Source: Micromonospora sp. WMMD1128
Lineage (GTDB): Bacteria > Actinomycetota > Actinomycetes > Mycobacteriales > Micromonosporaceae
Assembly: GCF_027497235.1 (NCBI RefSeq)
Contig: NZ_CP114902.1
Location: forward strand, 6,722,001 to 6,786,000
DNA: 64,000 nt
Reading direction: 5' to 3'
The stretch's first letter is position 1. Every line of letters begins with the position of its first letter. The notes below the pieces were generated by a model. It worked only from the letters and a program-made list of their open reading frames with translations. It made no database searches and was not told the DNA's origin. Positions 1 to 64,000 of the stretch are shown here, piece by piece. Position numbers and translations under genes: made by a program.

Positions 1-11
1 CGGTGCGTCGT

Positions 12-698
12 TCAGTCGGCGCCGGATGCGTCCGGAGCGGCCGTCGCGTCGACGGAGGCGGTTGCCGACCGATGGCGGGACCGCAGGAGTTGGATGCCGA
101 TGGGCAGGACGGAGATGAGCACGATGGCGATGAGGATGAGCTCGATGTGCGATGCGACGAAGCTGATCTGCCCGAGGAAGTAGCCGAGCACGGTCACGCC
201 GGTTCCCCACAGGACCCCGCCGAGGACGCTGTAGGTGACGAAGGCGCGGTAGTGCATCCGGCTCACCCCGGCGATGACGGGGGTGAAGGTCCGCACGATC
301 GGCACGAAGCGGGCCAGCACGATCGAGCGGGCGCCGTAGCGGGCGAAGAAGGCGTCGGCCCGGCGCACGTTCTCCTGCTTGAACAGGCGGGAGTTGGGGC
401 GACGGAACAGGCTCGGGCCGACGCGCTTGCCGAACAGGTAGCCGGCCTGGTCGCCGATGACGGCGGCGACGGCGGCGAGCAGGCAGACGAGCCAGAGCGG
501 TTGGTGCAGGTAGCGGCCGTCGGCGACGAGGAGTCCGGCGGTGAACAGCAGCGAGTCGCCGGGGAGGAACAATCCGATGAGCAACCCGGACTCGGCGAAG
601 ACGATCGCGAGGATCCCGATCAGCCCGAAGGTGGAGATCAGCCATTCCGGGTCGATCAGGCTGGGGCCCACGGCGAGTGTCGCCTGAGGCGTGGACAT
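12..698 (-). CDS. DedA/VTT-family integral membrane protein
   Basis: A 228-residue inner-membrane protein of the DedA (SNARE-associated, VTT) family, whose members act in membrane homeostasis and in several bacteria as lipid-carrier or small-molecule flippases. Visible are an N-terminal hydrophobic segment with ESGL...FLPGDSLLF, the re-entrant-loop region with GDQAGYLFGKRVG (about residues 80-92), and the conserved RFVPIVRTFTPVIAG stretch (about 130-145) typical of DedA, then C-terminal hydrophobic helices. The ATG start has GGAGGT six bases upstream. It lies 36 bp downstream of a PAP2 phosphatase on the same strand. This pairing makes a role in polyprenyl- or phospholipid-carrier metabolism plausible, which is an inference. 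The exact substrate is unknown. Confidence 0.93.
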   Translation of the reverse strand: MSTPQATLAVGPSLIDPEWLISTFGLIGILAIVFAESGLLIGLFLPGDSLLFTAGLLVADGRYLHQPLWLVCLLAAVAAVIGDQAGYLFGKRVGPSLFRRPNSRLFKQENVRRADAFFARYGARSIVLARFVPIVRTFTPVIAGVSRMHYRAFVTYSVLGGVLWGTGVTVLGYFLGQISFVASHIELILIAIVLISVLPIGIQLLRSRHRSATASVDATAAPDASGAD

Positions 699-734
699 GG
701 CATGACCTCCGGAACGAGGGGCGGGGGGTGGTGC

Positions 735-1274
735 TCAGGCGGTGGTGCCGAGGCGGCGGCCGGTACGGCGGTCGTAGGCGCGGCCGACGACGCCGATGGT
801 GGCGACCGCTCCGGCGGCGATGAGTGCGCCGGCGAGGATGTCCCCGGGGTAGTGCACGCCGGTCCAGACCCGGGCGAAGCCGATGACGGCGGCGAGCACG
901 CTCAGCGCCAGTCCCCATCGGCGGGACAGGAACGCCCCGACGGCGAACGCCACCGCGAACGCCGCCGTCGCGTGGTCGCTCGGCAGCGAGGGTCCGGCGG
1001 CGTGTGGGATCAGCTGGTGCACGGCATGGGCCTGGAAGGGCCGTACCTCGGTGCTGAACGCGGCAACGGCCTGCCCGACGGCGAAGGCCAGCCCGAGGGA
1101 CGCGACGACGCGCACCAGGGCGGCGCGGCCGTACCGCAGGTGGGCCAGGACAGGTATGGCCGCGGTGGCGGCGAGGACGTAGATCAGCCACACCGCCGTC
1201 CATTCGAAGAAGTCGTCGACGAGGTCGCTGCGGCCGGCTGTGTCGTTGACGATCTGGAACAGGTGATAGTTCAT
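735..1274 (-). CDS. PAP2-family membrane phosphatase (undecaprenyl-diphosphatase-like)
   Basis: A 179-residue membrane phosphatase of the PAP2/BcrC superfamily. The three phosphatase signature motifs are present: a degenerate first motif around TEVRPFQAH, the central PSDHATA motif (about residues 98-104), and RVWTGVHYPGDI (about 135-146) with the catalytic His and Asp. Hydrophobic helices fill the rest, and the length fits the small BcrC-like members that dephosphorylate undecaprenyl pyrophosphate outside the membrane. The ATG start is preceded by GGGGGAG. It is probably co-transcribed with the DedA gene that follows. Substrate assignment (undecaprenyl-PP versus phosphatidic acid) cannot be settled from sequence. 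Confidence 0.92.
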   Translation of the reverse strand: MNYHLFQIVNDTAGRSDLVDDFFEWTAVWLIYVLAATAAIPVLAHLRYGRAALVRVVASLGLAFAVGQAVAAFSTEVRPFQAHAVHQLIPHAAGPSLPSDHATAAFAVAFAVGAFLSRRWGLALSVLAAVIGFARVWTGVHYPGDILAGALIAAGAVATIGVVGRAYDRRTGRRLGTTA

Positions 1275-1372
1275 CGCTCCCCCGTGACGGTGACGGCTCC
1301 GGCCCGTGCAGGCGCCTCCTGTCCAGGGTGCCGCCCGTCAGCTGAGAGGAGCCTGAAACCGCCGAGGTCGGT

Positions 1373-2758
1373 TCAGTGATCTTCGGAGTCGACGGCGTGG
1401 GGCAGACTGATCCGGACGGTCATGCCCGGTCCGGGCAGCACCTGTACGTGTCCGCCGTGCGCCGAGACGACCTCACGGGTGATGGCGAGGCCCAGCCCGC
1501 TGCCGCCGTCCGGGCGGGTGCGGCTGTCGTCGAGACGGACGAACCGGTCGAAGATCCGCTCCCGGTCGGCATCGGGGACACCGGGTCCGTCGTCGGTGAC
1601 CTCGACGCACGCCCACGCGTCCCGCACCGACACGTTCAGGGTCACCCGGGTACGGGCGTGACGCGCGGCGTTGTCGGCCAGGTTCCGCAGAGCGCGGCCG
1701 AGGTCGTGGGCGTCCCCGGCCACCCGCACGGGGGTGAGGTGGGCCCGGACGGTCAGGTCCGGGCGGTGCGCCGCGAGCCGGTCCCGCTCGGTGTAGGCCA
1801 AGTCGTCGAGGTCGACGTCGTCGCGGCGCCCGGTACCGCCGCGCTCGTCGATGCGCGCGAGCAGGAGCAGGTCGGCGACGAGGTCACCCAGCCGGCTGGT
1901 CTCCCGGCGCAGCAGCTCGACCAGGTCGCGCTGGCCGTCGGGCGAGGTCGCCACGGCCAGCCGGTCGAGGCCGGCACGCAGGGTGGCCAGAGGGCTGCGC
2001 AGTTCGTGGCTGGCGTCGGCGACGAACCGGCGCTGGCTCGCCGCGGCGGTCTCCAGGCGTTCGAGCATCCGGTTCATCGTCTCGGCGAGCGCCGCGATCT
2101 CGTCCCGGGCGCCCGGCACGGGCACGCGGGCGTGCAGGTCACGGGCGGTGATCCCGGCGACCCGCCGGCGGATCGCCTCGACCGGGCGCAGGGAACGTCC
2201 GACGAACCAGAACACCGCCGCACCCACCACCAGCAGCATGGGCGCCAGCCCGGCGGCCATGATCGCCGCGACCGCCTCGGTGCTCTCGTCGACCGGCCGC
2301 AGTGACTGCGCGACCAGCACCGTGCGGACACCGGAGCCGTCGGCCACCCCTGCGGCGGCGATCCGGTACGGGTCTTCCCCGGCGAACGGCAGCAGCCGCT
2401 GCTCGCGCAGCAGTTGACCGGGTCGGGGCCGCAGCGGGGACAGCGGCGCGGCGTCGCCGAGCGCGGCCGAGGCCGCCTCGACTCGTCCGGACGGGTCGAG
2501 GACCTGCACCAACGTCTGTTCTTCCGGGCTCGGCCGCAGCGTCCGGGCGAGTGCGTCCTGATCACCGGCGGCCACCGCCGCGACCACCTCGGTCGCACGT
2601 TGCCGCGCGGCGGCGTCCACGTTGCCGGCGAGATCCGCGCGAGCGAGGTGGACGAACACCATGGCGCCGACGGCGAAGGCCGCCGCTACGACGGCGGCGG
2701 CAGCAAGGGCCGAACGCAGCCGTACCCCCGGCTGCCATCGCCTCCACCCGATGGCCAT
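1373..2758 (-). CDS. OmpR-type sensor histidine kinase
   Basis: A 461-residue membrane sensor kinase. It has an N-terminal transmembrane helix (about residues 13-35), an extracytoplasmic sensor region of about 120 residues, a second transmembrane helix, and a HAMP segment (RRRVAGITARDLHARV). The HisKA H-box reads VADASHELRSPLATL, followed by an ATPase domain with N-box NLADNAARHA, G1 box DDGPGVPD and G2 box GGSGLGLAI, so the transmitter is complete. The chosen ATG starts 2 bp after the stop codon of the response regulator, as usual for these pairs. The reading frame stays open further upstream, but that part only shadows the regulator. The sensed signal is unknown. Confidence 0.93.
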   Translation of the reverse strand: MAIGWRRWQPGVRLRSALAAAAVVAAAFAVGAMVFVHLARADLAGNVDAAARQRATEVVAAVAAGDQDALARTLRPSPEEQTLVQVLDPSGRVEAASAALGDAAPLSPLRPRPGQLLREQRLLPFAGEDPYRIAAAGVADGSGVRTVLVAQSLRPVDESTEAVAAIMAAGLAPMLLVVGAAVFWFVGRSLRPVEAIRRRVAGITARDLHARVPVPGARDEIAALAETMNRMLERLETAAASQRRFVADASHELRSPLATLRAGLDRLAVATSPDGQRDLVELLRRETSRLGDLVADLLLLARIDERGGTGRRDDVDLDDLAYTERDRLAAHRPDLTVRAHLTPVRVAGDAHDLGRALRNLADNAARHARTRVTLNVSVRDAWACVEVTDDGPGVPDADRERIFDRFVRLDDSRTRPDGGSGLGLAITREVVSAHGGHVQVLPGPGMTVRISLPHAVDSEDH

Positions 2759-2760
2759 GC

Positions 2761-3438
2761 TCAGCCGCCGTCGGCTGCCAGGCGATAGCCCATGCCCCGC
2801 TCGGTCTGGATGGCCTGCCGCCCGAACGGTTGATCGATCTTGCGGCGGAGGTAGCCGACGTACACCTCGACGATGTTGGGATCGCCGTCGAAGTGCGCGT
2901 CCCAGACGTTGTCGAGGATCTGCCGTTTGGACATCACGTCGCCGCGGTGACGCATCAGGAACTCCAGCAGCGCGAACTCCCGCGCGGTGACCCGAACCGA
3001 GTGGCCGGCCCGGGTGACCTGCCGTCGGGCCGGATCCACGGTCAGATCCCCGGCGGTCAGCACGACCGGCCGGGCGGGCGCGCCCCGGCGTACGAGAGCC
3101 CGTAGCCGGGCCACCAGCACCACGAACGAGAACGGCTTGACCAGGTAGTCGTCGGCGCCGAGGTCGAAGGCATCCGCCTGGTCGTACTCCCCCTCCTTCG
3201 CGGTCAACATCAACACGGGCGTCCACACGTCCCGCGACCGCAGCCGCCGGCACACCTCGTAGCCGTTCAGGCCGGGCAGCATGATGTCCAGCACGATCAC
3301 GTCGTAGGGGTTCTCGGTGGCCGCCCACAGCCCGTCGACCCCCGTGTGCTGCACATCCACGGCGAAGCCCTCGTCCGTCAGGCCGGCGCGCAGCACCTGC
3401 GCCAGGCCGGTCTCGTCCTCGACGACCAGCACCCGCAC
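2761..3438 (-). CDS. OmpR/PhoB-type response regulator
   Basis: A 225-residue winged-helix response regulator. The receiver begins VRVLVVEDE with the acidic pair, carries the phospho-acceptor in VIVLDIMLPG and the conserved Lys in DYLVKPFS. The C-terminal half is a Trans_reg_C DNA-binding domain (VRVTAREFALLEFL ... VYVGYLRRKI ... RGMGYRL). I place the start at the GTG with GGAGGGG about eight bases upstream. An ATG at 3471 would add eleven residues of Gly/Arg-rich sequence unlike the family. It forms a two-component system with the kinase immediately downstream and controls an unknown regulon. Confidence 0.93.
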   Translation of the reverse strand: MRVLVVEDETGLAQVLRAGLTDEGFAVDVQHTGVDGLWAATENPYDVIVLDIMLPGLNGYEVCRRLRSRDVWTPVLMLTAKEGEYDQADAFDLGADDYLVKPFSFVVLVARLRALVRRGAPARPVVLTAGDLTVDPARRQVTRAGHSVRVTAREFALLEFLMRHRGDVMSKRQILDNVWDAHFDGDPNIVEVYVGYLRRKIDQPFGRQAIQTERGMGYRLAADGG

Positions 3439-4270
3439 CCGCCCACCCCCTCCGGAACGTCGACACCGCACCGGGCGTCACCGCGGCACACCCCGATCAT
3501 CGCGTGAACGGGTGAGCCAGGGGCACAGGAGTGCCGTGCCACTCACTGATCAGGGGTCGGGGCGGGGGTTGGTGCCGCGCAGCAGCCGAATTACGGTCGT
3601 GCCGCCTTTGGGTCGGCGCCGATGACTCCTTGGTGGGATCGCCTCAGTCGTGCCTCTATTGTTCGGGTCGCCGGCGAGTAGCTGCCGACGGTATACGCGA
3701 ACCTGTTTCCTGGGCATGGACAACGATTATCCTGATTGCCGGAATGCGCGGGCTCGCCCTCCCCTGGGCGGCTTTATCGGGCCTGGTGCCCAACTGATCG
3801 CAGGCGGCCGGGTCGCCGACCTGTTCGAGCCCGCTTTCCAACCCGCGTCGGGGCGTTCGGAGCGCGGCTGTCGGCCCGCCGACGCTGGCGTGCACGATGG
3901 AATTCGATGCCGTATGGATGGAGTGGAGTGGATAAGAGGGTATGCCGACCCGCTGGTCCGAATGGGAGGGCAAATTCCACCAGACTCGTAGGTGATATCG
4001 GTTGACGGTCTGCGCAGCTGTCCGGTTCGAGCGCTTGGGGCCGCTACGGCGGCTGTGGGTGAGTAAGGACCGCTTTTGCGGAAACTCCTATGCAATTTAC
4101 GGGCCCCCGGATTAATCGACGATGCGATAGCATTGATGTCGATCGCGGAGACCCGATCCAAGCGGATTGATCATCTTCAGGGATCGCGTCGCGACCGCCG
4201 AGCGAACGTTCGTCGGTCTCGCCACCCTCCAGTGGTCGGCTCCCATCGGCTACCGACCGCGGAGGGACGA
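3439..4270. other. Long intergenic region without a convincing gene
   Basis: About 830 bases between divergent two-component systems. The part from about 3620 to 4200 contains AT-richer pockets than anything nearby. The open frames in it have unconvincing composition and encode no recognisable domain, and I see no strong ribosome site. It should hold promoters for both flanking operons. No terminator-like hairpin, tRNA or repeat was seen. Confidence 0.5.
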
Positions 4271-5719
4271 TTGGTCCGGCTTCCGATGCCCGTCAGGGTC
4301 AGCCGAGTCGACGCGGGACCAGCGTTGCGAAGCGCGGCTGTCGCGATGCTGGTCTGTGTGATGCTGGGCGGCAGCCTGGTCGCCACCGTTCGGGTGATCC
4401 GGTCCGGTGACCCGGAGACCACGCTATTCGTCGCGACCGCGCTGGCGCTTGTCTGTTCCTACGGCACCGCCGGGATGATCCTGATCGGGTCGACCGCCAA
4501 CCCGTTGACCGGCATGCTGTTCTTCGCCGTCGCGATGGTCTGGTTGGCCCGTGGCATCGGGCCGCTGCAAGGCGTCTCGGGCACCGGCACGGCCGCCGTC
4601 GCGCACGTGCTGATCTGGACTCTCCTGGTGGCCATCCTGGTCACCCAGCCGCACAGCCGTACGCTCACCCGGGCGGACCGCGTCCTGCTGGTGGCCGCGC
4701 TCGGCGGGTTGCCGCTGCTGATCGTCGACAGTCGTGCCGCGCCGTCCAGCCCGATCGACCCGTGCCTGGCCTGCCTTCCCGCGCCGGGCTGGGCCACCGA
4801 GCCGTACCAGCCGGTGGCCGCGCGGCTGGTGGTCGCGGTGGTGGCGATCTGGCTCGCCGTCCACCTGATCCGGCGCTGGCAGGGCGCCCAACGGATCGTC
4901 GCGGTTCCGGGCGTCCTCATCTGTCTGCAGGTGTGCGCGGCGGCGGTGGTGCCCGTCCTGACCACCCCGGCGCACGTGGCCTGGCTGGTGGGCAATGCCG
5001 CGGGTGTGGTGCTGCAGATCCTGATACCGCCGCTGATTCTGCTCGCCCTTGCGCGTGGATGGCAGGCCGACGCCGCGCTCTGGGAACGCCGGTACGAGCA
5101 GGAGGCGCGGAACGGCCGGCACCGGGCACGCAGCGAGATCGAACGGGATCTGCACGACGGCGCGCAGTTCCGGCTGATCAACGCGACGCTGCTGTTGCAG
5201 ATGGCGCGCAGGACCATCCGGGACACCGCCGAGGCCGACGCCCACCTGGACACGGCGGTGACCGAGCTGACCATGGCACTGACCGAGTTGCGGCTGCTGA
5301 GCAGAGGGCTGCGTCCGCCCGCCCTGGATCGGCGTGAGCTGCACGAGGCGCTTGCCGCGTTGACCGTCAACACGCCGGTGACGGTGCGGATCGAGGGTCG
5401 GCCTCGTCTGGTTCCCCGTGAGGTGGCGGAAGCCGCCTACTTCGTCGTGGCGGAGGCGTTGAGCAACGCGGTCCGGCACGGTGGCGCCTCGACGGTGGTG
5501 ATCCGGATGCGCATGGAGGAGAACTGCCTGCACCTGGAGGTGTGCGACGACGGCTCCGGCTCGACCCGGGCCCTTGACGACGAGGACAGCCTGAGCCACC
5601 TCAGCCGCCGCGTGGAAGCGCTTGGTGGTCGGCTGGAACTGGAGAGCCGACCCGGGGTCGGCACGACGCTGCGGACGGTGATCCCGTGCGTATCGTCATC
5701 GCAGACGACGCGGTGCTGA
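4271..5719 (+). CDS. NarL-type membrane sensor histidine kinase
   Basis: A sensor kinase of about 482 residues with a multi-pass N-terminal membrane region (about eight hydrophobic segments, residues about 15-275) instead of a classic periplasmic sensor domain. The HisKA_3 dimerisation box ERDLHDGAQ follows, with the phospho-accepting His, and then a HATPase_c domain (VVAEALSNAVRHGG; CDDGSGST; GGRLELESRPGVGTTL). I prefer the TTG start at 4271 because GGAGG sits five bases upstream. The ATG at 4286 is the alternative, but its only SD-like sequence is 20 bases away. The last 34 bp overlap the next gene, so the pair is probably translationally coupled. Signal unknown. Confidence 0.9.
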   Translation: MVRLPMPVRVSRVDAGPALRSAAVAMLVCVMLGGSLVATVRVIRSGDPETTLFVATALALVCSYGTAGMILIGSTANPLTGMLFFAVAMVWLARGIGPLQGVSGTGTAAVAHVLIWTLLVAILVTQPHSRTLTRADRVLLVAALGGLPLLIVDSRAAPSSPIDPCLACLPAPGWATEPYQPVAARLVVAVVAIWLAVHLIRRWQGAQRIVAVPGVLICLQVCAAAVVPVLTTPAHVAWLVGNAAGVVLQILIPPLILLALARGWQADAALWERRYEQEARNGRHRARSEIERDLHDGAQFRLINATLLLQMARRTIRDTAEADAHLDTAVTELTMALTELRLLSRGLRPPALDRRELHEALAALTVNTPVTVRIEGRPRLVPREVAEAAYFVVAEALSNAVRHGGASTVVIRMRMEENCLHLEVCDDGSGSTRALDDEDSLSHLSRRVEALGGRLELESRPGVGTTLRTVIPCVSSSQTTRC

Positions 5720-6354
5720 TCCGGGAGGGCTTGTCAGCCCTCCTGCGGCAGGCCGGGATGACCGTGCTCGCGGCGGTGAAGGACGCGCACGAACTGCTGG
5801 ACGCGGTGGCCGCGCACCGTCCGGACGCGGCGATCGTCGACATCCGGATGCCCCCGACCTACACCACCGAGGGCCTGGCCGTCGCCGAGCGGATCCGGCG
5901 GGACTACCCCGGCATCGCGGTGCTGGTCCTCTCCATGCACATCGAGACGGAGTACGCGCTGGCGATCGTCAACTCCGGCGAGGGCGGCGTCGGATACCTG
6001 CTCAAGGAGCGCATCCTCGACGTCGAGCAGGTGGTCACCGCGTTGCGTGAGCTGACGAACGGCGGAGCGGTCATCGATCCGGCCCTGGTCGAGGAGTTGA
6101 TGGCCCGGCACCGCACGGGCGGCCGGATCGACCGCCTGACCGTCCGGGAGCAGGAGGTGCTGGCACTGATGGCGCAGGGCCTCACCAACCGGGCGATCGC
6201 CGACCGCCTGCGTCTGAGCAGCAAGACCATCGAGTCGTATGTGACAAGCATCCTGGAGCGGCTGCAGATCGACGCGGCGGAGGGTGTGCACCGGCGGGTG
6301 CGGGCGGTGCTGATGTACCTCCGGTCCAACAGTTCCGCCGGCTGGGGGGCGTAG
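5686..6354 (+). CDS. NarL/LuxR-type response regulator
   Basis: A 222-residue response regulator with a receiver domain (MRIVIADDAVLIREGL; phospho-acceptor in AIVDIRMPP; Lys in YLLKERI) and a C-terminal LuxR helix-turn-helix (LTVREQEVLALMAQGLTN ... SSKTIESYVTSILERL). The GTG start lies inside the end of the kinase gene. It is the cognate partner of that kinase. This system and the two single LuxR regulators that follow lie directly upstream of the biosynthetic genes and may control them, which is inferred from position only. Confidence 0.93.
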   Translation: MRIVIADDAVLIREGLSALLRQAGMTVLAAVKDAHELLDAVAAHRPDAAIVDIRMPPTYTTEGLAVAERIRRDYPGIAVLVLSMHIETEYALAIVNSGEGGVGYLLKERILDVEQVVTALRELTNGGAVIDPALVEELMARHRTGGRIDRLTVREQEVLALMAQGLTNRAIADRLRLSSKTIESYVTSILERLQIDAAEGVHRRVRAVLMYLRSNSSAGWGA

Positions 6355-6489
6355 GGCGGTCGAGCCGGTGGAAATCCGACTCCCGGGCCAGGGATTCCCC
6401 GGTACCCGCCCCGTTCGCCGATGGCTACGTTTCAATCACTGTCCGCGTCGCACGCGCAGGGGCGCGTACGACGGCAACTCGGGGGAGAG

Positions 6490-7149
6490 ATGACGCAGAA
6501 CGGAGCCATGGAAGCGGAGCCGAAGGCCATCGAGGCCGAGGGCGCGGGGTGGCGCCTGGCAACGCGAGTGATCAGAGCGGCGCGCGACGAGGTGCTCGCG
6601 CTGATCCCGGCCAACTGTGCGCTGATGTCGGAACCGGACCCGACCCGGGTCGGCTGGTCGGGGGCCGCCCAGGTACGCGCGGTCGTGGCCGGGGAGACCC
6701 TACTGGACCGGAGCGCCCGGCTGAAGGCCCTACTGGGCGTCCGGGCCGATGTGCGGAGCGGAAAGCACTCACCGACCCTGATGGTCGTGCTGGACCGCAA
6801 CCTGGCGATCGTGTCGCGGGGCGGGGCCGCGTCACCGCTGGCGGTTCGCTCGCCCACCGCGGTGCAGGCGCTGGTGACGATCTTCCAGCATCACTGGTCC
6901 GAGGCTCGGGCGGATGAGAACAACCTGCACGGCAGGCTCAACCCGTTGCAGCGTGACGTGCTGCGGCGGTTGGCCGGCGGGGCCACCGACGACGTGGTCG
7001 CGCGGGCGCTGGCGGTGTCCACCCGCACCGTCCAGCGGCAGGTCACGCAGATCATGCTGATGCTCGGTGCCCGGAGTCGGCTCGAGCTCGGCATCAAGCT
7101 GGCCGCGCACGGGCTCTACGAGCGGCCCCCGCTGCCGCAGGCGGCCTGA
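6490..7149 (+). CDS. LuxR-type HTH regulator without a receiver domain
   Basis: A protein of about 219 residues with a C-terminal LuxR-type helix-turn-helix (LNPLQRDVLRRLAGGATDDVVARAL then STRTVQRQVTQIMLML, about residues 155-210). The N-terminal part (RVIRAARDEVLALIP ... RLKALLGVRADVRSG ... MVVLDRNLAIV) resembles the ligand-binding or phospholipase-D-like half found in TrmB/LuxR hybrid regulators of actinomycetes. There is no phosphorylatable receiver. The ATG used follows a G-rich GGGGGAG stretch at very short spacing; ATG 6508 is an alternative. It points towards a convergent LuxR gene, with a hairpin terminator between them. Confidence 0.85.
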   Translation: MTQNGAMEAEPKAIEAEGAGWRLATRVIRAARDEVLALIPANCALMSEPDPTRVGWSGAAQVRAVVAGETLLDRSARLKALLGVRADVRSGKHSPTLMVVLDRNLAIVSRGGAASPLAVRSPTAVQALVTIFQHHWSEARADENNLHGRLNPLQRDVLRRLAGGATDDVVARALAVSTRTVQRQVTQIMLMLGARSRLELGIKLAAHGLYERPPLPQAA

Positions 7150-7159
7150 GGAAGAGTCA

Positions 7160-7191
7160 AAGGTGGCGGCGCCGGGGGGCGTCGCCACCTT
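7160..7191. terminator. Bidirectional hairpin terminator
   Basis: An inverted repeat with 14-base arms around a GGGG loop (AAGGTGGCGGCGCC ... GGCGTCGCCACCTT, one G-T pair) lies between two convergent LuxR-type genes. It can terminate transcription from both sides. Confidence 0.75.
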
Positions 7192-7231
7192 CGTGGTCTC
7201 CGAGCGCCGGCACGATTGCCCGGCGCCCGCC

Positions 7232-7912
7232 CTACGCGCACTCCACCAGGCCGGAGCGGATGGCGGTGACCACCGCCGACGTCCGATTGGTGCAGCCCAG
7301 CTTGAGCAACACCCCGGCCACCAGCCGCTTCGCCCCGTGGTCGGAGATCTTGAGGCGTCGCGCGATCTGCTTGTTGCTCAGCCCCTCGACAAGCAGCAAC
7401 AACGTCTCGTGCTCGCGCGGCGTCAGCTTGATGGGCGCCATCGACGAGGGCGTGCGGCGGATGCCCGCCCGGGCCAGCAGTTGCTGCGCCAGGACCGCGG
7501 GCATCGGCACCTCACCGGTCATGATCGCTCGCAGCGCGTTCTCCAGGGTGCGACCGGACAGGTCCTGCTGGAGCAGGAAGCCGTCCACCACGACGCCGTC
7601 GGCCAGCACCGCCTCGGCGGCACGGGCGTCGTGGATCAGCATGACGATCTTGCTGTCCGGGGCGATCAGCGCGGCGGCCGCGATGCCGGCGACGCCGTCT
7701 GCCGCGTTGACGACGAGCACTTCCGGTCGCTTGTCGACGGCCTCGGTGAGCAGCTCGGGCATCGAGCGGTAGGCGCGGACGGAAGTGGTCATGGCCAGCC
7801 CGCGGAGAGCCACGCTGAGGCCGTCCCGCAGGATGTCGTTGATCATTACCAGGCCGATGCGCAGGCTTGCCGACTCGCGGTGCGGATGGTGTTCGACGAT
7901 CGTCGCGGTCAT
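7232..7912 (-). CDS. LuxR-family regulator with degenerate (pseudo-)receiver
   Basis: A 226-residue protein with the architecture of NarL-type response regulators. The N-terminal receiver-like fold (RIGLVMINDILRDGLSVAL) is followed by a clear LuxR helix-turn-helix (LTPREHETLLLLVEGLSNKQIARRL ... GAKRLVAGVLLKLG). The phosphorylation residues are eroded: the usual Asp-Asp pair reads Ile-Asn-Asp, and the phospho-acceptor position in PEVLVVNAADG is Asn. It should therefore act independently of phosphorylation, perhaps by binding a ligand. The ATG at 7912 is chosen for its GAGAGGAG site; the open frame reaches 7999. There is no adjacent kinase. It is a candidate pathway regulator for the neighbouring cluster. 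Confidence 0.88.
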   Translation of the reverse strand: MTATIVEHHPHRESASLRIGLVMINDILRDGLSVALRGLAMTTSVRAYRSMPELLTEAVDKRPEVLVVNAADGVAGIAAAALIAPDSKIVMLIHDARAAEAVLADGVVVDGFLLQQDLSGRTLENALRAIMTGEVPMPAVLAQQLLARAGIRRTPSSMAPIKLTPREHETLLLLVEGLSNKQIARRLKISDHGAKRLVAGVLLKLGCTNRTSAVVTAIRSGLVECA

Positions 7913-8014
7913 GACCGCGCTCCTCTCACTCGGAGTCACACGAATCATCGAAACCGACAACGGCACGCTCCATCCAGGACCATGTCTCGTTCCGGACATG
8001 CTCCCGCCGGGGGG

Positions 8015-8767
8015 TCATCCGCCGGGAGAGGTCTCCAGCAGGGTGCCGAGCACCTTGCCGAACTCCGGCGAGGCCAGATAGTTGCGCGCGCCGCGCACCC
8101 GGGGATCGCAGTCGAGCGACACCCGCCCGGTGACGCCGGCCGGAGCGGTCCCGGTGGCCAGGAGCAGCGTGTCCTGCACGTCGGTGAGATCCACCCAGGT
8201 GGCCGGCCCGGACGCCGGCGGTCCGACGACCGGGGGATGTGGTGCGCCCAGGGTGATCAACGCCGGAGCGGCGGCGCCGGCGTCGGCCAGGGCCAGCGCG
8301 GCGGCCACCCCACCCAGACAGTGGCCGATCACGATCTCGGTGTCCGGGCCGAGCGCCGCGCGTACGTCGTCGACCGCCGGGTGCCCGGCCGCCGGGCCGC
8401 CGGCGAACGCCAGCACCTGACGCAGGGTCCCGGTCAGCTCCTCGACGGTGAGGCCGCAGAAGTATCGGGACCAGGCCAGGCGGGCGGCCAACGCGTCCTC
8501 GCCGACGGGCTCCGCACCGGCTTCGGCGTCGAAGGTGGCGGCCCGCCAGCAGCGCCGCAGCAGTGCCGCCTCGGCGGCCGGATCACCGTCCCCGAGGGCC
8601 GGCACGCGGTCCGGGGCGTCGAGGTTGACCAGGGCGGCATCCGGCGCCACCGCCGGATAGCCGGCCAGCGCGAGGCCGTCCTCGATCGAGCTGATCCACT
8701 CCCGGCGGACCGAGTCGTCGGAGCGTCGTGGTCCGCCGGTGCCGTGCACGATGAGCAACCGGGACAT
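8015..8767 (-). CDS. Alpha/beta-hydrolase-like protein with Cys nucleophile motif
   Basis: A 250-residue protein that begins LLIVHGTGGP (oxyanion-hole-like HGTGG). It carries the nucleophile elbow IGHCLGG at about residue 145, with Cys in place of the usual Ser, as in dienelactone hydrolases. A beta-strand with ALITLGAPHP follows. The family beyond the fold is not clear. The ATG at 8767 has GAGAGGAGAG upstream; the open frame continues to 8974 but is out of family there. It is the last gene of a three-gene minus-strand unit, 28 bp behind the sulfotransferase, and diverges from the main biosynthetic operon. Editing thioesterase or product-tailoring esterase are possible roles (inference). Confidence 0.8.
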   Translation of the reverse strand: MSRLLIVHGTGGPRRSDDSVRREWISSIEDGLALAGYPAVAPDAALVNLDAPDRVPALGDGDPAAEAALLRRCWRAATFDAEAGAEPVGEDALAARLAWSRYFCGLTVEELTGTLRQVLAFAGGPAAGHPAVDDVRAALGPDTEIVIGHCLGGVAAALALADAGAAAPALITLGAPHPPVVGPPASGPATWVDLTDVQDTLLLATGTAPAGVTGRVSLDCDPRVRGARNYLASPEFGKVLGTLLETSPGG

Positions 8768-8795
8768 CCGTTCTCTCCTCTCAGACGAAGCCGGT

Positions 8796-9530
8796 TCAGG
8801 CGGCTGCGGGCAGCCGGTAGCCGTACCGTTCGACCCGGTCGGCGAGGTCGGCGAGGTCGTCGTCGGCCCCCGGGCCCTGCCGCCAGGCGTGCAGGTATCG
8901 GGTGTTGGTGTCCCGGTCCAGGTCGCCGACGTCGAAGGTGGGTGGGATGCCGGCGAAGGCCGCGATGGCATCAAGCGTCCGCCCCGGGTCGTCCATCAGG
9001 TCCTCGTAGCGGACGGTGAGCAGCGCGTCGAGGTGCGTGGCGTCGGCCCGGGCCAGTTCGTAGGCGTGCAGCCAGTGCTCGACGAGCTGCCGCACGGTCA
9101 GTGCCGGCGTCCACTTCCGGGTGCTCATCGCCACCCCCACCGGATGCCTGGTGACGAGCACGAACCGGGAGCCCGGGAAGAGCCGCTGGAAGAACCGGAA
9201 CCGCAACAAGTTCGGCGGCGACTTCTCCAGCAGGACCGGACGGTCGGGATCGAGATAGCGGCCCCACTGCTCACGCAGCAGGCGGGCGGTGGCCGGGGTG
9301 GCCAGCTCGTGGTGCTCGGTCATGTGCGCCCCGGGCGCGTACGCGAACCGCCCCGGACCGCCGTGCTGCTCGTCGTAGGGGCAGACGGTCTGCAGGTACT
9401 GACCCTCGTCCATCGGCGCGCCGGTCTGCCGGAACCCGGCCACCTGCGGATTCGTGCCGACAAGCGCGGCCAGCAGGGTGGTGCCGCTGCGGTGCATGCC
9501 GCCCATGAACAGAAAGCGCCCGGGTGTCAC
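8796..9530 (-). CDS. PAPS-dependent sulfotransferase
   Basis: A 244-residue cytosolic sulfotransferase of the Sulfotransfer_3 type. The 5'-phosphosulfate loop is FMGGMHRSGTTLLAAL (about residues 8-23), the catalytic-strand region includes LLEKSPPNLLRF, and the 3'-phosphate-binding motif is VLVTRHPVGVAMST (about 112-125). RYEDLMDDP is also typical. It transfers sulfate from PAPS to a hydroxyl or amine. The acceptor is unknown, but a product of the adjacent cluster is the obvious candidate. The GTG start overlaps the stop of the upstream phosphatase gene (GTGA), so the two are translationally coupled. The open frame further upstream is a shadow of that phosphatase. Confidence 0.9.
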   Translation of the reverse strand: MTPGRFLFMGGMHRSGTTLLAALVGTNPQVAGFRQTGAPMDEGQYLQTVCPYDEQHGGPGRFAYAPGAHMTEHHELATPATARLLREQWGRYLDPDRPVLLEKSPPNLLRFRFFQRLFPGSRFVLVTRHPVGVAMSTRKWTPALTVRQLVEHWLHAYELARADATHLDALLTVRYEDLMDDPGRTLDAIAAFAGIPPTFDVGDLDRDTNTRYLHAWRQGPGADDDLADLADRVERYGYRLPAAA

Positions 9531-10351
9531 CTGGTCTCCGTGAGGCTGTCGGTGTGCAGGGCCTCGCCGACCGCGCGGCCGAGGGTCTCGTACGCCGGGG
9601 CCCACGCGACGAAGCTGCCCCGCCGCCGGGTCGGCAGCGGATCGGGGTGGCTCAGGTAACCGCCGCCGGTCGCGGTGACGAGCGCCCGCCCGGCGGCGGT
9701 GTCCCAGTCGTAGACGTCCGCGTTGGCGGCCAGGTCGGCGCGGCCGGCCGCGACGTACGCCAGTGCCAGCGCGGACGAACCGAGCCGTCGTACGTCCGCG
9801 GCGGCGGTGAGCAGCGCGGCCAGCAGATCGGTCTCGGCGCGGGCCGGCGGCCCGCCGGCGTTCGGGATGTCGCACAGCACGAGCGGCGGCGCCGACGGCG
9901 CGGACGTACGCCCGGACAGCCGGGCGCCGTTCAGCCACGCGTAGCCGTCGGCCGCGGTGAACAGCTCCTCGTGCACCGGGTCGTAGACGCAGCCGCCCAC
10001 GGTACGACCGGCGATCCGCAGGCCGATCGAGACGCAGAAGAACGGGATGCCCCGGACGAAGTTGTAGGTGCCGTCGATCGGGTCGACGAGCCACACCGGA
10101 TCGTCCGCCCCGACGGCGGGGCCGTGCTGCCGGCCGCCTTCCTCACCCACCACCGTCGAGTTCGCGGCAGCGCCACGCAACGCGGCGCGGATCAGCTCCT
10201 CGGCGGCCAGGTCGGCCTCGGTCACGACGTCGTGGGCCGCCTCCTTCGTGGATGCCTCCATCGGAGCGCCGAACCGCTGCCGGAGCAGCCGGCCGGCGTC
10301 GACCGCGGACTGCGCCGCCACGTCGATGAGGTCCTGCACGGTGCTGGTCAC
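9527..10351 (-). CDS. Inositol-monophosphatase-family phosphatase (IMPase or CysQ-like PAP phosphatase)
   Basis: A 274-residue Mg-dependent, Li-sensitive-type phosphatase. The metal-binding motifs are VVGEEGG (about residues 67-73), DPIDGTYNFVRG (about 89-100) and YDWDTAAGRAL (about 218-228). The family covers inositol-1-phosphatase, histidinol-phosphatase and 3'-phosphoadenosine-5'-phosphate (PAP) phosphatase. The 4-bp coupling to a PAPS sulfotransferase favours PAP removal, the by-product of sulfation. An inositol-phosphate role is also possible given ino1 at 26.9 kb. The start is GTG. It begins the minus-strand unit divergent from the main biosynthetic operon. Confidence 0.9.
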   Translation of the reverse strand: MTSTVQDLIDVAAQSAVDAGRLLRQRFGAPMEASTKEAAHDVVTEADLAAEELIRAALRGAAANSTVVGEEGGRQHGPAVGADDPVWLVDPIDGTYNFVRGIPFFCVSIGLRIAGRTVGGCVYDPVHEELFTAADGYAWLNGARLSGRTSAPSAPPLVLCDIPNAGGPPARAETDLLAALLTAAADVRRLGSSALALAYVAAGRADLAANADVYDWDTAAGRALVTATGGGYLSHPDPLPTRRRGSFVAWAPAYETLGRAVGEALHTDSLTETR

Positions 10352-10387
10352 GGCGCCACGCTAGCCGCGTCCCCCGCGGTGCCGCGC

Positions 10388-10414
10388 TGCCCGGACGTGT
10401 CAGCCGTCCGGGCA
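10388..10414. promoter_or_regulatory. Perfect inverted repeat in divergent promoter region
   Basis: Ten-base perfect arms, TGCCCGGACG and CGTCCGGGCA, are separated by seven bases. They lie in the 180-bp region between the divergent phosphatase and aminotransferase operons. The repeat could be an operator for a cluster regulator or a 5'-UTR hairpin. It lacks a T-tract and lies between divergent genes, so a terminator role is unlikely. Confidence 0.45.
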
Positions 10415-10531
10415 TGCCCATTCGTCGTGGCCGATCGAGGCTCCCGGGCTCGCCGCCGGATCCCGAGCATGGGCGGAAGCGGCCCGCGGTCGGCGTGACC
10501 GGTGCACCGGCCGCACCCGAGAGGCGGAGCG

Positions 10532-11896
10532 ATGGCAGAAAGTTCAGGCGGCGGCCGACGTTTCGGGCGTTCTCCCGACCGGCCGCGTGGTGCTCAGCAC
10601 TGGGCCGCTGAGCAGGAAGTGATCGGACCCGGCCTGCAGGCCGTCATGCTCTGGGCACAGTTGTGCGTCGAGTCCGCCGCCGGCGCGGTCCTGGTCGACT
10701 CGGACGGCAACGAGATCATCGACTTCCAGGGGGCCGGCGGGGTCAACTCGATCGGCCACGCCAACCCACGCCTGATCGCCGCCCTCACCGCCGAGCTGGC
10801 CACCGCGCCGGCCGGGGCGTTCGGGTCGGCCGGCCGCCGGGCGATGGCCGAGTCGCTGCGTGAGTTCCTGCCGCCGCCACTGGACCGGATCCAGCTCTAC
10901 AGCGGTGGCACCGAGGCGGTGGAAGCGGCGCTGCGGCTGGCCAAGTCGGTCACCGGCAAGCACGAGTTCCTGTCGTTCTGGGGTGGCTTCCACGGCAAGA
11001 CGCTCGGCAGCCTGGCGCTCACCGCCGGGGCGCGGGCCGGCCTCGGGCCGCTGCCCCCGGGCTATTTCAGCGCGCCGTACGCCAACTGCTACCACTGCCC
11101 GCTCAAGATGACGTTCCCGAGCTGCGGCTTCGCTTGCGTGGAGACGGTGCGGGACACCATCAAGGAGAACTCCACCGGCGCGCTGGCGGCCCTCGTCGTC
11201 GAGCCGGTGCAGGGCCGGTCGGGAAACGTGGTGCCGCCACCGGGCTACCTGAACGCGCTGGCCTCGGTCGCCGACGAGTTCGACGCGCTGCTGATCGTCG
11301 ACGAGATGATGACCGGTTTCGGCCGTACCGGTGAGTCGTTCGCCTTCCTGCGTGACGAGGTGGCGCCGGACATCGTCACGGTCGGCAAGGGGATGGGCGC
11401 CGGATACCCGGTCACCGGGGTGATCTCCACCGCGGAGCTGATGGCCGCCAGCCCGTTCTCCGACCCGAGCGCCAGCTCGTCCAGCTTCGGCGCGTTCCCG
11501 CTGGCCTGCCGGGCGGTCGCCACCACCACGGACGTCCTGGTCGACGAGGACCTGCCCACCCGGGTGGGCAAGCTCGGCGCCGAGATGCTCGCGGCGCTCG
11601 AACCGCTCGTCGACGAGTCCCCGCTCGTCGGCGACGTCCGGGGCGCCGGGTTCGCGATCGGCATCGAGCTGGTCGCCGACAAGCAGTCCCGCCGGCCGCT
11701 GGACAAGGGCACCTTCCGGGAGACGTTCCTGGCGTTGCTCGACGCCGGGGTGCTGGTGATGACCGGGGGCACCACCCTGCGCCTCTACCCACCGCTGAAC
11801 GTGGACGCGGAGCTGGCCGAGCAGGCCGTCGAGATCATTCGCCGCGTGTTGACCGACGGCGCGGCGCCACAGCACCTTGAGGAGGGACCGGCATGA
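10532..11896 (+). CDS. Class III PLP-dependent aminotransferase
   Basis: A 454-residue aminotransferase of the acetylornithine/4-aminobutyrate/ornithine type. It shows the PLP-phosphate region SGGTEAVEAALRLAK, WGGFHGKTLGS, the Asp-containing VDEMMTGFGRTG, and the Schiff-base Lys in VTVGKGMGAGYP (about K286). A Cys-rich insert CYHCPLKMTFPSCGFACVE is present, as in some secondary-metabolism members. It should exchange an omega-amino group with a ketone or aldehyde. The ATG at 10532 has a GAGGCGGAG site. It is the first gene of the long biosynthetic operon and overlaps the oxidoreductase that follows by ATGA, suggesting consecutive dehydrogenation and transamination (inference). Confidence 0.94.
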   Translation: MAESSGGGRRFGRSPDRPRGAQHWAAEQEVIGPGLQAVMLWAQLCVESAAGAVLVDSDGNEIIDFQGAGGVNSIGHANPRLIAALTAELATAPAGAFGSAGRRAMAESLREFLPPPLDRIQLYSGGTEAVEAALRLAKSVTGKHEFLSFWGGFHGKTLGSLALTAGARAGLGPLPPGYFSAPYANCYHCPLKMTFPSCGFACVETVRDTIKENSTGALAALVVEPVQGRSGNVVPPPGYLNALASVADEFDALLIVDEMMTGFGRTGESFAFLRDEVAPDIVTVGKGMGAGYPVTGVISTAELMAASPFSDPSASSSSFGAFPLACRAVATTTDVLVDEDLPTRVGKLGAEMLAALEPLVDESPLVGDVRGAGFAIGIELVADKQSRRPLDKGTFRETFLALLDAGVLVMTGGTTLRLYPPLNVDAELAEQAVEIIRRVLTDGAAPQHLEEGPA

Positions 11897-12927
11897 GGAT
11901 CGCCGTCATCGGCTTCGGCACCGCGGGGGAAGGGCGACTGCACGCATACCGTACGGTCACCGCCGGCCGGGTCGTCGCGGTGCTCGACCCGTCACCGGAG
12001 CGGCGGGCCCGGGCCCGGCGGCTCGACCCCGGCCTGGCCACCTACACGACGTTGGCCGAGCTGCTCGCCGCCCAGCCGGTGGACGCGGTCGACATCTGCA
12101 CCCCACCGAACCACCACGTCGAGCTGGAACGCGAAGCGCTCGCCGCCGGTCTGCACGTGATCTGCGAGAAGCCGGTCGCGGTGCGCACCGACGAGGCACT
12201 CGACCTGATCAACCTGGCCCGGGACCGGGGCCTGCTGCTCTACCCCGCGCACAACTACGGGTTCTCGCCGATGATGCGGGTGCTCACCGGCGCGGTCACC
12301 GGCGGGCGGCTCGGCGGTCCGCTGCGGGCCCGGTTCCGGATCGCCCGTGACTCGCACGCCCGCGGGGTGCCGGGATGGCAACCGGACTGGCGTCGGGACA
12401 TCTCGGTGGCCCGGGGCGGGATCATGCTCGACCACGGGACGCACTGCGCGTACATGGCGACCCAGATCTTCGGCGAGGCGCCGCGGACGGTCTCCTGCGT
12501 CGCGCAGTGGGCGGACGGCGGCGCCGCCGACGGGATGGACGTGGCCGCCCGGCTGGACCTGGATTTCGGCGACGGCGGGACCTGCGAGATCGACCTGAGC
12601 TGGGTCAGTGACACCCGGTCGAACCGCTATCTGGTCAGCGGCCCGGACGGCACGGCCGACGTGCACGACGGGGTGGCCGAGGTGCGTACGGCGGGCGGGG
12701 TGGAGCGCACCGACCTGGCCCCGCCGACCCGCGACCAGACCCACCAGGAGTGGTTCGGCGGCATGTTCGCCGACTTCGCCGGCCTGATCGCCACGGGCAC
12801 CGGCTGGGACCGGCCGATGCGGGAGGTCGTCACCACGACGGCGCTGATCGAGGCGGCCTACCGGTCAGCCGGCCGCGGTGGAGAGCCGGTCGTCCCGGGC
12901 GGCCTCTCGGCCGCGGAAGCGCGGTGA
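11893..12927 (+). CDS. Gfo/Idh/MocA-family NAD(P)-dependent oxidoreductase
   Basis: A 344-residue oxidoreductase with an N-terminal Rossmann fold (IAVIGFGTAGEGRL), the signature VICEKPVAVR (catalytic Lys about K93), and a C-terminal alpha/beta domain with MLDHGTHCAYMA. Members oxidise or reduce hydroxyl groups of sugars and cyclitols such as myo-inositol. Coupling to the aminotransferase (ATGA overlap) suggests a ketone is made for transamination. The C-terminal domain carries the usual GGIMLDHGTH metal/substrate region. Substrate is unknown. The next gene begins in a GTGA overlap with its stop. Confidence 0.92.
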   Translation: MRIAVIGFGTAGEGRLHAYRTVTAGRVVAVLDPSPERRARARRLDPGLATYTTLAELLAAQPVDAVDICTPPNHHVELEREALAAGLHVICEKPVAVRTDEALDLINLARDRGLLLYPAHNYGFSPMMRVLTGAVTGGRLGGPLRARFRIARDSHARGVPGWQPDWRRDISVARGGIMLDHGTHCAYMATQIFGEAPRTVSCVAQWADGGAADGMDVAARLDLDFGDGGTCEIDLSWVSDTRSNRYLVSGPDGTADVHDGVAEVRTAGGVERTDLAPPTRDQTHQEWFGGMFADFAGLIATGTGWDRPMREVVTTTALIEAAYRSAGRGGEPVVPGGLSAAEAR

Positions 12928-14078
12928 CGGCCACCGAGATCCGGCTCAGCGTGGCGATCATGCACCACCCGCGCCGACGGGAGCGCATCCCACCGCTGGT
13001 GCGCGACTGCGCCCCGCTGGCCGCCCGGGTGGTGACCGACCCGGAACCGGACGGGTTGCCCAGCCCGTTGCGTACCGCGAAGGTGGCCTGGCGCTCGGTC
13101 GCCGCCGGCGCCACCCACCACCTGGTGTTGCAGGACGACATCCGGCTGATCCGGGGCTTCGCCACCCAGGTGCACCGGGCGATCGCGGCCCGTCCGGAAC
13201 ACGGGATCTCGCTCTACTCGCACTGGGACAGCCCGCAGAACTCGTACCTGGTCCGCCGCGCGGTGATCGCCGGTTGGCCGTTCGCGCCGCTGTCGCGGGT
13301 CGAGTGGACCCCCACCCAGGGGTTCGTCCTGCCGGTGACGTTGGCCCGGCAGTTGGCCGACTACCTGGCCGGCATTCCGGACGACGTCAAGGACGACGAC
13401 GAGATGGTGGTGATGTTCTGCCGGGAGGCCGGCATCCCGGTCGTCGGGACCGTGCCGCACCTGGTCGACCACCGGTTCGATCCGACGATCGTCGGGCATC
13501 CGGGCCGGTTCCACGCCACCGTGTTCCTGCCGGCCCCGGCGCTGTCGTCGGCGTACTGGCAGTTCAGCGCGAGCGCCGAGGAGGCCCTGGGCCGGCGGTG
13601 CCGCTTCGACGAGAAGCTGCCCTACACCGTGCAGCTGCATCGCAACCGCTGCCTGCTGCGACCGCTGCGGCCGGGCACCGGGGAACCTGTCGAACACGGT
13701 TTCGGCTGGTACTGGGCTGATCACTGCGGCCTGGTCGGGGTGACCGTGAGTCAGGTGGTGGACGGGTTCGACCGGCTGCTCGAGGTGACCGGCCTGCCGC
13801 CGGGTCTCCACTGGCGACTCGCCCTTGAGGTGTGGGCGGCCGGCTACCTGCTCGGCGCGGACGCGGTGACGGTCCGCCGTAAGGAGGCGGACGGGGTCTG
13901 GCCCCCGGCGGCGGTCGGGGCCGGGCTCGCCCAGGCCGCGATGACCAGTTGGATCACCTCCGGCCTGGCGGAGCCGGACGCCACCGCTCTGACCGACGAA
14001 CAGCGGGCGGCGCTGGTCGCGGTCGGCCTGGCCGGGGTGTCGCAGGGGTGGCTCGGCGGCTGGCAGGAGACGCCGTGA
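12924..14078 (+). CDS. Glycosyltransferase-like protein, paralogue of the 34.4-35.6 kb gene
   Basis: A 384-residue protein with features of a GT-A glycosyltransferase (resembling GT25/GT2). It has IMHHPRRRERIPPLV at the N-terminus, SPLRTAKVAW, then ATHHLVLQDDI with a DxD-like metal site (about residues 71-81), SPQNS, EWTP and VPHLVDHR. The C-terminal half is alpha-helical with LEVWAAGYLLGADA. The same ordered motifs occur in the minus-strand gene at 34375-35601, so the two are paralogues. The GTG start lies in a GTGA overlap with the oxidoreductase stop; the frame upstream of it is a shadow. Sugar transfer to the cluster product is the likely role, but the family assignment is tentative. Confidence 0.8.
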   Translation: MTATEIRLSVAIMHHPRRRERIPPLVRDCAPLAARVVTDPEPDGLPSPLRTAKVAWRSVAAGATHHLVLQDDIRLIRGFATQVHRAIAARPEHGISLYSHWDSPQNSYLVRRAVIAGWPFAPLSRVEWTPTQGFVLPVTLARQLADYLAGIPDDVKDDDEMVVMFCREAGIPVVGTVPHLVDHRFDPTIVGHPGRFHATVFLPAPALSSAYWQFSASAEEALGRRCRFDEKLPYTVQLHRNRCLLRPLRPGTGEPVEHGFGWYWADHCGLVGVTVSQVVDGFDRLLEVTGLPPGLHWRLALEVWAAGYLLGADAVTVRRKEADGVWPPAAVGAGLAQAAMTSWITSGLAEPDATALTDEQRAALVAVGLAGVSQGWLGGWQETP

Positions 14079-14194
14079 CGGCCTGGCATACCTGTTCGGC
14101 TACCCCAACCGCCCGCTCGATCGAGCCTTCTGCATCTGCCGGATCCGGCGGGACGCTGGTCCGGCACGTCACCGACACGCGGGGGAGCGCCTGA
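14075..14194 (+). CDS. Possible 39-residue peptide in operon gap
   Basis: A small frame starts with GTG overlapping the stop of the glycosyltransferase-like gene (GTGA) and ends in TGATG overlapping the start of the acyl-AMP ligase. It exactly fills the largest gap in an otherwise gap-free operon. The peptide begins VTAWHTCSATPTARS and has no recognisable domain. Its third-position GC is lower than that of its neighbours, and the ligase frame is also open here. It may be an accident of coupling rather than a gene. Confidence 0.25.
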   Translation: MTAWHTCSATPTARSIEPSASAGSGGTLVRHVTDTRGSA

Positions 14195-15966
14195 TGCCCG
14201 ATCACGAAACCTTCGTCGACCTGCTGCAGGAGCGTGCCGCCAGCCACCCGGAGCGACCGGCGTTGATCTTCGACGCCGACCCCGGACCGGGCGACGCCGC
14301 GGTGCGTACGGTGTCGTGGGCCGACCTGGCCGCCCGGGCCCGGCAGATCGCCGCGCTGCTCGCCGGCACCGTCCGCCCCGGTGACCGGGTGCTCGTGCTG
14401 AACGAGCCCGGCACCGCCTTCGCGGAGAACTTCCTCGGCGTCCAGCACGCCGGGGCGATCCCGGTGCCGGCCCCGCTGCCGGACGGATACCGTCGGCAAC
14501 GGGACCGGCTGGCCGGCATCGCCCACAACGCCCGGGTGGCCGCCGTGGTCACCGACGCCGCGGCCCTCGACGCGGTCCGCGACTGGGCGGCCGAGTGCGG
14601 GCTGTCCGACGTGCCGTGCCTGGCCTTCGACGACGTTCCCGCGGACCGGACGACGGCGTGGCGGCGGCCGGACATCGACGGGTCCACCATCGCCTTCCTG
14701 CAGTACACCTCCGGCTCCACGAGCGACCCCAAGGGCGTCGTCGTGGACCACGCCAACCTGGTGCCCAACCTGCGGGCGTTCAACGAGATCCTGGGTGGCG
14801 GCGAGGGCGTACGGGTCGGCGGCTGGCTGCCCATGTATCACGACTTCGGCCTCATCGGACAGTTGTTGGCGCCGCTCTCGCGGGGCGGGTGCAGCGTCGG
14901 GATGTCGGCCACCACGTTCCTCAAACGCCCCGTCACCTGGCTCCGGCTGATCGAGCGGCACGACGTCGAGATCTCCCCGGCGCCGAACTTCGCGTACGAC
15001 CTGTGCACCCGACGGATCACCGACGAGCAGATCGCCGGCCTCGACCTGTCCCGGTGGAAGCGCGCGGTCAACGGCTCGGAACCGGTGCAGGCGACCACCC
15101 TGGCCGCGTTCGGCAGGCGATTCGCCGCCGCCGGGCTGCGACCGGAGGCCATCTGTCCCGGGTACGGCCTGGCCGAGATCACGCTCAGCGTCAGCGGCGC
15201 CACCATCGGTCGCCCGCCGGTGGTGCTCACGGTCGACGCCGAACAGCTGGAACGACACGTCGTGACCCCGGTCGACGACGGCCACCCGGAACCGGTGCGT
15301 GACCTGGTCAGCAGCGGCGAGTCCACCCCGGAGTTCGACATCCGGATCGTCGATCCCGCCACCCGGTCGCCGCAGCCGCCGGACCGGATCGGCGAGATCT
15401 GGCTGCGTGGCGCCAGCGTGGCCCGGGGCTACTGGGCCAACCCGGAGGCCACCCGGGAGGTGTTCGACAACGAGCTGGCCGACGGCGAGGGCGGCTTCCT
15501 GCGTACCGGGGACCTGGGCCTGCTGCGCGACGGCCAGCTCTTCGTGACCGGCCGGATCAAGGAGCTGCTGATCGTCAACGGCCGCAACCTGTACCCGCAC
15601 GACATCGAGGTGGCGGTGCGCGCGGTGGACGAGAGTCTGTCCCGAGGCGTCGGCGCCGCCTTCACCGTCGAGGTGCCGCACGAGGAACTCGTCGTGGTGC
15701 AGGAGTGCCGGGCCCGCTCCCTCGACCCGGCGGCCCGCGCCGCCGTGGTCGCCGCGATCCGCCACCTGCTGTCGCGGGAGTTCGGGACCGGCGCGGTGAG
15801 CGTGGTGCTGGTCCGACCCGGCACGGTGCCCCGCACCACAAGCGGCAAGATCCAGCGCGGCCTGGCCCGGATGCTCTTCCTGACCGACGCCCTCGGCGCC
15901 GAGCACGAGCAGCTCACCGACGGCGCGCGGGCCGCGCGCCGGGCCGGCGACCCGGTGCGGGCCTGA
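14194..15966 (+). CDS. Fatty acyl-AMP ligase (FAAL)-type adenylating enzyme
   Basis: A 590-residue adenylate-forming enzyme of the FAAL class, which activates a fatty acid with ATP and passes it to an acyl carrier protein rather than to CoA. Motifs in order: P-loop YTSGSTSDPKG (residues 171-181), LPMYHDFGLIG, SPAPNFAYDLCTRR, NGSEPVQATT, YGLAEITLSV, GEIWLRGASVARGYW, RTGDLGLL, and the C-terminal catalytic Lys region TTSGKIQR. The wording of several motifs (MYHDFGLIG, APNFAYDLC) is typical of FAALs rather than acyl-CoA ligases. The ATG overlaps the preceding stop (TGATG). It is probably the entry point of the fatty-acid part of the pathway, with the ACP at 19.4 kb as likely acceptor. Confidence 0.92.
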   Translation: MPDHETFVDLLQERAASHPERPALIFDADPGPGDAAVRTVSWADLAARARQIAALLAGTVRPGDRVLVLNEPGTAFAENFLGVQHAGAIPVPAPLPDGYRRQRDRLAGIAHNARVAAVVTDAAALDAVRDWAAECGLSDVPCLAFDDVPADRTTAWRRPDIDGSTIAFLQYTSGSTSDPKGVVVDHANLVPNLRAFNEILGGGEGVRVGGWLPMYHDFGLIGQLLAPLSRGGCSVGMSATTFLKRPVTWLRLIERHDVEISPAPNFAYDLCTRRITDEQIAGLDLSRWKRAVNGSEPVQATTLAAFGRRFAAAGLRPEAICPGYGLAEITLSVSGATIGRPPVVLTVDAEQLERHVVTPVDDGHPEPVRDLVSSGESTPEFDIRIVDPATRSPQPPDRIGEIWLRGASVARGYWANPEATREVFDNELADGEGGFLRTGDLGLLRDGQLFVTGRIKELLIVNGRNLYPHDIEVAVRAVDESLSRGVGAAFTVEVPHEELVVVQECRARSLDPAARAAVVAAIRHLLSREFGTGAVSVVLVRPGTVPRTTSGKIQRGLARMLFLTDALGAEHEQLTDGARAARRAGDPVRA

Positions 15967-15967
15967 G

Positions 15968-17689
15968 ATGGCCGCGCCCACCCTGCCCCTGGCCGCGACC
16001 GTGGCCCGGCAGCTCGACGAGCGGCTCGGCGACCCGGACGACGCCGACGTCGTCTTCAACCACGCCCGGGTCGCCGCCGCGGACGAGATCGAGGCGTTCC
16101 CGGCGGAGATCTGCGCGCACCTGGACCGGCTCGGCCTGCCGGCGCACTACGTGCCGGCCGCGTACGGCGGCGAGCTGCGCGGCTTCGACACTCTGGTCCA
16201 GGTCCTGCGGGTGATCGCACGCCGGGACCTGACCACAGCCATCGGGCACGGCAAGACGTTCCTCGGCGCGGCCTCGGTCTGGGCCCGGTCGCCGCGGGAC
16301 GAGGCGGACCTGGCGCAGGCCCGTGCGCTCGCCGGCACGGTCCTGGCCGGGGTGCCGGTCTGCTGGGCACTCACCGAGCCGGGCCACGGCAGCGACCTGC
16401 TCGCCGGTGAGGTCTCGGCGGTCCGGCACGACGACGGGTACCGGGTGACCGGTACGAAATGGCTGATCAACAACGCCACCCGGGCCGGTGTGGTGTGCCT
16501 GCTGGCGCGGACCGACCCGGCCGGCGGGCCACGGGGGTTCACGGTGCTGCTCGCCGACAAGCGGGAACTTCCCGCGCAGTCGTACCGGTGCCTGCCCGGG
16601 GAGCCGACCCACGGCATCCGGGGCGCCGACATCAGCGGGATCGTCCTCGACGACGCGCCGGTGCCGGTGACGGCCCTGGTCGGTGCGCCCGGCGCCGGGC
16701 TGGAGACGGTGCTGCGCGCCCTGCAGTTGACCCGTACGACGTGTGCCGCGTTGTCGCTCGGCGCGGCCGACCACGCGCTGGCGCTGGTCCGGCGATACCT
16801 GGACGAGCGCCGGCTCTACGGACGGCGGCTGGCCGACGTGCCGTACCTGCGGCGCGGGGTGGGCCGGCTGCACACCGTGCTGTTCCTGGCCGAAGCGGTG
16901 ACCGCCCTGGTCAGCCGGGCGGTGACGGCGGAGACCGAGGAGCTGGGGGTGCTTGCCCCGGTGCTCAAGGCCCTCGTGCCGACGCTCACCGACGAACTGA
17001 TCGCCGGGTGCGGCGAGCAGCTCGGTGCCCGCGCGTTCCTCACCGGCATCCCGGACTACGGACGCTTCCAGAAGGTCGAGCGGGACCACCGGATCGTCGG
17101 GATCTTCGACGGCAGCACCCCGGTCAACCGCAACGCGCTGATCAACCAGTTCCCGCACCTGGCTCGGGGCTGGCCCGGCGACCCGGTGGACGTGTCCCGC
17201 CTACGGTCGCTGGCCGACCTGCGGATACCGGTGCCCGAGCTGGATCCGGACCGGATCTCGCTGGCCGCCGGCCGTGGGTGCCTACCGTTGCGTGGGCTGG
17301 CTCCGGCGGTGGCGGCCGTCCGCGCGGCCGGTGGCCCGGCGGCCCGGGCCGAGTCGCTCCTGGCCGCGACCGAGCTGCTGCACACCGAGCTGGCCCGATA
17401 CCGCCCCCGGCCGCACGACGTGGAAGCCGCCGCCTACGACCTGGCCCACCGGTACGAGCTGTGTGTGGCCGGCGCGAGCGCGGTGCACCTGTGGCTGCAC
17501 AACCACGAGCACGCCGGCGCCGACCCGCTGTGGGCGGACGGGCTGTGGCTCGACGCGGCGTTGACCTGGGTGCTGCACCGCCTCGGCGCCGCGCCCGACC
17601 ACCCCGAGAGCTACGACCGGGTGTACGCGGCGCTTCCCCCGGGCCGTCGCCCCTCCGTGCTCGATCTCGACGGCGCCGAGGAGGCGTGA
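15968..17689 (+). CDS. Acyl-CoA dehydrogenase-like flavoprotein (subunit 1)
   Basis: A 573-residue acyl-CoA dehydrogenase homologue, longer than the usual 380-400 residues because of an added C-terminal helical domain of about 170 residues. The FAD/substrate region VCWALTEPGHGSDLL (about residues 132-146), TKWLINNATRAG and LRALQLTRTTCAAL are clear. The catalytic base position, normally Glu in an EGT motif, reads IFDGSTPVN with Asp381. In an operon with FAAL and ACP it probably introduces unsaturation into a carrier-bound acyl chain (inference). Two bases separate it from the FAAL stop, and its own stop overlaps the next gene (TGATG). It likely forms a heteromer with the following homologue. 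Confidence 0.88.
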   Translation: MAAPTLPLAATVARQLDERLGDPDDADVVFNHARVAAADEIEAFPAEICAHLDRLGLPAHYVPAAYGGELRGFDTLVQVLRVIARRDLTTAIGHGKTFLGAASVWARSPRDEADLAQARALAGTVLAGVPVCWALTEPGHGSDLLAGEVSAVRHDDGYRVTGTKWLINNATRAGVVCLLARTDPAGGPRGFTVLLADKRELPAQSYRCLPGEPTHGIRGADISGIVLDDAPVPVTALVGAPGAGLETVLRALQLTRTTCAALSLGAADHALALVRRYLDERRLYGRRLADVPYLRRGVGRLHTVLFLAEAVTALVSRAVTAETEELGVLAPVLKALVPTLTDELIAGCGEQLGARAFLTGIPDYGRFQKVERDHRIVGIFDGSTPVNRNALINQFPHLARGWPGDPVDVSRLRSLADLRIPVPELDPDRISLAAGRGCLPLRGLAPAVAAVRAAGGPAARAESLLAATELLHTELARYRPRPHDVEAAAYDLAHRYELCVAGASAVHLWLHNHEHAGADPLWADGLWLDAALTWVLHRLGAAPDHPESYDRVYAALPPGRRPSVLDLDGAEEA

Positions 17690-19395
17690 TGACCACCGTG
17701 CGGGAGTTGGAGAGCCGCTTCGGTGATCCGTGGGACCCGGCGAACCCCCTCGGGAACCGGGCCGTGCTGGCGGCAGACGAGCGGCAGGAGATGTTCGCCG
17801 ACGGTGAGCGGATGCTCGACGACTTCGGGCTCAACGCCGAGTTCGTGCCGGTCGCCCGGGGCGGCCGGATGGCCGGCCTGGACCGGCTGATCCGGATGAT
17901 GCGCGCGGTGTTCCGGCGGGACCCCTGCCTGGGCCTCGGTTACGGCGCCAGCTCGTTCATCGCCTCGGTCAACGTGTGGGCCGGCGGCGACGAGGCCCAA
18001 CAGCGGCGGCTGGCGGAGCTGCTGCTCTCCGGCCGGCGGGTGGCGTCGGTCTACCACGAGCTGGCGCACGGCAACGACTTCGCCCGGGTGGACTTCCGGG
18101 CCGACCCGGGCCGGCCGGGCGAGCTGCTGCTCACCGGTCGCAAGGAGGTGGTCACCAACGCGCAGCGGTGCAGCGCGATGGTGATCTTCAGTCGCACCTC
18201 TGACGCGGCCGGTGGCCGCAGCCACACCCAGCTGTTCGTGGAGAAGGACGCGCTGCCCCCGGGCGGGCTGCGGTATCTGCCGCGGTTCCCCAGCAGCGGG
18301 ATGCGCGGGGTGCAGCTCGGCGGGATCGAGCTGGACCGGTGCCCGGTCGACGCCGGTGTGGCGCTCGGGCCGCTCGGCTCGGCCATGGAGGTCGCGCTGC
18401 GCTCGTTCCAGCTGACCCGGACCGGGCTGCCGGCGATGACGCTCGGCGTGCTGGACACCGGCCTGCGCGCGGTGCTGCGGTTCGGCGAGGACCGGCGGCT
18501 GCGCGGGCGGCCGGTGGGCGCCATGCCCGTGGTCCGCACCGCTCTGGCCGAAGCGTTCGTGGACCTGCTGATCGCCGACTGCCTGTCCACCACCGTCGCC
18601 CGCGCCGTGCACCTGCTGCCCGAGGACACCAACGCGTACGCCTCGGCCGTCAAGTACGTCGTGTCCGGCCGGTCCATCCGGGCCATGGCCCGGCTCGGCG
18701 AGCTGCTCGGCGCGCAGAGTTACCTGCGCACCGGCGAGTACGGCATCTTCCAGAAGTTGCAGCGCGACCTGGCCCCGGCCGGATTCGGGCACGCCGCCCG
18801 GATCGCCTGCCTGGCCACCGTCCTCCCGCAGCTCCCCCGGCTGGCCCGGCGCTCCTGGGCGACCGGCCAGGAGCCGCCACCGGCCCTGTACGACCTGGGC
18901 GCCGACCTCCCGGCACTGCCGTTCGACCGGCTCCGGATCGCCTCGACCGCCGACCCGCTCACGGCGCAGCTGCTCACCGCCGCCGAGGCGATGCCGGCCG
19001 GCGACGACCGGCTGCGCGGCCTGGTCCGGCGGTTCACCGGCGAACTGGCCCGGCTGCGTACGGCGGCGCTCGGCCTGCGCCCGGCGGACCTGGCGATCGG
19101 CGGGGACCCGGCGGCGCTCGACCTGACCGCCCGCTACACCACGGTGCTGACCGCCGCGACCTGCCTGAACCTCTGGCTGGCCGAGCAGCGCCGCCCGGGC
19201 ACCTTCCTGGCCGATCCGGCCTGGGTGACGGCGGCCCTGCTGCGGCTGGCCGACGAGCTGGACGGCACGTCCCGGTCGCTGCCGGCCGCGCTGGCCGGCC
19301 CGATCCACGCGGAGCTGACCCGCCGGTACGCCGCCGGCCGGGCCTTCGACCTGTCCGACAGCGTGCTGCCCGACCTTCCAAGGAGCCGGAATTGA
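17689..19395 (+). CDS. Acyl-CoA dehydrogenase-like protein (subunit 2, catalytic Glu motif absent)
   Basis: A 568-residue homologue of the preceding gene with the same extended C-terminal domain. It retains ASVYHELAHGNDFARV where TEPxxGSD is expected, LTGRKEVVTNAQ, and LRSFQLTRTGLPAMTLGV. The segment that should hold the EGT base instead reads GIFQKLQRDLAPAGFGHAARI, with no Glu-Gly-Thr. It may be a structural or FAD-sharing partner of the first subunit, as in the heteromeric FadE pairs of mycobacteria. The ATG overlaps the upstream stop. The long open frame before it is a shadow of the previous gene. An AAGGAG near its 3' end serves the ACP. Confidence 0.87.
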   Translation: MTTVRELESRFGDPWDPANPLGNRAVLAADERQEMFADGERMLDDFGLNAEFVPVARGGRMAGLDRLIRMMRAVFRRDPCLGLGYGASSFIASVNVWAGGDEAQQRRLAELLLSGRRVASVYHELAHGNDFARVDFRADPGRPGELLLTGRKEVVTNAQRCSAMVIFSRTSDAAGGRSHTQLFVEKDALPPGGLRYLPRFPSSGMRGVQLGGIELDRCPVDAGVALGPLGSAMEVALRSFQLTRTGLPAMTLGVLDTGLRAVLRFGEDRRLRGRPVGAMPVVRTALAEAFVDLLIADCLSTTVARAVHLLPEDTNAYASAVKYVVSGRSIRAMARLGELLGAQSYLRTGEYGIFQKLQRDLAPAGFGHAARIACLATVLPQLPRLARRSWATGQEPPPALYDLGADLPALPFDRLRIASTADPLTAQLLTAAEAMPAGDDRLRGLVRRFTGELARLRTAALGLRPADLAIGGDPAALDLTARYTTVLTAATCLNLWLAEQRRPGTFLADPAWVTAALLRLADELDGTSRSLPAALAGPIHAELTRRYAAGRAFDLSDSVLPDLPRSRN

Positions 19396-19664
19396 CCATC
19401 TTGCCGAACCACCGGGCCGCCGGACAGCTCCGTCCGTGGCTACAGGACCGCGTCGCCGCTTTCACCGACCGGGACCCGGCCACCATCGACACCGCCGCAC
19501 CCCTGTCCGACCTGGGCCTCGACTCGGTGTACGCGCTCGCGCTCTGCGGCGAGATCGAGGACCACCTCGGGGTGCCGCTGGAACCGACGATCGTGTGGGA
19601 CCACCCGAGCATCGACGCGCTCACCGAGTACCTGACCGGCCTGCCGCTGGACGCCGGGACGTGA
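19392..19664 (+). CDS. Acyl carrier protein 1
   Basis: A 90-residue free-standing carrier protein with the phosphopantetheine site DLGLDSVYALAL (Ser about residue 45) and a helical EIEDHLGVPLEPTIVWDHPSIDALTEYL tail pattern typical of type II ACP/PCP proteins. I assign a TTG start that overlaps the stop of the preceding gene (TTGA), because AAGGAG lies seven bases upstream. It sits between the dehydrogenase pair and a KAS III gene, so it probably carries the acyl chain supplied by the FAAL (inference). Confidence 0.9.
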   Translation: MTILPNHRAAGQLRPWLQDRVAAFTDRDPATIDTAAPLSDLGLDSVYALALCGEIEDHLGVPLEPTIVWDHPSIDALTEYLTGLPLDAGT

Positions 19665-20590
19665 CCGCCCTCGAAGCGGTCTCCGCCTACCTGCCGCCGG
19701 AACGGGTGCCGATCGACTCGTTTGCCGGCGAACTGGGACTGACCGACACGCAGATCCGGATGTTCCACCGCTACTACGGACTGGCCGAGGTGCTGCGGGA
19801 ACCGACCGGCACGATCGCCGACCTGATGCTGAACGCCGCGGCGAAACTGTCCGAGCTGCGGGGCCGCGAATCCCAGGTGCGGTACGTGGTGCAGGCCCGG
19901 ACCCTCCAGGCGATCGCGCCGTACCCGGAGGATCCGCTGCACGACGTGGTACGGGCCCTCGGCCTGCGGCACGCCCAGGCGTTCGCGGTCACCCAGCACG
20001 CCTGCGCCTCGGGTCTGCTCGCCGTCGAGATGGCCGGTCGGCTGCTCGCCGAGGACGGCGAGCCGGAGGCGCTGGCCCTGGTCTTCGTCGGGGAGAAGGC
20101 GTTCACCCCGTCGGCCCGGATGATCCCGGGCACCGCCCTGATGGGGGAGGGTTGCGCCGCCGTCCTGGTCGGCACCGGCCGGCGCGACCGGCTGCTGTCG
20201 TACGCCGCGGCCATGCACGGCGAGTTCAACGCCGGGTTGTCCCTGAGCGCGGAGATGTCCCTGGAGTTCCAGCAGCGCTATCCGGACGCGCTCGCCGAGG
20301 TGATCCTGGCGGCGGTGGCCCGCGCCGGGATCACCGTCACGGACCTGGACCTGGTGCTGCCGCACAACGTGAACCGGGTGTCCTGGGTGCGGGTGGCGCG
20401 CAAGGTCGGCATCCCGGTGGAACGCCTGTTCCTGGACAACATGCCGGTCACCGGCCACTGCTTCTGCGCCGACTCCTTCCTCAACTACGTGGCGGCCCGC
20501 GACCTGGGCCGGTTACGGCCCGGCGACCGCTACCTGATGGCCGCGGTCGGGCTGGGCTCGACCTTCGCCGCCGCGGTCTTCGAGCACTGA
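19661..20590 (+). CDS. KAS III-family (FabH-like) condensing enzyme or acyltransferase
   Basis: A 309-residue thiolase-fold enzyme of the 3-oxoacyl-ACP synthase III family. The nucleophile is in TQHACASGLLA (about C115) and the His in LPHNVNRV (about H235). Thirty-one residues later, where FabH has Asn, the sequence reads TGHCFCADSF (about H266). The triad therefore looks like Cys-His-His rather than Cys-His-Asn. Altered KAS III enzymes in secondary metabolism often act as acyltransferases or use unusual nucleophiles. The GTG start overlaps the ACP stop (GTGA). It could transfer or extend the acyl chain held by the adjacent ACP. Confidence 0.9.
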   Translation: MTALEAVSAYLPPERVPIDSFAGELGLTDTQIRMFHRYYGLAEVLREPTGTIADLMLNAAAKLSELRGRESQVRYVVQARTLQAIAPYPEDPLHDVVRALGLRHAQAFAVTQHACASGLLAVEMAGRLLAEDGEPEALALVFVGEKAFTPSARMIPGTALMGEGCAAVLVGTGRRDRLLSYAAAMHGEFNAGLSLSAEMSLEFQQRYPDALAEVILAAVARAGITVTDLDLVLPHNVNRVSWVRVARKVGIPVERLFLDNMPVTGHCFCADSFLNYVAARDLGRLRPGDRYLMAAVGLGSTFAAAVFEH

Positions 20591-20599
20591 TAGGACGCT

Positions 20600-21979
20600 A
20601 TGACGACGACACAGGAACCTTTCGTCAGACGGCTGCGGACGGCGCTGCTGGGCACCGACCGGACCCCCCTGGTGTTCCTCGGCAACTTCGAGGTCGAGCA
20701 GCGGTGGGGCGGTGACGAGCCGGGCCTGCCCCGGGTCGCGCTGACCGCGGGTGACGCGATGGTGAACCGGATGGACGAGTTCGCCCTGCTGCTGGCCGGT
20801 CCGGACGACCACGTGGTTCTCAAGGACCAGCCGGACCCGGAGCACCTGGCCCACCTGGAGAAACTCGGGGCCGCCCTGCCGCATCTGCTGGTCACCGACC
20901 GGCAGGACCCGCACCACACGGTGACCCAGGACGCGCTGGACAGCCCGGCCCTGCTGACCCGGCTGTCCGCCCTGGCCGGGGCGGCGGCGATCGTCCCGCA
21001 CGGCGTCTCCGCGGACGAGGAGGCGCTCGCCGCGCGTACCGGGGTGGCGCTGGCCGGGTCGCCGGCGGCCGTCTGCAAGGCCGTCAACGGCAAGATCTAC
21101 AGCCGGCGGATCGCCACCGAGCTGGGGCTGCGCCAGTCCGCGGGCTGGACCTGCGAGACCATCGAGGAACTGGACGAGGCGGTGGAACACGCGCGGGCTC
21201 TGCTCGCGGCCGGGCGGCCGGTGGTGCTCAAGGACTCGTACGGGGTGTCCGGCAAGGGCCTGCTGCTGATCCGGGACGAGGCGCGCCTGGACCAGATCCA
21301 CCGGACGCTGCGTCGCCGGGCCGACCGTTCCGGCGACCACCGGCTGGCGCTGCTGGTCGAGGAGTGGGTCGCCAAGACCACCGACCTCAACTACCAGTTC
21401 ACCGTGTTCCGCGACGGCGGGGTGCACTTCGACTTCGTCAAGGAGGCGGTCACCGCCAACGGCGTACACAAGGGGCACCGGATGCCGGCGGGGCTGACCG
21501 CGCGGCAGCTCGCGGCCGTGACGCACAGCGCCGCGGCGCTCGGCGCCCGGCTCGCCCGCGACGGCTACCACGGCGTGGTCGGGGTGGACGCGATGCTCGA
21601 CCCGGAGGGCGGCGTCTACCCGGTCGTGGAGATCAACGCGCGGCACAACATGTCCACCTATCAGGTCGGGCTCCAGGAACACCTGGTGCCGGCGGGCTGG
21701 TGCGCGCTGGCCCGGCAGTATCCGCTGCGCCTGGCCCGGCCGCTCCGCTTCGGCGAGGTCCGTGACGGGCTCGGGCCGTGGCTGCTGGGCGACGCCGGCC
21801 GGGCCGGAATGGTGGTGCAGAACTTCTCGACGGTGAACGCCCTGGTGCGGGAAGGCACGGGGGCCGCCGACGGCCGCCTGTACGGCTTCCTGACCGCGCC
21901 GACGACCGACGAGTTGATGGCGATGGACGGGGAGATCGCGGGCCGCCTGGCGGCCGTGGCGGAAGGAACACGACGGTGA
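20600..21979 (+). CDS. ATP-grasp carboxylate-amine or carboxylate-thiol ligase
   Basis: A 459-residue ATP-grasp enzyme with a pre-ATP-grasp domain, then VVLKDSYGVSGKGLLLI (ATP-binding loop, about residues 205-221), a LLVEEWV hinge, and the metal-binding YPVVEINARHNMSTYQ region (about 343-358). Such enzymes form acyl phosphates and ligate amines or thiols. Its position directly before a BtrK-like decarboxylase and an ACP parallels butirosin biosynthesis, where the ATP-grasp enzyme BtrJ loads glutamate onto the ACP BtrI. I propose amino-acid:ACP ligation here. Amide ligation onto the growing product is the alternative. The ATG lies 9 bp after the KAS III stop. Confidence 0.88.
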   Translation: MTTTQEPFVRRLRTALLGTDRTPLVFLGNFEVEQRWGGDEPGLPRVALTAGDAMVNRMDEFALLLAGPDDHVVLKDQPDPEHLAHLEKLGAALPHLLVTDRQDPHHTVTQDALDSPALLTRLSALAGAAAIVPHGVSADEEALAARTGVALAGSPAAVCKAVNGKIYSRRIATELGLRQSAGWTCETIEELDEAVEHARALLAAGRPVVLKDSYGVSGKGLLLIRDEARLDQIHRTLRRRADRSGDHRLALLVEEWVAKTTDLNYQFTVFRDGGVHFDFVKEAVTANGVHKGHRMPAGLTARQLAAVTHSAAALGARLARDGYHGVVGVDAMLDPEGGVYPVVEINARHNMSTYQVGLQEHLVPAGWCALARQYPLRLARPLRFGEVRDGLGPWLLGDAGRAGMVVQNFSTVNALVREGTGAADGRLYGFLTAPTTDELMAMDGEIAGRLAAVAEGTRR

Positions 21980-23232
21980 CCGGAGAAGTGGCGATCCAGG
22001 GCGTTGCGATGTCCGAACTGGCCGAGCGGTTCGGCACGCCCCTCTACGTGTACGACGGGGACAGCCTGCGTGGGCAGTACCTGGGGTTGCGCGAGCGGCT
22101 GCACCCGGCGATGGAGATCTTCTATTCGCTCAAGGCCAACCCGAACGTGGCCGTCTGCGCCCTGCTCGGCGCGCAGGGCGCCCGGGCGGAGGTGTCGTCC
22201 ATGGTGGAGCTGCGCACCGCGCTCGCCGCCGGGGTGGCCCCGGGCGACATCATCTTCCTGGGCCCCGGCAAGAGCCGCGCCGAACTTGAGGCGTGCCTGT
22301 CCGAAGGCGTCTTCGCGCTTGTCTGCGAGTCGTTCGGGGAGCTGGCGCTGATCGACGAGCTGGCCCGGGAACGGGGCGTCATCGCCCCGGTGATGCTGCG
22401 GGTCAACCCGAGCTTCGCGGTCAAGGGCTCCGGCCTCACCATGGGCGGCAAGCCGCGCCAGTTCGGGATCGACGAGCAGCAGCTCTTCGACGAGGTCGAC
22501 CTGGTCAAGAACCATCCCGGGGTACGCGTCCTGGGCGTGCACGCCTACCTGGGCACCCGCATCCTCGATCCCGAGGTGGTCGCCGAGAACGCCCGCCGGA
22601 TCATCGACCTGGCCGAGCGGCTCGCCGAGCGGCTGGACTTCGTCCTGGAGGCGGTCGACGTGGGCGGTGGCCTCGGCGTGGCCTACTTCCCCGGCGAACC
22701 GGACCTCGACCCGGCCGCGGTCGCCGGCCTGCTCAACCCGGTGGTCGAGGCGTTCCAGGCCGCGCACCCCGGGGCCCGGCTGCTGCTGGAGCTGGGCCGT
22801 TACCTGACCGCGCCGTGCGGCACGTACGTCACCCGGGTGCGGTACGTGAAGAGTTCCATGGGGGAGCGTTTCGCGGTCACCGACGGCGGCACCAACCACC
22901 ACATGGCGGCCGTCGGCATCGGCTCCTACGTCAAGCGCAACTTCCCGATGCGGCTGCTCAACCGGGCCGGCACGGACGCCGCCCCGTGGAACGTCACCGG
23001 CCCGCTGTGCACGCCGAACGACACCGTCGGCCGCAACGTGGAACTGCCCGAGCTGCGGCCGGGCGACCTGGTCGGCGTGCTGCGCTCCGGCGCGTACGGC
23101 CCGAGCGCCTCACCTGTGCTCTTCCTCAGCCACGGCCACCCGGCCGAGGTGCTCGTGGACGGCGGCCGGGCCCGCCTGGTCCGCCGCCGCGACACCGTCG
23201 AGGACCTGCTCGGACCGCAGATCCTCGACTGA
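21976..23232 (+). CDS. Type III PLP-dependent decarboxylase (BtrK/LysA-like)
   Basis: A 418-residue alanine-racemase-fold decarboxylase. The PLP Lys is in FYSLKANPN (about K53). Also seen are EVSSMVELRTAL, FLGPGKSRAEL, MGGKPRQFGIDE, the glycine loop DVGGGLGV, ELGRYLTAPCGTY and the active-site Cys in GPLCTPND (about C345). The wording of several motifs is closer to my recollection of BtrK, the L-glutamyl-ACP decarboxylase of butirosin biosynthesis, than to diaminopimelate decarboxylase. It probably removes the alpha-carboxyl of a carrier-bound amino acid. The GTG start overlaps the ATP-grasp stop (GTGA) and the second ACP follows after 36 bp. Confidence 0.9.
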   Translation: MTGEVAIQGVAMSELAERFGTPLYVYDGDSLRGQYLGLRERLHPAMEIFYSLKANPNVAVCALLGAQGARAEVSSMVELRTALAAGVAPGDIIFLGPGKSRAELEACLSEGVFALVCESFGELALIDELARERGVIAPVMLRVNPSFAVKGSGLTMGGKPRQFGIDEQQLFDEVDLVKNHPGVRVLGVHAYLGTRILDPEVVAENARRIIDLAERLAERLDFVLEAVDVGGGLGVAYFPGEPDLDPAAVAGLLNPVVEAFQAAHPGARLLLELGRYLTAPCGTYVTRVRYVKSSMGERFAVTDGGTNHHMAAVGIGSYVKRNFPMRLLNRAGTDAAPWNVTGPLCTPNDTVGRNVELPELRPGDLVGVLRSGAYGPSASPVLFLSHGHPAEVLVDGGRARLVRRRDTVEDLLGPQILD

Positions 23233-23268
23233 CGACCCATCCCGACCGGCACACACAGGAGGACCGCC

Positions 23269-23544
23269 ATGACCATGGCTTCGGAGGCCACCGTCGACCG
23301 CGCCGCGGTCGTCGACCACGTGATCGACGCCGTTGTCGCGGTGCTGAACCGCGACTCGGTCCAGGTGACCGAGCAGACCCGGCTGATGGACGAGCTGGGC
23401 CTGGACTCCACGAACGTTCTCGAGCTGCTGATGCACATCGAGGACCGGCTGGACGTCGTGATCGACTCGGACACGCTGGAGCAGCACCACTTCGAATCGG
23501 TCGGCAGCCTCGCCGACTACATCCTCGAGCAGGGCCTGGCCTGA
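23269..23544 (+). CDS. Acyl carrier protein 2
   Basis: A 91-residue carrier protein with the phosphopantetheine site DELGLDSTNVLELLM (Ser about residue 47) and the helix MHIEDRLDVVIDSD. The ATG has a strong AGGAGG seven bases upstream, the best ribosome site in this operon, suggesting high expression. It follows the ATP-grasp ligase and decarboxylase and is the probable carrier for the amino acid they process, like BtrI. It differs clearly from ACP 1, so the cluster appears to use two dedicated carriers. Confidence 0.93.
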   Translation: MTMASEATVDRAAVVDHVIDAVVAVLNRDSVQVTEQTRLMDELGLDSTNVLELLMHIEDRLDVVIDSDTLEQHHFESVGSLADYILEQGLA

Positions 23545-23549
23545 CGCCG

Positions 23550-24389
23550 ATGTTCCTGTCCATCGCTCCGGCCCCGTCGACCCGTACGGGTCGGCTCCGG
23601 CCGACTCAGGTGATCGCCCGCCGGTTCGGCCCCGACCCGGAGCCGTACCGGGGCGATCCGCTGCTCGAGGAATACCTCTCGGACATGACCGAGCTGTACG
23701 GCCGCCGGTTCGACCGGGACCGGCACGCGGCGGCCGGCCGGAACTCGTTCACCGACATGGCGGACCGCCTGGTGCGTGATCTCGACCTGGCGGTGCCGGT
23801 GGACCTGATCGCCATCGCGCACTCCACCCCGGACGCCGACCCGCGCCGGGTCACCGCCTGCTATCTGAGCGAGCTCGTGCACGGCGATCCCCTCGCCTTC
23901 GCGGTGTCCGACCAGGGACCGGTGGCGGCGTTCACCGCCCTGCGGCTGCTCGGGACCTACTCCGGCGACTTCCCGGGCTGCCGGGCGTTGCTGCTGGTCC
24001 TGGAGCAGACGACGATGTCGTACGAGGTGGTCGGGGCCCGCTATCCGGTGCCCGGACACGACGCCGGGGTGGCCGTGCTGCTCGAACCGGCCGGCTCGGA
24101 CGGGGCGACCGTGCACCAGCGTCCGGACGTCGCGCCCACGGCGGTCGGGACGCTGCTCGACGAGCTGGTGCCGGCGGACGCCGTCGTGATCGCCGGTCCC
24201 GGCCTGACCGCCGGCCCGGGCCGTCCGGTGGTCCGGGCGCCGGACCTGGGCGCGGCAGGTGTCTGGGCCGAGTTCGCCAGGCACCGGGCGGGCACCGCCG
24301 GGCCGATCGCGGTGGCGGACCACGACCCGGTGTCGGGCACTCTCTGCGCGGCGGTCTTCGCCGGCTCGGACCCGGAGACCCGGTCGTGA
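23550..24389 (+). CDS. Thiolase/KAS III-fold protein lacking the catalytic Cys
   Basis: A 279-residue protein whose pattern suggests the N-terminal half of a KAS III fold: DLIAIAHSTPDADPR, a strand-turn-helix at AFAVSDQGPVAAFTAL where condensing enzymes have the Cys nucleophile, then CRALLLVLEQTTM. The nucleophile position reads DQGP, with no Cys. The C-terminal half of the fold is not evident, and its last segment PIAVADHDPVSGTLCAAVF resembles the closing strands. A pseudo-condensing enzyme partnering the KAS III at 19.7 kb is one idea; I do not recognise a characterised family. The ATG is 5 bp after the ACP 2 stop, and its own stop overlaps the next start (GTGA). Confidence 0.75.
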   Translation: MFLSIAPAPSTRTGRLRPTQVIARRFGPDPEPYRGDPLLEEYLSDMTELYGRRFDRDRHAAAGRNSFTDMADRLVRDLDLAVPVDLIAIAHSTPDADPRRVTACYLSELVHGDPLAFAVSDQGPVAAFTALRLLGTYSGDFPGCRALLLVLEQTTMSYEVVGARYPVPGHDAGVAVLLEPAGSDGATVHQRPDVAPTAVGTLLDELVPADAVVIAGPGLTAGPGRPVVRAPDLGAAGVWAEFARHRAGTAGPIAVADHDPVSGTLCAAVFAGSDPETRS

Positions 24390-25039
24390 TCGCCGACCAG
24401 GCCCGGCGCAGCGCCCGGACCGGCGGGCTCACCGCCACGCTCACCACGATGCACGACACGCTTGCGGGCGGGGTCCTGCCGTGCGGCCCGACCGGGTGCT
24501 GCGTGCTGCCCGAGCCGACGCTGCGCGACGCCGGCCGGGTCTGGACCGGGGACACGGTCGCCGCCCTGGACCCGGCCGCCGTCGAGCGGCTCGGCACGGT
24601 CGAGACAGCGGACGGCCGGCTGGCGGCCGTCCGCTACCGGGGCGCCGCCGACCCGGCCGGCGCCCCGGCGCCCTGGCCGGAGTGGATGGCCGCGCTGGCC
24701 GGGCTCCGGCTCGGGCTGTCCGAGGCACTGCTCGACCTCACCGTCGCCCACCTCGGCGACCGCCGCGCCGGGGACACCCCGCTGTTGCTGCAACAGATGA
24801 TCAAGGGCGCGCTGGCGGACGTCGTCACCGAGCAGATCGAGATCAAGGTCCGGCTGACCGGTACGCCGCCACCGGCCGGATCCCTGGCCGCCCTGCACCG
24901 GCAGATCACCACCGCCGACCGGATGCTGCTGCGCCTGCTCGGGGCCAGCGGGTTCGTCGCGGACGGCCCGGGCCTGGCGGTGAACGCGTCGGAGTTGCTG
25001 GCCGACGCCTGGATCGGTGGAGAGGGGTGGACGGCGTGA
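24386..25039 (+). CDS. Small acyl-CoA dehydrogenase C-terminal-domain-like protein
   Basis: A 217-residue, helix-rich protein. Segments LAGLRLGLSEALLDLTVAHLGDR, LLLQQMIKGALADVVTEQIEIKVRL and DRMLLRLLGASGFVADGPGLAV follow the pattern of the C-terminal helical bundle of acyl-CoA dehydrogenases, whose RLLGGxG loop contacts FAD across the dimer. The N-terminal FAD domains are missing. The GTG start overlaps the previous stop, and its stop overlaps the next gene, a full dehydrogenase, so it is likely a partner subunit. Function otherwise unknown. Confidence 0.72.
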   Translation: MIADQARRSARTGGLTATLTTMHDTLAGGVLPCGPTGCCVLPEPTLRDAGRVWTGDTVAALDPAAVERLGTVETADGRLAAVRYRGAADPAGAPAPWPEWMAALAGLRLGLSEALLDLTVAHLGDRRAGDTPLLLQQMIKGALADVVTEQIEIKVRLTGTPPPAGSLAALHRQITTADRMLLRLLGASGFVADGPGLAVNASELLADAWIGGEGWTA

Positions 25040-26193
25040 TCGAACTCGACGACCGGCTCGGCACCGCCCGGGCGCACGCCCGGGACTGGGCGCGCGACCT
25101 GCGCTCGACGGCGTTGGAGCTGGACCGTGACCCGGACACCGTGTACCGGTGCCTGGACAACCCGGCGGTACGGCACCTGTCCACCATGCTCATCCCGGCG
25201 CCGTGGCTGCCGGACCGGACGCTCATCGGCGGACACCGGTTCGACGGCATGACCGCGATGGAGCGAGTGGTGTTCGCCGAGGAGATCGCCGCCGGTGACG
25301 CCGGCATGATGCTCGCGTCCCCCGGCGCCTCGCTGTCCGGGGTGCTCATCGACCTGCTCGCCGACCAGGACCAGAAGGAGTGGTTCTACGGCCGGCTACT
25401 GGCCGCGCCGACCTGGACCTTCTTCGCGCTCACCGAACCCGACCACGGCTCGGACGCGGCGGCGATGGGCACGACGCTCGACCCGGACGGCGACGGGGGC
25501 CTGCTCCTGCGGGGTGCCAAGCGCTACATCGGCAACGGCGCCCGGGCCCAGGTCGGCGTCGTCTTCGCCCGGGACCGGCCCGGCCCGCTCGGCGCCACCG
25601 CGGTGCTCGTCGAGACCGACGCGCCCGGCTTCAAGGCCGAGCCGATCCCGACGATCGGCCTGCGCGGCGCCCAGCTCAGCGCGATCACACTCGACGGCGT
25701 GCCGGTCCCGGCCGGTCGGGTGCTCGGGCACCACCTCAGTCCCACCCGGCGCGGGGTGTGGAGCGGCGTGCAGATGTTCAACCGGCTCCGACCGGGCGTG
25801 GCGGCGATCGCCCTGGGCATCGCCCGGTCCGCGCACGACTACGTCATCGAGCAGCGTGGTTCGCTGTCCAAGGCCGATCGGCTGCGTTGGGAACGCACCG
25901 GCCGGCGGATCGACGGCGTACGACAGCTCATCTGGCAGGCGGCCTCGATCGTGGACGCCCAGCCGGCGAACGGCCACCTGGCGTCGGCGGCGAAGGCCCG
26001 GGCGGCCCGACTCGCCGAGGAGGTGACGCTTGAGGCGCTCGACTACTTCGGCCCGGGCGCGCGGCTGACTCAGCCGATGCTGGACAAGCTGATCCGCGAC
26101 GCCCGGGGGGTGGAATTCATGGAAGGCACCGGCAACATCCAGCGACTCAACACCTTCCAGGGCCTCATACAGGGCAAACTCGGCCGTGACTGA
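25036..26193 (+). CDS. Acyl-CoA dehydrogenase with intact catalytic Glu
   Basis: A 385-residue dehydrogenase of normal family length. FAD/substrate motif FFALTEPDHGSDAAAM (about residues 130-145), GAKRYIGNGARA, and the catalytic base in EFMEGTGNIQRLNTFQG (about E363) are all present. It oxidises an acyl thioester to the enoyl form. In this context the substrate is probably ACP-bound rather than CoA-bound. The GTG start overlaps the preceding stop (GTGA), supporting a complex with the small C-terminal-domain-like protein. The following phosphopantetheinyl transferase starts inside its last codons. Confidence 0.92.
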   Translation: MIELDDRLGTARAHARDWARDLRSTALELDRDPDTVYRCLDNPAVRHLSTMLIPAPWLPDRTLIGGHRFDGMTAMERVVFAEEIAAGDAGMMLASPGASLSGVLIDLLADQDQKEWFYGRLLAAPTWTFFALTEPDHGSDAAAMGTTLDPDGDGGLLLRGAKRYIGNGARAQVGVVFARDRPGPLGATAVLVETDAPGFKAEPIPTIGLRGAQLSAITLDGVPVPAGRVLGHHLSPTRRGVWSGVQMFNRLRPGVAAIALGIARSAHDYVIEQRGSLSKADRLRWERTGRRIDGVRQLIWQAASIVDAQPANGHLASAAKARAARLAEEVTLEALDYFGPGARLTQPMLDKLIRDARGVEFMEGTGNIQRLNTFQGLIQGKLGRD

Positions 26194-26869
26194 CCCGGGC
26201 GGCGTCGACGTCTGGACCGTACACCTGGACCGGGACGTCGACGCCGCCCACTGGCTCAGCGCGGCCGAGCTGCGGCGGGCCGCCGCCGTCGGCGACCCGG
26301 ACGGACGCCGCCGCTTCGTGGTGGCGCACGCCGCGTTGAACGCGATCCTCGCCGACCGGCTGGACCTGCGCCCCACCGCGCTGCCGCTGCGCCGCAACCC
26401 GCGCGGGCGGCCGTACCTGCCGGGCCGGTCGCTGCACTTCAGCCTGGCGCACGCCGGGGATCGGGCGTTGATCGCGGTCGCCGGCCGGGAGGTCGGTGTG
26501 GACCTCGACCATCCCCGGCCGGGGCTGGATCCGCGGCGGATGGCCGCACGTTTCTTCACCCCCGCGGAGGCCGCCCGGGTGGCGGCGGCGGGCACCGCGG
26601 CCTACGCGGCGTACCTGCGGCTGTGGACCCGCAAGGAGGCGTGCGTCAAGGCCGCCGGCGCGCGCCTGGCGCTCGGGCTGCGGCTGCCGGTCCCCGGCGC
26701 GGCGGGCGGGGCGGTGGTCCGCGACCCGTCCAACCGGCTGCCCGGCGCCTACTTCCTCCGGGACCTGCCCGACCACGGACTCTTCCGCGCTGCCGTGGCA
26801 CTGGCCGGCACGGATCCGGCACGCTGCCACCGCCGCGAGTTCCGCCGCGATCTCCGACGGAAGCCGTGA
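26186..26869 (+). CDS. Sfp-type 4'-phosphopantetheinyl transferase
   Basis: A 227-residue PPTase that would convert the two ACPs (and possibly others) from apo to holo form using CoA. Motifs: RGRPYLPG, HFSLAHAGD, the Mg site VGVDLDHPRP (about residues 107-116) and the signature LWTRKEACVKA (about 147-157). The GTG start overlaps the dehydrogenase gene by 8 bp. It is the last gene of the operon and is followed by a strong hairpin terminator. A dedicated PPTase supports the reading of this operon as a self-contained carrier-protein pathway. Confidence 0.94.
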   Translation: MTDPGGVDVWTVHLDRDVDAAHWLSAAELRRAAAVGDPDGRRRFVVAHAALNAILADRLDLRPTALPLRRNPRGRPYLPGRSLHFSLAHAGDRALIAVAGREVGVDLDHPRPGLDPRRMAARFFTPAEAARVAAAGTAAYAAYLRLWTRKEACVKAAGARLALGLRLPVPGAAGGAVVRDPSNRLPGAYFLRDLPDHGLFRAAVALAGTDPARCHRREFRRDLRRKP

Positions 26870-26871
26870 CG

Positions 26872-26915
26872 GACGACGACGGGGGAGCCGGACGTCCGGC
26901 TCCCCCGTCATCGTC
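26872..26915. terminator. Strong bidirectional terminator between biosynthetic operon and ino1
   Basis: A perfect 26-base palindrome at 26881-26906 (arms of 13, GGGGGAGCCGGAC then its complement) is extended on both sides by GACGACGAC and GTCATCGTC with one mismatch. This gives a stem of about 22 bp between two convergent genes. Confidence 0.85.
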
Positions 26916-26921
26916 CGACGG

Positions 26922-28001
26922 TCAGCGTTCGACCTCGCCGCGGATGAAGCGCTCCACGGCGTCCCGGGCGGCGGCGTCGTCGTACTGCTCGGGCGGCGAC
27001 TTCATGAAGTACGAGGAGGCGGAGAGGATCGGCCCGCCGACCCCCCGGTCCAGGGCGATCTTGGCCGCCCGGACCGCGTCGATGATCACGCCGGCGGAGT
27101 TGGGGGAGTCCCAGACCTCGAGCTTGTACTCCAATTGCAGGGGCACGTCGCCGAACGCCCGCCCCTCCAGGCGCACCAGCGCGTACTTGCGGTCCTCCAG
27201 GAACGGCACGTAGTCGCTGGGGCCGATGTGCACGTCGCCGGCGGCCATCTCGCGGGGCACCTGCGAGGTGACGGCCCGGGTCTTGGACAGCTTCTTCGAC
27301 GCCAGGCGCTTACGCTCCAGCATGTTCATGAAGTCCATGTTGCCGCCGAAGTTGAGCTGGTAGGTGCGCTCCAGCCGGACCCCGCGATCCTCGAAGAGCT
27401 TCGCCAGCACCCGGTGGGTGATGGTGGCGCCCACCTGCGACTTGATGTCGTCGCCGATGATCGGCACGCCGGCGTCGGTGAACCGGGCCGCCCACGCCGG
27501 GTCCGAGGCGATGAACACCGGCAGCGCGTTGACGAACCCCACCCCCGCCTCCAGCGCACACTGTGCGTAGAACCGGTCGGCGTCCTCCGATCCCACCGGC
27601 AGGTATGACACGAGGACGTCGGCCCCGGACTCGCGCAGGGTACGCACCACGTCGACGGCCTGCTCGTCGGACTCCTCGATCATCTCCCGGTAGTAGTCAC
27701 CGAGACCGTCGAACGTCGGGCCGCGCCGCACGACGACCCCGGACGGCGGGACGTCGCAGATCTTGATGGTGTTGTTGCCGCTCGCGACGATGGCCTCGGA
27801 GAGGTCCCGGCCCACCTTCTTGGCGTCCACGTCGAAGGCCGCGACGAACTCGATGTCGCCGACGTGATAGCCGCCGAAGGCGACGTGCATGAGGCCGGGA
27901 ACGGTGTCGGTGACCCTCGCGTCCCGGTAGTACTCAACGCCTTGCACCAGCGACGCGGCACAGTTGCCGACCCCGGCGATGGCGACGCGGACTGCGCCCA
28001 C
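26922..28001 (-). CDS. ino1: Myo-inositol-1-phosphate synthase
   Basis: A 359-residue NAD-dependent synthase converting glucose-6-phosphate to 1L-myo-inositol-1-phosphate, the precursor of mycothiol and phosphatidylinositol in actinomycetes. It starts [18 protein letters not shown] (Rossmann fold) and carries [29 protein letters not shown], the core [17 protein letters not shown] and [16 protein letters not shown], all diagnostic of the bacterial-type enzyme. The GTG at 28001 is chosen because AAGGAGG lies six bases upstream; the open frame continues to 28820 as a shadow. Usually housekeeping, but its position beside cyclitol-type dehydrogenase, aminotransferase and phosphatase genes leaves room for a pathway role. 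Confidence 0.95.
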
Positions 28002-28065
28002 GTGGTGCCTCCTTCTCTCTTCGACTGAACTCCATTCAACCGATCCGCTCGTTCCGGTCTCCACC

Positions 28066-28089
28066 TCGATGTCCTGAACAGGACATCGA
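28066..28089. promoter_or_regulatory. 24-bp palindrome, candidate operator
   Basis: Perfect 11-base arms TCGATGTCCTG and CAGGACATCGA around AA lie in the 169-bp divergent promoter region between ino1 and the two-component kinase gene. A second imperfect inverted repeat (GGGCCCAC ... GTGGGTCCC) lies at 28093-28114. This is a typical size and symmetry for a dimeric regulator site controlling ino1, the kinase gene, or both. Confidence 0.6.
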
Positions 28090-28170
28090 CGAGGGCCCAC
28101 CTCGCGTGGGTCCCGGCCGGACGGTTCCGGGGCCGCATACTGGGGACCGCCGTGCGTTGAGGAGCCGATC

Positions 28171-29322
28171 GTGCCGTTGTCCATGTCCCTTCCGGCCACC
28201 GTCCGATCGCGGGCCTGGCCCACGCGGCTGCCCCGCAACGCCACGCTCTGGCTGGACGGGTTGATCGCATTGGCGGTGTTCGTCGGCACCGCCCTGCCGG
28301 TGACGTTCTCGCAGGACGGGAAGGTCTGGCACATCCTGGTGGCCGCCGGAGCCTCGCTGCCGCTGATCTGGCGTCGGCGGGCTCCGCTGCTCACCACGGT
28401 GACCGTGGGCCTGGCGATCAGCGTCCTCGGGCTGTCGCACCAACTGCCGCCGCTGCCCTTCGGGCCGCTCGTCGCGACGTACACGTTCGCCTTGCTGAGC
28501 CCGTCGCCCTGGCGGCAGATCGCGATCGGGGTGCAGGCCGTCGGCGTGGTGGTCTCGCTCGTGGTGCCCGGCGAGAGCGCCGCCACCTTCGGATACGTGG
28601 GGATGGCGTACGTGGCGGCGTACAGCATGGGGATCGCCTCCCGGGGTCGCGGCGACCGGATCGCGGTGCTCGAGGAACGGGCGGCCCGCCAGGAGGAGGA
28701 ACGAGCCACCGCCGCCGCCCGCGACCGCAACCGGATCGCCCGCGAGGTGCACGACATCGTCGCGCACACGGTCGCGATCATGGTGGTCCAGGCGGAGGCC
28801 GGGCCGGTGGTGGCCCGCACCGACCCGGCCCGGGTGGAGAAGACCTTCGAGGTGATCGCCGAGAGCGGCCGGTCCGCGATCGCCCAGCTCCGGCGATCGT
28901 TGGCCGCGCTGCGTTCGGCGGAGGGCGAGGAGCCGCCGGCCCCGGTGCGCGGGGTGGGCGACGTGCCGCAGCTGCTCGGCGAGGTGCGTCAGGGCGGCCT
29001 GGAGGCGGCGCTGCGCTGGCGCGGGCAGCAGCGGCCACTGCCCGCCGACGTGGACGCCACGATCTTCCGGGTGGTGCAGGAGGCGCTGACCAACACCATC
29101 CGGCACGCGCGGGCGTCGATGGTGGACGTGCTGATCGAGTTCGGTCCGCGCGACATCCGGGTCACGGTCACCGACGACGGTGTCGGCGCGGTGGACGTCG
29201 GTGGCGGATACGGAATGATGGGCATGCGGGAGCGGGTCACCGCCTGTGGCGGTGAGCTGTCCGTCGGAGCGGGTCCCGACGGCGGCGGCTTCACGGTGAG
29301 CGCCGTCCTGCCCGCCGAGTGA
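28171..29322 (+). CDS. NarL-type sensor histidine kinase
   Basis: A 383-residue kinase with about five hydrophobic segments in the first 170 residues. A short coiled region ([20 protein letters not shown]) leads to the HisKA_3 box [21 protein letters not shown] with the phospho-accepting His. The ATPase domain shows [39 protein letters not shown] and GGELSVG. The GTG start has GAGGAG upstream. The response regulator follows directly. Divergent from ino1, it shares the palindrome-containing promoter region. The neighbouring MMPL exporter could be its target (inference). Confidence 0.93.
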
Positions 29323-29350
29323 GTTGCTACGTATCGAGGAGTGGCGCCCC

Positions 29351-30016
29351 ATGGTGCGCATCGTGGTCGTCGACGACCAGGACCTGGTTCGGGGCGGCTT
29401 CGCCATGATCCTGGACGCGGAGCCGGATCTGACCGTGGTGGGCGAGGCGGCGGACGGCCTGGAGGCCCTGCGGGTGGTGGCCGAGAAGAAGCCGGACGTG
29501 GTGGTCATGGACATCCGGATGGAGGGCCCGATCGACGGCATCGAGGCCACCCGCCGGATCTGCGCCACCACGGACGCCCGGGTGCTCATCCTCACCACGT
29601 TCGACGTCGACGAACACGTGCACGACGCGCTGCGGGCCGGCGCGAACGGCTTCCTCCTCAAGACCATGCGCCGGGCGGAGCTGGTCGAGGCGGTCCGGGT
29701 GATCGCCAAGGGGGAGGCGCTGCTCGCCCCGACGGTGACCCGGCGGGTGATCGCCGACCTGCTGCGTCGGCCCCGGGGCGCGATCCGCCCGCCGGCCCGG
29801 TTGGACGAGTTGACCGGCCGGGAGCGGGAGACTTTGTCCCTGGTCGCCCGTGGGCTCTCCAACGCCGAGATCGCCGCCCGACTGACGGTGAGCGACCACA
29901 CCGTCAAGACCCATGTCAGCAACGTGCTGGCCAAGCTGGGCCTGCGGGACCGGGTGCAGGCGGTGGTCTTCTCCTACGAGGCCGGCCTGATCAGTCCCGG
30001 TGAGGATCTCGACTGA
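29351..30016 (+). CDS. NarL/LuxR-type response regulator
   Basis: A 221-residue regulator with receiver VRIVVVDDQDLVRGGF, phospho-acceptor in VVVMDIRMEGPIDG, Thr switch region ILTTFDVDE, Lys in FLLKTMRR, and a LuxR helix-turn-helix LTGRERETLSLVARGLSN ... TVKTHVSNVLAKLGL. The ATG at 29351 has GAGGAG about nine bases upstream; an upstream ATG at 29324 would add nine atypical residues. Cognate regulator of the preceding kinase. Confidence 0.94.
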   Translation: MVRIVVVDDQDLVRGGFAMILDAEPDLTVVGEAADGLEALRVVAEKKPDVVVMDIRMEGPIDGIEATRRICATTDARVLILTTFDVDEHVHDALRAGANGFLLKTMRRAELVEAVRVIAKGEALLAPTVTRRVIADLLRRPRGAIRPPARLDELTGRERETLSLVARGLSNAEIAARLTVSDHTVKTHVSNVLAKLGLRDRVQAVVFSYEAGLISPGEDLD

Positions 30017-30129
30017 ACGCTCTCCCTCGCACGGGTGAGTCCAGATTTCGCTCTCGGCGGCGATCTGCTGGGGCGCTCGCTTCTTCAGGATGAGATCACA
30101 TCGATTTTTATGTCCTGAGGAGCTGTGTG

Positions 30130-32235
30130 ATGATCCGTGTCGTTACGCGTTTCGCTCGCCGGCGCCCCGCCGTCGTGCTCGTCATCTGGCTGGTGATCGC
30201 CGCGGCCGGGTTCACGGTCGGCAACGGCGTCTTCGCCCGGATGACGACCACGGTGGGTGCCATCGCCGGCAGTGAGTCGCAGCAGGGCGCCAAGGCGCTC
30301 GGTGACGCCAAGCTCGCGCCACCCGTGATCAACGCGGTCATCTCCGGCGGCTCGGCCACCGACCCCGCCTTCCGCACCAAGGTCTCCACGGCGCTCACCG
30401 AGCTGCGCGCCACCGACGGCGTGCTCGCGGTGAACGACCCGTTCGCCCCCGGGGCCCCGGTCGCCACCGACGGCGCGGCGGTCGTGGTGAACGTGGAACT
30501 GGCACACCAGGGCGACCTGCTGGCCGACAAGGTGCGCAACCAGTTGACCGGGATCGACGGGACGACCGCGGTGGTCGCCGGTGGGCCGCTCACCGACCGC
30601 GAGTTCAACGACCAGGCCACCTCGGACACCCGGCGAGCCGAGATCATCTCCGCGCCGTTGCTGCTGCTCCTGCTGCTGTTGGTCTTCATGTCGCTGATCG
30701 CCGCCGGGCTGCCGCTGCTGATCGCGCTGGTAGGCGTCGGCGGCACCTTCACCACGCTGCTGGTGATGAGCTTCTTCACCGACGTGTCGATCTACTCGAT
30801 CCAGGTCACCACGATGCTCGCCATCGGTCTCGGCGTCGACTACGCGCTGCTGATGGTCAGCCGGTTCCGGGAGGAACGGGCGCTCACCGAGGACGCGGCG
30901 GAGGCGCTCGTGCGGGCCTCCGAACGCGCCGGCCGTACCATCGTCTTCTCCGGTCTGACCATCGCGGTCAGCCTGGCCAGCCTGGTGGTCTTCGCCGATC
31001 CGTTCCTGCGGTCGATCGGCGTGGCCGGCGCCGCCGTGGTGCTTATCGACATGCTCGCCGCGATCACCCTGCTTCCCGCGCTGCTCCAGTTGCTGCGTAA
31101 CAGGATCAAGCCGGTCCGGGCGCGGAAGGAGCGCGGCCGGTCCTTCGCCGCGGTCGCCCGTGGGGTGCAGAAGATGCCGGTGCTGACCCTGCTGGTGGTG
31201 CTCGCCGGCCTGATCGTGGCCGGACTGTCGGTGACCAACCTGAGGCTGGACACCAGCAACCCCAAGTCGCTGCCGGCCGACAGCGCCACCCGCCAGCTCA
31301 CCGAGGAACTGCGGGAGCACTTCCCGGCGCTCGCCGGTCCGAGCGCGATCACGATCGTCGCCCGGACCTCGGCCGACGACCCCGACCTGGCCGAGTTCCG
31401 GCAGCGGGTCGCCGCGGTACCCGGCGTGTCCGGGGTGTATCCGGGGCGCAGCGGCGGCGGGTTGGCCGTCCTGCAGGCGACCCCGAAGAACCCGACGAGC
31501 GACCCGGACACCATCCGGGCGGTACGCGACATCCGCGCCCTGAACGCCCCCTTCACGGTGCAGGTCACCGGGGACGCGGCCCGCCTCAGCGACTATCAGC
31601 AGGAGCTGCGCGACCGCCTCCCGATCGCCGGCGGCATCGTGCTGCTTGCCACCTTCATCCTGCTGCTGGCCTTCACCCGATCGGTGCTGATCCCGCTGAA
31701 GGCCGTGCTCACCAACCTGCTGAGCCTGGTCGCCGCGCTCGGTCTGGTGGTCTGGGTGTTCCAGGAGGGCCACCTGGTCGGCCTGCTCGGCGGTGAGCGG
31801 CTCGACGGCATCGACCTGACCGTGCCGGTGGTGGTCGCGGCGATCGCGTTCGGTCTCTCCACCGACTACGAGGTCTTCGTCCTGTCCCGGATCCGCGAGC
31901 GCCGGTTCGCCGGCGCGGCCCCGGACCAGGCCGTCCGGGAGGGCCTGCAGCGCAGCGGCGGCATCGTGACCGCGGCTGCCCTGCTCCTCGCGGTCACCTT
32001 CGCCGGGTTCATGACCGGGGGCTTCGCCCCGATCAAGGAGGTCGGCCTGGGCCTGGTGCTGGCCGTCCTGATCGACGCGGTGATCGTCCGGATGCTGCTG
32101 GTTCCGGCGACGATGGCGATTCTCGGACGCGCCGCGTGGTGGGCGCCCCGCTTCCTGGGTGGCCGGCCGCCGGTCCCCTCCGCCCCGGCCGCCGGTGACG
32201 TGCAGCCGGAGCTGACGGCCACCGCCCAGGGCTGA
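30130..32235 (+). CDS. MMPL-family RND-type membrane transporter
   Basis: A protein of about 701 residues with the two-fold MMPL layout: TM1 (about residues 15-35), a large extracytoplasmic loop, TM2-6 (about 180-330, including SIQVTTMLAIGLGVDYALLMVSRFREE), a second TM and loop, then TM8-12 with VVAAIAFGLSTDYEVFVLSRIRER. The GxDYxLL/STDYEVF motifs carry the proton-relay Asp and Tyr residues of the family. Such pumps export lipids or hydrophobic metabolites in actinomycetes. ATG 30130 has GAGGAG seven bases upstream, and GTG 30127 is nearly equivalent. It stands between the two halves of the putative biosynthetic locus and could export its lipid product, although the MATE gene is a closer candidate. 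Confidence 0.93.
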   Translation: MIRVVTRFARRRPAVVLVIWLVIAAAGFTVGNGVFARMTTTVGAIAGSESQQGAKALGDAKLAPPVINAVISGGSATDPAFRTKVSTALTELRATDGVLAVNDPFAPGAPVATDGAAVVVNVELAHQGDLLADKVRNQLTGIDGTTAVVAGGPLTDREFNDQATSDTRRAEIISAPLLLLLLLLVFMSLIAAGLPLLIALVGVGGTFTTLLVMSFFTDVSIYSIQVTTMLAIGLGVDYALLMVSRFREERALTEDAAEALVRASERAGRTIVFSGLTIAVSLASLVVFADPFLRSIGVAGAAVVLIDMLAAITLLPALLQLLRNRIKPVRARKERGRSFAAVARGVQKMPVLTLLVVLAGLIVAGLSVTNLRLDTSNPKSLPADSATRQLTEELREHFPALAGPSAITIVARTSADDPDLAEFRQRVAAVPGVSGVYPGRSGGGLAVLQATPKNPTSDPDTIRAVRDIRALNAPFTVQVTGDAARLSDYQQELRDRLPIAGGIVLLATFILLLAFTRSVLIPLKAVLTNLLSLVAALGLVVWVFQEGHLVGLLGGERLDGIDLTVPVVVAAIAFGLSTDYEVFVLSRIRERRFAGAAPDQAVREGLQRSGGIVTAAALLLAVTFAGFMTGGFAPIKEVGLGLVLAVLIDAVIVRMLLVPATMAILGRAAWWAPRFLGGRPPVPSAPAAGDVQPELTATAQG

Positions 32236-32239
32236 AAGA

Positions 32240-32273
32240 CCGGGGCGGGGCAGCCCCTGCTGCCCCGCCCCGG
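32240..32273. terminator. Bidirectional hairpin terminator
   Basis: A 14-bp perfect stem (CCGGGGCGGGGCAG and its complement) with a six-base loop lies between the convergent MMPL and condensation-domain genes. Confidence 0.8.
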
Positions 32274-32286
32274 TTGATCGGTTCGT

Positions 32287-33723
32287 TCAGTGCGGGGCCA
32301 CCACGCCGCGGTGCAGACCGGCGGCCTCGCCGACCTCGGAGAGGAGGAGATCCGTGTCGAGCAGCCGCAGCAGCGTCCGATCCACTCCGACCAGGACGGC
32401 ACGGATGAGGTCCGGGGGCAGCAGAGTGGTGTCCGCGAGCAACGTCCAGCGCAGGTGCCCCGGCGCGTCGAGCACGTCACCGACCTCCATGAAGAACGAG
32501 GACCCGGCCGGCCGGCGCTCGGTCCACCGGAAGCTCGGCTCGGCCAGGGCCCGCCGCACCTCGTCGGGGTCGAGCGACACGGCGGCGGGCGGTGTCTCCG
32601 GCGCGCCGCGCATGTCGTTGAAGAAGCATCGGATCTCCGGCTCGGCGCCGCGTTCCCGGCTCACTTCGGCCAGCGCCGCCCACCCGTCGACCGGGTCGAA
32701 GCGGCCATGCCGGAACGACCGCACGGCCGTGATCCAGCAGTGCCGGACCAGGTCGGAGAAGGCCGGCCCGGTCAGGTCGACGACGGCCGGCATGTGCTGG
32801 GTCAGCGTGCCGACCGAGGCCCGCAGCGGCGCGGTGGTGCGGTTGCCGGTGACCAGCAGCAGCCCGCACCTGTCGGTCTCGGCGACCACACCCAGCAGGG
32901 CCGCGGTCACCGCGAGCGCGACCGTGGCGGTGCTGGTGCGGTACCGCTCGGCGAGCGCCCCCAGCATCGGCGCCGAGACCGGCGAGTCCAGGACACCGCG
33001 CCAGAACCGGGGTTCGGCCGGGTCCACCGGCCGGATCCCGGCGAAGTTGTCGAGCGGCACCGCGTCCAACTGCCGGCGCAGGTGGGCCACGGCGGCGGCG
33101 CTGACCTTCCGGCCCCGGGGGGAACGCTCGAAGGCGGCGAGGTCGGCGGGATGAACCAGTTCCGGAGCCGCCGGATCGGGGCGCCCCGCCGCCCGGCAGG
33201 CGAGCATCTCCGCCAGCACCCGTGCCGCCAGACGGCTGCTCTGCAGGTCGGCCGCCAGGTGGGAGATGCAGAGCACCAGAGCCCGGGGCACACCCGCGTG
33301 CACGTAGACCAGAACGCGCATCGGCAGTTCCCGATCGTGATCGAACGGTGTCGCCTCGAGCTGCTCGTCCAGGTCCCGGGCGGTCGCCGCGAACTGCTCG
33401 GCCGGACCGGTGCCGGAGAAGACCCCGACCGGGATGCTGCCGCGGTCGAGCACCTCCTGGACCAGCCGGCCGTCCCGTCGCGGGAACCGCGTGCGCAGTG
33501 CCTCGAAGCGACCCGCCAGCGCACCCACCGCGGCGCACACCATGGCCAGGTCCACTCCCGCAGGGATCAGCACCGGCACCGTGACGTTGTAGGCGGTGCC
33601 CGGCGGCATCCGGCGGATGTCGCGTTCCACGAGCACCTGCCCCCAGGTCAGGTGCTCGGTGAGCGCCCGGGAGCCGGTGAAGTGCGCCGGCTGCCAGCGC
33701 ACGTCGGCGGTCAGGCCGGACAC
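32287..33723 (-). CDS. Free-standing NRPS condensation-domain-like protein
   Basis: A 478-residue protein of the condensation/acyltransferase (chloramphenicol-acetyltransferase-like) fold. The core motif reads CISHLAADLQSS (about residues 154-165). The second, catalytic His and the structural Asp of HHxxxDG are kept, while the first His and the Gly are changed. The following segments ATVALAVTAALLGVV and LLVTGNRTTAPLRASVGTLTQHMPAVVDL match the C-domain latch and floor-loop regions. No adenylation or carrier domain is attached, so it would join ACP-bound substrates or free amines in trans. The GTG at 33723 overlaps the upstream gene by 13 bp. Last gene of the MATE-led operon. Confidence 0.85.
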   Translation of the reverse strand: MSGLTADVRWQPAHFTGSRALTEHLTWGQVLVERDIRRMPPGTAYNVTVPVLIPAGVDLAMVCAAVGALAGRFEALRTRFPRRDGRLVQEVLDRGSIPVGVFSGTGPAEQFAATARDLDEQLEATPFDHDRELPMRVLVYVHAGVPRALVLCISHLAADLQSSRLAARVLAEMLACRAAGRPDPAAPELVHPADLAAFERSPRGRKVSAAAVAHLRRQLDAVPLDNFAGIRPVDPAEPRFWRGVLDSPVSAPMLGALAERYRTSTATVALAVTAALLGVVAETDRCGLLLVTGNRTTAPLRASVGTLTQHMPAVVDLTGPAFSDLVRHCWITAVRSFRHGRFDPVDGWAALAEVSRERGAEPEIRCFFNDMRGAPETPPAAVSLDPDEVRRALAEPSFRWTERRPAGSSFFMEVGDVLDAPGHLRWTLLADTTLLPPDLIRAVLVGVDRTLLRLLDTDLLLSEVGEAAGLHRGVVAPH

Positions 33724-34400
33724 GATGCGTAGCCATCCAGTGTCCGGACCGCCGCGTCCCGGCGGTTCTCCAGGTAGAGCTCGTTCCACCGGCCCAGCGC
33801 CACGTCGGACGCGTGCGGGCCGAGGAACCGGGCGGTGACCGAGGCGCGGTAGGCGGCCCAGGTGGTCGCCGGGCTGACCAGCCGGCTGGCAGCCGGCACG
33901 GTCCGCGCCGGCCCGACCGGCAGGTCGCTGCCGGCGGACACGGCGTCGGCCCAGCTCTCCTGCGCGTCGAGGGCGGCCAGCACGGCGTCGAACGGCAGGC
34001 CCCGCAGCTCGGTGGCCGCCACCGCGCGGCTGCGGAAGCCGGTCGCCGATACCGGGCCGAACCGCTCGATCGCGATCGCCACCGGCAGCATCGCCCGCGG
34101 CGCGAACCACTCGCAGCCGAGCACGGCCAGCGTGGGCAGGCCGCCGGTGTCGGGGTCGTCCGCCGTGACGATCCGCCACTCCGCGAAGGGCAGCGCGATG
34201 CCCGCGGACCGGAACGTGGCCGCGTCGGCGCCGCAGTCCGGGCAGGCCATCACCCGGACCGCCATCGGCGGTGCGGGCGGGCGGATCACCCCCGGCGGCT
34301 GATCGGCCGGGATGAGGAAGTGCGCCGCGACCTCGCGGCGCGCCATCCGTTCGACAAGGGTGCCCAGGGCCGGGTCAGGAGTCGTGGCAAGCGTGGTCAT
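33711..34400 (-). CDS. Protein of unknown function, weak thioredoxin-fold (DUF929-like) resemblance
   Basis: A 229-residue protein without a confident family. It has a CPDCG pair near residue 58. The segment LGCEWFAPRAMLPVAIAIERFGPVS (about residues 88-112) is spaced like the CxxC-helix of DUF929/thioredoxin-fold proteins, but only one Cys remains there. The C-terminus (SPATTWAAYRASVTARFLG ... WNELYLENRR) is helical. No signal peptide is obvious. The ATG at 34400 follows GAGAGGA. It overlaps the glycosyltransferase-like gene by 26 bp and the condensation gene by 13 bp, so it is co-expressed with both. The role is unknown. Confidence 0.7.
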   Translation of the reverse strand: MTTLATTPDPALGTLVERMARREVAAHFLIPADQPPGVIRPPAPPMAVRVMACPDCGADAATFRSAGIALPFAEWRIVTADDPDTGGLPTLAVLGCEWFAPRAMLPVAIAIERFGPVSATGFRSRAVAATELRGLPFDAVLAALDAQESWADAVSAGSDLPVGPARTVPAASRLVSPATTWAAYRASVTARFLGPHASDVALGRWNELYLENRRDAAVRTLDGYASCPA

Positions 34401-35601
34401 GTCGGAAGTCCTCTCCACGGGCGCCGGCCGGAACGCCGGCCGTGACGAAGGTGCCGGGGCTCCGGCCGTGCAGGCCGAGGGCGACCGCCGCCGCGCCGAG
34501 GTCGATGAGCGCCGTGCGGCCGGCGGCGCCGAGGGCCGTACCGTCCGCGCCGGTCAGGCCGGAGTCCACCCAGGACGACACGGCCGCACGGATCCGGGCC
34601 GGGTGGGCGGGATCGAGTGGGACGGGCAGGTCACGGCGTACCGCCGCGGCCTCCAGCCCGAGCAGGTATCCGGCAGCCCAGATCTCCAGCGCGGCCCGCG
34701 CCGACGGCTGCGGTCCCGGCCGGTGGTCCAGGTACGCGGCCAGCGCGTTCGTCACCTGCTCGGCGCTGACCCCGATCAGGTCGCACCAGTCCTCCCAGTA
34801 CCAGCAGAACTCGTTGCCGGCGGGCTCACCCGTGTGCGGGCGGAGCAGTCGGATCAGGCAGCGGGAGTCCTTGACCTGCACGACGTACTCGTCGTGGGAC
34901 CGGTAGCGGGAACCCAGGGCCAGTGCCGTCTCGATCCGGGGGTCGAGCGCCCAGTGCGTGGCGGACGGCACCGGCGGCGCCCACACGGTGGCGTGGTGCC
35001 GGCCGCCGTGCCCGGCGATCAGGGTCGGCAGCCCACGGTTGTCGACCAGGTGGGGCACGGTCGTCAGCAGCGGCACGCCGCGCTCCCGGCAGTATCTGGC
35101 GATCATCTGGTCGTCGTCGGTGACCTCGTCCGGGATCGGCCGCAGATAGTCGGCCAGGTCCGCGGCCACGCCGGCCGGCAGCAGGAACGCCAGCGCCGGG
35201 GTCCACTCCATCGGGGACAGCGGCGCCCACGGCGATCCGACGACCGCGGCCAGGCGGGACAGGAAGCTGTTCTGCGGGCTGCTCCAGTCGGTGTAGAGGG
35301 CGATGCCGTGTGCCGGGCGGTGCGCGATCGCGGCGACCACGCGCGCGGCGAAGTCGTCGCAGACCCGGGCGTCGTCCTGGAGCACCAGGTGGTGCGTGGC
35401 GCCCTCGGCGATCGAGGCCCAGGCGACCTTCGCGGTCCGCAACGGGCTGCGTGCGGCGTCGGGTGCCGGGTCCGGCACGATGCGCGCGGACAGCGGGCGG
35501 CACGCCTCGACGAGGGTGTCCAGGACGACGTCCCGCGCCGGATGATGCATGATCGTCACGCTGAGGCGTACGTCCTCCGGCCGCCACTCGGGACGGCTCA
35601 C
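34375..35601 (-). CDS. Glycosyltransferase-like protein, paralogue of the 12.9-14.1 kb gene
   Basis: A 408-residue protein that repeats the motif order of the gene at 12924-14078: IMHHPARD, SPLRTAKVAW, THHLVLQDDARV (DxD-like), SPQNS, MEWTP, VPHLVDN, and a helical C-terminus with LEIWAAGYLLGLEA. The paralogy ties this operon to the main biosynthetic operon some 20 kb away. The GTG at 35601 overlaps the MATE stop (GTGA) and is chosen over the longer frame for that reason. It may transfer a second sugar or act on a different acceptor; the family assignment is tentative. Confidence 0.8.
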   Translation of the reverse strand: MSRPEWRPEDVRLSVTIMHHPARDVVLDTLVEACRPLSARIVPDPAPDAARSPLRTAKVAWASIAEGATHHLVLQDDARVCDDFAARVVAAIAHRPAHGIALYTDWSSPQNSFLSRLAAVVGSPWAPLSPMEWTPALAFLLPAGVAADLADYLRPIPDEVTDDDQMIARYCRERGVPLLTTVPHLVDNRGLPTLIAGHGGRHHATVWAPPVPSATHWALDPRIETALALGSRYRSHDEYVVQVKDSRCLIRLLRPHTGEPAGNEFCWYWEDWCDLIGVSAEQVTNALAAYLDHRPGPQPSARAALEIWAAGYLLGLEAAAVRRDLPVPLDPAHPARIRAAVSSWVDSGLTGADGTALGAAGRTALIDLGAAAVALGLHGRSPGTFVTAGVPAGARGEDFRHDHACHDS

Positions 35602-36938
35602 CGGGCGTCCACCCGGCTGATCCGGCGGACGTGTCGCCACGTCAACAGCGGGACGACGAACATGCCGCAGGCGTTGAGCACCGCGATCGTCCAGTACAGG
35701 GCCGACGGATCCTGTTGGGTCCGGGCCAGCGCGCTGCCGACCACCACCATGCCCCCGAAATAGGGCACGTTCAGCAGCAGCGCGATCAGGCCCCCGCCGA
35801 CCTGTTCGAGCAGGAGCAGCGTCATCACGTTCAAGCCCAGGCCGAAGTAGGTCAGGCCGACGATCGCCAGGAACCGCCCGGTCTCCGCCGACACCGTCGG
35901 GTCACCGGCCAGCACCGCGGCCAACGGCTCCCGGCACAACCAGATCGCGGCGGCGAGCACCGCGTACACCGCGGCGGTCAGGCGCAGCCCGGCAGCGAGC
36001 GTGGCCGGCCCGTCCCCGGGCCGACCCGCCCCCCGCGACTGATTGAGCACGATCGCGGTCGCCGAACCGAGCGCCGAGGCGGGCACGATGAGCAGATTCT
36101 GCAGGGCGCCGGCCGCCGAGTATCCGGACACCACGTCCGGCCCGAACGGGCTGAGCGCCCAGAGCAGGCCCGCGTTCGCGACGGCCATCACCACGAACGA
36201 CACCGTGACCGGCAGCCCGGTGCCGGTCAGCCGCCCGATCGCCTCCGGACGCCAGGTCAGCGGCCCGCTCGCCGTCCAGAGCCCGCAGCGGTACACCTGC
36301 ACCAGGCCGACGGCGAGCGCGGCCACGCCGCCGACCGCGATCGCGACCGGAAGCGCGTACACCCCGAGGTCGGTGCCGAAGCCCAGGACCGCGACGCCGC
36401 CGACCTCCAGGGTCGCGCCGGTCAGCACCACGGCCGCCGCGGAGCCCGGCCGGCCGTAGCCGCGCAGGCTCGACGAGAGCAGCACCGTCGGGAAGAAGAT
36501 CAGGTTGGCCAGGCAGGCCCAGCGGGTGAAGGCGACGAAATCCCCCACGGACGCGTCCGGGACGTTCAGCAGCGTCGCCAGCCACGGCGCCGCCACGATC
36601 AGCGCGAGGCTGACGGTGCCCCAGACGGCCGCGCCGACGCGGGCCATGCTGGCGGCCACCGGAAGGACGTCCCCCGGCCGGCCCGCGCCGCGGCTCACCG
36701 AGGCGGAGACCTGGTTGCTCACGTCGAAACCCACCTGGAGGGCGGCGAAGAGCAGCGCCAGCGGTACGTAGAGGGAGCGCACGTACATCGCCTCGACGCT
36801 GATCCGGGCCATCAGCGCGATCACCATCACCGGCACCAGCACGCCGGCCGTCTCGCCGAGCGCGATCGTGCCGGCGAGGCGGCGGATCCGAGCCGGGCCG
36901 TCCCAGACGACCGGGGTCGGTGCTTCCGTGGTGCTCAC
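35598..36938 (-). CDS. MATE-family multidrug/metabolite exporter
   Basis: A membrane protein of about 446 residues with about twelve transmembrane segments in two halves. Each half has a QVGFDVSNQVSASVSRGAGRPGD or SATAIVLNQSRGAGRPGD motif after an early helix, the typical internal repeat of MatE domains. It likely exports the cluster product by Na+ or H+ antiport (inference). The GTG at 36938 (VSTTEAPTP) is chosen because the membrane domain begins soon after. Its ribosome site is weak and the frame stays open to 37055. It leads the four-gene minus-strand operon, each member overlapping the next. Confidence 0.88.
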   Translation of the reverse strand: MSTTEAPTPVVWDGPARIRRLAGTIALGETAGVLVPVMVIALMARISVEAMYVRSLYVPLALLFAALQVGFDVSNQVSASVSRGAGRPGDVLPVAASMARVGAAVWGTVSLALIVAAPWLATLLNVPDASVGDFVAFTRWACLANLIFFPTVLLSSSLRGYGRPGSAAAVVLTGATLEVGGVAVLGFGTDLGVYALPVAIAVGGVAALAVGLVQVYRCGLWTASGPLTWRPEAIGRLTGTGLPVTVSFVVMAVANAGLLWALSPFGPDVVSGYSAAGALQNLLIVPASALGSATAIVLNQSRGAGRPGDGPATLAAGLRLTAAVYAVLAAAIWLCREPLAAVLAGDPTVSAETGRFLAIVGLTYFGLGLNVMTLLLLEQVGGGLIALLLNVPYFGGMVVVGSALARTQQDPSALYWTIAVLNACGMFVVPLLTWRHVRRISRVDAR

Positions 36939-37418
36939 GACGGCGTCACCGCCGATGCACCGGCAGTCGGACGTACGGGCATGAGACCCACCCCCATTTT
37001 GGGCTCGCGGCTCGCGGTGACGCACCGAACATAGGTTCGGACGAATCAGGCCCACAAGCTGCCCAAAGGGCTATGCCCATGGGAGATGCGCGACGGCGGC
37101 CCCGAGGCGTGTGACGAGCTGACCGTCTCGGCGATGCGGGACGGGATCCGTCAGGTCGTGCCCGTGCGGAAAGTCCGGGACGAGAAAGTCGCCGCTTCCA
37201 CAGTGGCGATCGCGGATATTCCGCCGTCTGTCGATTACGCTGACTCGGCCGGCCGCCAGCACCGGTTGCCCGAGCCGTAGGCATTCGCCCACGGTGTTGC
37301 CCGCATCGGCTGGATGCGGGGTGGTCTCGTTCGCCTCGTCGAGAATTCTTCGCCTTCGCGTCTGAATCACTGCTTTGCAGGAAATGACAGACCAGCGCTC
37401 TCGGCGAAGGAGCAGTTC
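36939..37418. other. Intergenic region upstream of MATE operon and AraC remnant
   Basis: About 480 bases between the divergent MATE operon and the AraC-type pseudogene. Short open frames exist on both strands but show no domain, no good ribosome site and less biased codon use. Promoters for both directions are expected here. I see no strong inverted repeat beyond a short CCCATTTTGGG at about 36986. Confidence 0.4.
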
Positions 37419-37839
37419 ATGACGGCACCAGTGGCCGACCCGAATTCTTCCCCGCGCCGAGTCAGCTTCACCTCCTCCGAGCCGGCCGAGGTGCGGGATT
37501 TCGTCAGCCGGACGTACGGCGCGCACCTGGTGATGGACCCGCCGGCACAGGGGACCCCGCTGATCAGCATCGACCGGGTGGAGAGCGACGGGATCAGCCT
37601 GAGCGTGGTGCGCTGCGCGGCGGACCTCGCGTTCCCCGCACGTCGATCTCGGCGTCGTCGACGTCGCCCGGGCCGCCGGGGTCAGCGTGCGGGCTCTCCA
37701 GCTCGCGTTCCGCCGTCACCTCGACACCACCCCGAGCGCCTACCTGCGCCGGATCCGCGTCGACGTGCCCCGGGAGGAGTTGGGCTGGCAGTACCACGAC
37801 GAGTACGGGAAGCCACCCGACGAGACCCTGCGGCGGTGA
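37419..37839 (+). pseudogene. Decayed AraC-family transcriptional regulator
   Basis: A normal start (GAAGGAG, then ATG) opens an AraC-type N-terminal sensor segment (SSEPAEVRDFVSRTYGAHLV ... SLSVVRCAADLAFP). At about 37640 the frame breaks. The next frame gives the AraC helix-turn-helix HVDLGVVDVARAAGVSVRALQ, LAFRRHLDTTPSAYLRRIR. This is followed at once by a typical AraC C-terminus YHDEYGKPPDETLRR and a stop. About 150 residues of the sensor half and much of the second HTH are missing. Two or more deletions and a frameshift thus leave only 421 bp of a gene that should be about 950 bp. Confidence 0.8.
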
Positions 37840-37950
37840 CCTCGGGCCAGCCGTCGGCGCTCGGTGCCGGGACCGGTTGGCGTCGATGCCCCGAGAAGCG
37901 GGGCGCACCTCGTTGCAACAAACCTGCACGTCCCAGGTCTTGCTTCGCCG

Positions 37951-37962
37951 GTAAGCGCTTTC
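37951..37962. promoter_or_regulatory. LacI-type operator-like palindrome upstream of pectate lyase
   Basis: GTAAGCGCTTTC contains the perfect core AAGCGCTT, the kind of centre-CG palindrome bound by LacI-family sugar repressors. It lies about 120 bp before the pectate lyase start, a suitable position for substrate-dependent control. Confidence 0.5.
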
Positions 37963-38083
37963 TTAGCCTGTGTTTCATCGATGTTTCGGTCCTTGGTCGG
38001 CCGAGTGCGCGCACGCGAAACCACACGCGGTGGCGGGCTGTGGAGACAGTCCCGCACCGTGCCTACTCCTGTGAGGAGAAACC

Positions 38084-39742
38084 GTGCGATCTGTAGTGCG
38101 ACGCAAGCTTCTAGCCGGCGGCACCACCGTAGCCGCCCTGGCCGTCATCGCCGCGGCGCTGCCGATGTCCCAGGCATCCGGAGCGTTCGGCAAATCGAGT
38201 AATGCATTGGTCTCTGCAAATGCAACAAACCTCAGCCTCGGTGCCGGCGCCGACGGTTCCAGCAAGGCCGGCGGCACCAGTTACGGCAACGCGATCGACG
38301 GCGACATGAACAGTTGGTGGTCGCCGTCCGGCGCGACCGGCCGCGTCTCGGTGAAGTGGGGTTCCGCCACCACGGTTTCCTCGATCAACATCCGGGAGGC
38401 GGCCGGCGCCGTCGGGGCCATCGGGTCCTGGCGGGTCGTGAACAACGACACCGGCGCCACCCTGACCAGCGGCACCGGCGCGGGCGTCATCACCTTCACC
38501 GCGACCGCACTCCGCAAGATCAACTTTGAGATCACCAGCTCGACCGGCACGCCGCGGGTCGCCGAGTTCGAGACGTACGCCTCGGGCGCGACCCCGCCGC
38601 CGACCACCCCGCCGCCGACCACCGGACCGACCACCCCGCCGCCGACCACGCCCCCGCCGTCGGGCAACTCGCTGTACGTGGCGCCGACCGGCACCGACGG
38701 CGCGGCCGGCACGCAGGCGAACCCGACGACGCTCGCCTCCGCGATCACCCGGATCGCCGCCGGCGGCACCATCTACCTGCGCGGCGGCACCTACCGCTAC
38801 TCGCAGACCATCACCATCGGCCAGGGCAACAACGGCACGTCGAGCGCGCGTAAGAACATCTTCGCCTACCCGGGCGAGACCCCGATCCTGAACTTCTCGG
38901 CCCAGAGCGAGGACCCGGCGAACCGCGGCCTCCAGGTGGGCGGATCGTACTGGCACATCCGCGGCATCGTCGTCGAGCGGGCCGGGGACAACGGCATCCT
39001 GCTCGCCGGTAACAACAACATCATCGAGCGTGTGGTCACGCGCCACAACCGGGACTCGGGGCTCCAACTCTCCCGACTGGTCGCCAACGCCCCACGCGAC
39101 CAGTGGCCCGCCAACAACCTCATCGTCAGCACCGAGTCGCACGACAACGTCGACTCCGACGGTGAGGACGCCGACGGCTTCGCCCCGAAGCTCACCGTCG
39201 GCCCCGGCAACGTCTTCCGCTACACCGTGTCCCACAACAACATCGACGACGGCTACGACCTCTACACCAAGAGCGACACCGGCGCCATCGGCGCGGTGAC
39301 CATCGAGTCCTCCCTCGCCTACGACAACGGCACCCTGAGCAACGGCGGTCAGGCCGGCAACGGCGACCGCAACGGGTTCAAGCTCGGCGGCGAGGACATC
39401 GGGGTGAACCACGTCGTCCGGGGCAACATCGCCTACCACAACGGACAGCACGGGTTCACGTACAACCGCAACGTCGGCTCGATGACGGTGTCGAACAACG
39501 CCAGCGTCGGCAACACCGAGCGGAACTTCAACTTCGACGGCGGCTCCTCGGTGTTCCGGAACAACACGTCCTGCAACAGCGGCTCGAACGACCGGATCGT
39601 CGGCAACTCCGACAGCTCGAACCAGTTCTGGTCCGGCACCAACGGATCCCGTTGCTCCGCGTACTCCGGTGCCCTGGGTTGGTCCTTCGCCTCCGACGGA
39701 CGCCTCGTCGTCACCTTCGGCGGCCGGGTGGTCACGCCGTAA
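38084..39742 (+). CDS. Secreted PL9-type pectate lyase (right-handed beta-helix)
   Basis: A 552-residue secreted protein. It has a basic signal peptide (RRKLLAGGTTVAALAVIAAALPMSQASG), a discoidin-like carbohydrate-binding domain (about residues 40-165), and a Pro/Thr linker (TPPPTTPPPTTGPTTPPP). The beta-helix begins NSLYVAPTGTDGAAGTQANPTTLASAI. The cluster SHDNVDSDGEDADGFAPKLTVGPGN holds the Ca-binding Asp residues and the catalytic Lys known from family 9 pectate lyases, and repeated NNIDDGYDLYTK / NGDRNGFKLGG turns follow. It would cleave polygalacturonate by beta-elimination. The GTG start has GAGGAG upstream. The operator-like AAGCGCTT in the promoter suggests sugar-controlled expression. 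Confidence 0.88.
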   Translation: MRSVVRRKLLAGGTTVAALAVIAAALPMSQASGAFGKSSNALVSANATNLSLGAGADGSSKAGGTSYGNAIDGDMNSWWSPSGATGRVSVKWGSATTVSSINIREAAGAVGAIGSWRVVNNDTGATLTSGTGAGVITFTATALRKINFEITSSTGTPRVAEFETYASGATPPPTTPPPTTGPTTPPPTTPPPSGNSLYVAPTGTDGAAGTQANPTTLASAITRIAAGGTIYLRGGTYRYSQTITIGQGNNGTSSARKNIFAYPGETPILNFSAQSEDPANRGLQVGGSYWHIRGIVVERAGDNGILLAGNNNIIERVVTRHNRDSGLQLSRLVANAPRDQWPANNLIVSTESHDNVDSDGEDADGFAPKLTVGPGNVFRYTVSHNNIDDGYDLYTKSDTGAIGAVTIESSLAYDNGTLSNGGQAGNGDRNGFKLGGEDIGVNHVVRGNIAYHNGQHGFTYNRNVGSMTVSNNASVGNTERNFNFDGGSSVFRNNTSCNSGSNDRIVGNSDSSNQFWSGTNGSRCSAYSGALGWSFASDGRLVVTFGGRVVTP

Positions 39743-39751
39743 CCGCCGGGC

Positions 39752-39786
39752 GACGCCGGCGTCACCGCAGTGGTGACGCCGGCGTC
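39752..39786. terminator. Bidirectional hairpin terminator
   Basis: A 15-bp perfect stem (GACGCCGGCGTCACC and complement) with loop GCAGT lies between the convergent pectate lyase and monooxygenase genes. Confidence 0.8.
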
Positions 39787-39794
39787 CCGTGGCG

Positions 39795-41349
<1,555 letters not shown>

Positions 41350-41452
41350 GGGTCTCACCTCCTCGATCGGTCACGGCCAGCCGCAAGATACGAGCCGGCG
41401 CCACACTCCGTCCAGCCATTTCCCGGAAAGCCGACGACCGCCCCGTCCACCC

Positions 41453-42523
41453 TCAGGTAACCGATACGCCCGAGCGAGGGTCCGGGTTGTCGCCGGGGCG
41501 GGGAATTCTCCGGCCATCCGCGGGGAGCCGGACCGTGACCGACAGCCCCCCGCCGGGGCGGGGTACGAGGCCCAACGTCCCGTGGTGCGTCCGGACGACG
41601 CGGTGCACGATGGCCAGGCCGAGGCCGACACCGTCGTGGTCGCCGGTCCGCGCGCGGTCCGTTCCCCGCTGGAAGGGCTCGGTGAGGGTCGGCACCACAC
41701 CGGTGGGCAGGTTGTGCGCGATGGCGTTCTGGACGAGATTCGTCACCACCCGCGCCAGAAGTTCGGCGGAGCCGGTGGCGGGGGCCGGCCCGCCGGTGAC
41801 GTCGAGGGTGATCCGACGCTCCTCGGCGACGGGCAGCAGCGTTTCGACCGCCTCCTCGGCGAGGAGCGAGAGGTCGACGCGTTCCCGGGTGACGTCGCCG
41901 CGGCTGAGCAGCAGGAGCGCCTCGGTGAGGTCGATCGCCCGCCGGTTGACCTGGCGCAGGCGATCGATGAGTTCGTCCCGGTCGCCGGCGGGGTCGGCGC
42001 GGGCCACCTCGAGGAGCGTCCGCGAGATGGCCAGCGGGGTACGCAGTTCGTGCGAGGCGTTCGCGGCGAACCTCCGCTGCTCGGCGACGTGGGACTCGAG
42101 CCGGTCGAGCATCGTGTCGAACGCGTCGGAGAGCTCCCGGAACTCGTCCTGCCGGCCGGTCATGCGGATCCGGTGCGACAGCGACCCGGTCCCGGCCGTC
42201 CGGGCCGCGTCCGTGATCCGGGTCAGTGGCGCGAGCATCCGGCCGGCGAGGATCCACCCTCCGACGAGACCGAACGCCAGCAGGATCGCCAGGGTCTCGG
42301 CCGCCCTCGGGGCGAAGACGCGCAGGAGGTTGGACCGGACCGGGAAGACGCCGGTGGTGAGGGTGTCGGTGGAGCCGGGGTCGATGAGCATCGCCCGGTC
42401 GGGGACGTAGCGCAGGAGGAACACCCACACCGCCGCGAGCAGCAGCACGCCGGCGAGCACGAGGAACCCGGCGTAGCTGAGGGTGAGCTTGCCCCGAACG
42501 CTCAGCCCCGGCGTCCTAGCCAC
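41453..42523 (-). CDS. OmpR-type sensor kinase with shortened ATPase domain
   Basis: A 356-residue sensor kinase with two transmembrane helices (about residues 13-35 and 80-100), HAMP (RMLAPLTRITDAARTAGTG), and the H-box RRFAANASHELRTPLAISRTLLE. In the ATPase domain the N-box NLVQNAIAHNLPTG runs straight into VVPTLTEPFQRGTDRAR, followed by the G2 box DGVGLGLAIVHR. Relatives have about 30-40 residues between these, with the G1 (DxGxG or NTGxx) element. This looks like an in-frame deletion in the nucleotide-binding region, so kinase activity may be lost. The start overlaps its response regulator gene by 8 bp. Confidence 0.88.
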   Translation of the reverse strand: MARTPGLSVRGKLTLSYAGFLVLAGVLLLAAVWVFLLRYVPDRAMLIDPGSTDTLTTGVFPVRSNLLRVFAPRAAETLAILLAFGLVGGWILAGRMLAPLTRITDAARTAGTGSLSHRIRMTGRQDEFRELSDAFDTMLDRLESHVAEQRRFAANASHELRTPLAISRTLLEVARADPAGDRDELIDRLRQVNRRAIDLTEALLLLSRGDVTRERVDLSLLAEEAVETLLPVAEERRITLDVTGGPAPATGSAELLARVVTNLVQNAIAHNLPTGVVPTLTEPFQRGTDRARTGDHDGVGLGLAIVHRVVRTHHGTLGLVPRPGGGLSVTVRLPADGRRIPRPGDNPDPRSGVSVT

Positions 42524-43199
42524 GCCCGTCCCCGGCCGCCGGTGTCCCGATGCGGTAGCCGACGCCGGGCACGGTGGCGATGACCCACGGTTCGCCGAGC
42601 CGTTTCCGCAGCGCGGAGACGGTGATGCGGACCGCGTTGGTGAACGGGTCGGCGTGGGCGTCCCAGGCCCGTTCCAGCAACTCCTCGGCGCTCACCACCC
42701 CGCCTTCGGCGGCGACGAGGACTTCCAGCACGGCGAACTGCTTACGGGTGAGCGCGACGTAGCGCCCGTCGCGGAACACCTCCCGCCGGAACGGGTCGAG
42801 CCGCAGGCCGGCGATCTGGCGCACCGGCGGCCGGGCGTACGCGCGCCGACGGTCGAGCGCCCGTAGCCGCAGGACGAGTTCCCGCAGCTCGAACGGCTTG
42901 GTGAGGTAGTCGTCGGCGCCCAGCTCGAACCCGGAGGCCTTGTCGTCGATCCGGTCGGCGGCGGTGAGCATCAGGATCGGGATGCCGCTGCCGGAGGCGA
43001 CGATGCGCCGGGCCACCTCGTCGCCGGACGGGCCGGGGATGTCGCGGTCGAGCACCGCCAGGTCGTAGGCGTTGACGCTGAGCAGTTCCAGCGCGGAGTC
43101 GCCGTCACCGGCGACGTCCGCGGCGATCGCCGCCAGGCGCAGACCGTCCCGGACGGCTTCGGCCAGGTAGGGCTCGTCCTCCACGATCAGTACGCGCAT
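42516..43199 (-). CDS. OmpR/PhoB-type response regulator
   Basis: A 227-residue regulator with receiver MRVLIVEDEPYLAEAV, phospho-acceptor in LAVLDRDIPGPSGDEV, Lys in DDYLTKPFELREL, and winged-helix domain (VALTRKQFAVLEVLVAAEGG ... VRITVSALRKRLGEPWVIATVPGVGYRIG). The open frame upstream of the ATG is a shadow of the neighbouring VanZ gene. Paired with the kinase downstream, whose ATPase domain appears damaged; this regulator itself is intact. Confidence 0.94.
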   Translation of the reverse strand: MRVLIVEDEPYLAEAVRDGLRLAAIAADVAGDGDSALELLSVNAYDLAVLDRDIPGPSGDEVARRIVASGSGIPILMLTAADRIDDKASGFELGADDYLTKPFELRELVLRLRALDRRRAYARPPVRQIAGLRLDPFRREVFRDGRYVALTRKQFAVLEVLVAAEGGVVSAEELLERAWDAHADPFTNAVRITVSALRKRLGEPWVIATVPGVGYRIGTPAAGDGRG

Positions 43200-43204
43200 G
43201 CGAC

Positions 43205-43954
43205 TCAGTCTGCCGCCACCGACGCCCGGCGGGGCCGTTCCGATGGCGGCTGCGCCGCGACACGCCACCAGCGTCGCGACGCCAGCCCGAACAGCGCCGC
43301 GCCGGCGGCGTTGACCAGGACGTCGTCCACGGACGACACCCGGTCCAGCCGCAGCGCGTACTGGAGGATCTCGACCACGGTCGAGCAGCCCGCACCGAGC
43401 GCCAGGAGGCGCGGCACGGACGCCATCGCCGCGGACCGGATCGGGGCGAAGAACCCCAGCGCCGCGAAGACCAGCAGGTTGCCCCCGATCCCGAGCGGAC
43501 CCATGGTGACCAGATCCCGGAGCGGGACCAGGCTCAGCCGGCCCGGAACGACGCCGGCGCCCGGTCCGGGCATCATGGTCAGCCAGACGAACGGCACGGT
43601 CCCGTAGACCATCCCCACCTCGGCCAGCGACACCCGCCACGCCGGGGCGTGCCCGGCGGCCCGCCGGGCCGACGCCAGGGCGCACCCGACCAGCGCGGCC
43701 AGCGGCAGCCCGACGAGCATCATGAGCAGCACGCCGTTCTCGGTGTCGAAACAGCCGTGCCACCGGCCGGCGCGGCACGCCGGGGCGGCCATCAGGAGCG
43801 GCCGGCGCGCGGCGAACACCGCGCCCGCCAGGCCGAGGACCGCCAGACCGACAAGCACGATCCTCGGTGTACGGGGCGCCCACCGGCTCCGGTCGCCCAC
43901 CTCAGCCAACCGATCCGTCGCTCGGCGCGGGGGCGAGGCCGCCGCCGACGGCAT
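43205..43954 (-). CDS. VanZ-family membrane protein
   Basis: A 249-residue membrane protein with about five transmembrane helices. The C-terminal VanZ-like domain shows VPLRDLVTMGPLGIGGNLLVFAALGFFAPI and VEILQYALRLDRVSSVDDVLVNAAGAALG, the diagnostic polar motifs of the family. VanZ proteins give teicoplanin resistance in enterococci, but most actinomycete members have unknown roles. It ends 5 bp before the response regulator gene, so it is probably co-transcribed with the two-component system and may report on envelope status. Confidence 0.88.
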   Translation of the reverse strand: MPSAAASPPRRATDRLAEVGDRSRWAPRTPRIVLVGLAVLGLAGAVFAARRPLLMAAPACRAGRWHGCFDTENGVLLMMLVGLPLAALVGCALASARRAAGHAPAWRVSLAEVGMVYGTVPFVWLTMMPGPGAGVVPGRLSLVPLRDLVTMGPLGIGGNLLVFAALGFFAPIRSAAMASVPRLLALGAGCSTVVEILQYALRLDRVSSVDDVLVNAAGAALFGLASRRWWRVAAQPPSERPRRASVAAD

Positions 43955-44108
43955 CGATGACGTGGTGAAGGATCACTGTTCCGCCGATCTCCTGGCGAGG
44001 CCGGTCAGGTGCCGTCGCCCCTCCATTGAAGAGATCGGGCTGTCGCGGTGGCGTATGCGTTTTCCGATACGTCCGCGATAACCCGGTCCAGCAGGGGACC
44101 GCCGAGAG

Positions 44109-45329
44109 CTAGTCGTGCGCGCGTTTCGGCATCGGGGGAGAATCCGCCTGCCAGGTCACCAGCCACTCCGGGGGCTCCGCCCGGTCCAGTCGCCAGCCGA
44201 CCAGCAATGCCAGTTGTCGGGATATCGCGAGATCCAGGAGAGGCCACGCGGTGTCGAAGCCGTTGTCGCGCACGGGCATCCGCTTCCATCCGGAGCCGTC
44301 GACGGAGTACCAGACCAGACCGGACTGCTCCTGCCCATCGCTGCCGTAGGTGTGTCCGACGGCGACGAATCCGCTGCCCCAGGTCCGCACCGCGGCCACC
44401 CGGCGTTGATCCGGCGGGACGACACCGGCGTCGGGCAGATGTCCCGGCTCGATGGTCGCCCGCCTCCACTTCCCCTGACGGCGGTACCAGGCCAGCGGTT
44501 CCTCGGATCCCGCTCGATGGGCCAGGAGCACCGTCGTGTCGGCGTTGCCGCTCACGTGGTCGACGGCGCCGACGTCTCCGAGCCCTTCGGTGATGTCCTG
44601 CCACCGGCCATTGTCCCGGGAGAAGAGGATCTTCGTTTCCTTCGCGGTGGTCATGGCCAGGAGGAAGCCGTCCGGCGTCGCCGCCAACGTGGTGAGGGGC
44701 GGATCCGGGTCGACCGGGCCGGGCACCTTGACCATCGCGGTGAAGGTGTGACCGTCCGGCGAGTACCACACATAGACGCCGTGGTGCCGGGCGGGCGTGA
44801 CGGCATCCCGGCCGACCACCAGCACACCCTCCGGGCCTGCCGCGATGGCGACGGCGAGATCCCCCCGGTAGCGCACGGCCAGATCCCCGAACTCCAATCG
44901 GGTTGTGTCCCAGGTGTCGCCATCCTCGGTGCGTCGTACCACGAGGTCGTTCCGCGTGTCCCAGCCGAGGAGGTAGGCCGCCTCGCCATAGGCTGCCGCG
45001 AACCGGTCGCAGCAGCTAGGTGGCTTCATCGTCCCTTTCGGCGTGCTCAGGTGCCAGGTACGACCATCCGTGGACGTGTAGGTCTCCTCGTCGCGCCCTT
45101 CCAGGCCACCGGCGTCGTGGGCGAGCAGGAAACCGCCGTCCCATCCCACCGCCTCCAGATCGACGCCGATCGTCCCCAGCCGGGTCGGCGGCATCCTGAG
45201 CCACTCGGGCGGCTGGAAGGTGACCTGTCCGGGTGGCCTGGAGCTGGTTGTCGGGCGGGACCGCGAGGCGTCGTCCGTGCACCCCGATGCGAGCAGCAGG
45301 AGCAGCGCGGTTGCCAGTCGGGTCAGCAC
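44109..45329 (-). CDS. Lipoprotein with BNR/Asp-box beta-propeller repeats
   Basis: A 406-residue lipoprotein: signal peptide LTRLATALLLLLASGC with the lipobox Cys about residue 17. At least five Asp-box-like repeats follow, spaced along the chain (STDGRTWHLS, TEDGDTWDTT, SPDGHTFTAM, SRDNGRWQDI, SVDGSGWKRM), as in sialidase-type beta-propellers. No sialidase catalytic residues are recognised, so it is probably a binding or structural protein on the outer face of the membrane. The GTG at 45329 has GGAGG five bases upstream and overlaps the stop of the upstream gene by 7 bp, indicating co-translation with the DUF4145-like membrane protein. Confidence 0.82.
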   Translation of the reverse strand: MLTRLATALLLLLASGCTDDASRSRPTTSSRPPGQVTFQPPEWLRMPPTRLGTIGVDLEAVGWDGGFLLAHDAGGLEGRDEETYTSTDGRTWHLSTPKGTMKPPSCCDRFAAAYGEAAYLLGWDTRNDLVVRRTEDGDTWDTTRLEFGDLAVRYRGDLAVAIAAGPEGVLVVGRDAVTPARHHGVYVWYSPDGHTFTAMVKVPGPVDPDPPLTTLAATPDGFLLAMTTAKETKILFSRDNGRWQDITEGLGDVGAVDHVSGNADTTVLLAHRAGSEEPLAWYRRQGKWRRATIEPGHLPDAGVVPPDQRRVAAVRTWGSGFVAVGHTYGSDGQEQSGLVWYSVDGSGWKRMPVRDNGFDTAWPLLDLAISRQLALLVGWRLDRAEPPEWLVTWQADSPPMPKRAHD

Positions 45330-46570
45330 GACGGCCTCCACTGTGAGTCGGCGAGGTGCAGGCAGAATTTTCGGGCGGCGGTGGGAGCGGTGACGCGGAA
45401 CGGCGGCTGTGCGGGGTCCGGAAGCACCAGAGATCCCGCATCGGCGCCGGAGGTCCAGCTCAGGACCAGCCGGAACTCGACCTCCGCGCCGCTCACTCTC
45501 GGCGTGATCAGGAACTGCTCCGGCTCGGTCTGGTTGATCTTGTACGGAAACGGGACCGAGCCAGCCTCCGCGACGACCCGGGGACGGACGGCGTCGAGAT
45601 CCAGCAGGAACTTCCGGGGCCGGAGGCCTCCCTCGCAGCCCACCGGCAGGTACGTCCCGATCATCGCCGGGTCGCGCCGCTGCACCTCCACCTTCATCGA
45701 CTGGAGCACGACTGACCGGTCGGCCAGGCCCTGCACGGTGAGGGTGATTTCTCCGTTGCTGGCCAGCACCGCCTCCGCCGAGGGACGGCTCGGGGAGTAG
45801 GGGACCGGGGCACTGCCCCGGCCGGGGACCACCCAGCCGGAGGATCGGCAGGCGACCGCGTCGAACGAGACAGCAGCCGCGATCGGGGGCCCCGACGGCG
45901 GTCCCGGGGAGGGAGGACCGTCGGTCGCGGGGTCGCGTGTCGACGGGAGTTGGGACGATCCCACGAGAATGGCTACGGCTACCGCCGCCGCGATCGCGGC
46001 GCTGCCGGCGGCCACCTTCAACCCGGTCGACACCGACCGGTCCCGCCCCACCTCGGACTCGAATGCCTGTTGGAGCTTGTCCAACCTCTTGTTGATGTTG
46101 CTGAGTGAATCGCGCAGCGAGGTTGTCTCGGCCGCCGGCCGGCGTGTGAATGAATGAGTGACTTCGCGACCGGTCTGGGCGCGGTACCACCATGCTCCCA
46201 GCTCGAAGCAGGCGGCGACCACCGATGCCGCTTTCTCGGTTTCGCCGCAGTACTCGTGAACCGCCTGGTTGCCGTCACGTCGGATGAGGTGAAAGATTTG
46301 CGCGACGTGTTCCGGGACGACCCCGACCCGCGCCAGTTCCCTAATCCGGAAGTTCTGGTCCTTGATCTTCCTCGGTTCGAGTCCCGCCTGCTTGGCCAGC
46401 ATCTTCGCCATGGTTTCGGCGAACCTGCGCGCTTTCGCCAGCGCCGCGTCCGGGTCGGAGTCGACATACATCTCCGCCGCTGCCGCGTCCGCCGCCAGGA
46501 CGAGCGCCGGCTCTGCCAGGAAACGGAAGTTGTCCGACGATTCCACGAGGAGTGTCAGTTGATCAGTCAT
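45323..46570 (-). CDS. DUF4145/HEPN-like domain protein with one transmembrane helix
   Basis: A 415-residue protein. The N-terminal 150 residues are helical: SSDNFRFLAEPALVLAADAA, DPDAALAKARRFAETMAKMLAKQAGLE, then GNQAVHEYCGETEKAASVVAACFELGAWWY. They resemble DUF4145, a HEPN-type domain also found at the N-terminus of type I restriction subunits. A coiled stretch (LRDSLSNINKRLDKLQQAFES) leads to one transmembrane helix (about residues 215-235), a Pro-rich linker, and an extracytoplasmic beta-rich domain of about 160 residues with no known family. The ATG has GGGAGAG upstream. Coupled to the propeller lipoprotein. A defence or stress-sensing role is speculative. Confidence 0.75.
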   Translation of the reverse strand: MTDQLTLLVESSDNFRFLAEPALVLAADAAAAEMYVDSDPDAALAKARRFAETMAKMLAKQAGLEPRKIKDQNFRIRELARVGVVPEHVAQIFHLIRRDGNQAVHEYCGETEKAASVVAACFELGAWWYRAQTGREVTHSFTRRPAAETTSLRDSLSNINKRLDKLQQAFESEVGRDRSVSTGLKVAAGSAAIAAAVAVAILVGSSQLPSTRDPATDGPPSPGPPSGPPIAAAVSFDAVACRSSGWVVPGRGSAPVPYSPSRPSAEAVLASNGEITLTVQGLADRSVVLQSMKVEVQRRDPAMIGTYLPVGCEGGLRPRKFLLDLDAVRPRVVAEAGSVPFPYKINQTEPEQFLITPRVSGAEVEFRLVLSWTSGADAGSLVLPDPAQPPFRVTAPTAARKFCLHLADSQWRPSC

Positions 46571-46864
46571 CGCTCTCCCAGGTGCCAAGATGCGAGCAGG
46601 ACAGAATAGCGGGAGGCGACGATCAGCAGAAGAGGCGGCGCGGGCGAATCGAGCTCGAATCCGCCCGGTTGCGAGGCGGTGGAATCCGAATTGATCTCGC
46701 ATTGATGTCTGTCAAGCGAGTTGCCCCGCTCTCGTCCGGACCGATGCGGCGTGCGGGCCGCTGCCCCTCTCCGGCCGTGGGGTATTGACGTGATCGGAGA
46801 ATCGCGCCAGGCTGTGGCGGCGCTCCCAACGGCGAGCTTCGATTTCCTTCGGAAGGAAAAGCTC
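46571..46864. other. Divergent intergenic region
   Basis: About 290 bases between the DUF4145-like gene (minus) and the GH44 gene (plus). TTGACG at about 46786 could be a -35 element for the glucanase, but no clear -10 is seen. GGCGCTCCC at about 46820 resembles half of a CebR-type cellulose-response operator (TGGGAGCGCTCCCA); the full palindrome is absent. Confidence 0.35.
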
Positions 46865-49135
46865 GTGCGTCCCACCACCGCACTGCTCCCGGTCGTGCTG
46901 GCCGCCACCCTCGGCGGCCTGGCCCTGCCGGAACCCGCCCTGGCTGCGGCCGGCCCGGCGCTGGCCGTCGACGCCACCGCCGGCCGGCACGCGATCAGCC
47001 CGTACGTCTACGGCATGAACTTCGCCGACGAGGCCCTCGCCCGGGAGCTGCGGCTGCCGGTGCACCGGTACGGCGGCAACGCCACCACCAGGTACAACTT
47101 CCGCAACGACACCACCAACCGGGCCGCGGACTGGTATTTCGAGAACATCCCGAACGACAACCCGGACCCGGACAGCCTTCCCGACGGCTCGGACAGCGAC
47201 CGGTTCGTGGCGCGGAACAAGGCCACCGGCACCGACACCATCATGACCGTGCCGATGATCGGCTGGGTCGCCAAGGACCGGGCCAGGGCGTGCGGTTTCA
47301 GCGTCGCCAAGTACGGCCCGCAGGAGTCCACCGACCCGTGGGCGCCGGACTGTGGCAACGGGAAGAAGCCGGACGGCAGCCTGATCACCGGCAACGACCC
47401 GGAGGACACCAGCGTGGCGGTCGGGACGCAGTACGCCGCCGACTTCGTCACCCACCTCAAGGAGCGGTTCGGCGCGGCCGGGAACGGCGGGGTTCGGTTC
47501 TACAACCTGGACAACGAGCCGGACCTGTGGCACTCCACCCACCGCGACGTCCGCCCGGCCGGGCTGGGCTACGACGAGCTGCGCGACCGCACCTACCAGT
47601 ACGCCGCGGCGATCAAGGCGGCCGACCCGGGGGCGAAGACGCTCGGCCCGGTCGGCTGGGGCCTGAACTCGATCTTCTACTCGGGCCTGGACCAGGACAC
47701 CTGCTCCCGGACCGGCTGCTGGTCCAACCCGCCGGACAAGGCCGTGCACGGGGGCCAGGATCTCGGCCCGTGGTATCTGGACCGGATGCGGGAGTACGAG
47801 CAGGAGCACGGCAACCGAATCCTCGACTACTTCGACGTGCACCTCTACCCGCAGCAGTCCGGCGTCAGCGGGTCGGACGCAGGCGACGCCACCACCCAGG
47901 CGCTGCGCCTGCGCTCGACGCGTCAGCTCTGGGATCCGACGTACGTGGACGAGAGCTGGATCAACCAGCCGGTCCGCTTCATTCCCCGGATGCGGGAGCT
48001 GGCCGACAAGCACTACCCCGGCACGAAGATCGCGATGACCGAGTACAGCTGGGGCGGGTTCGGTTCGCTCAACGGCGCGCTCGCCCAGGCGGACGTGCTC
48101 GGCATCTTCGGCCGGGAGGGGCTCGACCTGGCCAGCCTCTGGACCGCGCCGACGGCCGACCAGCCGGTGGCCAACGCCTTCCGCATCTACCGCAACTACG
48201 ACGGCAAGGGCGGCGCGTTCGGTGAGACGTCCGTCCGGGCGACGAGCGCCGACCAGGACAAACTGGCCGTGTACGCGGCCGAGCGCACCTCCGACAAGGC
48301 GACCACCCTGGTGGTGGTGAACAAGAGCGGGGACGACCTGACCAGCCCGGTGGCGCTCACCGGCGTCACCGCCAGCAGCGCCGAGGTGTACCGCTACAGC
48401 GCGGCGAACCTCACCGGGATCACCCGGGAGGCCGACCAGTCGGTGACCGCCAACCGCTTCACCGCCACGTTCCCGGCCAACTCGATCACCCACCTGGTGC
48501 TGCCGCGTGGCGCCGCGCCCGGCGACACCGAGCCGCCGACCGCGCCGGGCAAGCCGACCGCCGGCACGGTCACCGCCGACAGTGTCGCGCTGAGCTGGGC
48601 GCCGTCCACCGACGACACCGGCGTGACCGGGTACGACGTGCACCGGGTCGACGCCACCGGCACGGTGAAGGTGGGCAGCGCCACCGGCACCTCGTACACC
48701 GCGACCGGGTTGAGCCCGGACACCCCATACACCTTCGTGGTGACCGCTCGCGACGCGGCGGGCAACGTCTCGACGGCCTCGCCCGGGCTGGCGGTGCGGA
48801 CCGCGCCCACCACCCCGGCCGGCGGCTGCTCGGTGGCATACGCGGCGAACAGTTGGCCGGGCGGCTTCACCGCGACCGTCACGATCAAGAACACCGGCAC
48901 CACCGCGATCGACGGCTGGAAGTTGGGCTTCGACTTCCCGACCGCCACCCAGAAGGTCGGTCAGGGCTGGTCGGCGACGTGGGAGCAGAGCGGGGTGGGT
49001 GTGACTGCGGAGAGCCTGAGTTGGAACGCCCGGCTGGCCCCCGGCGCGTCGACGAGCATCGGCTTCAACGGCTCGTGGAGCGGCACCAACCCGGCGCCGG
49101 CCGTCTTCGTGCTCAACGGCAGGCGCTGCGGCTGA
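46865..49135 (+). CDS. Secreted GH44 endoglucanase/xyloglucanase with FnIII and CBM2
   Basis: A 756-residue secreted glycoside hydrolase. Signal peptide LLPVVLAATLGGLALPEPALAAAG; GH44 catalytic domain (about residues 35-540) with AISPYVYGMNFADE at the start, the acid/base Glu in YNLDNEPDLWHSTH and the nucleophile Glu in IAMTEYSWGGFGS. Then a fibronectin type III domain (TAPGKPTAGTVTADSVALSW, about 560-645) and a C-terminal family 2 carbohydrate-binding module (CSVAYAANSWPGGFTATVTI ... GRRCG). It would hydrolyse beta-1,4-glucans outside the cell. The GTG has GGAAGGA upstream; the earlier open frame lacks a secretion signal. Confidence 0.93.
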   Translation: MRPTTALLPVVLAATLGGLALPEPALAAAGPALAVDATAGRHAISPYVYGMNFADEALARELRLPVHRYGGNATTRYNFRNDTTNRAADWYFENIPNDNPDPDSLPDGSDSDRFVARNKATGTDTIMTVPMIGWVAKDRARACGFSVAKYGPQESTDPWAPDCGNGKKPDGSLITGNDPEDTSVAVGTQYAADFVTHLKERFGAAGNGGVRFYNLDNEPDLWHSTHRDVRPAGLGYDELRDRTYQYAAAIKAADPGAKTLGPVGWGLNSIFYSGLDQDTCSRTGCWSNPPDKAVHGGQDLGPWYLDRMREYEQEHGNRILDYFDVHLYPQQSGVSGSDAGDATTQALRLRSTRQLWDPTYVDESWINQPVRFIPRMRELADKHYPGTKIAMTEYSWGGFGSLNGALAQADVLGIFGREGLDLASLWTAPTADQPVANAFRIYRNYDGKGGAFGETSVRATSADQDKLAVYAAERTSDKATTLVVVNKSGDDLTSPVALTGVTASSAEVYRYSAANLTGITREADQSVTANRFTATFPANSITHLVLPRGAAPGDTEPPTAPGKPTAGTVTADSVALSWAPSTDDTGVTGYDVHRVDATGTVKVGSATGTSYTATGLSPDTPYTFVVTARDAAGNVSTASPGLAVRTAPTTPAGGCSVAYAANSWPGGFTATVTIKNTGTTAIDGWKLGFDFPTATQKVGQGWSATWEQSGVGVTAESLSWNARLAPGASTSIGFNGSWSGTNPAPAVFVLNGRRCG

Positions 49136-49142
49136 CCCCGAT

Positions 49143-49176
49143 CCGGGCCGGGGGTGCGGCGACGCCCCCGGCCCGG
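49143..49176. terminator. Bidirectional hairpin terminator
   Basis: A 12-bp GC stem (CCGGGCCGGGGG and complement) with a ten-base loop lies between the convergent GH44 and histidine kinase genes. Confidence 0.7.
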
Positions 49177-49196
49177 CCCCCGCCGGCGCCGCCCGG

Positions 49197-50984
49197 TCAC
49201 TGCGGAACGGGTGCGACGATCGGCAGCCGGATGGTGAAGGTGCTGCCCTGACCGAGGACGCTCGCCACCGAGATCGTGCCGTCATGTGCCTCGGCCAGCT
49301 TGCGGGCGATCGACAGGCCGAGACCGCTCCCGCCGGTGCTACGCGTCCGCGAGTCGTCGGCCCGCCAGAAACGGTCGAAGACCTTCGCCGTGTCGGCGGG
49401 CGCGATGCCGGTGCCGGTGTCGGAGACGGCGATGGTGAGCTGGTCGTCCACCACCACGCAGCGGACCGTGACCGATCCGCCGGCGGGGGTGTGCCGGATC
49501 GCGTTGGCGACCACGTTTCCGACGAGCTGCCGCAGCCGGGCGCCGTCGACCGCCGTCTCCGGGTCGGCGACCACCTCGGTGGCCAGCCGCACGCCGGCGG
49601 CCTCGGCGGCGCCCCGATGCGCCTCGACGACCTGCTCCAGCAGGTCGGCCACGAAGTGCGGTTCACGGTGGATGCGCAGGTCACCGGCGTCGGCGGCGGC
49701 CAGGTCCCGCAGGTCGTCGATGATGTGCTGGAGCAGCAACGCCTCGTCGAGCAGCAGGTTGAGCAGTTGCGCGTCGGGCTGGGCGAGCCCGTCCTGGGCG
49801 GCCTCCAGCCAACTGCGGATGTTGCTCAGCGGCGTCCGCAACTCGTGCGCCACGTCGCTGACCATGCTCTTGCGCAACGCCTCGGTCTGTTCCCGCCGGG
49901 CGGCGAGGTCGTTGAGGGCGGTGGCCAGCAGGCCGATCTCGTCGCGGGTGGTCACCGGCACCCGGGCCTGCTCGTCCGCCGGCAGCCGGGTGGCGTCGGT
50001 GAGCGCCCGCAGCGGTCGCACCAGCCGCCGCCCGACCAGCACGGTGACGAGCACGGTGGCGGCCAGCACCGCGCCTGTCACCTCGACGATGCGGATCACG
50101 TTCGCCCGGGACAGGTTGAACACGGGCTCGGTGGTGCCCTGGGCCTCGTCGGTCACGAAGAGCAGGGCCGGCGGCGCCACGTACGGCCGCAACTGGGCGA
50201 GCTGTGCCTTCTGGAGGCAGGCGTCGACCTGCTTGTCGAACTCGGCGTCGCCGCTCGGGATCGCCGTACGGTCGAGTTGGATCGCGACCCGTTCCGGCGC
50301 TCCCGCCTTGCGCATGCAGGACCTTGTCGCGGCCTCGAGCTGCTCGATCGGCTCGGCCTCGCTCCGCAACGGTCGGGTCAGCTCGGCCGGCTCGCAGGAG
50401 CTGACGATGTCGCGCGGATCCGTTCCGGTCACCTGGACCGACGCCCGACCGGTCGGGCCCATCACGACCTTCACGCCCAGCTTGGAGTCGCGGCGGATGC
50501 AGTCGTGCCACTGTCCGGCGAGTGTCCGGGTGAAGGCGCTCTCCCGCTTGGTCAGCACGTACGGCCCGAGCACGCGCGGGTCGATCCGCGCGCTCCCACC
50601 GGTCAGGCCCAGGTCCACCTGCAACGGGTCGACGGTCGCCGAGGGGCGCGCCGCCCGCAACGACGGGCCGTCCGGCGCGGAGTCGGCGATCACCTGCCGC
50701 TCCGGGGTCATCAGCGTGATCCGGCGTTCGAGCGTGTCGGCCCGCTCGGCGAGCACGGCGGTCACCCCCGACCAGTCCCGGTGGGAAGCGGCGTAGCCCA
50801 CCAGGGTGTCGTAGATGTCCTTGTCGTCGGCGAGGGAACGGCCCTGCGCCTGCTGGATGGCCTGCGTCGTCGACTGCACGGCCAGCCACGTCGTCGCGAG
50901 GATCGCGCAGACCGCCACCAGCAGGGAGGTGGCCAGCAGCCGCACCACCAGGCTGCGGTGCGGTGGCACCCGCTGGCGTCTCAC
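49197..50984 (-). CDS. OmpR-type sensor histidine kinase with large extracytoplasmic domain
   Basis: A 595-residue kinase: TM1 (about residues 13-33), an extracytoplasmic domain of about 270 residues with three Cys in CIRRDSKLG, SCEPAEL and SCMRKAG plus CLQKAQ, TM2 (about 305-327), HAMP (RPLRALTDATRLPADEQ), H-box MVSDVAHELRTPLSNIRSWLE, N-box NVVANAIRHTPAGG, G1 DTGTGIAP and G2 GGSGLGLSIARKL. The Cys pattern suggests disulfides in the sensor. The GTG overlaps the response-regulator stop (GTGA). It is divergent from a MacAB-like exporter and probably controls it. Confidence 0.93.
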   Translation of the reverse strand: MRRQRVPPHRSLVVRLLATSLLVAVCAILATTWLAVQSTTQAIQQAQGRSLADDKDIYDTLVGYAASHRDWSGVTAVLAERADTLERRITLMTPERQVIADSAPDGPSLRAARPSATVDPLQVDLGLTGGSARIDPRVLGPYVLTKRESAFTRTLAGQWHDCIRRDSKLGVKVVMGPTGRASVQVTGTDPRDIVSSCEPAELTRPLRSEAEPIEQLEAATRSCMRKAGAPERVAIQLDRTAIPSGDAEFDKQVDACLQKAQLAQLRPYVAPPALLFVTDEAQGTTEPVFNLSRANVIRIVEVTGAVLAATVLVTVLVGRRLVRPLRALTDATRLPADEQARVPVTTRDEIGLLATALNDLAARREQTEALRKSMVSDVAHELRTPLSNIRSWLEAAQDGLAQPDAQLLNLLLDEALLLQHIIDDLRDLAAADAGDLRIHREPHFVADLLEQVVEAHRGAAEAAGVRLATEVVADPETAVDGARLRQLVGNVVANAIRHTPAGGSVTVRCVVVDDQLTIAVSDTGTGIAPADTAKVFDRFWRADDSRTRSTGGSGLGLSIARKLAEAHDGTISVASVLGQGSTFTIRLPIVAPVPQ

Positions 50985-51670
50985 GGCGTACCGGCGGTCA
51001 GCTTGTAGCCGACGCCGTACACGGTCAGCAGCTGCCGGGGGCGGCGGGGGTTCGCCTCGATCTTCCGGCGCAGGTTCATCACGTGCACGTCGATGGTGCG
51101 TCCGGTCGACTCCCGGTCGATGCCCCGGGTGTGTGCCAGCAGTTGGCCGCGGGTGAACACCCGGCCGGGCTGACGCGTCATCGCCGCGAGGATCGCGAAC
51201 TCGCCGGCGGTGCAGTCGACCGGGACACCGCCGGCGGTCACGGTGTGCCGGGCCTCGTCCACGGCGAGGCGCCCGACCCGGTGCACCGGCGCCTGCTGAG
51301 TGGTCGTGGGCACCCGGCGCAGCAGCGTCCGGACCCGGGCCACCAGTTCCCGGGGGCTGAACGGCTTGGTCATGTAGTCGTCGGCGCCGAGGTCCAGCCC
51401 GCGCAGGAGATCGTCCTCACCGGACCGCGCGGTCAGCATCAGCATCAGCACGTCCGACTCCTGCCGGAGGATCCGGCAGACCTCCATGCCGTCCAGCTTC
51501 GGCAGCATCACGTCGAGCAGCAGCAGGTCGAACGCCTGCTGCCGAGCCTGCCGCAGCGCCGCCTCGCCGTCGTGCACGATCGTCGCCTCGTGTCCCTCCG
51601 CGGCGAGGTAGCGGCGCAGCGCCTCGGCCTGCCGCTCGTCGTCCTCGGCGAGCATCACCCGTGCGCACAT
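50981..51670 (-). CDS. OmpR/PhoB-type response regulator
   Basis: A 229-residue regulator with receiver ARVMLAEDDERQAEAL, phospho-acceptor in LLLLDVMLPKLDGMEV, Lys in DDYMTKPFSPRELVAR, and a winged helix (VDCTAGEFAILAAMTRQPGRVFTRGQLL ... DVHVMNLRRKIE ... YGVGYKL). It is first in the minus-strand two-component operon. The 99-bp region to the divergent exporter gene is the probable site of autoregulation and target control. Confidence 0.94.
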   Translation of the reverse strand: MCARVMLAEDDERQAEALRRYLAAEGHEATIVHDGEAALRQARQQAFDLLLLDVMLPKLDGMEVCRILRQESDVLMLMLTARSGEDDLLRGLDLGADDYMTKPFSPRELVARVRTLLRRVPTTTQQAPVHRVGRLAVDEARHTVTAGGVPVDCTAGEFAILAAMTRQPGRVFTRGQLLAHTRGIDRESTGRTIDVHVMNLRRKIEANPRRPRQLLTVYGVGYKLTAGTP

Positions 51671-51769
51671 GGTGGGGACTATAGGTCAGGCACAACGCTG
51701 TCAATCCGGTGAAAAAGACCATGCTCCGGTCTGACAGGTTCCTGATATTCCCGCGCCACCATCGGCGCC

Positions 51770-52969
51770 ATGCCACTGACCCGAACGGTGCCGCAGTCGG
51801 ACACCGAAACCCAGGTCATCCCCCGCGTCGAGGCGCCACCGGCGCCGCGCCGCCGATATCTCAGGGTGATGATTCCCGCGGTCGTCCTCGCCGCGGTGAC
51901 CACCGCGGCCGTCGTCGCCTGGTCCGGCCGAAACGCCGGCCCGGCGCCGACCGCCGACGAACCGACAGGCGTACGGAGCGTCGCGGTGGTGAAGCAGGAC
52001 ATCTCGACGTCGCAGTCGCTGCCGGGCACGCTCGGCTTCGGCGCCGCCCGGTTGCTCAAGGGCAGCGGGAGCGGCACGGTGACCTGGCTGCCCGCGCAGG
52101 GCGCGTCGGTGCGGCGGGGCCAGCAGCTCTACCGGGTCGACGACCGGCCCGTGCCGCTGTTCTACGGCGGGATGCCGCTGTTCCGCCCGCTGCACGACCT
52201 CGACACGGTCGGCCGGGACGTGCGGATCGTCGTCGACAACCTGCGCGCCCTCGGCTACGACGTCGGCGACCAGCCGAAGCCCGGCACCCGACTGACCCGT
52301 ACGCCGTCCACGCCCACCCCGGCGCGCACGGTGGCCAGGGGCGACGGCGTGCTGACCACCGCGCTGCGGGACGCCGTCAAACGCTGGCAGAACGACCTCG
52401 GGGTGCCGGCGACCGGCGCGATCGAGCCGGGGGACGTGGTGGTGCTCGTCGGCGCGGTCCGGGTCGACTCCGTCGCCGCCCAGCCCGGGGACGGCGCGGA
52501 CGCCACGTTGATGTCGGTCACCCAGACCTCGAAGGTGGTCACCGTGCAGGCCGGCATCAGCGACGCGGGCTCCATCGAGCAGGGCGACGCGGTCACCGTG
52601 CACCTGCCCGACGAGAGCACGATCAACGGCCGGGTGACCGCCGTCGGTCAGGCGGTGCAGGCGGCGGAGGGCGAGGCCGGCGCCGGCGGCGCCCCGCCCA
52701 CTGTCACCGTGACGATTGCCGTGAAGAACTCCGCCGCCACCGCCCGGATCAGCCTCGCCGACGTGCGGGTCGACTTCGCCGCCGAGACCCACAAGGACGT
52801 CCTCGTCGTCCCGGTCGGCGCGTTGCTCGCGCTCAGCGAGGGCGGCTACGGGGTACAGATCTCCGGCGGCGGCCTGGTCGCGGTCGAGACCGGTCTCTTC
52901 GCACAGGGACTCGTCGAGGTCGAAGGGGACGGCCTCGACGCGGGCACGATGGTGGTGACCACCTCGTGA
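51770..52969 (+). CDS. MacA/HlyD-type membrane-fusion adaptor with peptidoglycan-binding domain
   Basis: A 399-residue membrane-anchored adaptor: a short cytoplasmic N-terminus, one TM (about residues 34-50), a barrel-sandwich half ([45 protein letters not shown]), and a PG_binding_1 segment (LRALGYDV ... [30 protein letters not shown]). The second half of the HlyD domain ends with a beta-barrel ([22 protein letters not shown]). It links an ABC exporter to the cell wall. The ATG is chosen for the downstream TM context; its ribosome site is weak. The ATPase gene starts in a GTGA overlap with its stop. Confidence 0.88.
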
Positions 52970-53646
52970 GTCCGGTGCTCTCGGCGCGCGGCGTCAGCAT
53001 GCGTTACCCGGGTGGGGTCGAGGCGTTGCGGGACGTGTCCCTCGACATCGCCGAGGGCGAGCTGGTCGCCATCGTCGGGCCGTCCGGCTCGGGCAAGTCG
53101 ACCCTGCTCAACCTCATGGGCACCCTGGACCGGCCCACCTCCGGCACGATCTCGATCGCCGGGCAGGACGTGGCCGCGCTCTCCGACCGCCGGCTCTCCG
53201 CCCTGCGGGGGCGCTGGCTCGGTTTCGTCTTCCAACAGTTCCACCTCGCCGACGGCCTCACCGCCGCCGAGAACGTGGCCACCGGCCTGCTCTACGCGGG
53301 TGTGCCGCGCCGCCGCCGCCGCGCGCTGGCGCTGGAGGCGCTCGACCGGGTCGGCCTCGCCCACCGCGTCGCCCACCGTCCGGCCCAACTCTCCGGTGGG
53401 GAGCGTCAGCGCGTCGCCATCGCGCGGGCCCTCGTCAACGGCCCCGCGCTGGTGCTTGCCGACGAACCCACGGGCGCCCTGGACACCGGCAACGGGCTCG
53501 CCGTGCTCCGCCTGCTGCGCCGACTCAACGAGGAGGGCACCACCATCGCCATCATCACCCACGACAACGAGATCGCCGCCGGGCTCCCGCGCCGGGTCGA
53601 GTTGCGCGACGGCCGGCTGGTGCGCGACCTGTCGGTGGTCCGGTGA
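52966..53646 (+). CDS. MacB-type ABC transporter ATP-binding protein
   Basis: A 226-residue ATPase of the LolD/MacB family: Walker [10 protein letters not shown] (residues about 38-46), Q-loop [14 protein letters not shown], signature [15 protein letters not shown], Walker [13 protein letters not shown], and H-loop [11 protein letters not shown]. The GTG start overlaps the adaptor stop and its end overlaps the permease start, giving one translational unit. It powers the export complex with the adaptor and permease. Confidence 0.95.
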
Positions 53647-54842
53647 CGCGCCGGGTCCGGCTCTCCCCGGTCGACCTGCTCGACGTGGGACTGCTCGGCA
53701 TCCGTACCCGCAAGGCGAGGGCCGCGTTCTCGGCGTTGGGCATCGCGATCGGCATCGCCACCACGGTCCTCGTCACCGGCGTACCGGCCTCCGGCCAGGC
53801 GGCGCTGCTGCGCGAACTCTCCGCCCTGGGCACCGACCACCTCCAGGCCATGGCGCAGCCCAACCGGGACTCACCGCCGGAGTTTCCCGCGGAGTCCGTG
53901 ACGATGGTCAAGCGCATCGGGCCGGTCACGGCCGCGAGCGCGGTCGCGAACACCCATGCGCTGGTACGCCGCAACGACCGCGTCGACGCCACGGACGGCT
54001 CCGGCCTGACCGTGCTCGCCGCCCGCCCGGACCTGCTGCGGGCGGTCGACGGGAAGGTGCGCGCCGGGCGGTGGCTGGACGCGGTCACGGAGCGGTTCCC
54101 GACCGTGGTGCTCGGCTCCGTGGCCGCCACCCGCCTGGGTTTCGCGGATCTGCCCACCACCGGCGGTCCCGGCCCGTCCGTGTTCATCGGCGACAGGTGG
54201 TTCACCGTCGTCGGCATCCTCGCCCGGATGCCGCTCTCGCCGGACCTGGACCGCTCGGTGCTGGTCGGCTGGGAGGCGGCCCGTAGCCACCTCCGCTTCG
54301 ACGGGCGTCCCACGGTCATCTACCTGCGGTGCCGGGAGTCGGCGGTCGAGGCCGTCCGGGAGGTCCTGCCGGCCACCATCTCACCCGTCGAACCCGGGCA
54401 GGTGGTGGTCACCCGCCCGTCGGACGCCCTCGCGGCGAAGCGGGCCACCGAGAGCAACTTCTCCACCCTGTTCCTCGGCCTGGCCGCGATCGCGCTGCTG
54501 GTCGGCGGCATCGGCGTGGCGAACACGATGGTGGTCTCGGTGCTGGAGCGGCGCACCGAGATCGGCCTGCGTCGCGCGTTGGGCGCGCACCGCGGCCAGA
54601 TCCGCGCCCAGTTCCTCACCGAGTCGGCCGCGCTCGCCGCGCTCGGTGGTGCCGCCGGGACCCTGATCGGTGTGGCCGTGACCGCCGGTTACGCGACCTG
54701 GCAGGGCTGGCCGGTCGTGGTCTCGGTGCCGGCGACGCTCGCAGGGCTCGGTGGCGCGGTCGTGGTCGGTGTGCTCGCCGGTGTCTACCCGTCGATCCGG
54801 GCGTCCCGTCTCACGCCGACCGAGGCGCTCGCCTCGACCTGA
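53643..54842 (+). CDS. MacB-type FtsX-domain ABC permease
   Basis: A 399-residue permease: TM1 near the N-terminus ([22 protein letters not shown]), a MacB-type periplasmic domain of about 230 residues, and three C-terminal TMs in the FtsX domain ([39 protein letters not shown], then [18 protein letters not shown] and [20 protein letters not shown]). With the preceding two genes it forms a tripartite-like exporter adapted to a Gram-positive envelope. Targets of such systems include peptides and antibiotics; none can be inferred here. The GTG start overlaps the ATPase stop. Confidence 0.94.
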
Positions 54843-54859
54843 GGCATGCCGGAGTACGA

Positions 54860-54894
54860 CCGGAGGCGCCACCCGGTGCGGGTGGCGCCTCCGG
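54860..54894. terminator. Bidirectional hairpin terminator
   Basis: A 15-bp perfect stem (CCGGAGGCGCCACCC and complement) with loop GGTGC lies between the convergent permease and lipoprotein genes. Confidence 0.82.
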
Positions 54895-54905
54895 TGTCGA
54901 GGGGG

Positions 54906-55451
54906 TTACTTCCGCTTGGCGGTGACCTCCCGCTCGCACTCCGGCGAGAGCTCCATCCCCTTCGAGATCGACCGCGCGTCGTTCTGCTTGCCGCCGAACG
55001 CCCAGCCCGGACCGTCGGCGTTCACCTCGACGTACCGGACGCCCTTCTTCTTGAGGCACGCGACGACGTCGCGGGCGAAGTCCTTCGCCTCCGGATTGGC
55101 CGGGTCGAACTCCCACGGCGGCAGCGGCATGAAGTTCTCGCAGGCATTGTTCGCCGCGCCGGCCCGGCCCGTGGTGAGACCTTCGACCCGGCTCCTCTTG
55201 GTGTCGAAGCCGTGCTCGGACATGCACTTCTCGTACGGCTCGTAGAGGGCCTTGGTGTCCTCGGGGGTGTCGTCGAGGCGGGCGCGAGGCCGTTCCACCT
55301 TCGGTGCCGAGGTCGCGGCGGCGGGTGTCTCGGTGCGGAGCGTGGCCACCTCGGCCTCGCCGGTGTCCGCCCGGTCGTCGTCGGGGGTCGAGCACCCGGC
55401 GCCGCCGATCGTGACCGCCACCACGAGCGCGGCCATCGCGTACTTCCTCAT
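54906..55451 (-). CDS. Lipoprotein of unknown function
   Basis: A 181-residue lipoprotein with signal peptide MRKYAMAALVVAVTIGGAGC (lipobox Cys20). A charged, Thr-rich linker is followed by a compact domain with four Cys (YEKCMSEHGF, NNACENFMP, VACLKKKGV, PECEREV) that could form two disulfides. The pattern CMxxxGxx ... ACLKxxGxxxxV resembles a widespread actinobacterial lipoprotein family of unknown role; similar Cys-Met-xxx-Gly elements occur in the sensor part of the kinase at 49.2-51.0 kb. The gene directly follows the MacAB-like operon in convergent orientation. Confidence 0.8.
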   Translation of the reverse strand: MRKYAMAALVVAVTIGGAGCSTPDDDRADTGEAEVATLRTETPAAATSAPKVERPRARLDDTPEDTKALYEPYEKCMSEHGFDTKRSRVEGLTTGRAGAANNACENFMPLPPWEFDPANPEAKDFARDVVACLKKKGVRYVEVNADGPGWAFGGKQNDARSISKGMELSPECEREVTAKRK

Positions 55452-55866
55452 CCTGACGCCTTCCTGTCGGGCCCGCGGAGTGGTGCGGGGCTACCGATGC
55501 CCAGGGTCGCCGCAAGTTGTCAGGAAGCTGTTTGTCGCGCATCGCACACGTAACGCCCGTCGGCCGGAGCATGCGCGGGAGTCGATGTTAACGCCATCAT
55601 GGCGTCGATGCGCCGGCGGTCCGGCACCGGCGGGCAGGGGTGATGCCCGTGGAATCGGGGCCTTCGGCAGGTGTCGATCGATGATTCGGGGAAGTTACGA
55701 CTTGACGAACGCCATGTTATCGCCCACATTCGATGGTCAAGGACGAGGCTGGGGCTTTCCGGGCAGGTCTGCCTTGTCGAGATCGCACGCGTACCCAACG
55801 TGCACGAGATCTTGTTAGCGCTAACACTCGGACGGGTCCGTCCGGGTCAGGCCATCGAGGAGGATC
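55452..55866. other. Intergenic region with regulatory palindromes
   Basis: About 415 bases between divergent lipoprotein and GH62 genes. It contains a 15-base palindrome ACGCCATCATGGCGT (55591-55605), a possible -35 TTGACG at 55702 with CACATT 17 bases later, the LacI-type operator listed separately, and GGACGG-GT-CCGTCC (55830-55843). No coding frame here is convincing. Confidence 0.5.
55813..55826. promoter_or_regulatory. Perfect LacI-type operator TGTTAGCGCTAACA
   Basis: A 14-base perfect palindrome with the central CG typical of LacI-family sugar repressor sites lies 40 bp before the GH62 arabinofuranosidase start. It probably mediates induction by arabinose- or xylose-containing oligosaccharides. 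The repressor gene is not in this window. Confidence 0.75.
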
Positions 55867-57399
55867 ATGTTCGCCTTTGCTAGAACCCCGTCGGATGCGC
55901 CGCCGCGGCGGCGCAGATGGATGCCGCGGGTCGTCGCGGCCGGCGTGACGGCCGTGTTGGCAGGCGTCGGCGCCACGGCGGTGATGTCGACCCCCGCCGC
56001 CGCGGCCTCGGTCGACACCAGCGCCTGGTATGTGCTCGTCAACCGCAACAGCGGCAAGGCCCTGGACGTCTACAACCTGGCCACGAACGACGGCGCGCGG
56101 ATCGTGCAGTGGGCGCGCAACAACGGCAACCAGCAGCAGTGGCAGTTCGTCGACTCGGGCGGCGGCTACTACCGGCTGCGGTCCCGGCTGTCCGGCAAGG
56201 TGCTCGACGTCTACAACTTCTCCACCGCCAACGGCGCCAACATCGTGCAGTGGTCCGACGGCAACGGGACCAACCAGCAGTTCCGGCTGGCCGACTCCGA
56301 CAGCGGCTACGTCCGGCTGATCAACCGGAACAGCAACAAGGTGGTCGAGGTGCAGGGCGCCTCGACCGCCGACGGCGGCAGCATCGTCCAGTACGACGAC
56401 TGGAACGGCAGCAACCAGCAGTGGCAGCTCGTCCGCGTCGACGGCGGGGGCAACCCCACCACGCCGCCGACCACGCCCCCGCCGGGTGGCACGTGCAACC
56501 TGCCGTCGAGCTACCGCTGGTCCTCGACCGGCGCGCTCGCGCAGCCCAAGTCGGGCTGGGCGTCGTTGAAGGACTTCACCGTCGCGCCCTACAACGGTAA
56601 GCACCTGGTCTACGCCACCACGCACGACTTCGGTTCGTCGTGGGGCTCGATGAACTTCAGCCCGTTCACCAACTGGTCCGACATGGCCTCGGCCAGCCAG
56701 AACGGCATGAACCAGGGCACCGTCGCACCCACCCTGTTCTACTTCGCCCCCCGCAACATCTGGGTCCTGACCTACCAGTGGGGCGGCACGGCGTTCTCCT
56801 ACAAGACCTCGTCCGACCCGACCAACCCCAACGGCTGGTCCTCGGCACAACCCCTGTTCACCGGCAGCATCTCCGGCTCCGGCACCGGCCCGATCGACCA
56901 GACGATCATCGGTGACAGCCAGAACATGTACCTGTTCTTCGCCGGCGACAACGGCAAGATCTACCGCGCCAGCATGCCGATCGGGAACTTCCCCGGCAAC
57001 TTCGGCTCCAACTACACCACCATCATGAGCGACAGCACGAACAACCTGTTCGAAGCCGTCCAGGTCTACAAACTCCAAGGACAGACCCGCTACCTCATGA
57101 TCGTCGAAGCCATCGGCTCCCAGGGCCGCTACTTCCGCTCCTTCACCGCCACCAGCCTGGGCGGCTCCTGGACCCCCAACGCCACCAGCGAGAGCAACCC
57201 CTTCGCCGGCAAGGCCAACAGCGGCGCCACCTGGACCAACGACATCAGCCACGGCGAACTCATCCGCACCACCGCCGACCAGACCTTCACCGTCGACCCC
57301 TGCAACCTCCAACTCCTCTACCAGGGCCGCTCCCCCAACTCCGGCGGCGACTACGGCCTCCTGCCCTACCGCCCGGGCCTGCTCACCCTCCAGCGCTGA
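55867..57399 (+). CDS. Secreted GH62 alpha-L-arabinofuranosidase with CBM13 ricin-type lectin
   Basis: A 510-residue secreted enzyme. A long basic signal peptide ends near STPAAAAS (about residue 46). A ricin-B-type CBM13 of about 135 residues follows, with three repeats each carrying a QxW-like motif (NQQQWQF, TNQQFRL, NQQWQLV), then a Pro/Thr linker. The GH62 domain runs from about residue 205 ([22 protein letters not shown]) to the end, with [32 protein letters not shown] (catalytic Asp in the first strand), [19 protein letters not shown] and [12 protein letters not shown]. It removes arabinose from arabinoxylan. The ATG has GAGGAGG upstream. Controlled by the upstream LacI-type site. Confidence 0.95.
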
Positions 57400-57422
57400 T
57401 CAAGCCGAACACCTGACAACCG

Positions 57423-57454
57423 AGGGCCGGTCTCCCGAAAGGGGGGCCGGCCCT
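57423..57454. terminator. Hairpin terminator with GAAA tetraloop
   Basis: A 14-bp stem (AGGGCCGGTCTCCC against GGGGGGCCGGCCCT, two G-T pairs) closes on GAAA, just after the GH62 gene and facing modC. Confidence 0.75.
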
Positions 57455-57461
57455 TCAGGCG

Positions 57462-57652
57462 AGAGGGGCACCCGGTCGGCTTGACCCCGGCGGGGCGGCC
57501 GGAGGCCGAGTCAGTCGGGAGGGGCGCGGCTCCCGGTCGTCTTGACGGCCCGGCAGGGGCGGCCGGAGGTCGAGTGAGGCCGGAGGAGCGGGGCGGCCGG
57601 AGGTCGGGTCAGGCGGGGTAGGCGCGGGTCTCGGTCGCCTTGACGGCGGCCC
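57462..57652. repeat. Degenerate tandem repeats spanning the modC 3' end
   Basis: GGGGCGGCCGGAGG followed by a CGAGT-like tail occurs three times (about 57492, 57556 and 57591). A second element of the form CGG.TC.CGGTCG.CTTGACGGC occurs at about 57526 and 57624, with a worn copy at about 57471. The unit is about 64 bp. The rightmost copy is the last codons of modC, so the non-coding copies look like duplications of the gene's tail. Confidence 0.65.
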
Positions 57653-58667
57653 ACACGGAGCGGCCGGGCACCAGATCGAGGTGGCTGGCGGCGGCCGGGG
57701 TGACGTCGGCGGCGACCGCGATCGGGCCGTCGAGCTGCACTCGCAGGTTGTCGCCATGGCGTTGCAGCCCGGCGATGACGGCCGGCCAGGTGTTGCGCGG
57801 GCTGCCGTCCGGCCGGCGCGGATGCAGCGCGACGGCCGAGGGCGGGAACGCGACGAACGCGTCCCCGTGCAGAGCGTCGGCGACGGCGAGGGTGAGCCGG
57901 TCGTCGACGCGGACGGTGTGCCCGTCGGCGGTGCCGCGATAGAGGTTGAGTCCGACCAGGCGGGCGACGTAGTCGGTTCGCGGCTGCGCGGTGATGGCGG
58001 CGGCGTCGCCGCTTTGCACCATCCGGCCGTCCTCGACGATGACGAGCCGGTCGGCCAGGACCAGCGCGTCGAGCGGATCGTGGGTGACCAGCAGCGTGGC
58101 GCCGGCATGGTCGCCGAGATGCCGGTGGAGTGCGGCGCGGGTGTCGAGCCGGGTGCGGGCGTCGAGCGCGGCGAGCGGTTCGTCGAGCAGCAGCAGCACC
58201 GGGTCGACGGCCAGGGCCCGGGCGAGCGCGACCCGCTGGGCCTGCCCGCCGGAGAGCTGTCTCGGCTTGCGGCGCGACTGGTCGCCCAGACCGACCCGGT
58301 CCAGCCAGTCGTCGGCGAGACGACGGGCGGCACGCCGGTCGGCGCCATGGCGGCGCGGCCCGAAGGCGACGTTGTCCCGCGCGCTCAGGTGCGGGAAGAG
58401 GAGATAGTCCTGGAAGACCACGCCGATCGGGCGGTGCTCGGGGGGTGTCCAGAGACGCTTGTCGGGCCGGTCCACGGTGCGGCTGGCGAGCGCGAGGTGG
58501 CCCGCGCCCAGTGGTTGCAGGCCGGCGAGGGCGCGCAGGGCGGTGGTCTTGCCGGCCCCGTTGGGGCCGAGCAGTGCGACCACCTCGCCGGCCTCGATCC
58601 GCAGCGGCAGGTCCAGGCGGAAGGTGCCCCGGTCGACGACCAGGTGCGCGTCCACGACCGGGCTCAT
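57609..58667 (-). CDS. modC: Molybdate ABC transporter ATP-binding protein
   Basis: A 352-residue ATPase: Walker A GPNGAGKTT, Q-loop VVFQDYLLFPHLSA, signature LSGGQAQRVALARAL, Walker B LLLLDEPLAALD, H-loop LVTHDPLDALVLAD, then a C-terminal TOBE/Mop-like domain (NTWPAVIAGLQRHGDNLRVQLDGPIAVAADVTPAAASHLDLVPGRSVWAAVKATE compressed). It energises molybdate uptake. The ATG overlaps the modB stop (ATGA). Near-duplicates of its last codons follow the gene. Confidence 0.93.
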   Translation of the reverse strand: MSPVVDAHLVVDRGTFRLDLPLRIEAGEVVALLGPNGAGKTTALRALAGLQPLGAGHLALASRTVDRPDKRLWTPPEHRPIGVVFQDYLLFPHLSARDNVAFGPRRHGADRRAARRLADDWLDRVGLGDQSRRKPRQLSGGQAQRVALARALAVDPVLLLLDEPLAALDARTRLDTRAALHRHLGDHAGATLLVTHDPLDALVLADRLVIVEDGRMVQSGDAAAITAQPRTDYVARLVGLNLYRGTADGHTVRVDDRLTLAVADALHGDAFVAFPPSAVALHPRRPDGSPRNTWPAVIAGLQRHGDNLRVQLDGPIAVAADVTPAAASHLDLVPGRSVWAAVKATETRAYPA

Positions 58668-59515
58668 GCGCTGGTGATCCACTTGTCGCGCAGGCCGGCG
58701 AGGATGGCCACCGACACGGCCAGCAGGACCAGGCTGAGCACGACCGCGCCGTCCAGGTCCCCACCCTCGATGGTCTGGTAGACGGCCAGCGGCATGGTCT
58801 GGGTGATGCCGGGATAGTTGCCGGCGAAGGTGATCGTGGCGCCGAACTCGCCCAACGCGCGCGCCCAGCACAGCACCGCTCCGGCGGCCACGCCCGGCGC
58901 GACCAGGGGCAGCGTGACGTGGGTGAAGATGGTCCAGCGTCCGGCGCCGAGGGTGGCGGCGGCCTCCTCGTAGCGGGCGTCGGCCCCGCGTAGTGCGCCC
59001 TCCACGGCGATGACCAGGAACGGCATGGCGACGAACGCCTCGGCGACGACCACCCCGGTGGTGGTGAACGGCAACGTGAACCCGAACGTGGCGTCCAGCC
59101 ACTCGCCGACCAGGCCGCGGCGCCCGAACACCAGCAGCAGCGCCACCCCGCCCACCACCGGTGGCAGCACCAGCGGCACCGTGACCAGCGCGCGGACCAG
59201 CCGGCGGCCCGGGAAACGGGTGCGGGCCAGCAGCCACGCCAGCGGAATGCCCAGCAGCAGGCACACGACGGTGGCGGCGGTGGCGGTCTGCAACGACAGC
59301 CGCAGCGCGGTCAGCGCACCGGGTTCGGTGAGCCGCTGCGGCAGGCTGGCCCACGGGGCGCGGACCACCAGCCCGGCCAGGGGCAGCACCAGGAACAGCA
59401 GGCCCACCACAGCCGGCACCAGCAGACCCACCGGCACCCGCTGCCCCCGACCGCGGCGCGACGACCCGGCCGGTTCGGGCCGTACCGCCGTGCCGTTTCC
59501 GCCGGTCGAGGTCAT
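58664..59515 (-). CDS. modB: Molybdate ABC transporter permease
   Basis: A 283-residue permease with about six TM helices, the binding-protein-dependent EAA motif region EEAAATLGAGRWTIFTHVTLPL (about residues 195-216) and the ModB-like ALGEFGATITFAGNYPGITQTMPLAVY. It lies 5 bp after modA and is coupled to modC. The product forms the membrane channel of the molybdate importer. Confidence 0.94.
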   Translation of the reverse strand: MTSTGGNGTAVRPEPAGSSRRGRGQRVPVGLLVPAVVGLLFLVLPLAGLVVRAPWASLPQRLTEPGALTALRLSLQTATAATVVCLLLGIPLAWLLARTRFPGRRLVRALVTVPLVLPPVVGGVALLLVFGRRGLVGEWLDATFGFTLPFTTTGVVVAEAFVAMPFLVIAVEGALRGADARYEEAAATLGAGRWTIFTHVTLPLVAPGVAAGAVLCWARALGEFGATITFAGNYPGITQTMPLAVYQTIEGGDLDGAVVLSLVLLAVSVAILAGLRDKWITSA

Positions 59516-59520
59516 CGCCG

Positions 59521-60321
59521 CTACGGGGCCTGGAAACCGGCGGCGGTCAGGACGGCCATGCCCCGGTCGGACCGCACGTAGGCGACGAAGGCCCGCGCGG
59601 CGGGCTTGTTGGGGGCGTTCTTCAGCACGACGATCGGGTAGTCGTTGATCGCGCCGGCGGATTCGGGGAACTCCACCCCGTCCACGTCGGCCGTCGCCGC
59701 CCTGATGTCGGTGCGGTAGACCAGGGCCGCGTCGACCTCGCCGAGCTTCACCTTCGACAGCGCGCCCTTGACGTCCTGCTCCAGCGTGACCGGGGTGAGC
59801 TTCACCCGCGCGGCGGTCAGGGCCTTGGTGGCCGCCGCGCCGCAGGGCACCTGCTCGGCGCAGAGCGCCACCTTCAGCCCCGGCCCGGTGAGGTCGGCCA
59901 ACGCCCTGATGCCTTTCGGGTTGCCCTTGGGCACCGCGATGACCAGTTGGTTCCTCACGAACGTGGTCGGCGGCCCGTCGCCGGTGACCGACTGCATGTT
60001 CGTCGGCGAGGCGGAGGCGAACACGTCGGCGGGAGCGCCCTGGTTGATCTGGTTGGCCAGCGCGGAACTGCCGGCGAAGTTGAACGTCACCGTCACACCC
60101 GGGTTGGCGGCTTCGAAGTCCCGGCCGATCCGGGTGAACGACTCGGTGAGCGACGCCGCCGCGAACACGGTTACCGTCCCGGTCGGCCCGGAACCGGAAG
60201 CCGAACCGCCGGGCGCGTCGGTGCCGCCGCCCGCGCAGCCGGCCAGCCCCGCCAGTGCCGTCACGCCGGCCAGTGCGGCGCGGACGAGACGTACGCCGCC
60301 CCGGACCCGGGTCGCAGTCAT
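59521..60321 (-). CDS. modA: Molybdate-binding lipoprotein
   Basis: A 266-residue substrate-binding lipoprotein: signal peptide with lipobox LAGLAGC (about Cys29), a Gly/Ser linker, then VTVFAAASLTESFTRIG, FNFAGSSALANQINQGAPADVFASAS (the anion-binding Ser residues) and GEVDAALVYRTDIRAA, all characteristic of ModA. The ATG overlaps the stop of the regulator gene (ATGA). Confidence 0.95.
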   Translation of the reverse strand: MTATRVRGGVRLVRAALAGVTALAGLAGCAGGGTDAPGGSASGSGPTGTVTVFAAASLTESFTRIGRDFEAANPGVTVTFNFAGSSALANQINQGAPADVFASASPTNMQSVTGDGPPTTFVRNQLVIAVPKGNPKGIRALADLTGPGLKVALCAEQVPCGAAATKALTAARVKLTPVTLEQDVKGALSKVKLGEVDAALVYRTDIRAATADVDGVEFPESAGAINDYPIVVLKNAPNKPAARAFVAYVRSDRGMAVLTAAGFQAP

Positions 60322-60737
60322 GCGCCGACCCGTGCCCGGTGGGCCGGGGCGGACCGCTCCACCACCACGGTGGTCGACTTGATCACCGCGACCGCGACCG
60401 ACCCGACCCGCAGGCCCAACTCCTCGACCGCCTCCCGGCTCATCAGCGAGACGATCCGGAACGGCCCGGCCTGGATGTCCACCTGGGCCATCACGGTGTC
60501 CTTGGCGACCGCGGTCACGATCCCCCGCAGGCGGTTGCGCGCCGAGGACTCCTCCGACCGGCCGTTCGCCTCACCCGCCTGCTCGCGGACGAACCCGGCC
60601 AGCTCGACCCCGTCGATCACCCGGTGGCCCTGCTCGTCGCGTGCGGCGGCCAGCCGGCCCGCGTCGACCCAGCGGCGCACGGTGTCCGCGCTCACGCCGA
60701 GCAACTCCGCGGCCTCCCCGATCCGAAACACCGTCAC
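60318..60737 (-). CDS. Molybdate-responsive regulator: MerR/excisionase-type HTH plus TOBE (Mop) domain
   Basis: A 139-residue protein. The N-terminal helix-turn-helix reads FRIGEAAELLGVSADTVRRWVDAGRL, and a single molybdate-binding TOBE domain follows (NRLRGIVTAVAKDTVMAQVDIQAG ... LGLRVGSVAVAVIKSTTVVVER). It leads the mod operon and probably represses it when molybdate is plentiful; in actinomycetes such proteins replace ModE. The GTG at 60737 begins VTVFRIG; the frame upstream lacks similarity. All four mod genes overlap or nearly touch. Confidence 0.9.
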   Translation of the reverse strand: MTVFRIGEAAELLGVSADTVRRWVDAGRLAAARDEQGHRVIDGVELAGFVREQAGEANGRSEESSARNRLRGIVTAVAKDTVMAQVDIQAGPFRIVSLMSREAVEELGLRVGSVAVAVIKSTTVVVERSAPAHRARVGA

Positions 60738-60819
60738 ACCGCGCACCCTACCCGGGCGCACCTGCCGGTCAAAGGGGCGACATGGCATCGCTTCTGCGAA
60801 GAAGGACAGGATCTATGTT

Positions 60820-60960
60820 CCGCAGATGCGTCCGGACGACCTGATCCGCCAGGTCGTACGCGCCGAGGAGGCCGGCTTCGACTTGGTCTGAGGACAGCAC
60901 CTGCACCTGGAGGACGCGCGGGTGTTCGACCCGCCGGACGCCGGGCCGACCGCCTCCGCG
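60820..60960 (+). pseudogene. Remnant of a luciferase-like (LLM, F420-type) oxidoreductase
   Basis: One frame reads RPDDLIRQVVRAEEAGFDLV, then a TGA stop at 60889, then GQHLHLEDARVFDP. This matches the N-terminal pattern of LLM-class F420-dependent oxidoreductases (PDDLIxxVxxAEEAGFDxVxxSDHLHPW), which should continue for about 300 residues. Only about 45 codons survive and no ribosome site is seen, so it is a gene fragment. Confidence 0.55.
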
Positions 60961-61022
60961 CCCTCGGCGACTGAGTACCCGTACGGATGGCAGGTGCGGC
61001 CGGGGCGACCAGAATTCTCCCC

Positions 61023-61304
61023 ATGCGAACCCGAATCATGATCGCCCTGGCCGCGGTCGGCCTCAGCGGGCTGATGCTCACCACCGGCTGCTCCTACGAG
61101 GAGGCCATCTGCGCCGACGGCGAGTATCCGGCGATCGCGGTCGGCGGCCAGGGCGGCAGCGCCTGCTTCCCGGACGGCCAGGAGCCGACCCCGCCGTACG
61201 TCCGTTACCCGGAGGGGAAGGTCCCGCAGCACGTCGACGACGAGTGGGACGTCTACTGGCGGACCCACGGCATCGACGAGAACAACACCATCATCGAGCG
61301 CTGA
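61023..61304 (+). CDS. Small lipoprotein, SCO0607-like
   Basis: A 93-residue lipoprotein with signal peptide IMIALAAVGLSGLMLTTGC (lipobox Cys about residue 22). Its mature part begins CSYEEAICADGEYPAIAVG and continues with CFPDGQEPTPPYVRYPEGKVPQHVDDEWDVYW, matching the SCO0607 family of streptomycete-type lipoproteins as I remember it. Function unknown. The two further Cys may form a disulfide. Its end overlaps the convergent hydrolase gene by 14 bp. Confidence 0.82.
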   Translation: MRTRIMIALAAVGLSGLMLTTGCSYEEAICADGEYPAIAVGGQGGSACFPDGQEPTPPYVRYPEGKVPQHVDDEWDVYWRTHGIDENNTIIER

Positions 61305-61812
61305 CGAACTCCTCCACCCCGGTGCAGACCCGGCCGAGCGCGTCGGCGGAGCGGGCCAGCGGGCCGGGCACCATCATCGAATGGTCGGCGTCGGCCACCT
61401 CCACCACGTACGGGCTGAGCCGGCGCGCCACCTCGCCGTTCCAGGACCGGTCGGCGGTGCCGCCGGCCAGCAGGAACGGCGCGGTGGCGCGGCCCAGCGG
61501 GTCGCGTACGGCCGCCTCGTGCAGCAGCGGGGTCAGCCAGACCGCCGGGATGCCCCGGTCGGCGGCGAGCGGAGCGGCGAAGCTGCCGAGCGACTTGCCG
61601 ACCAGCAGATCGACGCCGGCGTCGAGGACCGGCGTCAGTTGCTCGGCCACCCAGCCGGGCGCCGCGTCCAGGCGTAGCTCGTCCAGCCGCTGCCAGCTCA
61701 CCTCGTGCACGTCGAAGCCGAGCCGGCGCAGCGCCTCCCCGACGTAGACGAAGAGCGGACCCCGGGTGTCGTAGCCGCGTCCCGGGGCGAGCACCGCCCG
61801 CCGATTCGCCAT
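61291..61812 (-). CDS. Alpha/beta-hydrolase-fold protein
   Basis: A 173-residue small hydrolase: AVLAPGRGYDTRGPLFVYVGEAL at the start, nucleophile elbow LLVGKSLGSFAAPLA (Ser about residue 74), an Asp strand FLLAGGTADRSW and the His in VADADHSMMVPG (about residue 141). A full catalytic triad thus seems present in a minimal fold of the RBBP9/YdeN size. Substrate unknown. The ATG start is at 61812, divergent from the VOC gene. Confidence 0.83.
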   Translation of the reverse strand: MANRRAVLAPGRGYDTRGPLFVYVGEALRRLGFDVHEVSWQRLDELRLDAAPGWVAEQLTPVLDAGVDLLVGKSLGSFAAPLAADRGIPAVWLTPLLHEAAVRDPLGRATAPFLLAGGTADRSWNGEVARRLSPYVVEVADADHSMMVPGPLARSADALGRVCTGVEEFVSAR

Positions 61813-61928
61813 GGTCGTCTCCCTCCCGCCCGGCCGGACCTCACGCTAGCCGCTCGACCGGATCGACGGGGTCCCGTTGCACGCGCAGCGGGACCACCGG
61901 GCCGAGCCCGGCCCGCTAGGGTCCGGTC

Positions 61929-62294
61929 ATGAGCGTGCATCCCCGCGTGGTCACCGACGACTTCCCGGCCACCCTCGCCTTCTACACCGCGCTGCTCGGC
62001 GAGCCGGAGAAGGTGGTCGAGGAGTTCGAGTACGCCGGCTTCGACGCCGCCGGACAGACCGTGCTCGCGCTGCTGGGCCGGCGGGCCGCCGAAGCCGTGC
62101 TCCCGGTCGGCCGGGGCGACGGCGGCGTGCTCGTCGTGGTCCCGGTGTCCGACGTGGACGCAACGGTGTCCGCGCTGCCCGCCGGGACGCTCGTCGCCGA
62201 GCCCGCCGACCGTCCCGGCTGGGGCGTCCGCTCCGCCTACCTGCGTGACCCCGAGGGCAACCTGATCGAGGTGCAGTCCTGGCTGCCCCGCTGA
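61929..62294 (+). CDS. VOC-superfamily (glyoxalase/bleomycin-resistance-like) protein
   Basis: A 121-residue single-domain protein with the paired beta-alpha-beta-beta-beta layout: VVTDDFPATLAFYTALLGEPEKVV in the first module and VPVSDVDATVSALPAG ... WGVRSAYLRDPEGNLIEVQSWL in the second, with the metal-ligand Glu in NLIEVQS. Members bind metal and act in isomerisation or antibiotic sequestration. The exact function cannot be told. Confidence 0.87.
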   Translation: MSVHPRVVTDDFPATLAFYTALLGEPEKVVEEFEYAGFDAAGQTVLALLGRRAAEAVLPVGRGDGGVLVVVPVSDVDATVSALPAGTLVAEPADRPGWGVRSAYLRDPEGNLIEVQSWLPR

Positions 62295-62313
62295 CCGGGC
62301 ACGACCGGCGGGC

Positions 62314-64000
62314 TCACAACCGCTCCGGCGTCCGGATGCCGAGCAGATCGAGGCCCTGCCGGAGCACCCGTGCGGTCACGTCGCACAACGCCAGCCGGCT
62401 GTCCCGCACCGGCCCCTCGGCCCGCAGCACCGGGCACCGCTCGTAGAACGCGCTGAACGCGACCGCGACCCGGTGCAGATAGCCGGCCAGGTGATGGAAC
62501 TCCAGGCTGCCGGCAACCTCCTCGACCACCGGCGCGAAGCCGACCAGCTCGAACGCGAGCGCCCGCTCGGCCGGCTCGGCGAGCGAGATGTCCGCGCCCG
62601 GCCGCGCCGCCGCGCCGGCCCGCCGGAAGATCGACCGGATCCGGGAGTACGCGTACTGGAGGTACGGCGCGGTGTTGCCGTCGAGCGACAACATCCGCTC
62701 CCAGTCCAGCACGTAGTCCCGGTGCCGATCGCTCGACAGGTCGGCGTACTTGATCGCGCCGATCCCGACCGCGCGCCCCACCTCGGCTGCCTCCGCCTCA
62801 CCCAGCTCCGGGTTGCGCTCGCGGGCCAGCGCGGTGGCCCGCTCCACCGCCTCGGTGAGCAACCCGACCAGTTTCACCGCCCCGCCGGCCCGGCTGCGCA
62901 GCATCCGCCCGTCCGGCCCGAGGATCGACCCGAACCCGACGTGCTCGGCCCGGGCCGGTGGGGTCAACCAGCCGGCCTGCGCGCCGGTGGCGAAGACCAT
63001 CTCGAAGTGCCGCCGCTGCGGTGACCCGACCACGTAGAGCAGGCGGGTCGCGTCGAGCGTGCGGGTCCGGTGCCGCAGCGCGGCCAGGTCGGTCGCCGGA
63101 TAGCCGTACCCGCCGTCGGACTTGCGCACGATCAGCGGCAGCGGCTCGCCGTCCCGCCCCACCGAACCGGGCGGGAAGACACAGTCCGCGCCCTCGCTGT
63201 GCCGCAGCAACCCGAGCCGGTCCAGCTCATCCACCGTCGGCGCGAGCAGGTCGTGGTAGCTGCTCTCGCCCCGGAAGTCAGGCCGGGAGAGGGTCACGTC
63301 GAGGAGGTCGTACACGGTCAGGAAGTAGCTCTCGGACTGCGCCACCAGCAGCCGCCACCGCCGCAGCGTCGCCGGGTCGCCGCCCTGCAACGCCACCACC
63401 CGCAGCCGGGACCGCTCCCGGAACCCGGGGTCGTCGTCGAACTTCGCCCGCGCCGCCGTGTAGAACGCGTCCAGGTCGCCCATCGACAGCTCCTGCGCCG
63501 CCTCCGCCTCACCCAGGTCGGCCAGGTGCTCGATGAGCATCCCGAACGGCGTGCCCCAGTCGCCGAGGTGGTTGGCGCGCACCACCCGGTGCCCCAGCCA
63601 CTCCAGCAACCGCGCCGCCGCGTCCCCGATCACCGTCGACCGCAGGTGGCCGACGTGCATCTCCTTCGCCACGTTCGGCGCCGAGTAGTCGACCACCACG
63701 GTCTCCGGCCCGGCGGCGACCGGCACCCCGAGCCGCGGATCGGCGGCAAGCGCGAAGACCAGGCCGCCGAGCGCCCCGTCGGCGACGGTCAGGTTCAGGA
63801 AACCGGGCCCGGACACCTCGACGGACGCGCAGAGGTCGGCCAGCTCCGCGCGGTCCCGTACCTCCGCGGCGATCGCCCGCGGCGGCCGGCCGAGCCGCCG
63901 GGCCAGCCCGAGCGCCGCGTCGGACTGGAAGTCCGCGTGCTGCGAGCGCCGCACGACCGGGTCCACCGGTCCGCCGGCCACCGCCGCGAACGCCGGCGCC
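62314..64000 (-). CDS. argS: Arginyl-tRNA synthetase (5' end beyond window)
   Basis: At least 560 residues of a class I arginyl-tRNA synthetase, with its N-terminus off the right edge. The HIGH-type signature is in YSAPNVAKEMHVGHLRSTVIGDAAARLLEWLGH compressed to APNxAKxMHVGHL. Also seen are NHLGDWGTPFGMLIEHL, the Tyr-rich YGYPATDLAALRHR region, GRMLRSRAGGAVKLVGLL in the KMSKS area, and a C-terminal DALR anticodon-binding domain (LQYAYSRIRSIFRRAG ... RLALCDVTARVLRQGLDLLGI). It charges tRNA-Arg in the cytoplasm. The stop codon is at 62314. Whether it is the only ArgRS of the genome cannot be told. Confidence 0.93.
   Translation of the reverse strand, partial: APAFAAVAGGPVDPVVRRSQHADFQSDAALGLARRLGRPPRAIAAEVRDRAELADLCASVEVSGPGFLNLTVADGALGGLVFALAADPRLGVPVAAGPETVVVDYSAPNVAKEMHVGHLRSTVIGDAAARLLEWLGHRVVRANHLGDWGTPFGMLIEHLADLGEAEAAQELSMGDLDAFYTAARAKFDDDPGFRERSRLRVVALQGGDPATLRRWRLLVAQSESYFLTVYDLLDVTLSRPDFRGESSYHDLLAPTVDELDRLGLLRHSEGADCVFPPGSVGRDGEPLPLIVRKSDGGYGYPATDLAALRHRTRTLDATRLLYVVGSPQRRHFEMVFATGAQAGWLTPPARAEHVGFGSILGPDGRMLRSRAGGAVKLVGLLTEAVERATALARERNPELGEAEAAEVGRAVGIGAIKYADLSSDRHRDYVLDWERMLSLDGNTAPYLQYAYSRIRSIFRRAGAAARPGADISLAEPAERALAFELVGFAPVVEEVAGSLEFHHLAGYLHRVAVAFSAFYERCPVLRAEGPVRDSRLALCDVTARVLRQGLDLLGIRTPERL

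Follow-up and report, generated by a model that had tools for sequence, protein, structure and literature searches.

A conserved actinomycete gene cluster that may direct the synthesis of a lipid-linked aminocyclitol through an ATP-grasp/BtrK-type enamide cassette

In this study, we analyzed a 64,000-nucleotide stretch of DNA from Micromonospora sp. WMMD1128 (hereafter the window), in which 15 uninterrupted reading frames, all on the plus strand, form a tightly packed and conserved operon (10532-26869). At 13 of the 14 junctions the spacing ranges from -8 to +36 nt; the exception is a 115-nt gap between the glycosyltransferase-like gene C and the gene D for a fatty acyl-AMP ligase (FAAL). The bounds given in the first-pass annotation were too narrow, as the operon is part of a larger conserved cluster that extends from about 8015 to about 36938 (~29 kb) and contains the following genes, with occurrence among 11 related clusters where counted:

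8015-8767, minus strand: alpha/beta-hydrolase-like protein m3 (Pfam Abhydrolase, E 6.6e-5, just below cut-off; 7 of 11 clusters)
8796-9530, minus strand: sulfotransferase m2 (Pfam Sulfotransfer_3, E 3.1e-25; 8 of 11)
9527-10351, minus strand: inositol-monophosphatase-type phosphatase m1 (Pfam Inositol_P, E 3.4e-55; 11 of 11)
10532-11896, plus strand: class III aminotransferase A (Pfam Aminotran_3, E 6e-86; 10 of 11)
11893-12927, plus strand: Gfo/Idh/MocA oxidoreductase B (Pfam, E 1.2e-24)
12924-14078, plus strand: GT-A glycosyltransferase-like protein C (AlphaFold model and Foldseek)
14194-15966, plus strand: FAAL-type enzyme D (Pfam AMP-binding)
15968-17689, plus strand: acyl-CoA dehydrogenase-type protein E (Pfam)
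17689-19395, plus strand: acyl-CoA dehydrogenase-type protein F (Pfam)
19392-19664, plus strand: acyl carrier protein 1, ACP1 (NCBIfam; GLDS site)
19661-20590, plus strand: KAS III-like acyltransferase G (Pfam ACP_syn_III_C)
20600-21979, plus strand: PreATP-grasp/ATP-grasp ligase H (Pfam)
21976-23232, plus strand: BtrK-like PLP decarboxylase I, predicted to act on an ACP-bound amino acid (PDB)
23269-23544, plus strand: acyl carrier protein 2, ACP2 (J; Pfam PP-binding)
23550-24389, plus strand: Cys-less, possibly KAS-like partner protein K (11 of 11)
24386-25039, plus strand: partial acyl-CoA dehydrogenase (ACAD)-like protein L (Pfam, E 0.0017, below cut-off; 11 of 11)
25036-26193, plus strand: acyl-CoA dehydrogenase M (Pfam)
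26186-26869, plus strand: phosphopantetheinyl transferase N (Pfam ACPS)
26922-28001, minus strand: myo-inositol-phosphate synthase, second copy (NCBIfam TIGR03450, 646.6 bits; cut-off 638)
28183-29322, plus strand: histidine kinase (Pfam; 4 of 11)
29351-30016, plus strand: LuxR-type response regulator (Pfam)
30175-32235, plus strand: MMPL family transporter (Pfam, E 2.4e-75; 4 of 11)
32287-33723, minus strand: stand-alone condensation-domain protein (Pfam Condensation, E 1.3e-13)
33711-34346, minus strand: uncharacterised protein f3 with a conserved Cys pair (11 of 11)
34375-35559, minus strand: second GT-A-like protein (50% identical to C)
35598-36938, minus strand: MATE family transporter (Pfam, E 3.5e-19; 11 of 11)

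Most enzyme families proposed for the operon in the first pass were recovered by Pfam, including class III aminotransferase, Gfo/Idh/MocA, AMP-binding/FAAL, acyl-CoA dehydrogenase, KAS III C-terminal domain, PreATP-grasp/ATP-grasp, Orn/DAP/Arg decarboxylase, PP-binding and ACPS, and corrections were needed for L and K. Three of the four proposed acyl-CoA dehydrogenase-type proteins (E, F and M) were confirmed, whereas the match of L covers part of one ACAD domain only. K was conserved in all 11 clusters at 32-89% identity, and the source name of one homologue ('beta-ketoacyl-ACP synthase family protein') weakly suggests the proposed KAS-like nature; on the other hand, K had no Pfam or NCBIfam match and reached an hhalign probability of only 2% against the KAS III profile. 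Both predicted carrier proteins were found: ACP1 had no Pfam match but resembled carrier-containing proteins in NCBIfam, with the GLDS site present in 10 of 10 sequences. The operon indeed carries its own phosphopantetheinyl transferase; the genome as a whole has six ACPS matches, this one included. C had no Pfam match either, but a Foldseek search with its AlphaFold model (pLDDT 70.6) matched glycosyltransferases (36 chains at E <= 1e-3). The absence of a modular PKS or NRPS also agreed with our Pfam searches of the cluster proteins analysed, which revealed no C-A-PCP protein and only the stand-alone condensation-domain protein. The divergent unit does encode a sulfotransferase, but the phosphatase gene beside it had been overlooked, as had the synthase, the condensation-domain protein, the second glycosyltransferase and the exporters. 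Genes for a histidine kinase and a LuxR-type response regulator also lie within the cluster span.

Ten further genomes carry most of this set, giving 11 clusters in three families, which is the conserved synteny that had been proposed as a check. In a phylum-wide sample of 396 genomes, with four candidates per genome scored among the matches listed, orthologues of A and of H were each found in one genome only, that of the window itself. The idea that housekeeping genes were assembled by chance around an acyl-CoA dehydrogenase operon draws on nothing except that several single families are common; the synteny, together with the rarity of A and H, makes it extremely improbable, and we rejected it on the synteny.

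With regard to acyl supply, the best NCBIfam matches of D were FAAL models, every one below its own cut-off. E has Asp at the position of the catalytic Glu (FDG in 10 of 10) and F has no acid there (10 of 10), whereas M keeps the Glu within MEGT in all 11 clusters. A desaturated chain would come from the FAAL, ACP1 and these two dehydrogenase-type proteins, E and F: D would load a fatty acid onto ACP1 and E/F would desaturate it. However, E, F and ACP1 are missing from the stretch examined in one genome (G125), which counts against our best explanation.

Genes G to M of the operon form a cassette that is widespread in actinobacteria; we found it at 118 loci in one genome collection. Among the 70 loci with enough flank, G was present in 59, I in 61, J in 60, K in 54, L in 47 and M in 53. 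In four loci (L044, L053, L068 and L081), the cassette lies beside a C-A-PCP NRPS and OCD and PALP genes, a pair typical of diaminopropionate (Dpr) synthesis, as expected for enamidonin-like lipopeptides with two Dpr residues; the FAAL-linked E/F pair present here was not seen in these loci. C115 and H235 of G are invariant (10 of 10). H is predicted to ligate an amino acid to ACP2, and L is a predicted partner of M, itself a predicted N-acyl-beta-alanyl-ACP desaturase. By analogy with bolagladin, the cassette should make an N-acyl-dehydro-beta-alanyl (enamide) thioester. H would load an acidic amino acid, with aspartate the likeliest candidate, onto ACP2 through its side-chain carboxylate, and I would decarboxylate it to beta-alanyl-ACP2. 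The free amine would then receive the acyl chain carried by ACP1, through the action of G and perhaps K, and M (with L) would desaturate the product to N-acyl-dehydro-beta-alanyl-ACP2.

The butirosin side-chain pathway (BtrI/BtrJ/BtrK) likewise uses an ATP-grasp ligase, an ACP and a BtrK-type decarboxylase on an ACP-bound amino acid, and its flavin monooxygenase BtrO hydroxylates the ACP-bound unit. The first three are all present here, whereas no BtrO-type monooxygenase was found among the cluster proteins searched in Pfam, and dehydrogenation and N-acylation are predicted instead. Because BtrK itself acts on glutamate, the decarboxylated unit might be GABA, as in butirosin, with M making 4-aminocrotonyl instead of dehydro-beta-alanine. 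BtrK was the best PDB match of I (E 2.8e-95), and the UniRef name of one H homologue (P0154) starts '[Butirosin acyl-carr...'. We nevertheless consider this unlikely, given that H, I and J adjoin NRPS and Dpr-type genes in the four loci above, that the enamidonin class contains dehydro-beta-alanine, and that BolN of bolagladin is BtrK-like, yet its proposed substrate is aspartyl-ACP (PMC7756342, in part).

The dehydro-beta-alanine assignment is consistent with what the available part of the bolagladin report describes, namely BtrK-like BolN, ACP BolC, KAS III BolM/BolP, dehydrogenase BolQ and VinN-like BolO, with proposed loading, decarboxylation, N-acylation and desaturation; deletion of bolN abolished the product and deletion of bolQ gave dihydro-bolagladins (PMC7756342). 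Our cluster shares the free-standing ACP, the BtrK-like decarboxylase, a KAS III homologue (G is clear by Pfam, whereas K is a weak candidate for the second) and the dehydrogenase with catalytic Glu. It differs in that an ATP-grasp ligase occupies the place of the VinN-type adenylating ligase of bolagladin and AFC-BC11, which is absent here, a difference that counts against our best explanation. It also lacks a modular NRPS and contains an additional partial ACAD partner as well as an aminocyclitol-type gene set. AFC-BC11, as described in the part of its report cited here, also has a FAAL, one carrier protein, a PLP decarboxylase and KAS III-like enzymes without a classical NRPS; it is a dehydro-beta-alanine trimer ending in a lysine-derived residue, uses the adenylating enzyme AfcQ, and no inositol genes are mentioned in that part (PMC12186527). 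The enamidonin, autucedine and olenamidonin group, in the portions cited, comprises Streptomyces lipopeptides with a cyclic peptide acceptor, unlike our cluster, and the name of olenamidonin A, with its 8'-methyldecanoyl chain, shows no double bond (PMC11204786, PMC12843350).

The head group was approached through m1, A, B and the synthase, which repeat the four enzyme types (synthase, phosphatase, Gfo/Idh/MocA dehydrogenase and aminotransferase) proposed for the hygromycin A aminocyclitol in the cited part of that report, where the acyl part is cinnamic acid and not the lipid-enamide unit predicted here with a class III aminotransferase (PMC10949010). The synthase exceeds its NCBIfam cut-off. 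m1 and B match their Pfam families but fall below the NCBIfam cut-offs, which counts against the inositol assignment. For m1, the NCBIfam model for inositol-1-monophosphatase scored 140 bits, HisN 128 and CysQ 98. Since CysQ belongs to the same family and the m1 and sulfotransferase genes overlap in the window, m1 could be a CysQ-like enzyme that recycles 3'-phosphoadenosine 5'-phosphate for the sulfotransferase, unrelated to inositol. This appears quite improbable in view of the bit scores, the retention of m1 in three genomes that showed no m2 homologue (G123, G124 and G129), and its position immediately upstream of A-B, in the same orientation, in two others (G126 and G128); m1, A and B are adjacent or nearly so in most clusters. 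The best NCBIfam family of B was inositol 2-dehydrogenase (65 bits; cut-off 355). A resembled putrescine and GABA aminotransferases best, which speaks against an inositol substrate; the likely substrate of A and B is suggested by the inositol branch of phosphatase and synthase.

Three PF01658 copies occur in the genome of the window. The extra synthase adjoins five of the 11 clusters and is not next door in the other six, and G125 has no PF01658 match at all; both observations count against our best explanation. In the synthase tree, the three Micromonosporaceae cluster copies group together with 100/100 support, separately from the PadR-DUF5318-PBP-linked copy, which persists elsewhere in the genome, and the Microbispora cluster synthase is a separate recent duplicate; thus, the synthase was apparently recruited into the cluster twice. 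These separate origins, and the best NCBIfam family of B, weigh against a head that is an amino sugar built on the same carrier-protein chemistry, with B/A oxidising and aminating a sugar, m1 dephosphorylating a sugar phosphate and the synthase incidental or feeding mycothiol. Such a head, which we regard as somewhat unlikely, would fit the six clusters without an adjacent synthase, the polysaccharide deacetylase-type gene between B and C in three clusters, and the PDB matches of B, among which a dehydrogenase and 1,5-anhydro-D-fructose reductase rank above inositol dehydrogenases. On the amino-inositol reading, the synthase, m1, B and A would convert glucose 6-phosphate into amino-inositol, in parallel to the acyl branch.

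Finally, the condensation-domain protein, with invariant H155 and D159 (10 of 10), is a predicted amide-forming acyltransferase that would join the enamide acyl unit to the amine of amino-inositol. The two GT-A proteins would add sugars, the sulfotransferase would add sulfate, and the MATE/MMPL proteins would export the product. C35 and C38 of f3 are invariant (9 of 9), and f3 had no Pfam match and no PDB match at E <= 1e-3; our model assigns it no role, which counts against the model.

Taken together, we judge the chances to be about evenly balanced that this is a cluster for a lipid-linked aminocyclitol, made via the enamide cassette and an amino-inositol branch. From what the sequences show, namely the genes and their families, conservation and key residues, we infer all the reactions and their order, the amino acid, the cyclitol head group and the acceptor; the product is probably an N-(enoyl)-dehydro-beta-alanyl aminocyclitol, glycosylated and possibly sulfated, which agrees with the earlier prediction of a desaturated acyl unit joined to a decarboxylated amino acid. 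However, the core is not undescribed, as had been thought: its ACP/decarboxylase/KAS III/dehydrogenase logic is known from the cited parts of the bolagladin and AFC-BC11 reports (PMC7756342, PMC12186527), and the cassette also recurs beside NRPSs. What appears to be new is the combination of a core of known kind with an aminocyclitol branch in the absence of a modular NRPS, and no described cluster or product with this combination was found in the literature searched. Tentatively, and with slightly less than even confidence, we propose a new product class of desaturated acyl-dehydro-beta-alanyl, glycosylated and sulfated amino-inositols, assembled through an ATP-grasp/BtrK-type cassette, with release by a stand-alone condensation-domain protein, in several actinomycete families, with the synthase recruited at least twice.

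If true, this would unite the enamide-lipid starter cassette of lipopeptides with the inositol route to aminocyclitols, which are otherwise apart here, and a lipidated aminocyclitol would combine traits of lipopeptide and aminoglycoside antibiotics. Enzymes of interest include the ATP-grasp ligase that takes the place of an adenylating enzyme, the two paired dehydrogenase systems, the free condensation-domain protein with its predicted non-peptide acceptor, and the conserved f3. The neighbours of the cassette would also provide a handle for genome mining, telling peptide-type from aminocyclitol-type products.

The product of the cluster is most likely a lipid-enamide aminocyclitol. The window corresponds to G000:C1:6722001-6786000 of a genome consisting of a single contig (6,814,137 bases). 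Gene prediction bore out the 15 operon proteins at 10532-26869 in the order proposed by the first-pass annotation, with junctions of -8 to +36 nt in 13 of 14 cases and a 115-nt gap in the remaining one, and no modular PKS or NRPS was found in the cluster, as had also been claimed. Protein families were assigned with Pfam and NCBIfam, and the top PDB match of the decarboxylase was BtrK. Two assignments stood only in part. The Cys-less protein (23550-24389) is present, but its description as KAS-like is weakly backed, with no family match and an hhalign value of 2% against a KAS III profile, the aligned region including the KAS nucleophile stretch. Among the four proteins called acyl-CoA dehydrogenase (ACAD)-type, one (24386-25039) is softer, having a fragmentary ACAD match only. 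A histidine kinase, a LuxR-type response regulator and two more LuxR-type proteins (4346-7912) adjoin the cluster; their relatives recur beside other clusters, and they are possible pathway regulators. Past the cluster edge lies an FAD-dependent aromatic hydroxylase-type monooxygenase (39795-41240, minus strand), whose membership nothing suggests.

A search of 121 genomes for the ATP-grasp ligase gave matches at E <= 1e-20 in 11, its own genome counted. One scan of named genomes gave 118 relatives, 80 of which were kept, and neighbours were counted around the 70 kept loci whose flanks extend 1.5 kb or more upstream and 5 kb or more downstream. Homologues of KAS III (59 loci), the BtrK-like decarboxylase (61), the second ACP (60), the Cys-less protein (54), the partial ACAD (47) and the full ACAD (53) were found near the ligase, forming with it what we call the cassette; further neighbours were the PPTase (39), FAAL (21) and the two long ACAD-type proteins E and F (13 each).

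A wider set was carried by eleven clusters, the window's among them (window-type clusters); those with a named host come from Micromonosporaceae, Streptosporangiaceae and Thermomonosporaceae. These were chosen for an aminotransferase, Gfo/Idh/MocA, GT-A-like, phosphatase, sulfotransferase or alpha/beta-hydrolase-like gene near the cassette, with G018 added from another search, so the frequencies of these genes in part reflect the selection: the inositol-monophosphatase-type phosphatase, GT-A-like protein, FAAL, KAS III, ligase, decarboxylase, second ACP, both cassette ACAD genes, the uncharacterised protein f3 and a MATE gene occurred in all eleven; the aminotransferase, Gfo/Idh/MocA protein, E, F, first ACP and a condensation-domain gene in ten; and the PPTase in 9, sulfotransferase in 8, hydrolase-like gene in 7, myo-inositol-phosphate synthase in 5, MMPL gene in 4 and a deacetylase-type gene in 3. 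The Cys-less protein was present in 4/11 at 40% identity or more and in 11/11 at 32% or more. The clusters of G127 and G123 stop at contig ends, and E, F and the first ACP were not found in G125 within the stretch seen. Orthologues of the aminotransferase at E <= 1e-110 occurred in 8 of 17 genomes, one copy apiece, all eight being window-type. When genomes were sampled across the phylum for orthologues of the aminotransferase and the ligase, the window's own genome was the sole match among the matches listed.

The full ACAD of the cassette retained the ACAD Glu (MEGT) in 11/11 clusters, and this position was Asp in E (10/10) and non-acidic in F (10/10). E and F (15968-19395), two long ACAD-type proteins lacking the usual catalytic Glu and kept in ten clusters, might perhaps form a split dehydrogenase with an unusual mechanism. 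KAS III retained Cys115 and His235 (10/10), and its His266 was invariant where FabH has Asn; this pattern fits a role in acyl transfer better than one in decarboxylative condensation. Of the HHxxxDG motif, the condensation-domain protein retained the second His as well as the Asp (10/10).

The structural model of the GT-A-like protein (pLDDT 70.6) matched GT-A-type glycosyltransferases, with 36 chains reaching E <= 1e-3, and a sequence search against PDB gave two weak matches only. Since TM-scores were 0.27-0.36 by query length, we assign a predicted GT-A fold with moderate confidence. Protein f3 (33711-34346, minus strand; 211 aa) is conserved, has an invariant CxxC-type Cys pair and is always near a second GT-A gene; it had no Pfam family, and a fold search against PDB gave 0 matches at E <= 1e-3.

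For the carrier-protein half, the bolagladin study reports that deletion of bolN abolished the product, that deletion of bolQ gave dihydro-bolagladins, and that, among natural products besides bolagladin, enamidonins alone had until then been reported to contain dehydro-beta-alanine (PMC7756342). AFC-BC11 is described with a similar enzyme set including FAAL (PMC12186527). The cassette has the same parts, but with an ATP-grasp ligase in place of the adenylating enzyme. In L044, L053, L068 and L081, four loci followed up from OCD genes searched in 26 genomes (more in-cluster OCD genes may exist, L098 being left out), OCD and PALP genes adjoin an NRPS with condensation, AMP-binding and PP-binding domains; the E/F pair was not seen in these four. 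Based on these neighbours and the dehydro-beta-alanine of enamidonins, we infer that the cassette may be linked to dehydro-beta-alanine.

Other cassette loci varied in make-up. Two from Streptomyces canus (L041, L042) have the order FAAL-E-F-first ACP-cassette-PPTase, with Gfo/Idh/MocA, GT-A-like, phosphatase, sulfotransferase and hydrolase-like genes absent within the flanks. A related type in Cellulosimicrobium and Sphaerisporangium (L071, L090, L103) has FAAL, the cassette, MATE and a longer GT-A-like protein of 563-675 aa; in L071, a HAD-type hydrolase comes next. No aminotransferase or Gfo/Idh/MocA homologues were seen in the three. On a linear plasmid record of Streptomyces decoyicus (L018, NZ_CP108348.1), the cassette adjoins an NRPS, an MMPL transporter and chorismate-pathway genes. 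Immediately downstream of the Actinomadura xylanilytica cluster (L159/L160) are arylsulfotransferase-like, type III PKS/KAS III-like and Sulfotransfer_4 genes; A. logoneensis has counterparts of these.

For the aminocyclitol half, the route proposed for hygromycin A runs via synthase Hyg18, phosphatase Hyg25, Gfo/Idh/MocA dehydrogenase Hyg17, shown to oxidise myo-inositol, and aminotransferase Hyg8 (PMC10949010). The same four enzyme types are encoded here at 26922-28001, 9527-10351, 11893-12927 and 10532-11896, respectively. The possibility that this synthase is the housekeeping mycothiol gene was rejected: the genome has three PF01658 copies, and that at 6.456 Mb adjoins PadR, DUF5318 and penicillin-binding-protein genes, a neighbourhood usual in actinobacteria, so the window synthase is an extra copy. 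In a tree of 20 rows, with the G018 synthase left out, the cluster copies of the window, A. palleronii and P. bogorensis formed a clade (100/100) apart from those genomes' other copies, and the Microbispora cluster copy grouped with its own genome's second copy (99/96). The cluster thus seems to have gained its synthase on at least two separate occasions.

However, the aminocyclitol half is weakened by the six of eleven clusters without an adjacent synthase, and by window-type G125, in which no synthase was found. Scores of the Gfo/Idh/MocA protein and the phosphatase below NCBIfam cut-offs also count against it, as do the better PDB matches of the former to other dehydrogenases and the likeness of the aminotransferase to putrescine and GABA aminotransferases. 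A CysQ reading of the phosphatase was judged less likely.

As the first-pass annotation had supposed, no described pathway with such a make-up was found in open-licence literature, where "inosamine" was absent among the matches listed; subscription papers may hold one. The novelty is the joining of the two halves, not the chemistry of either half.
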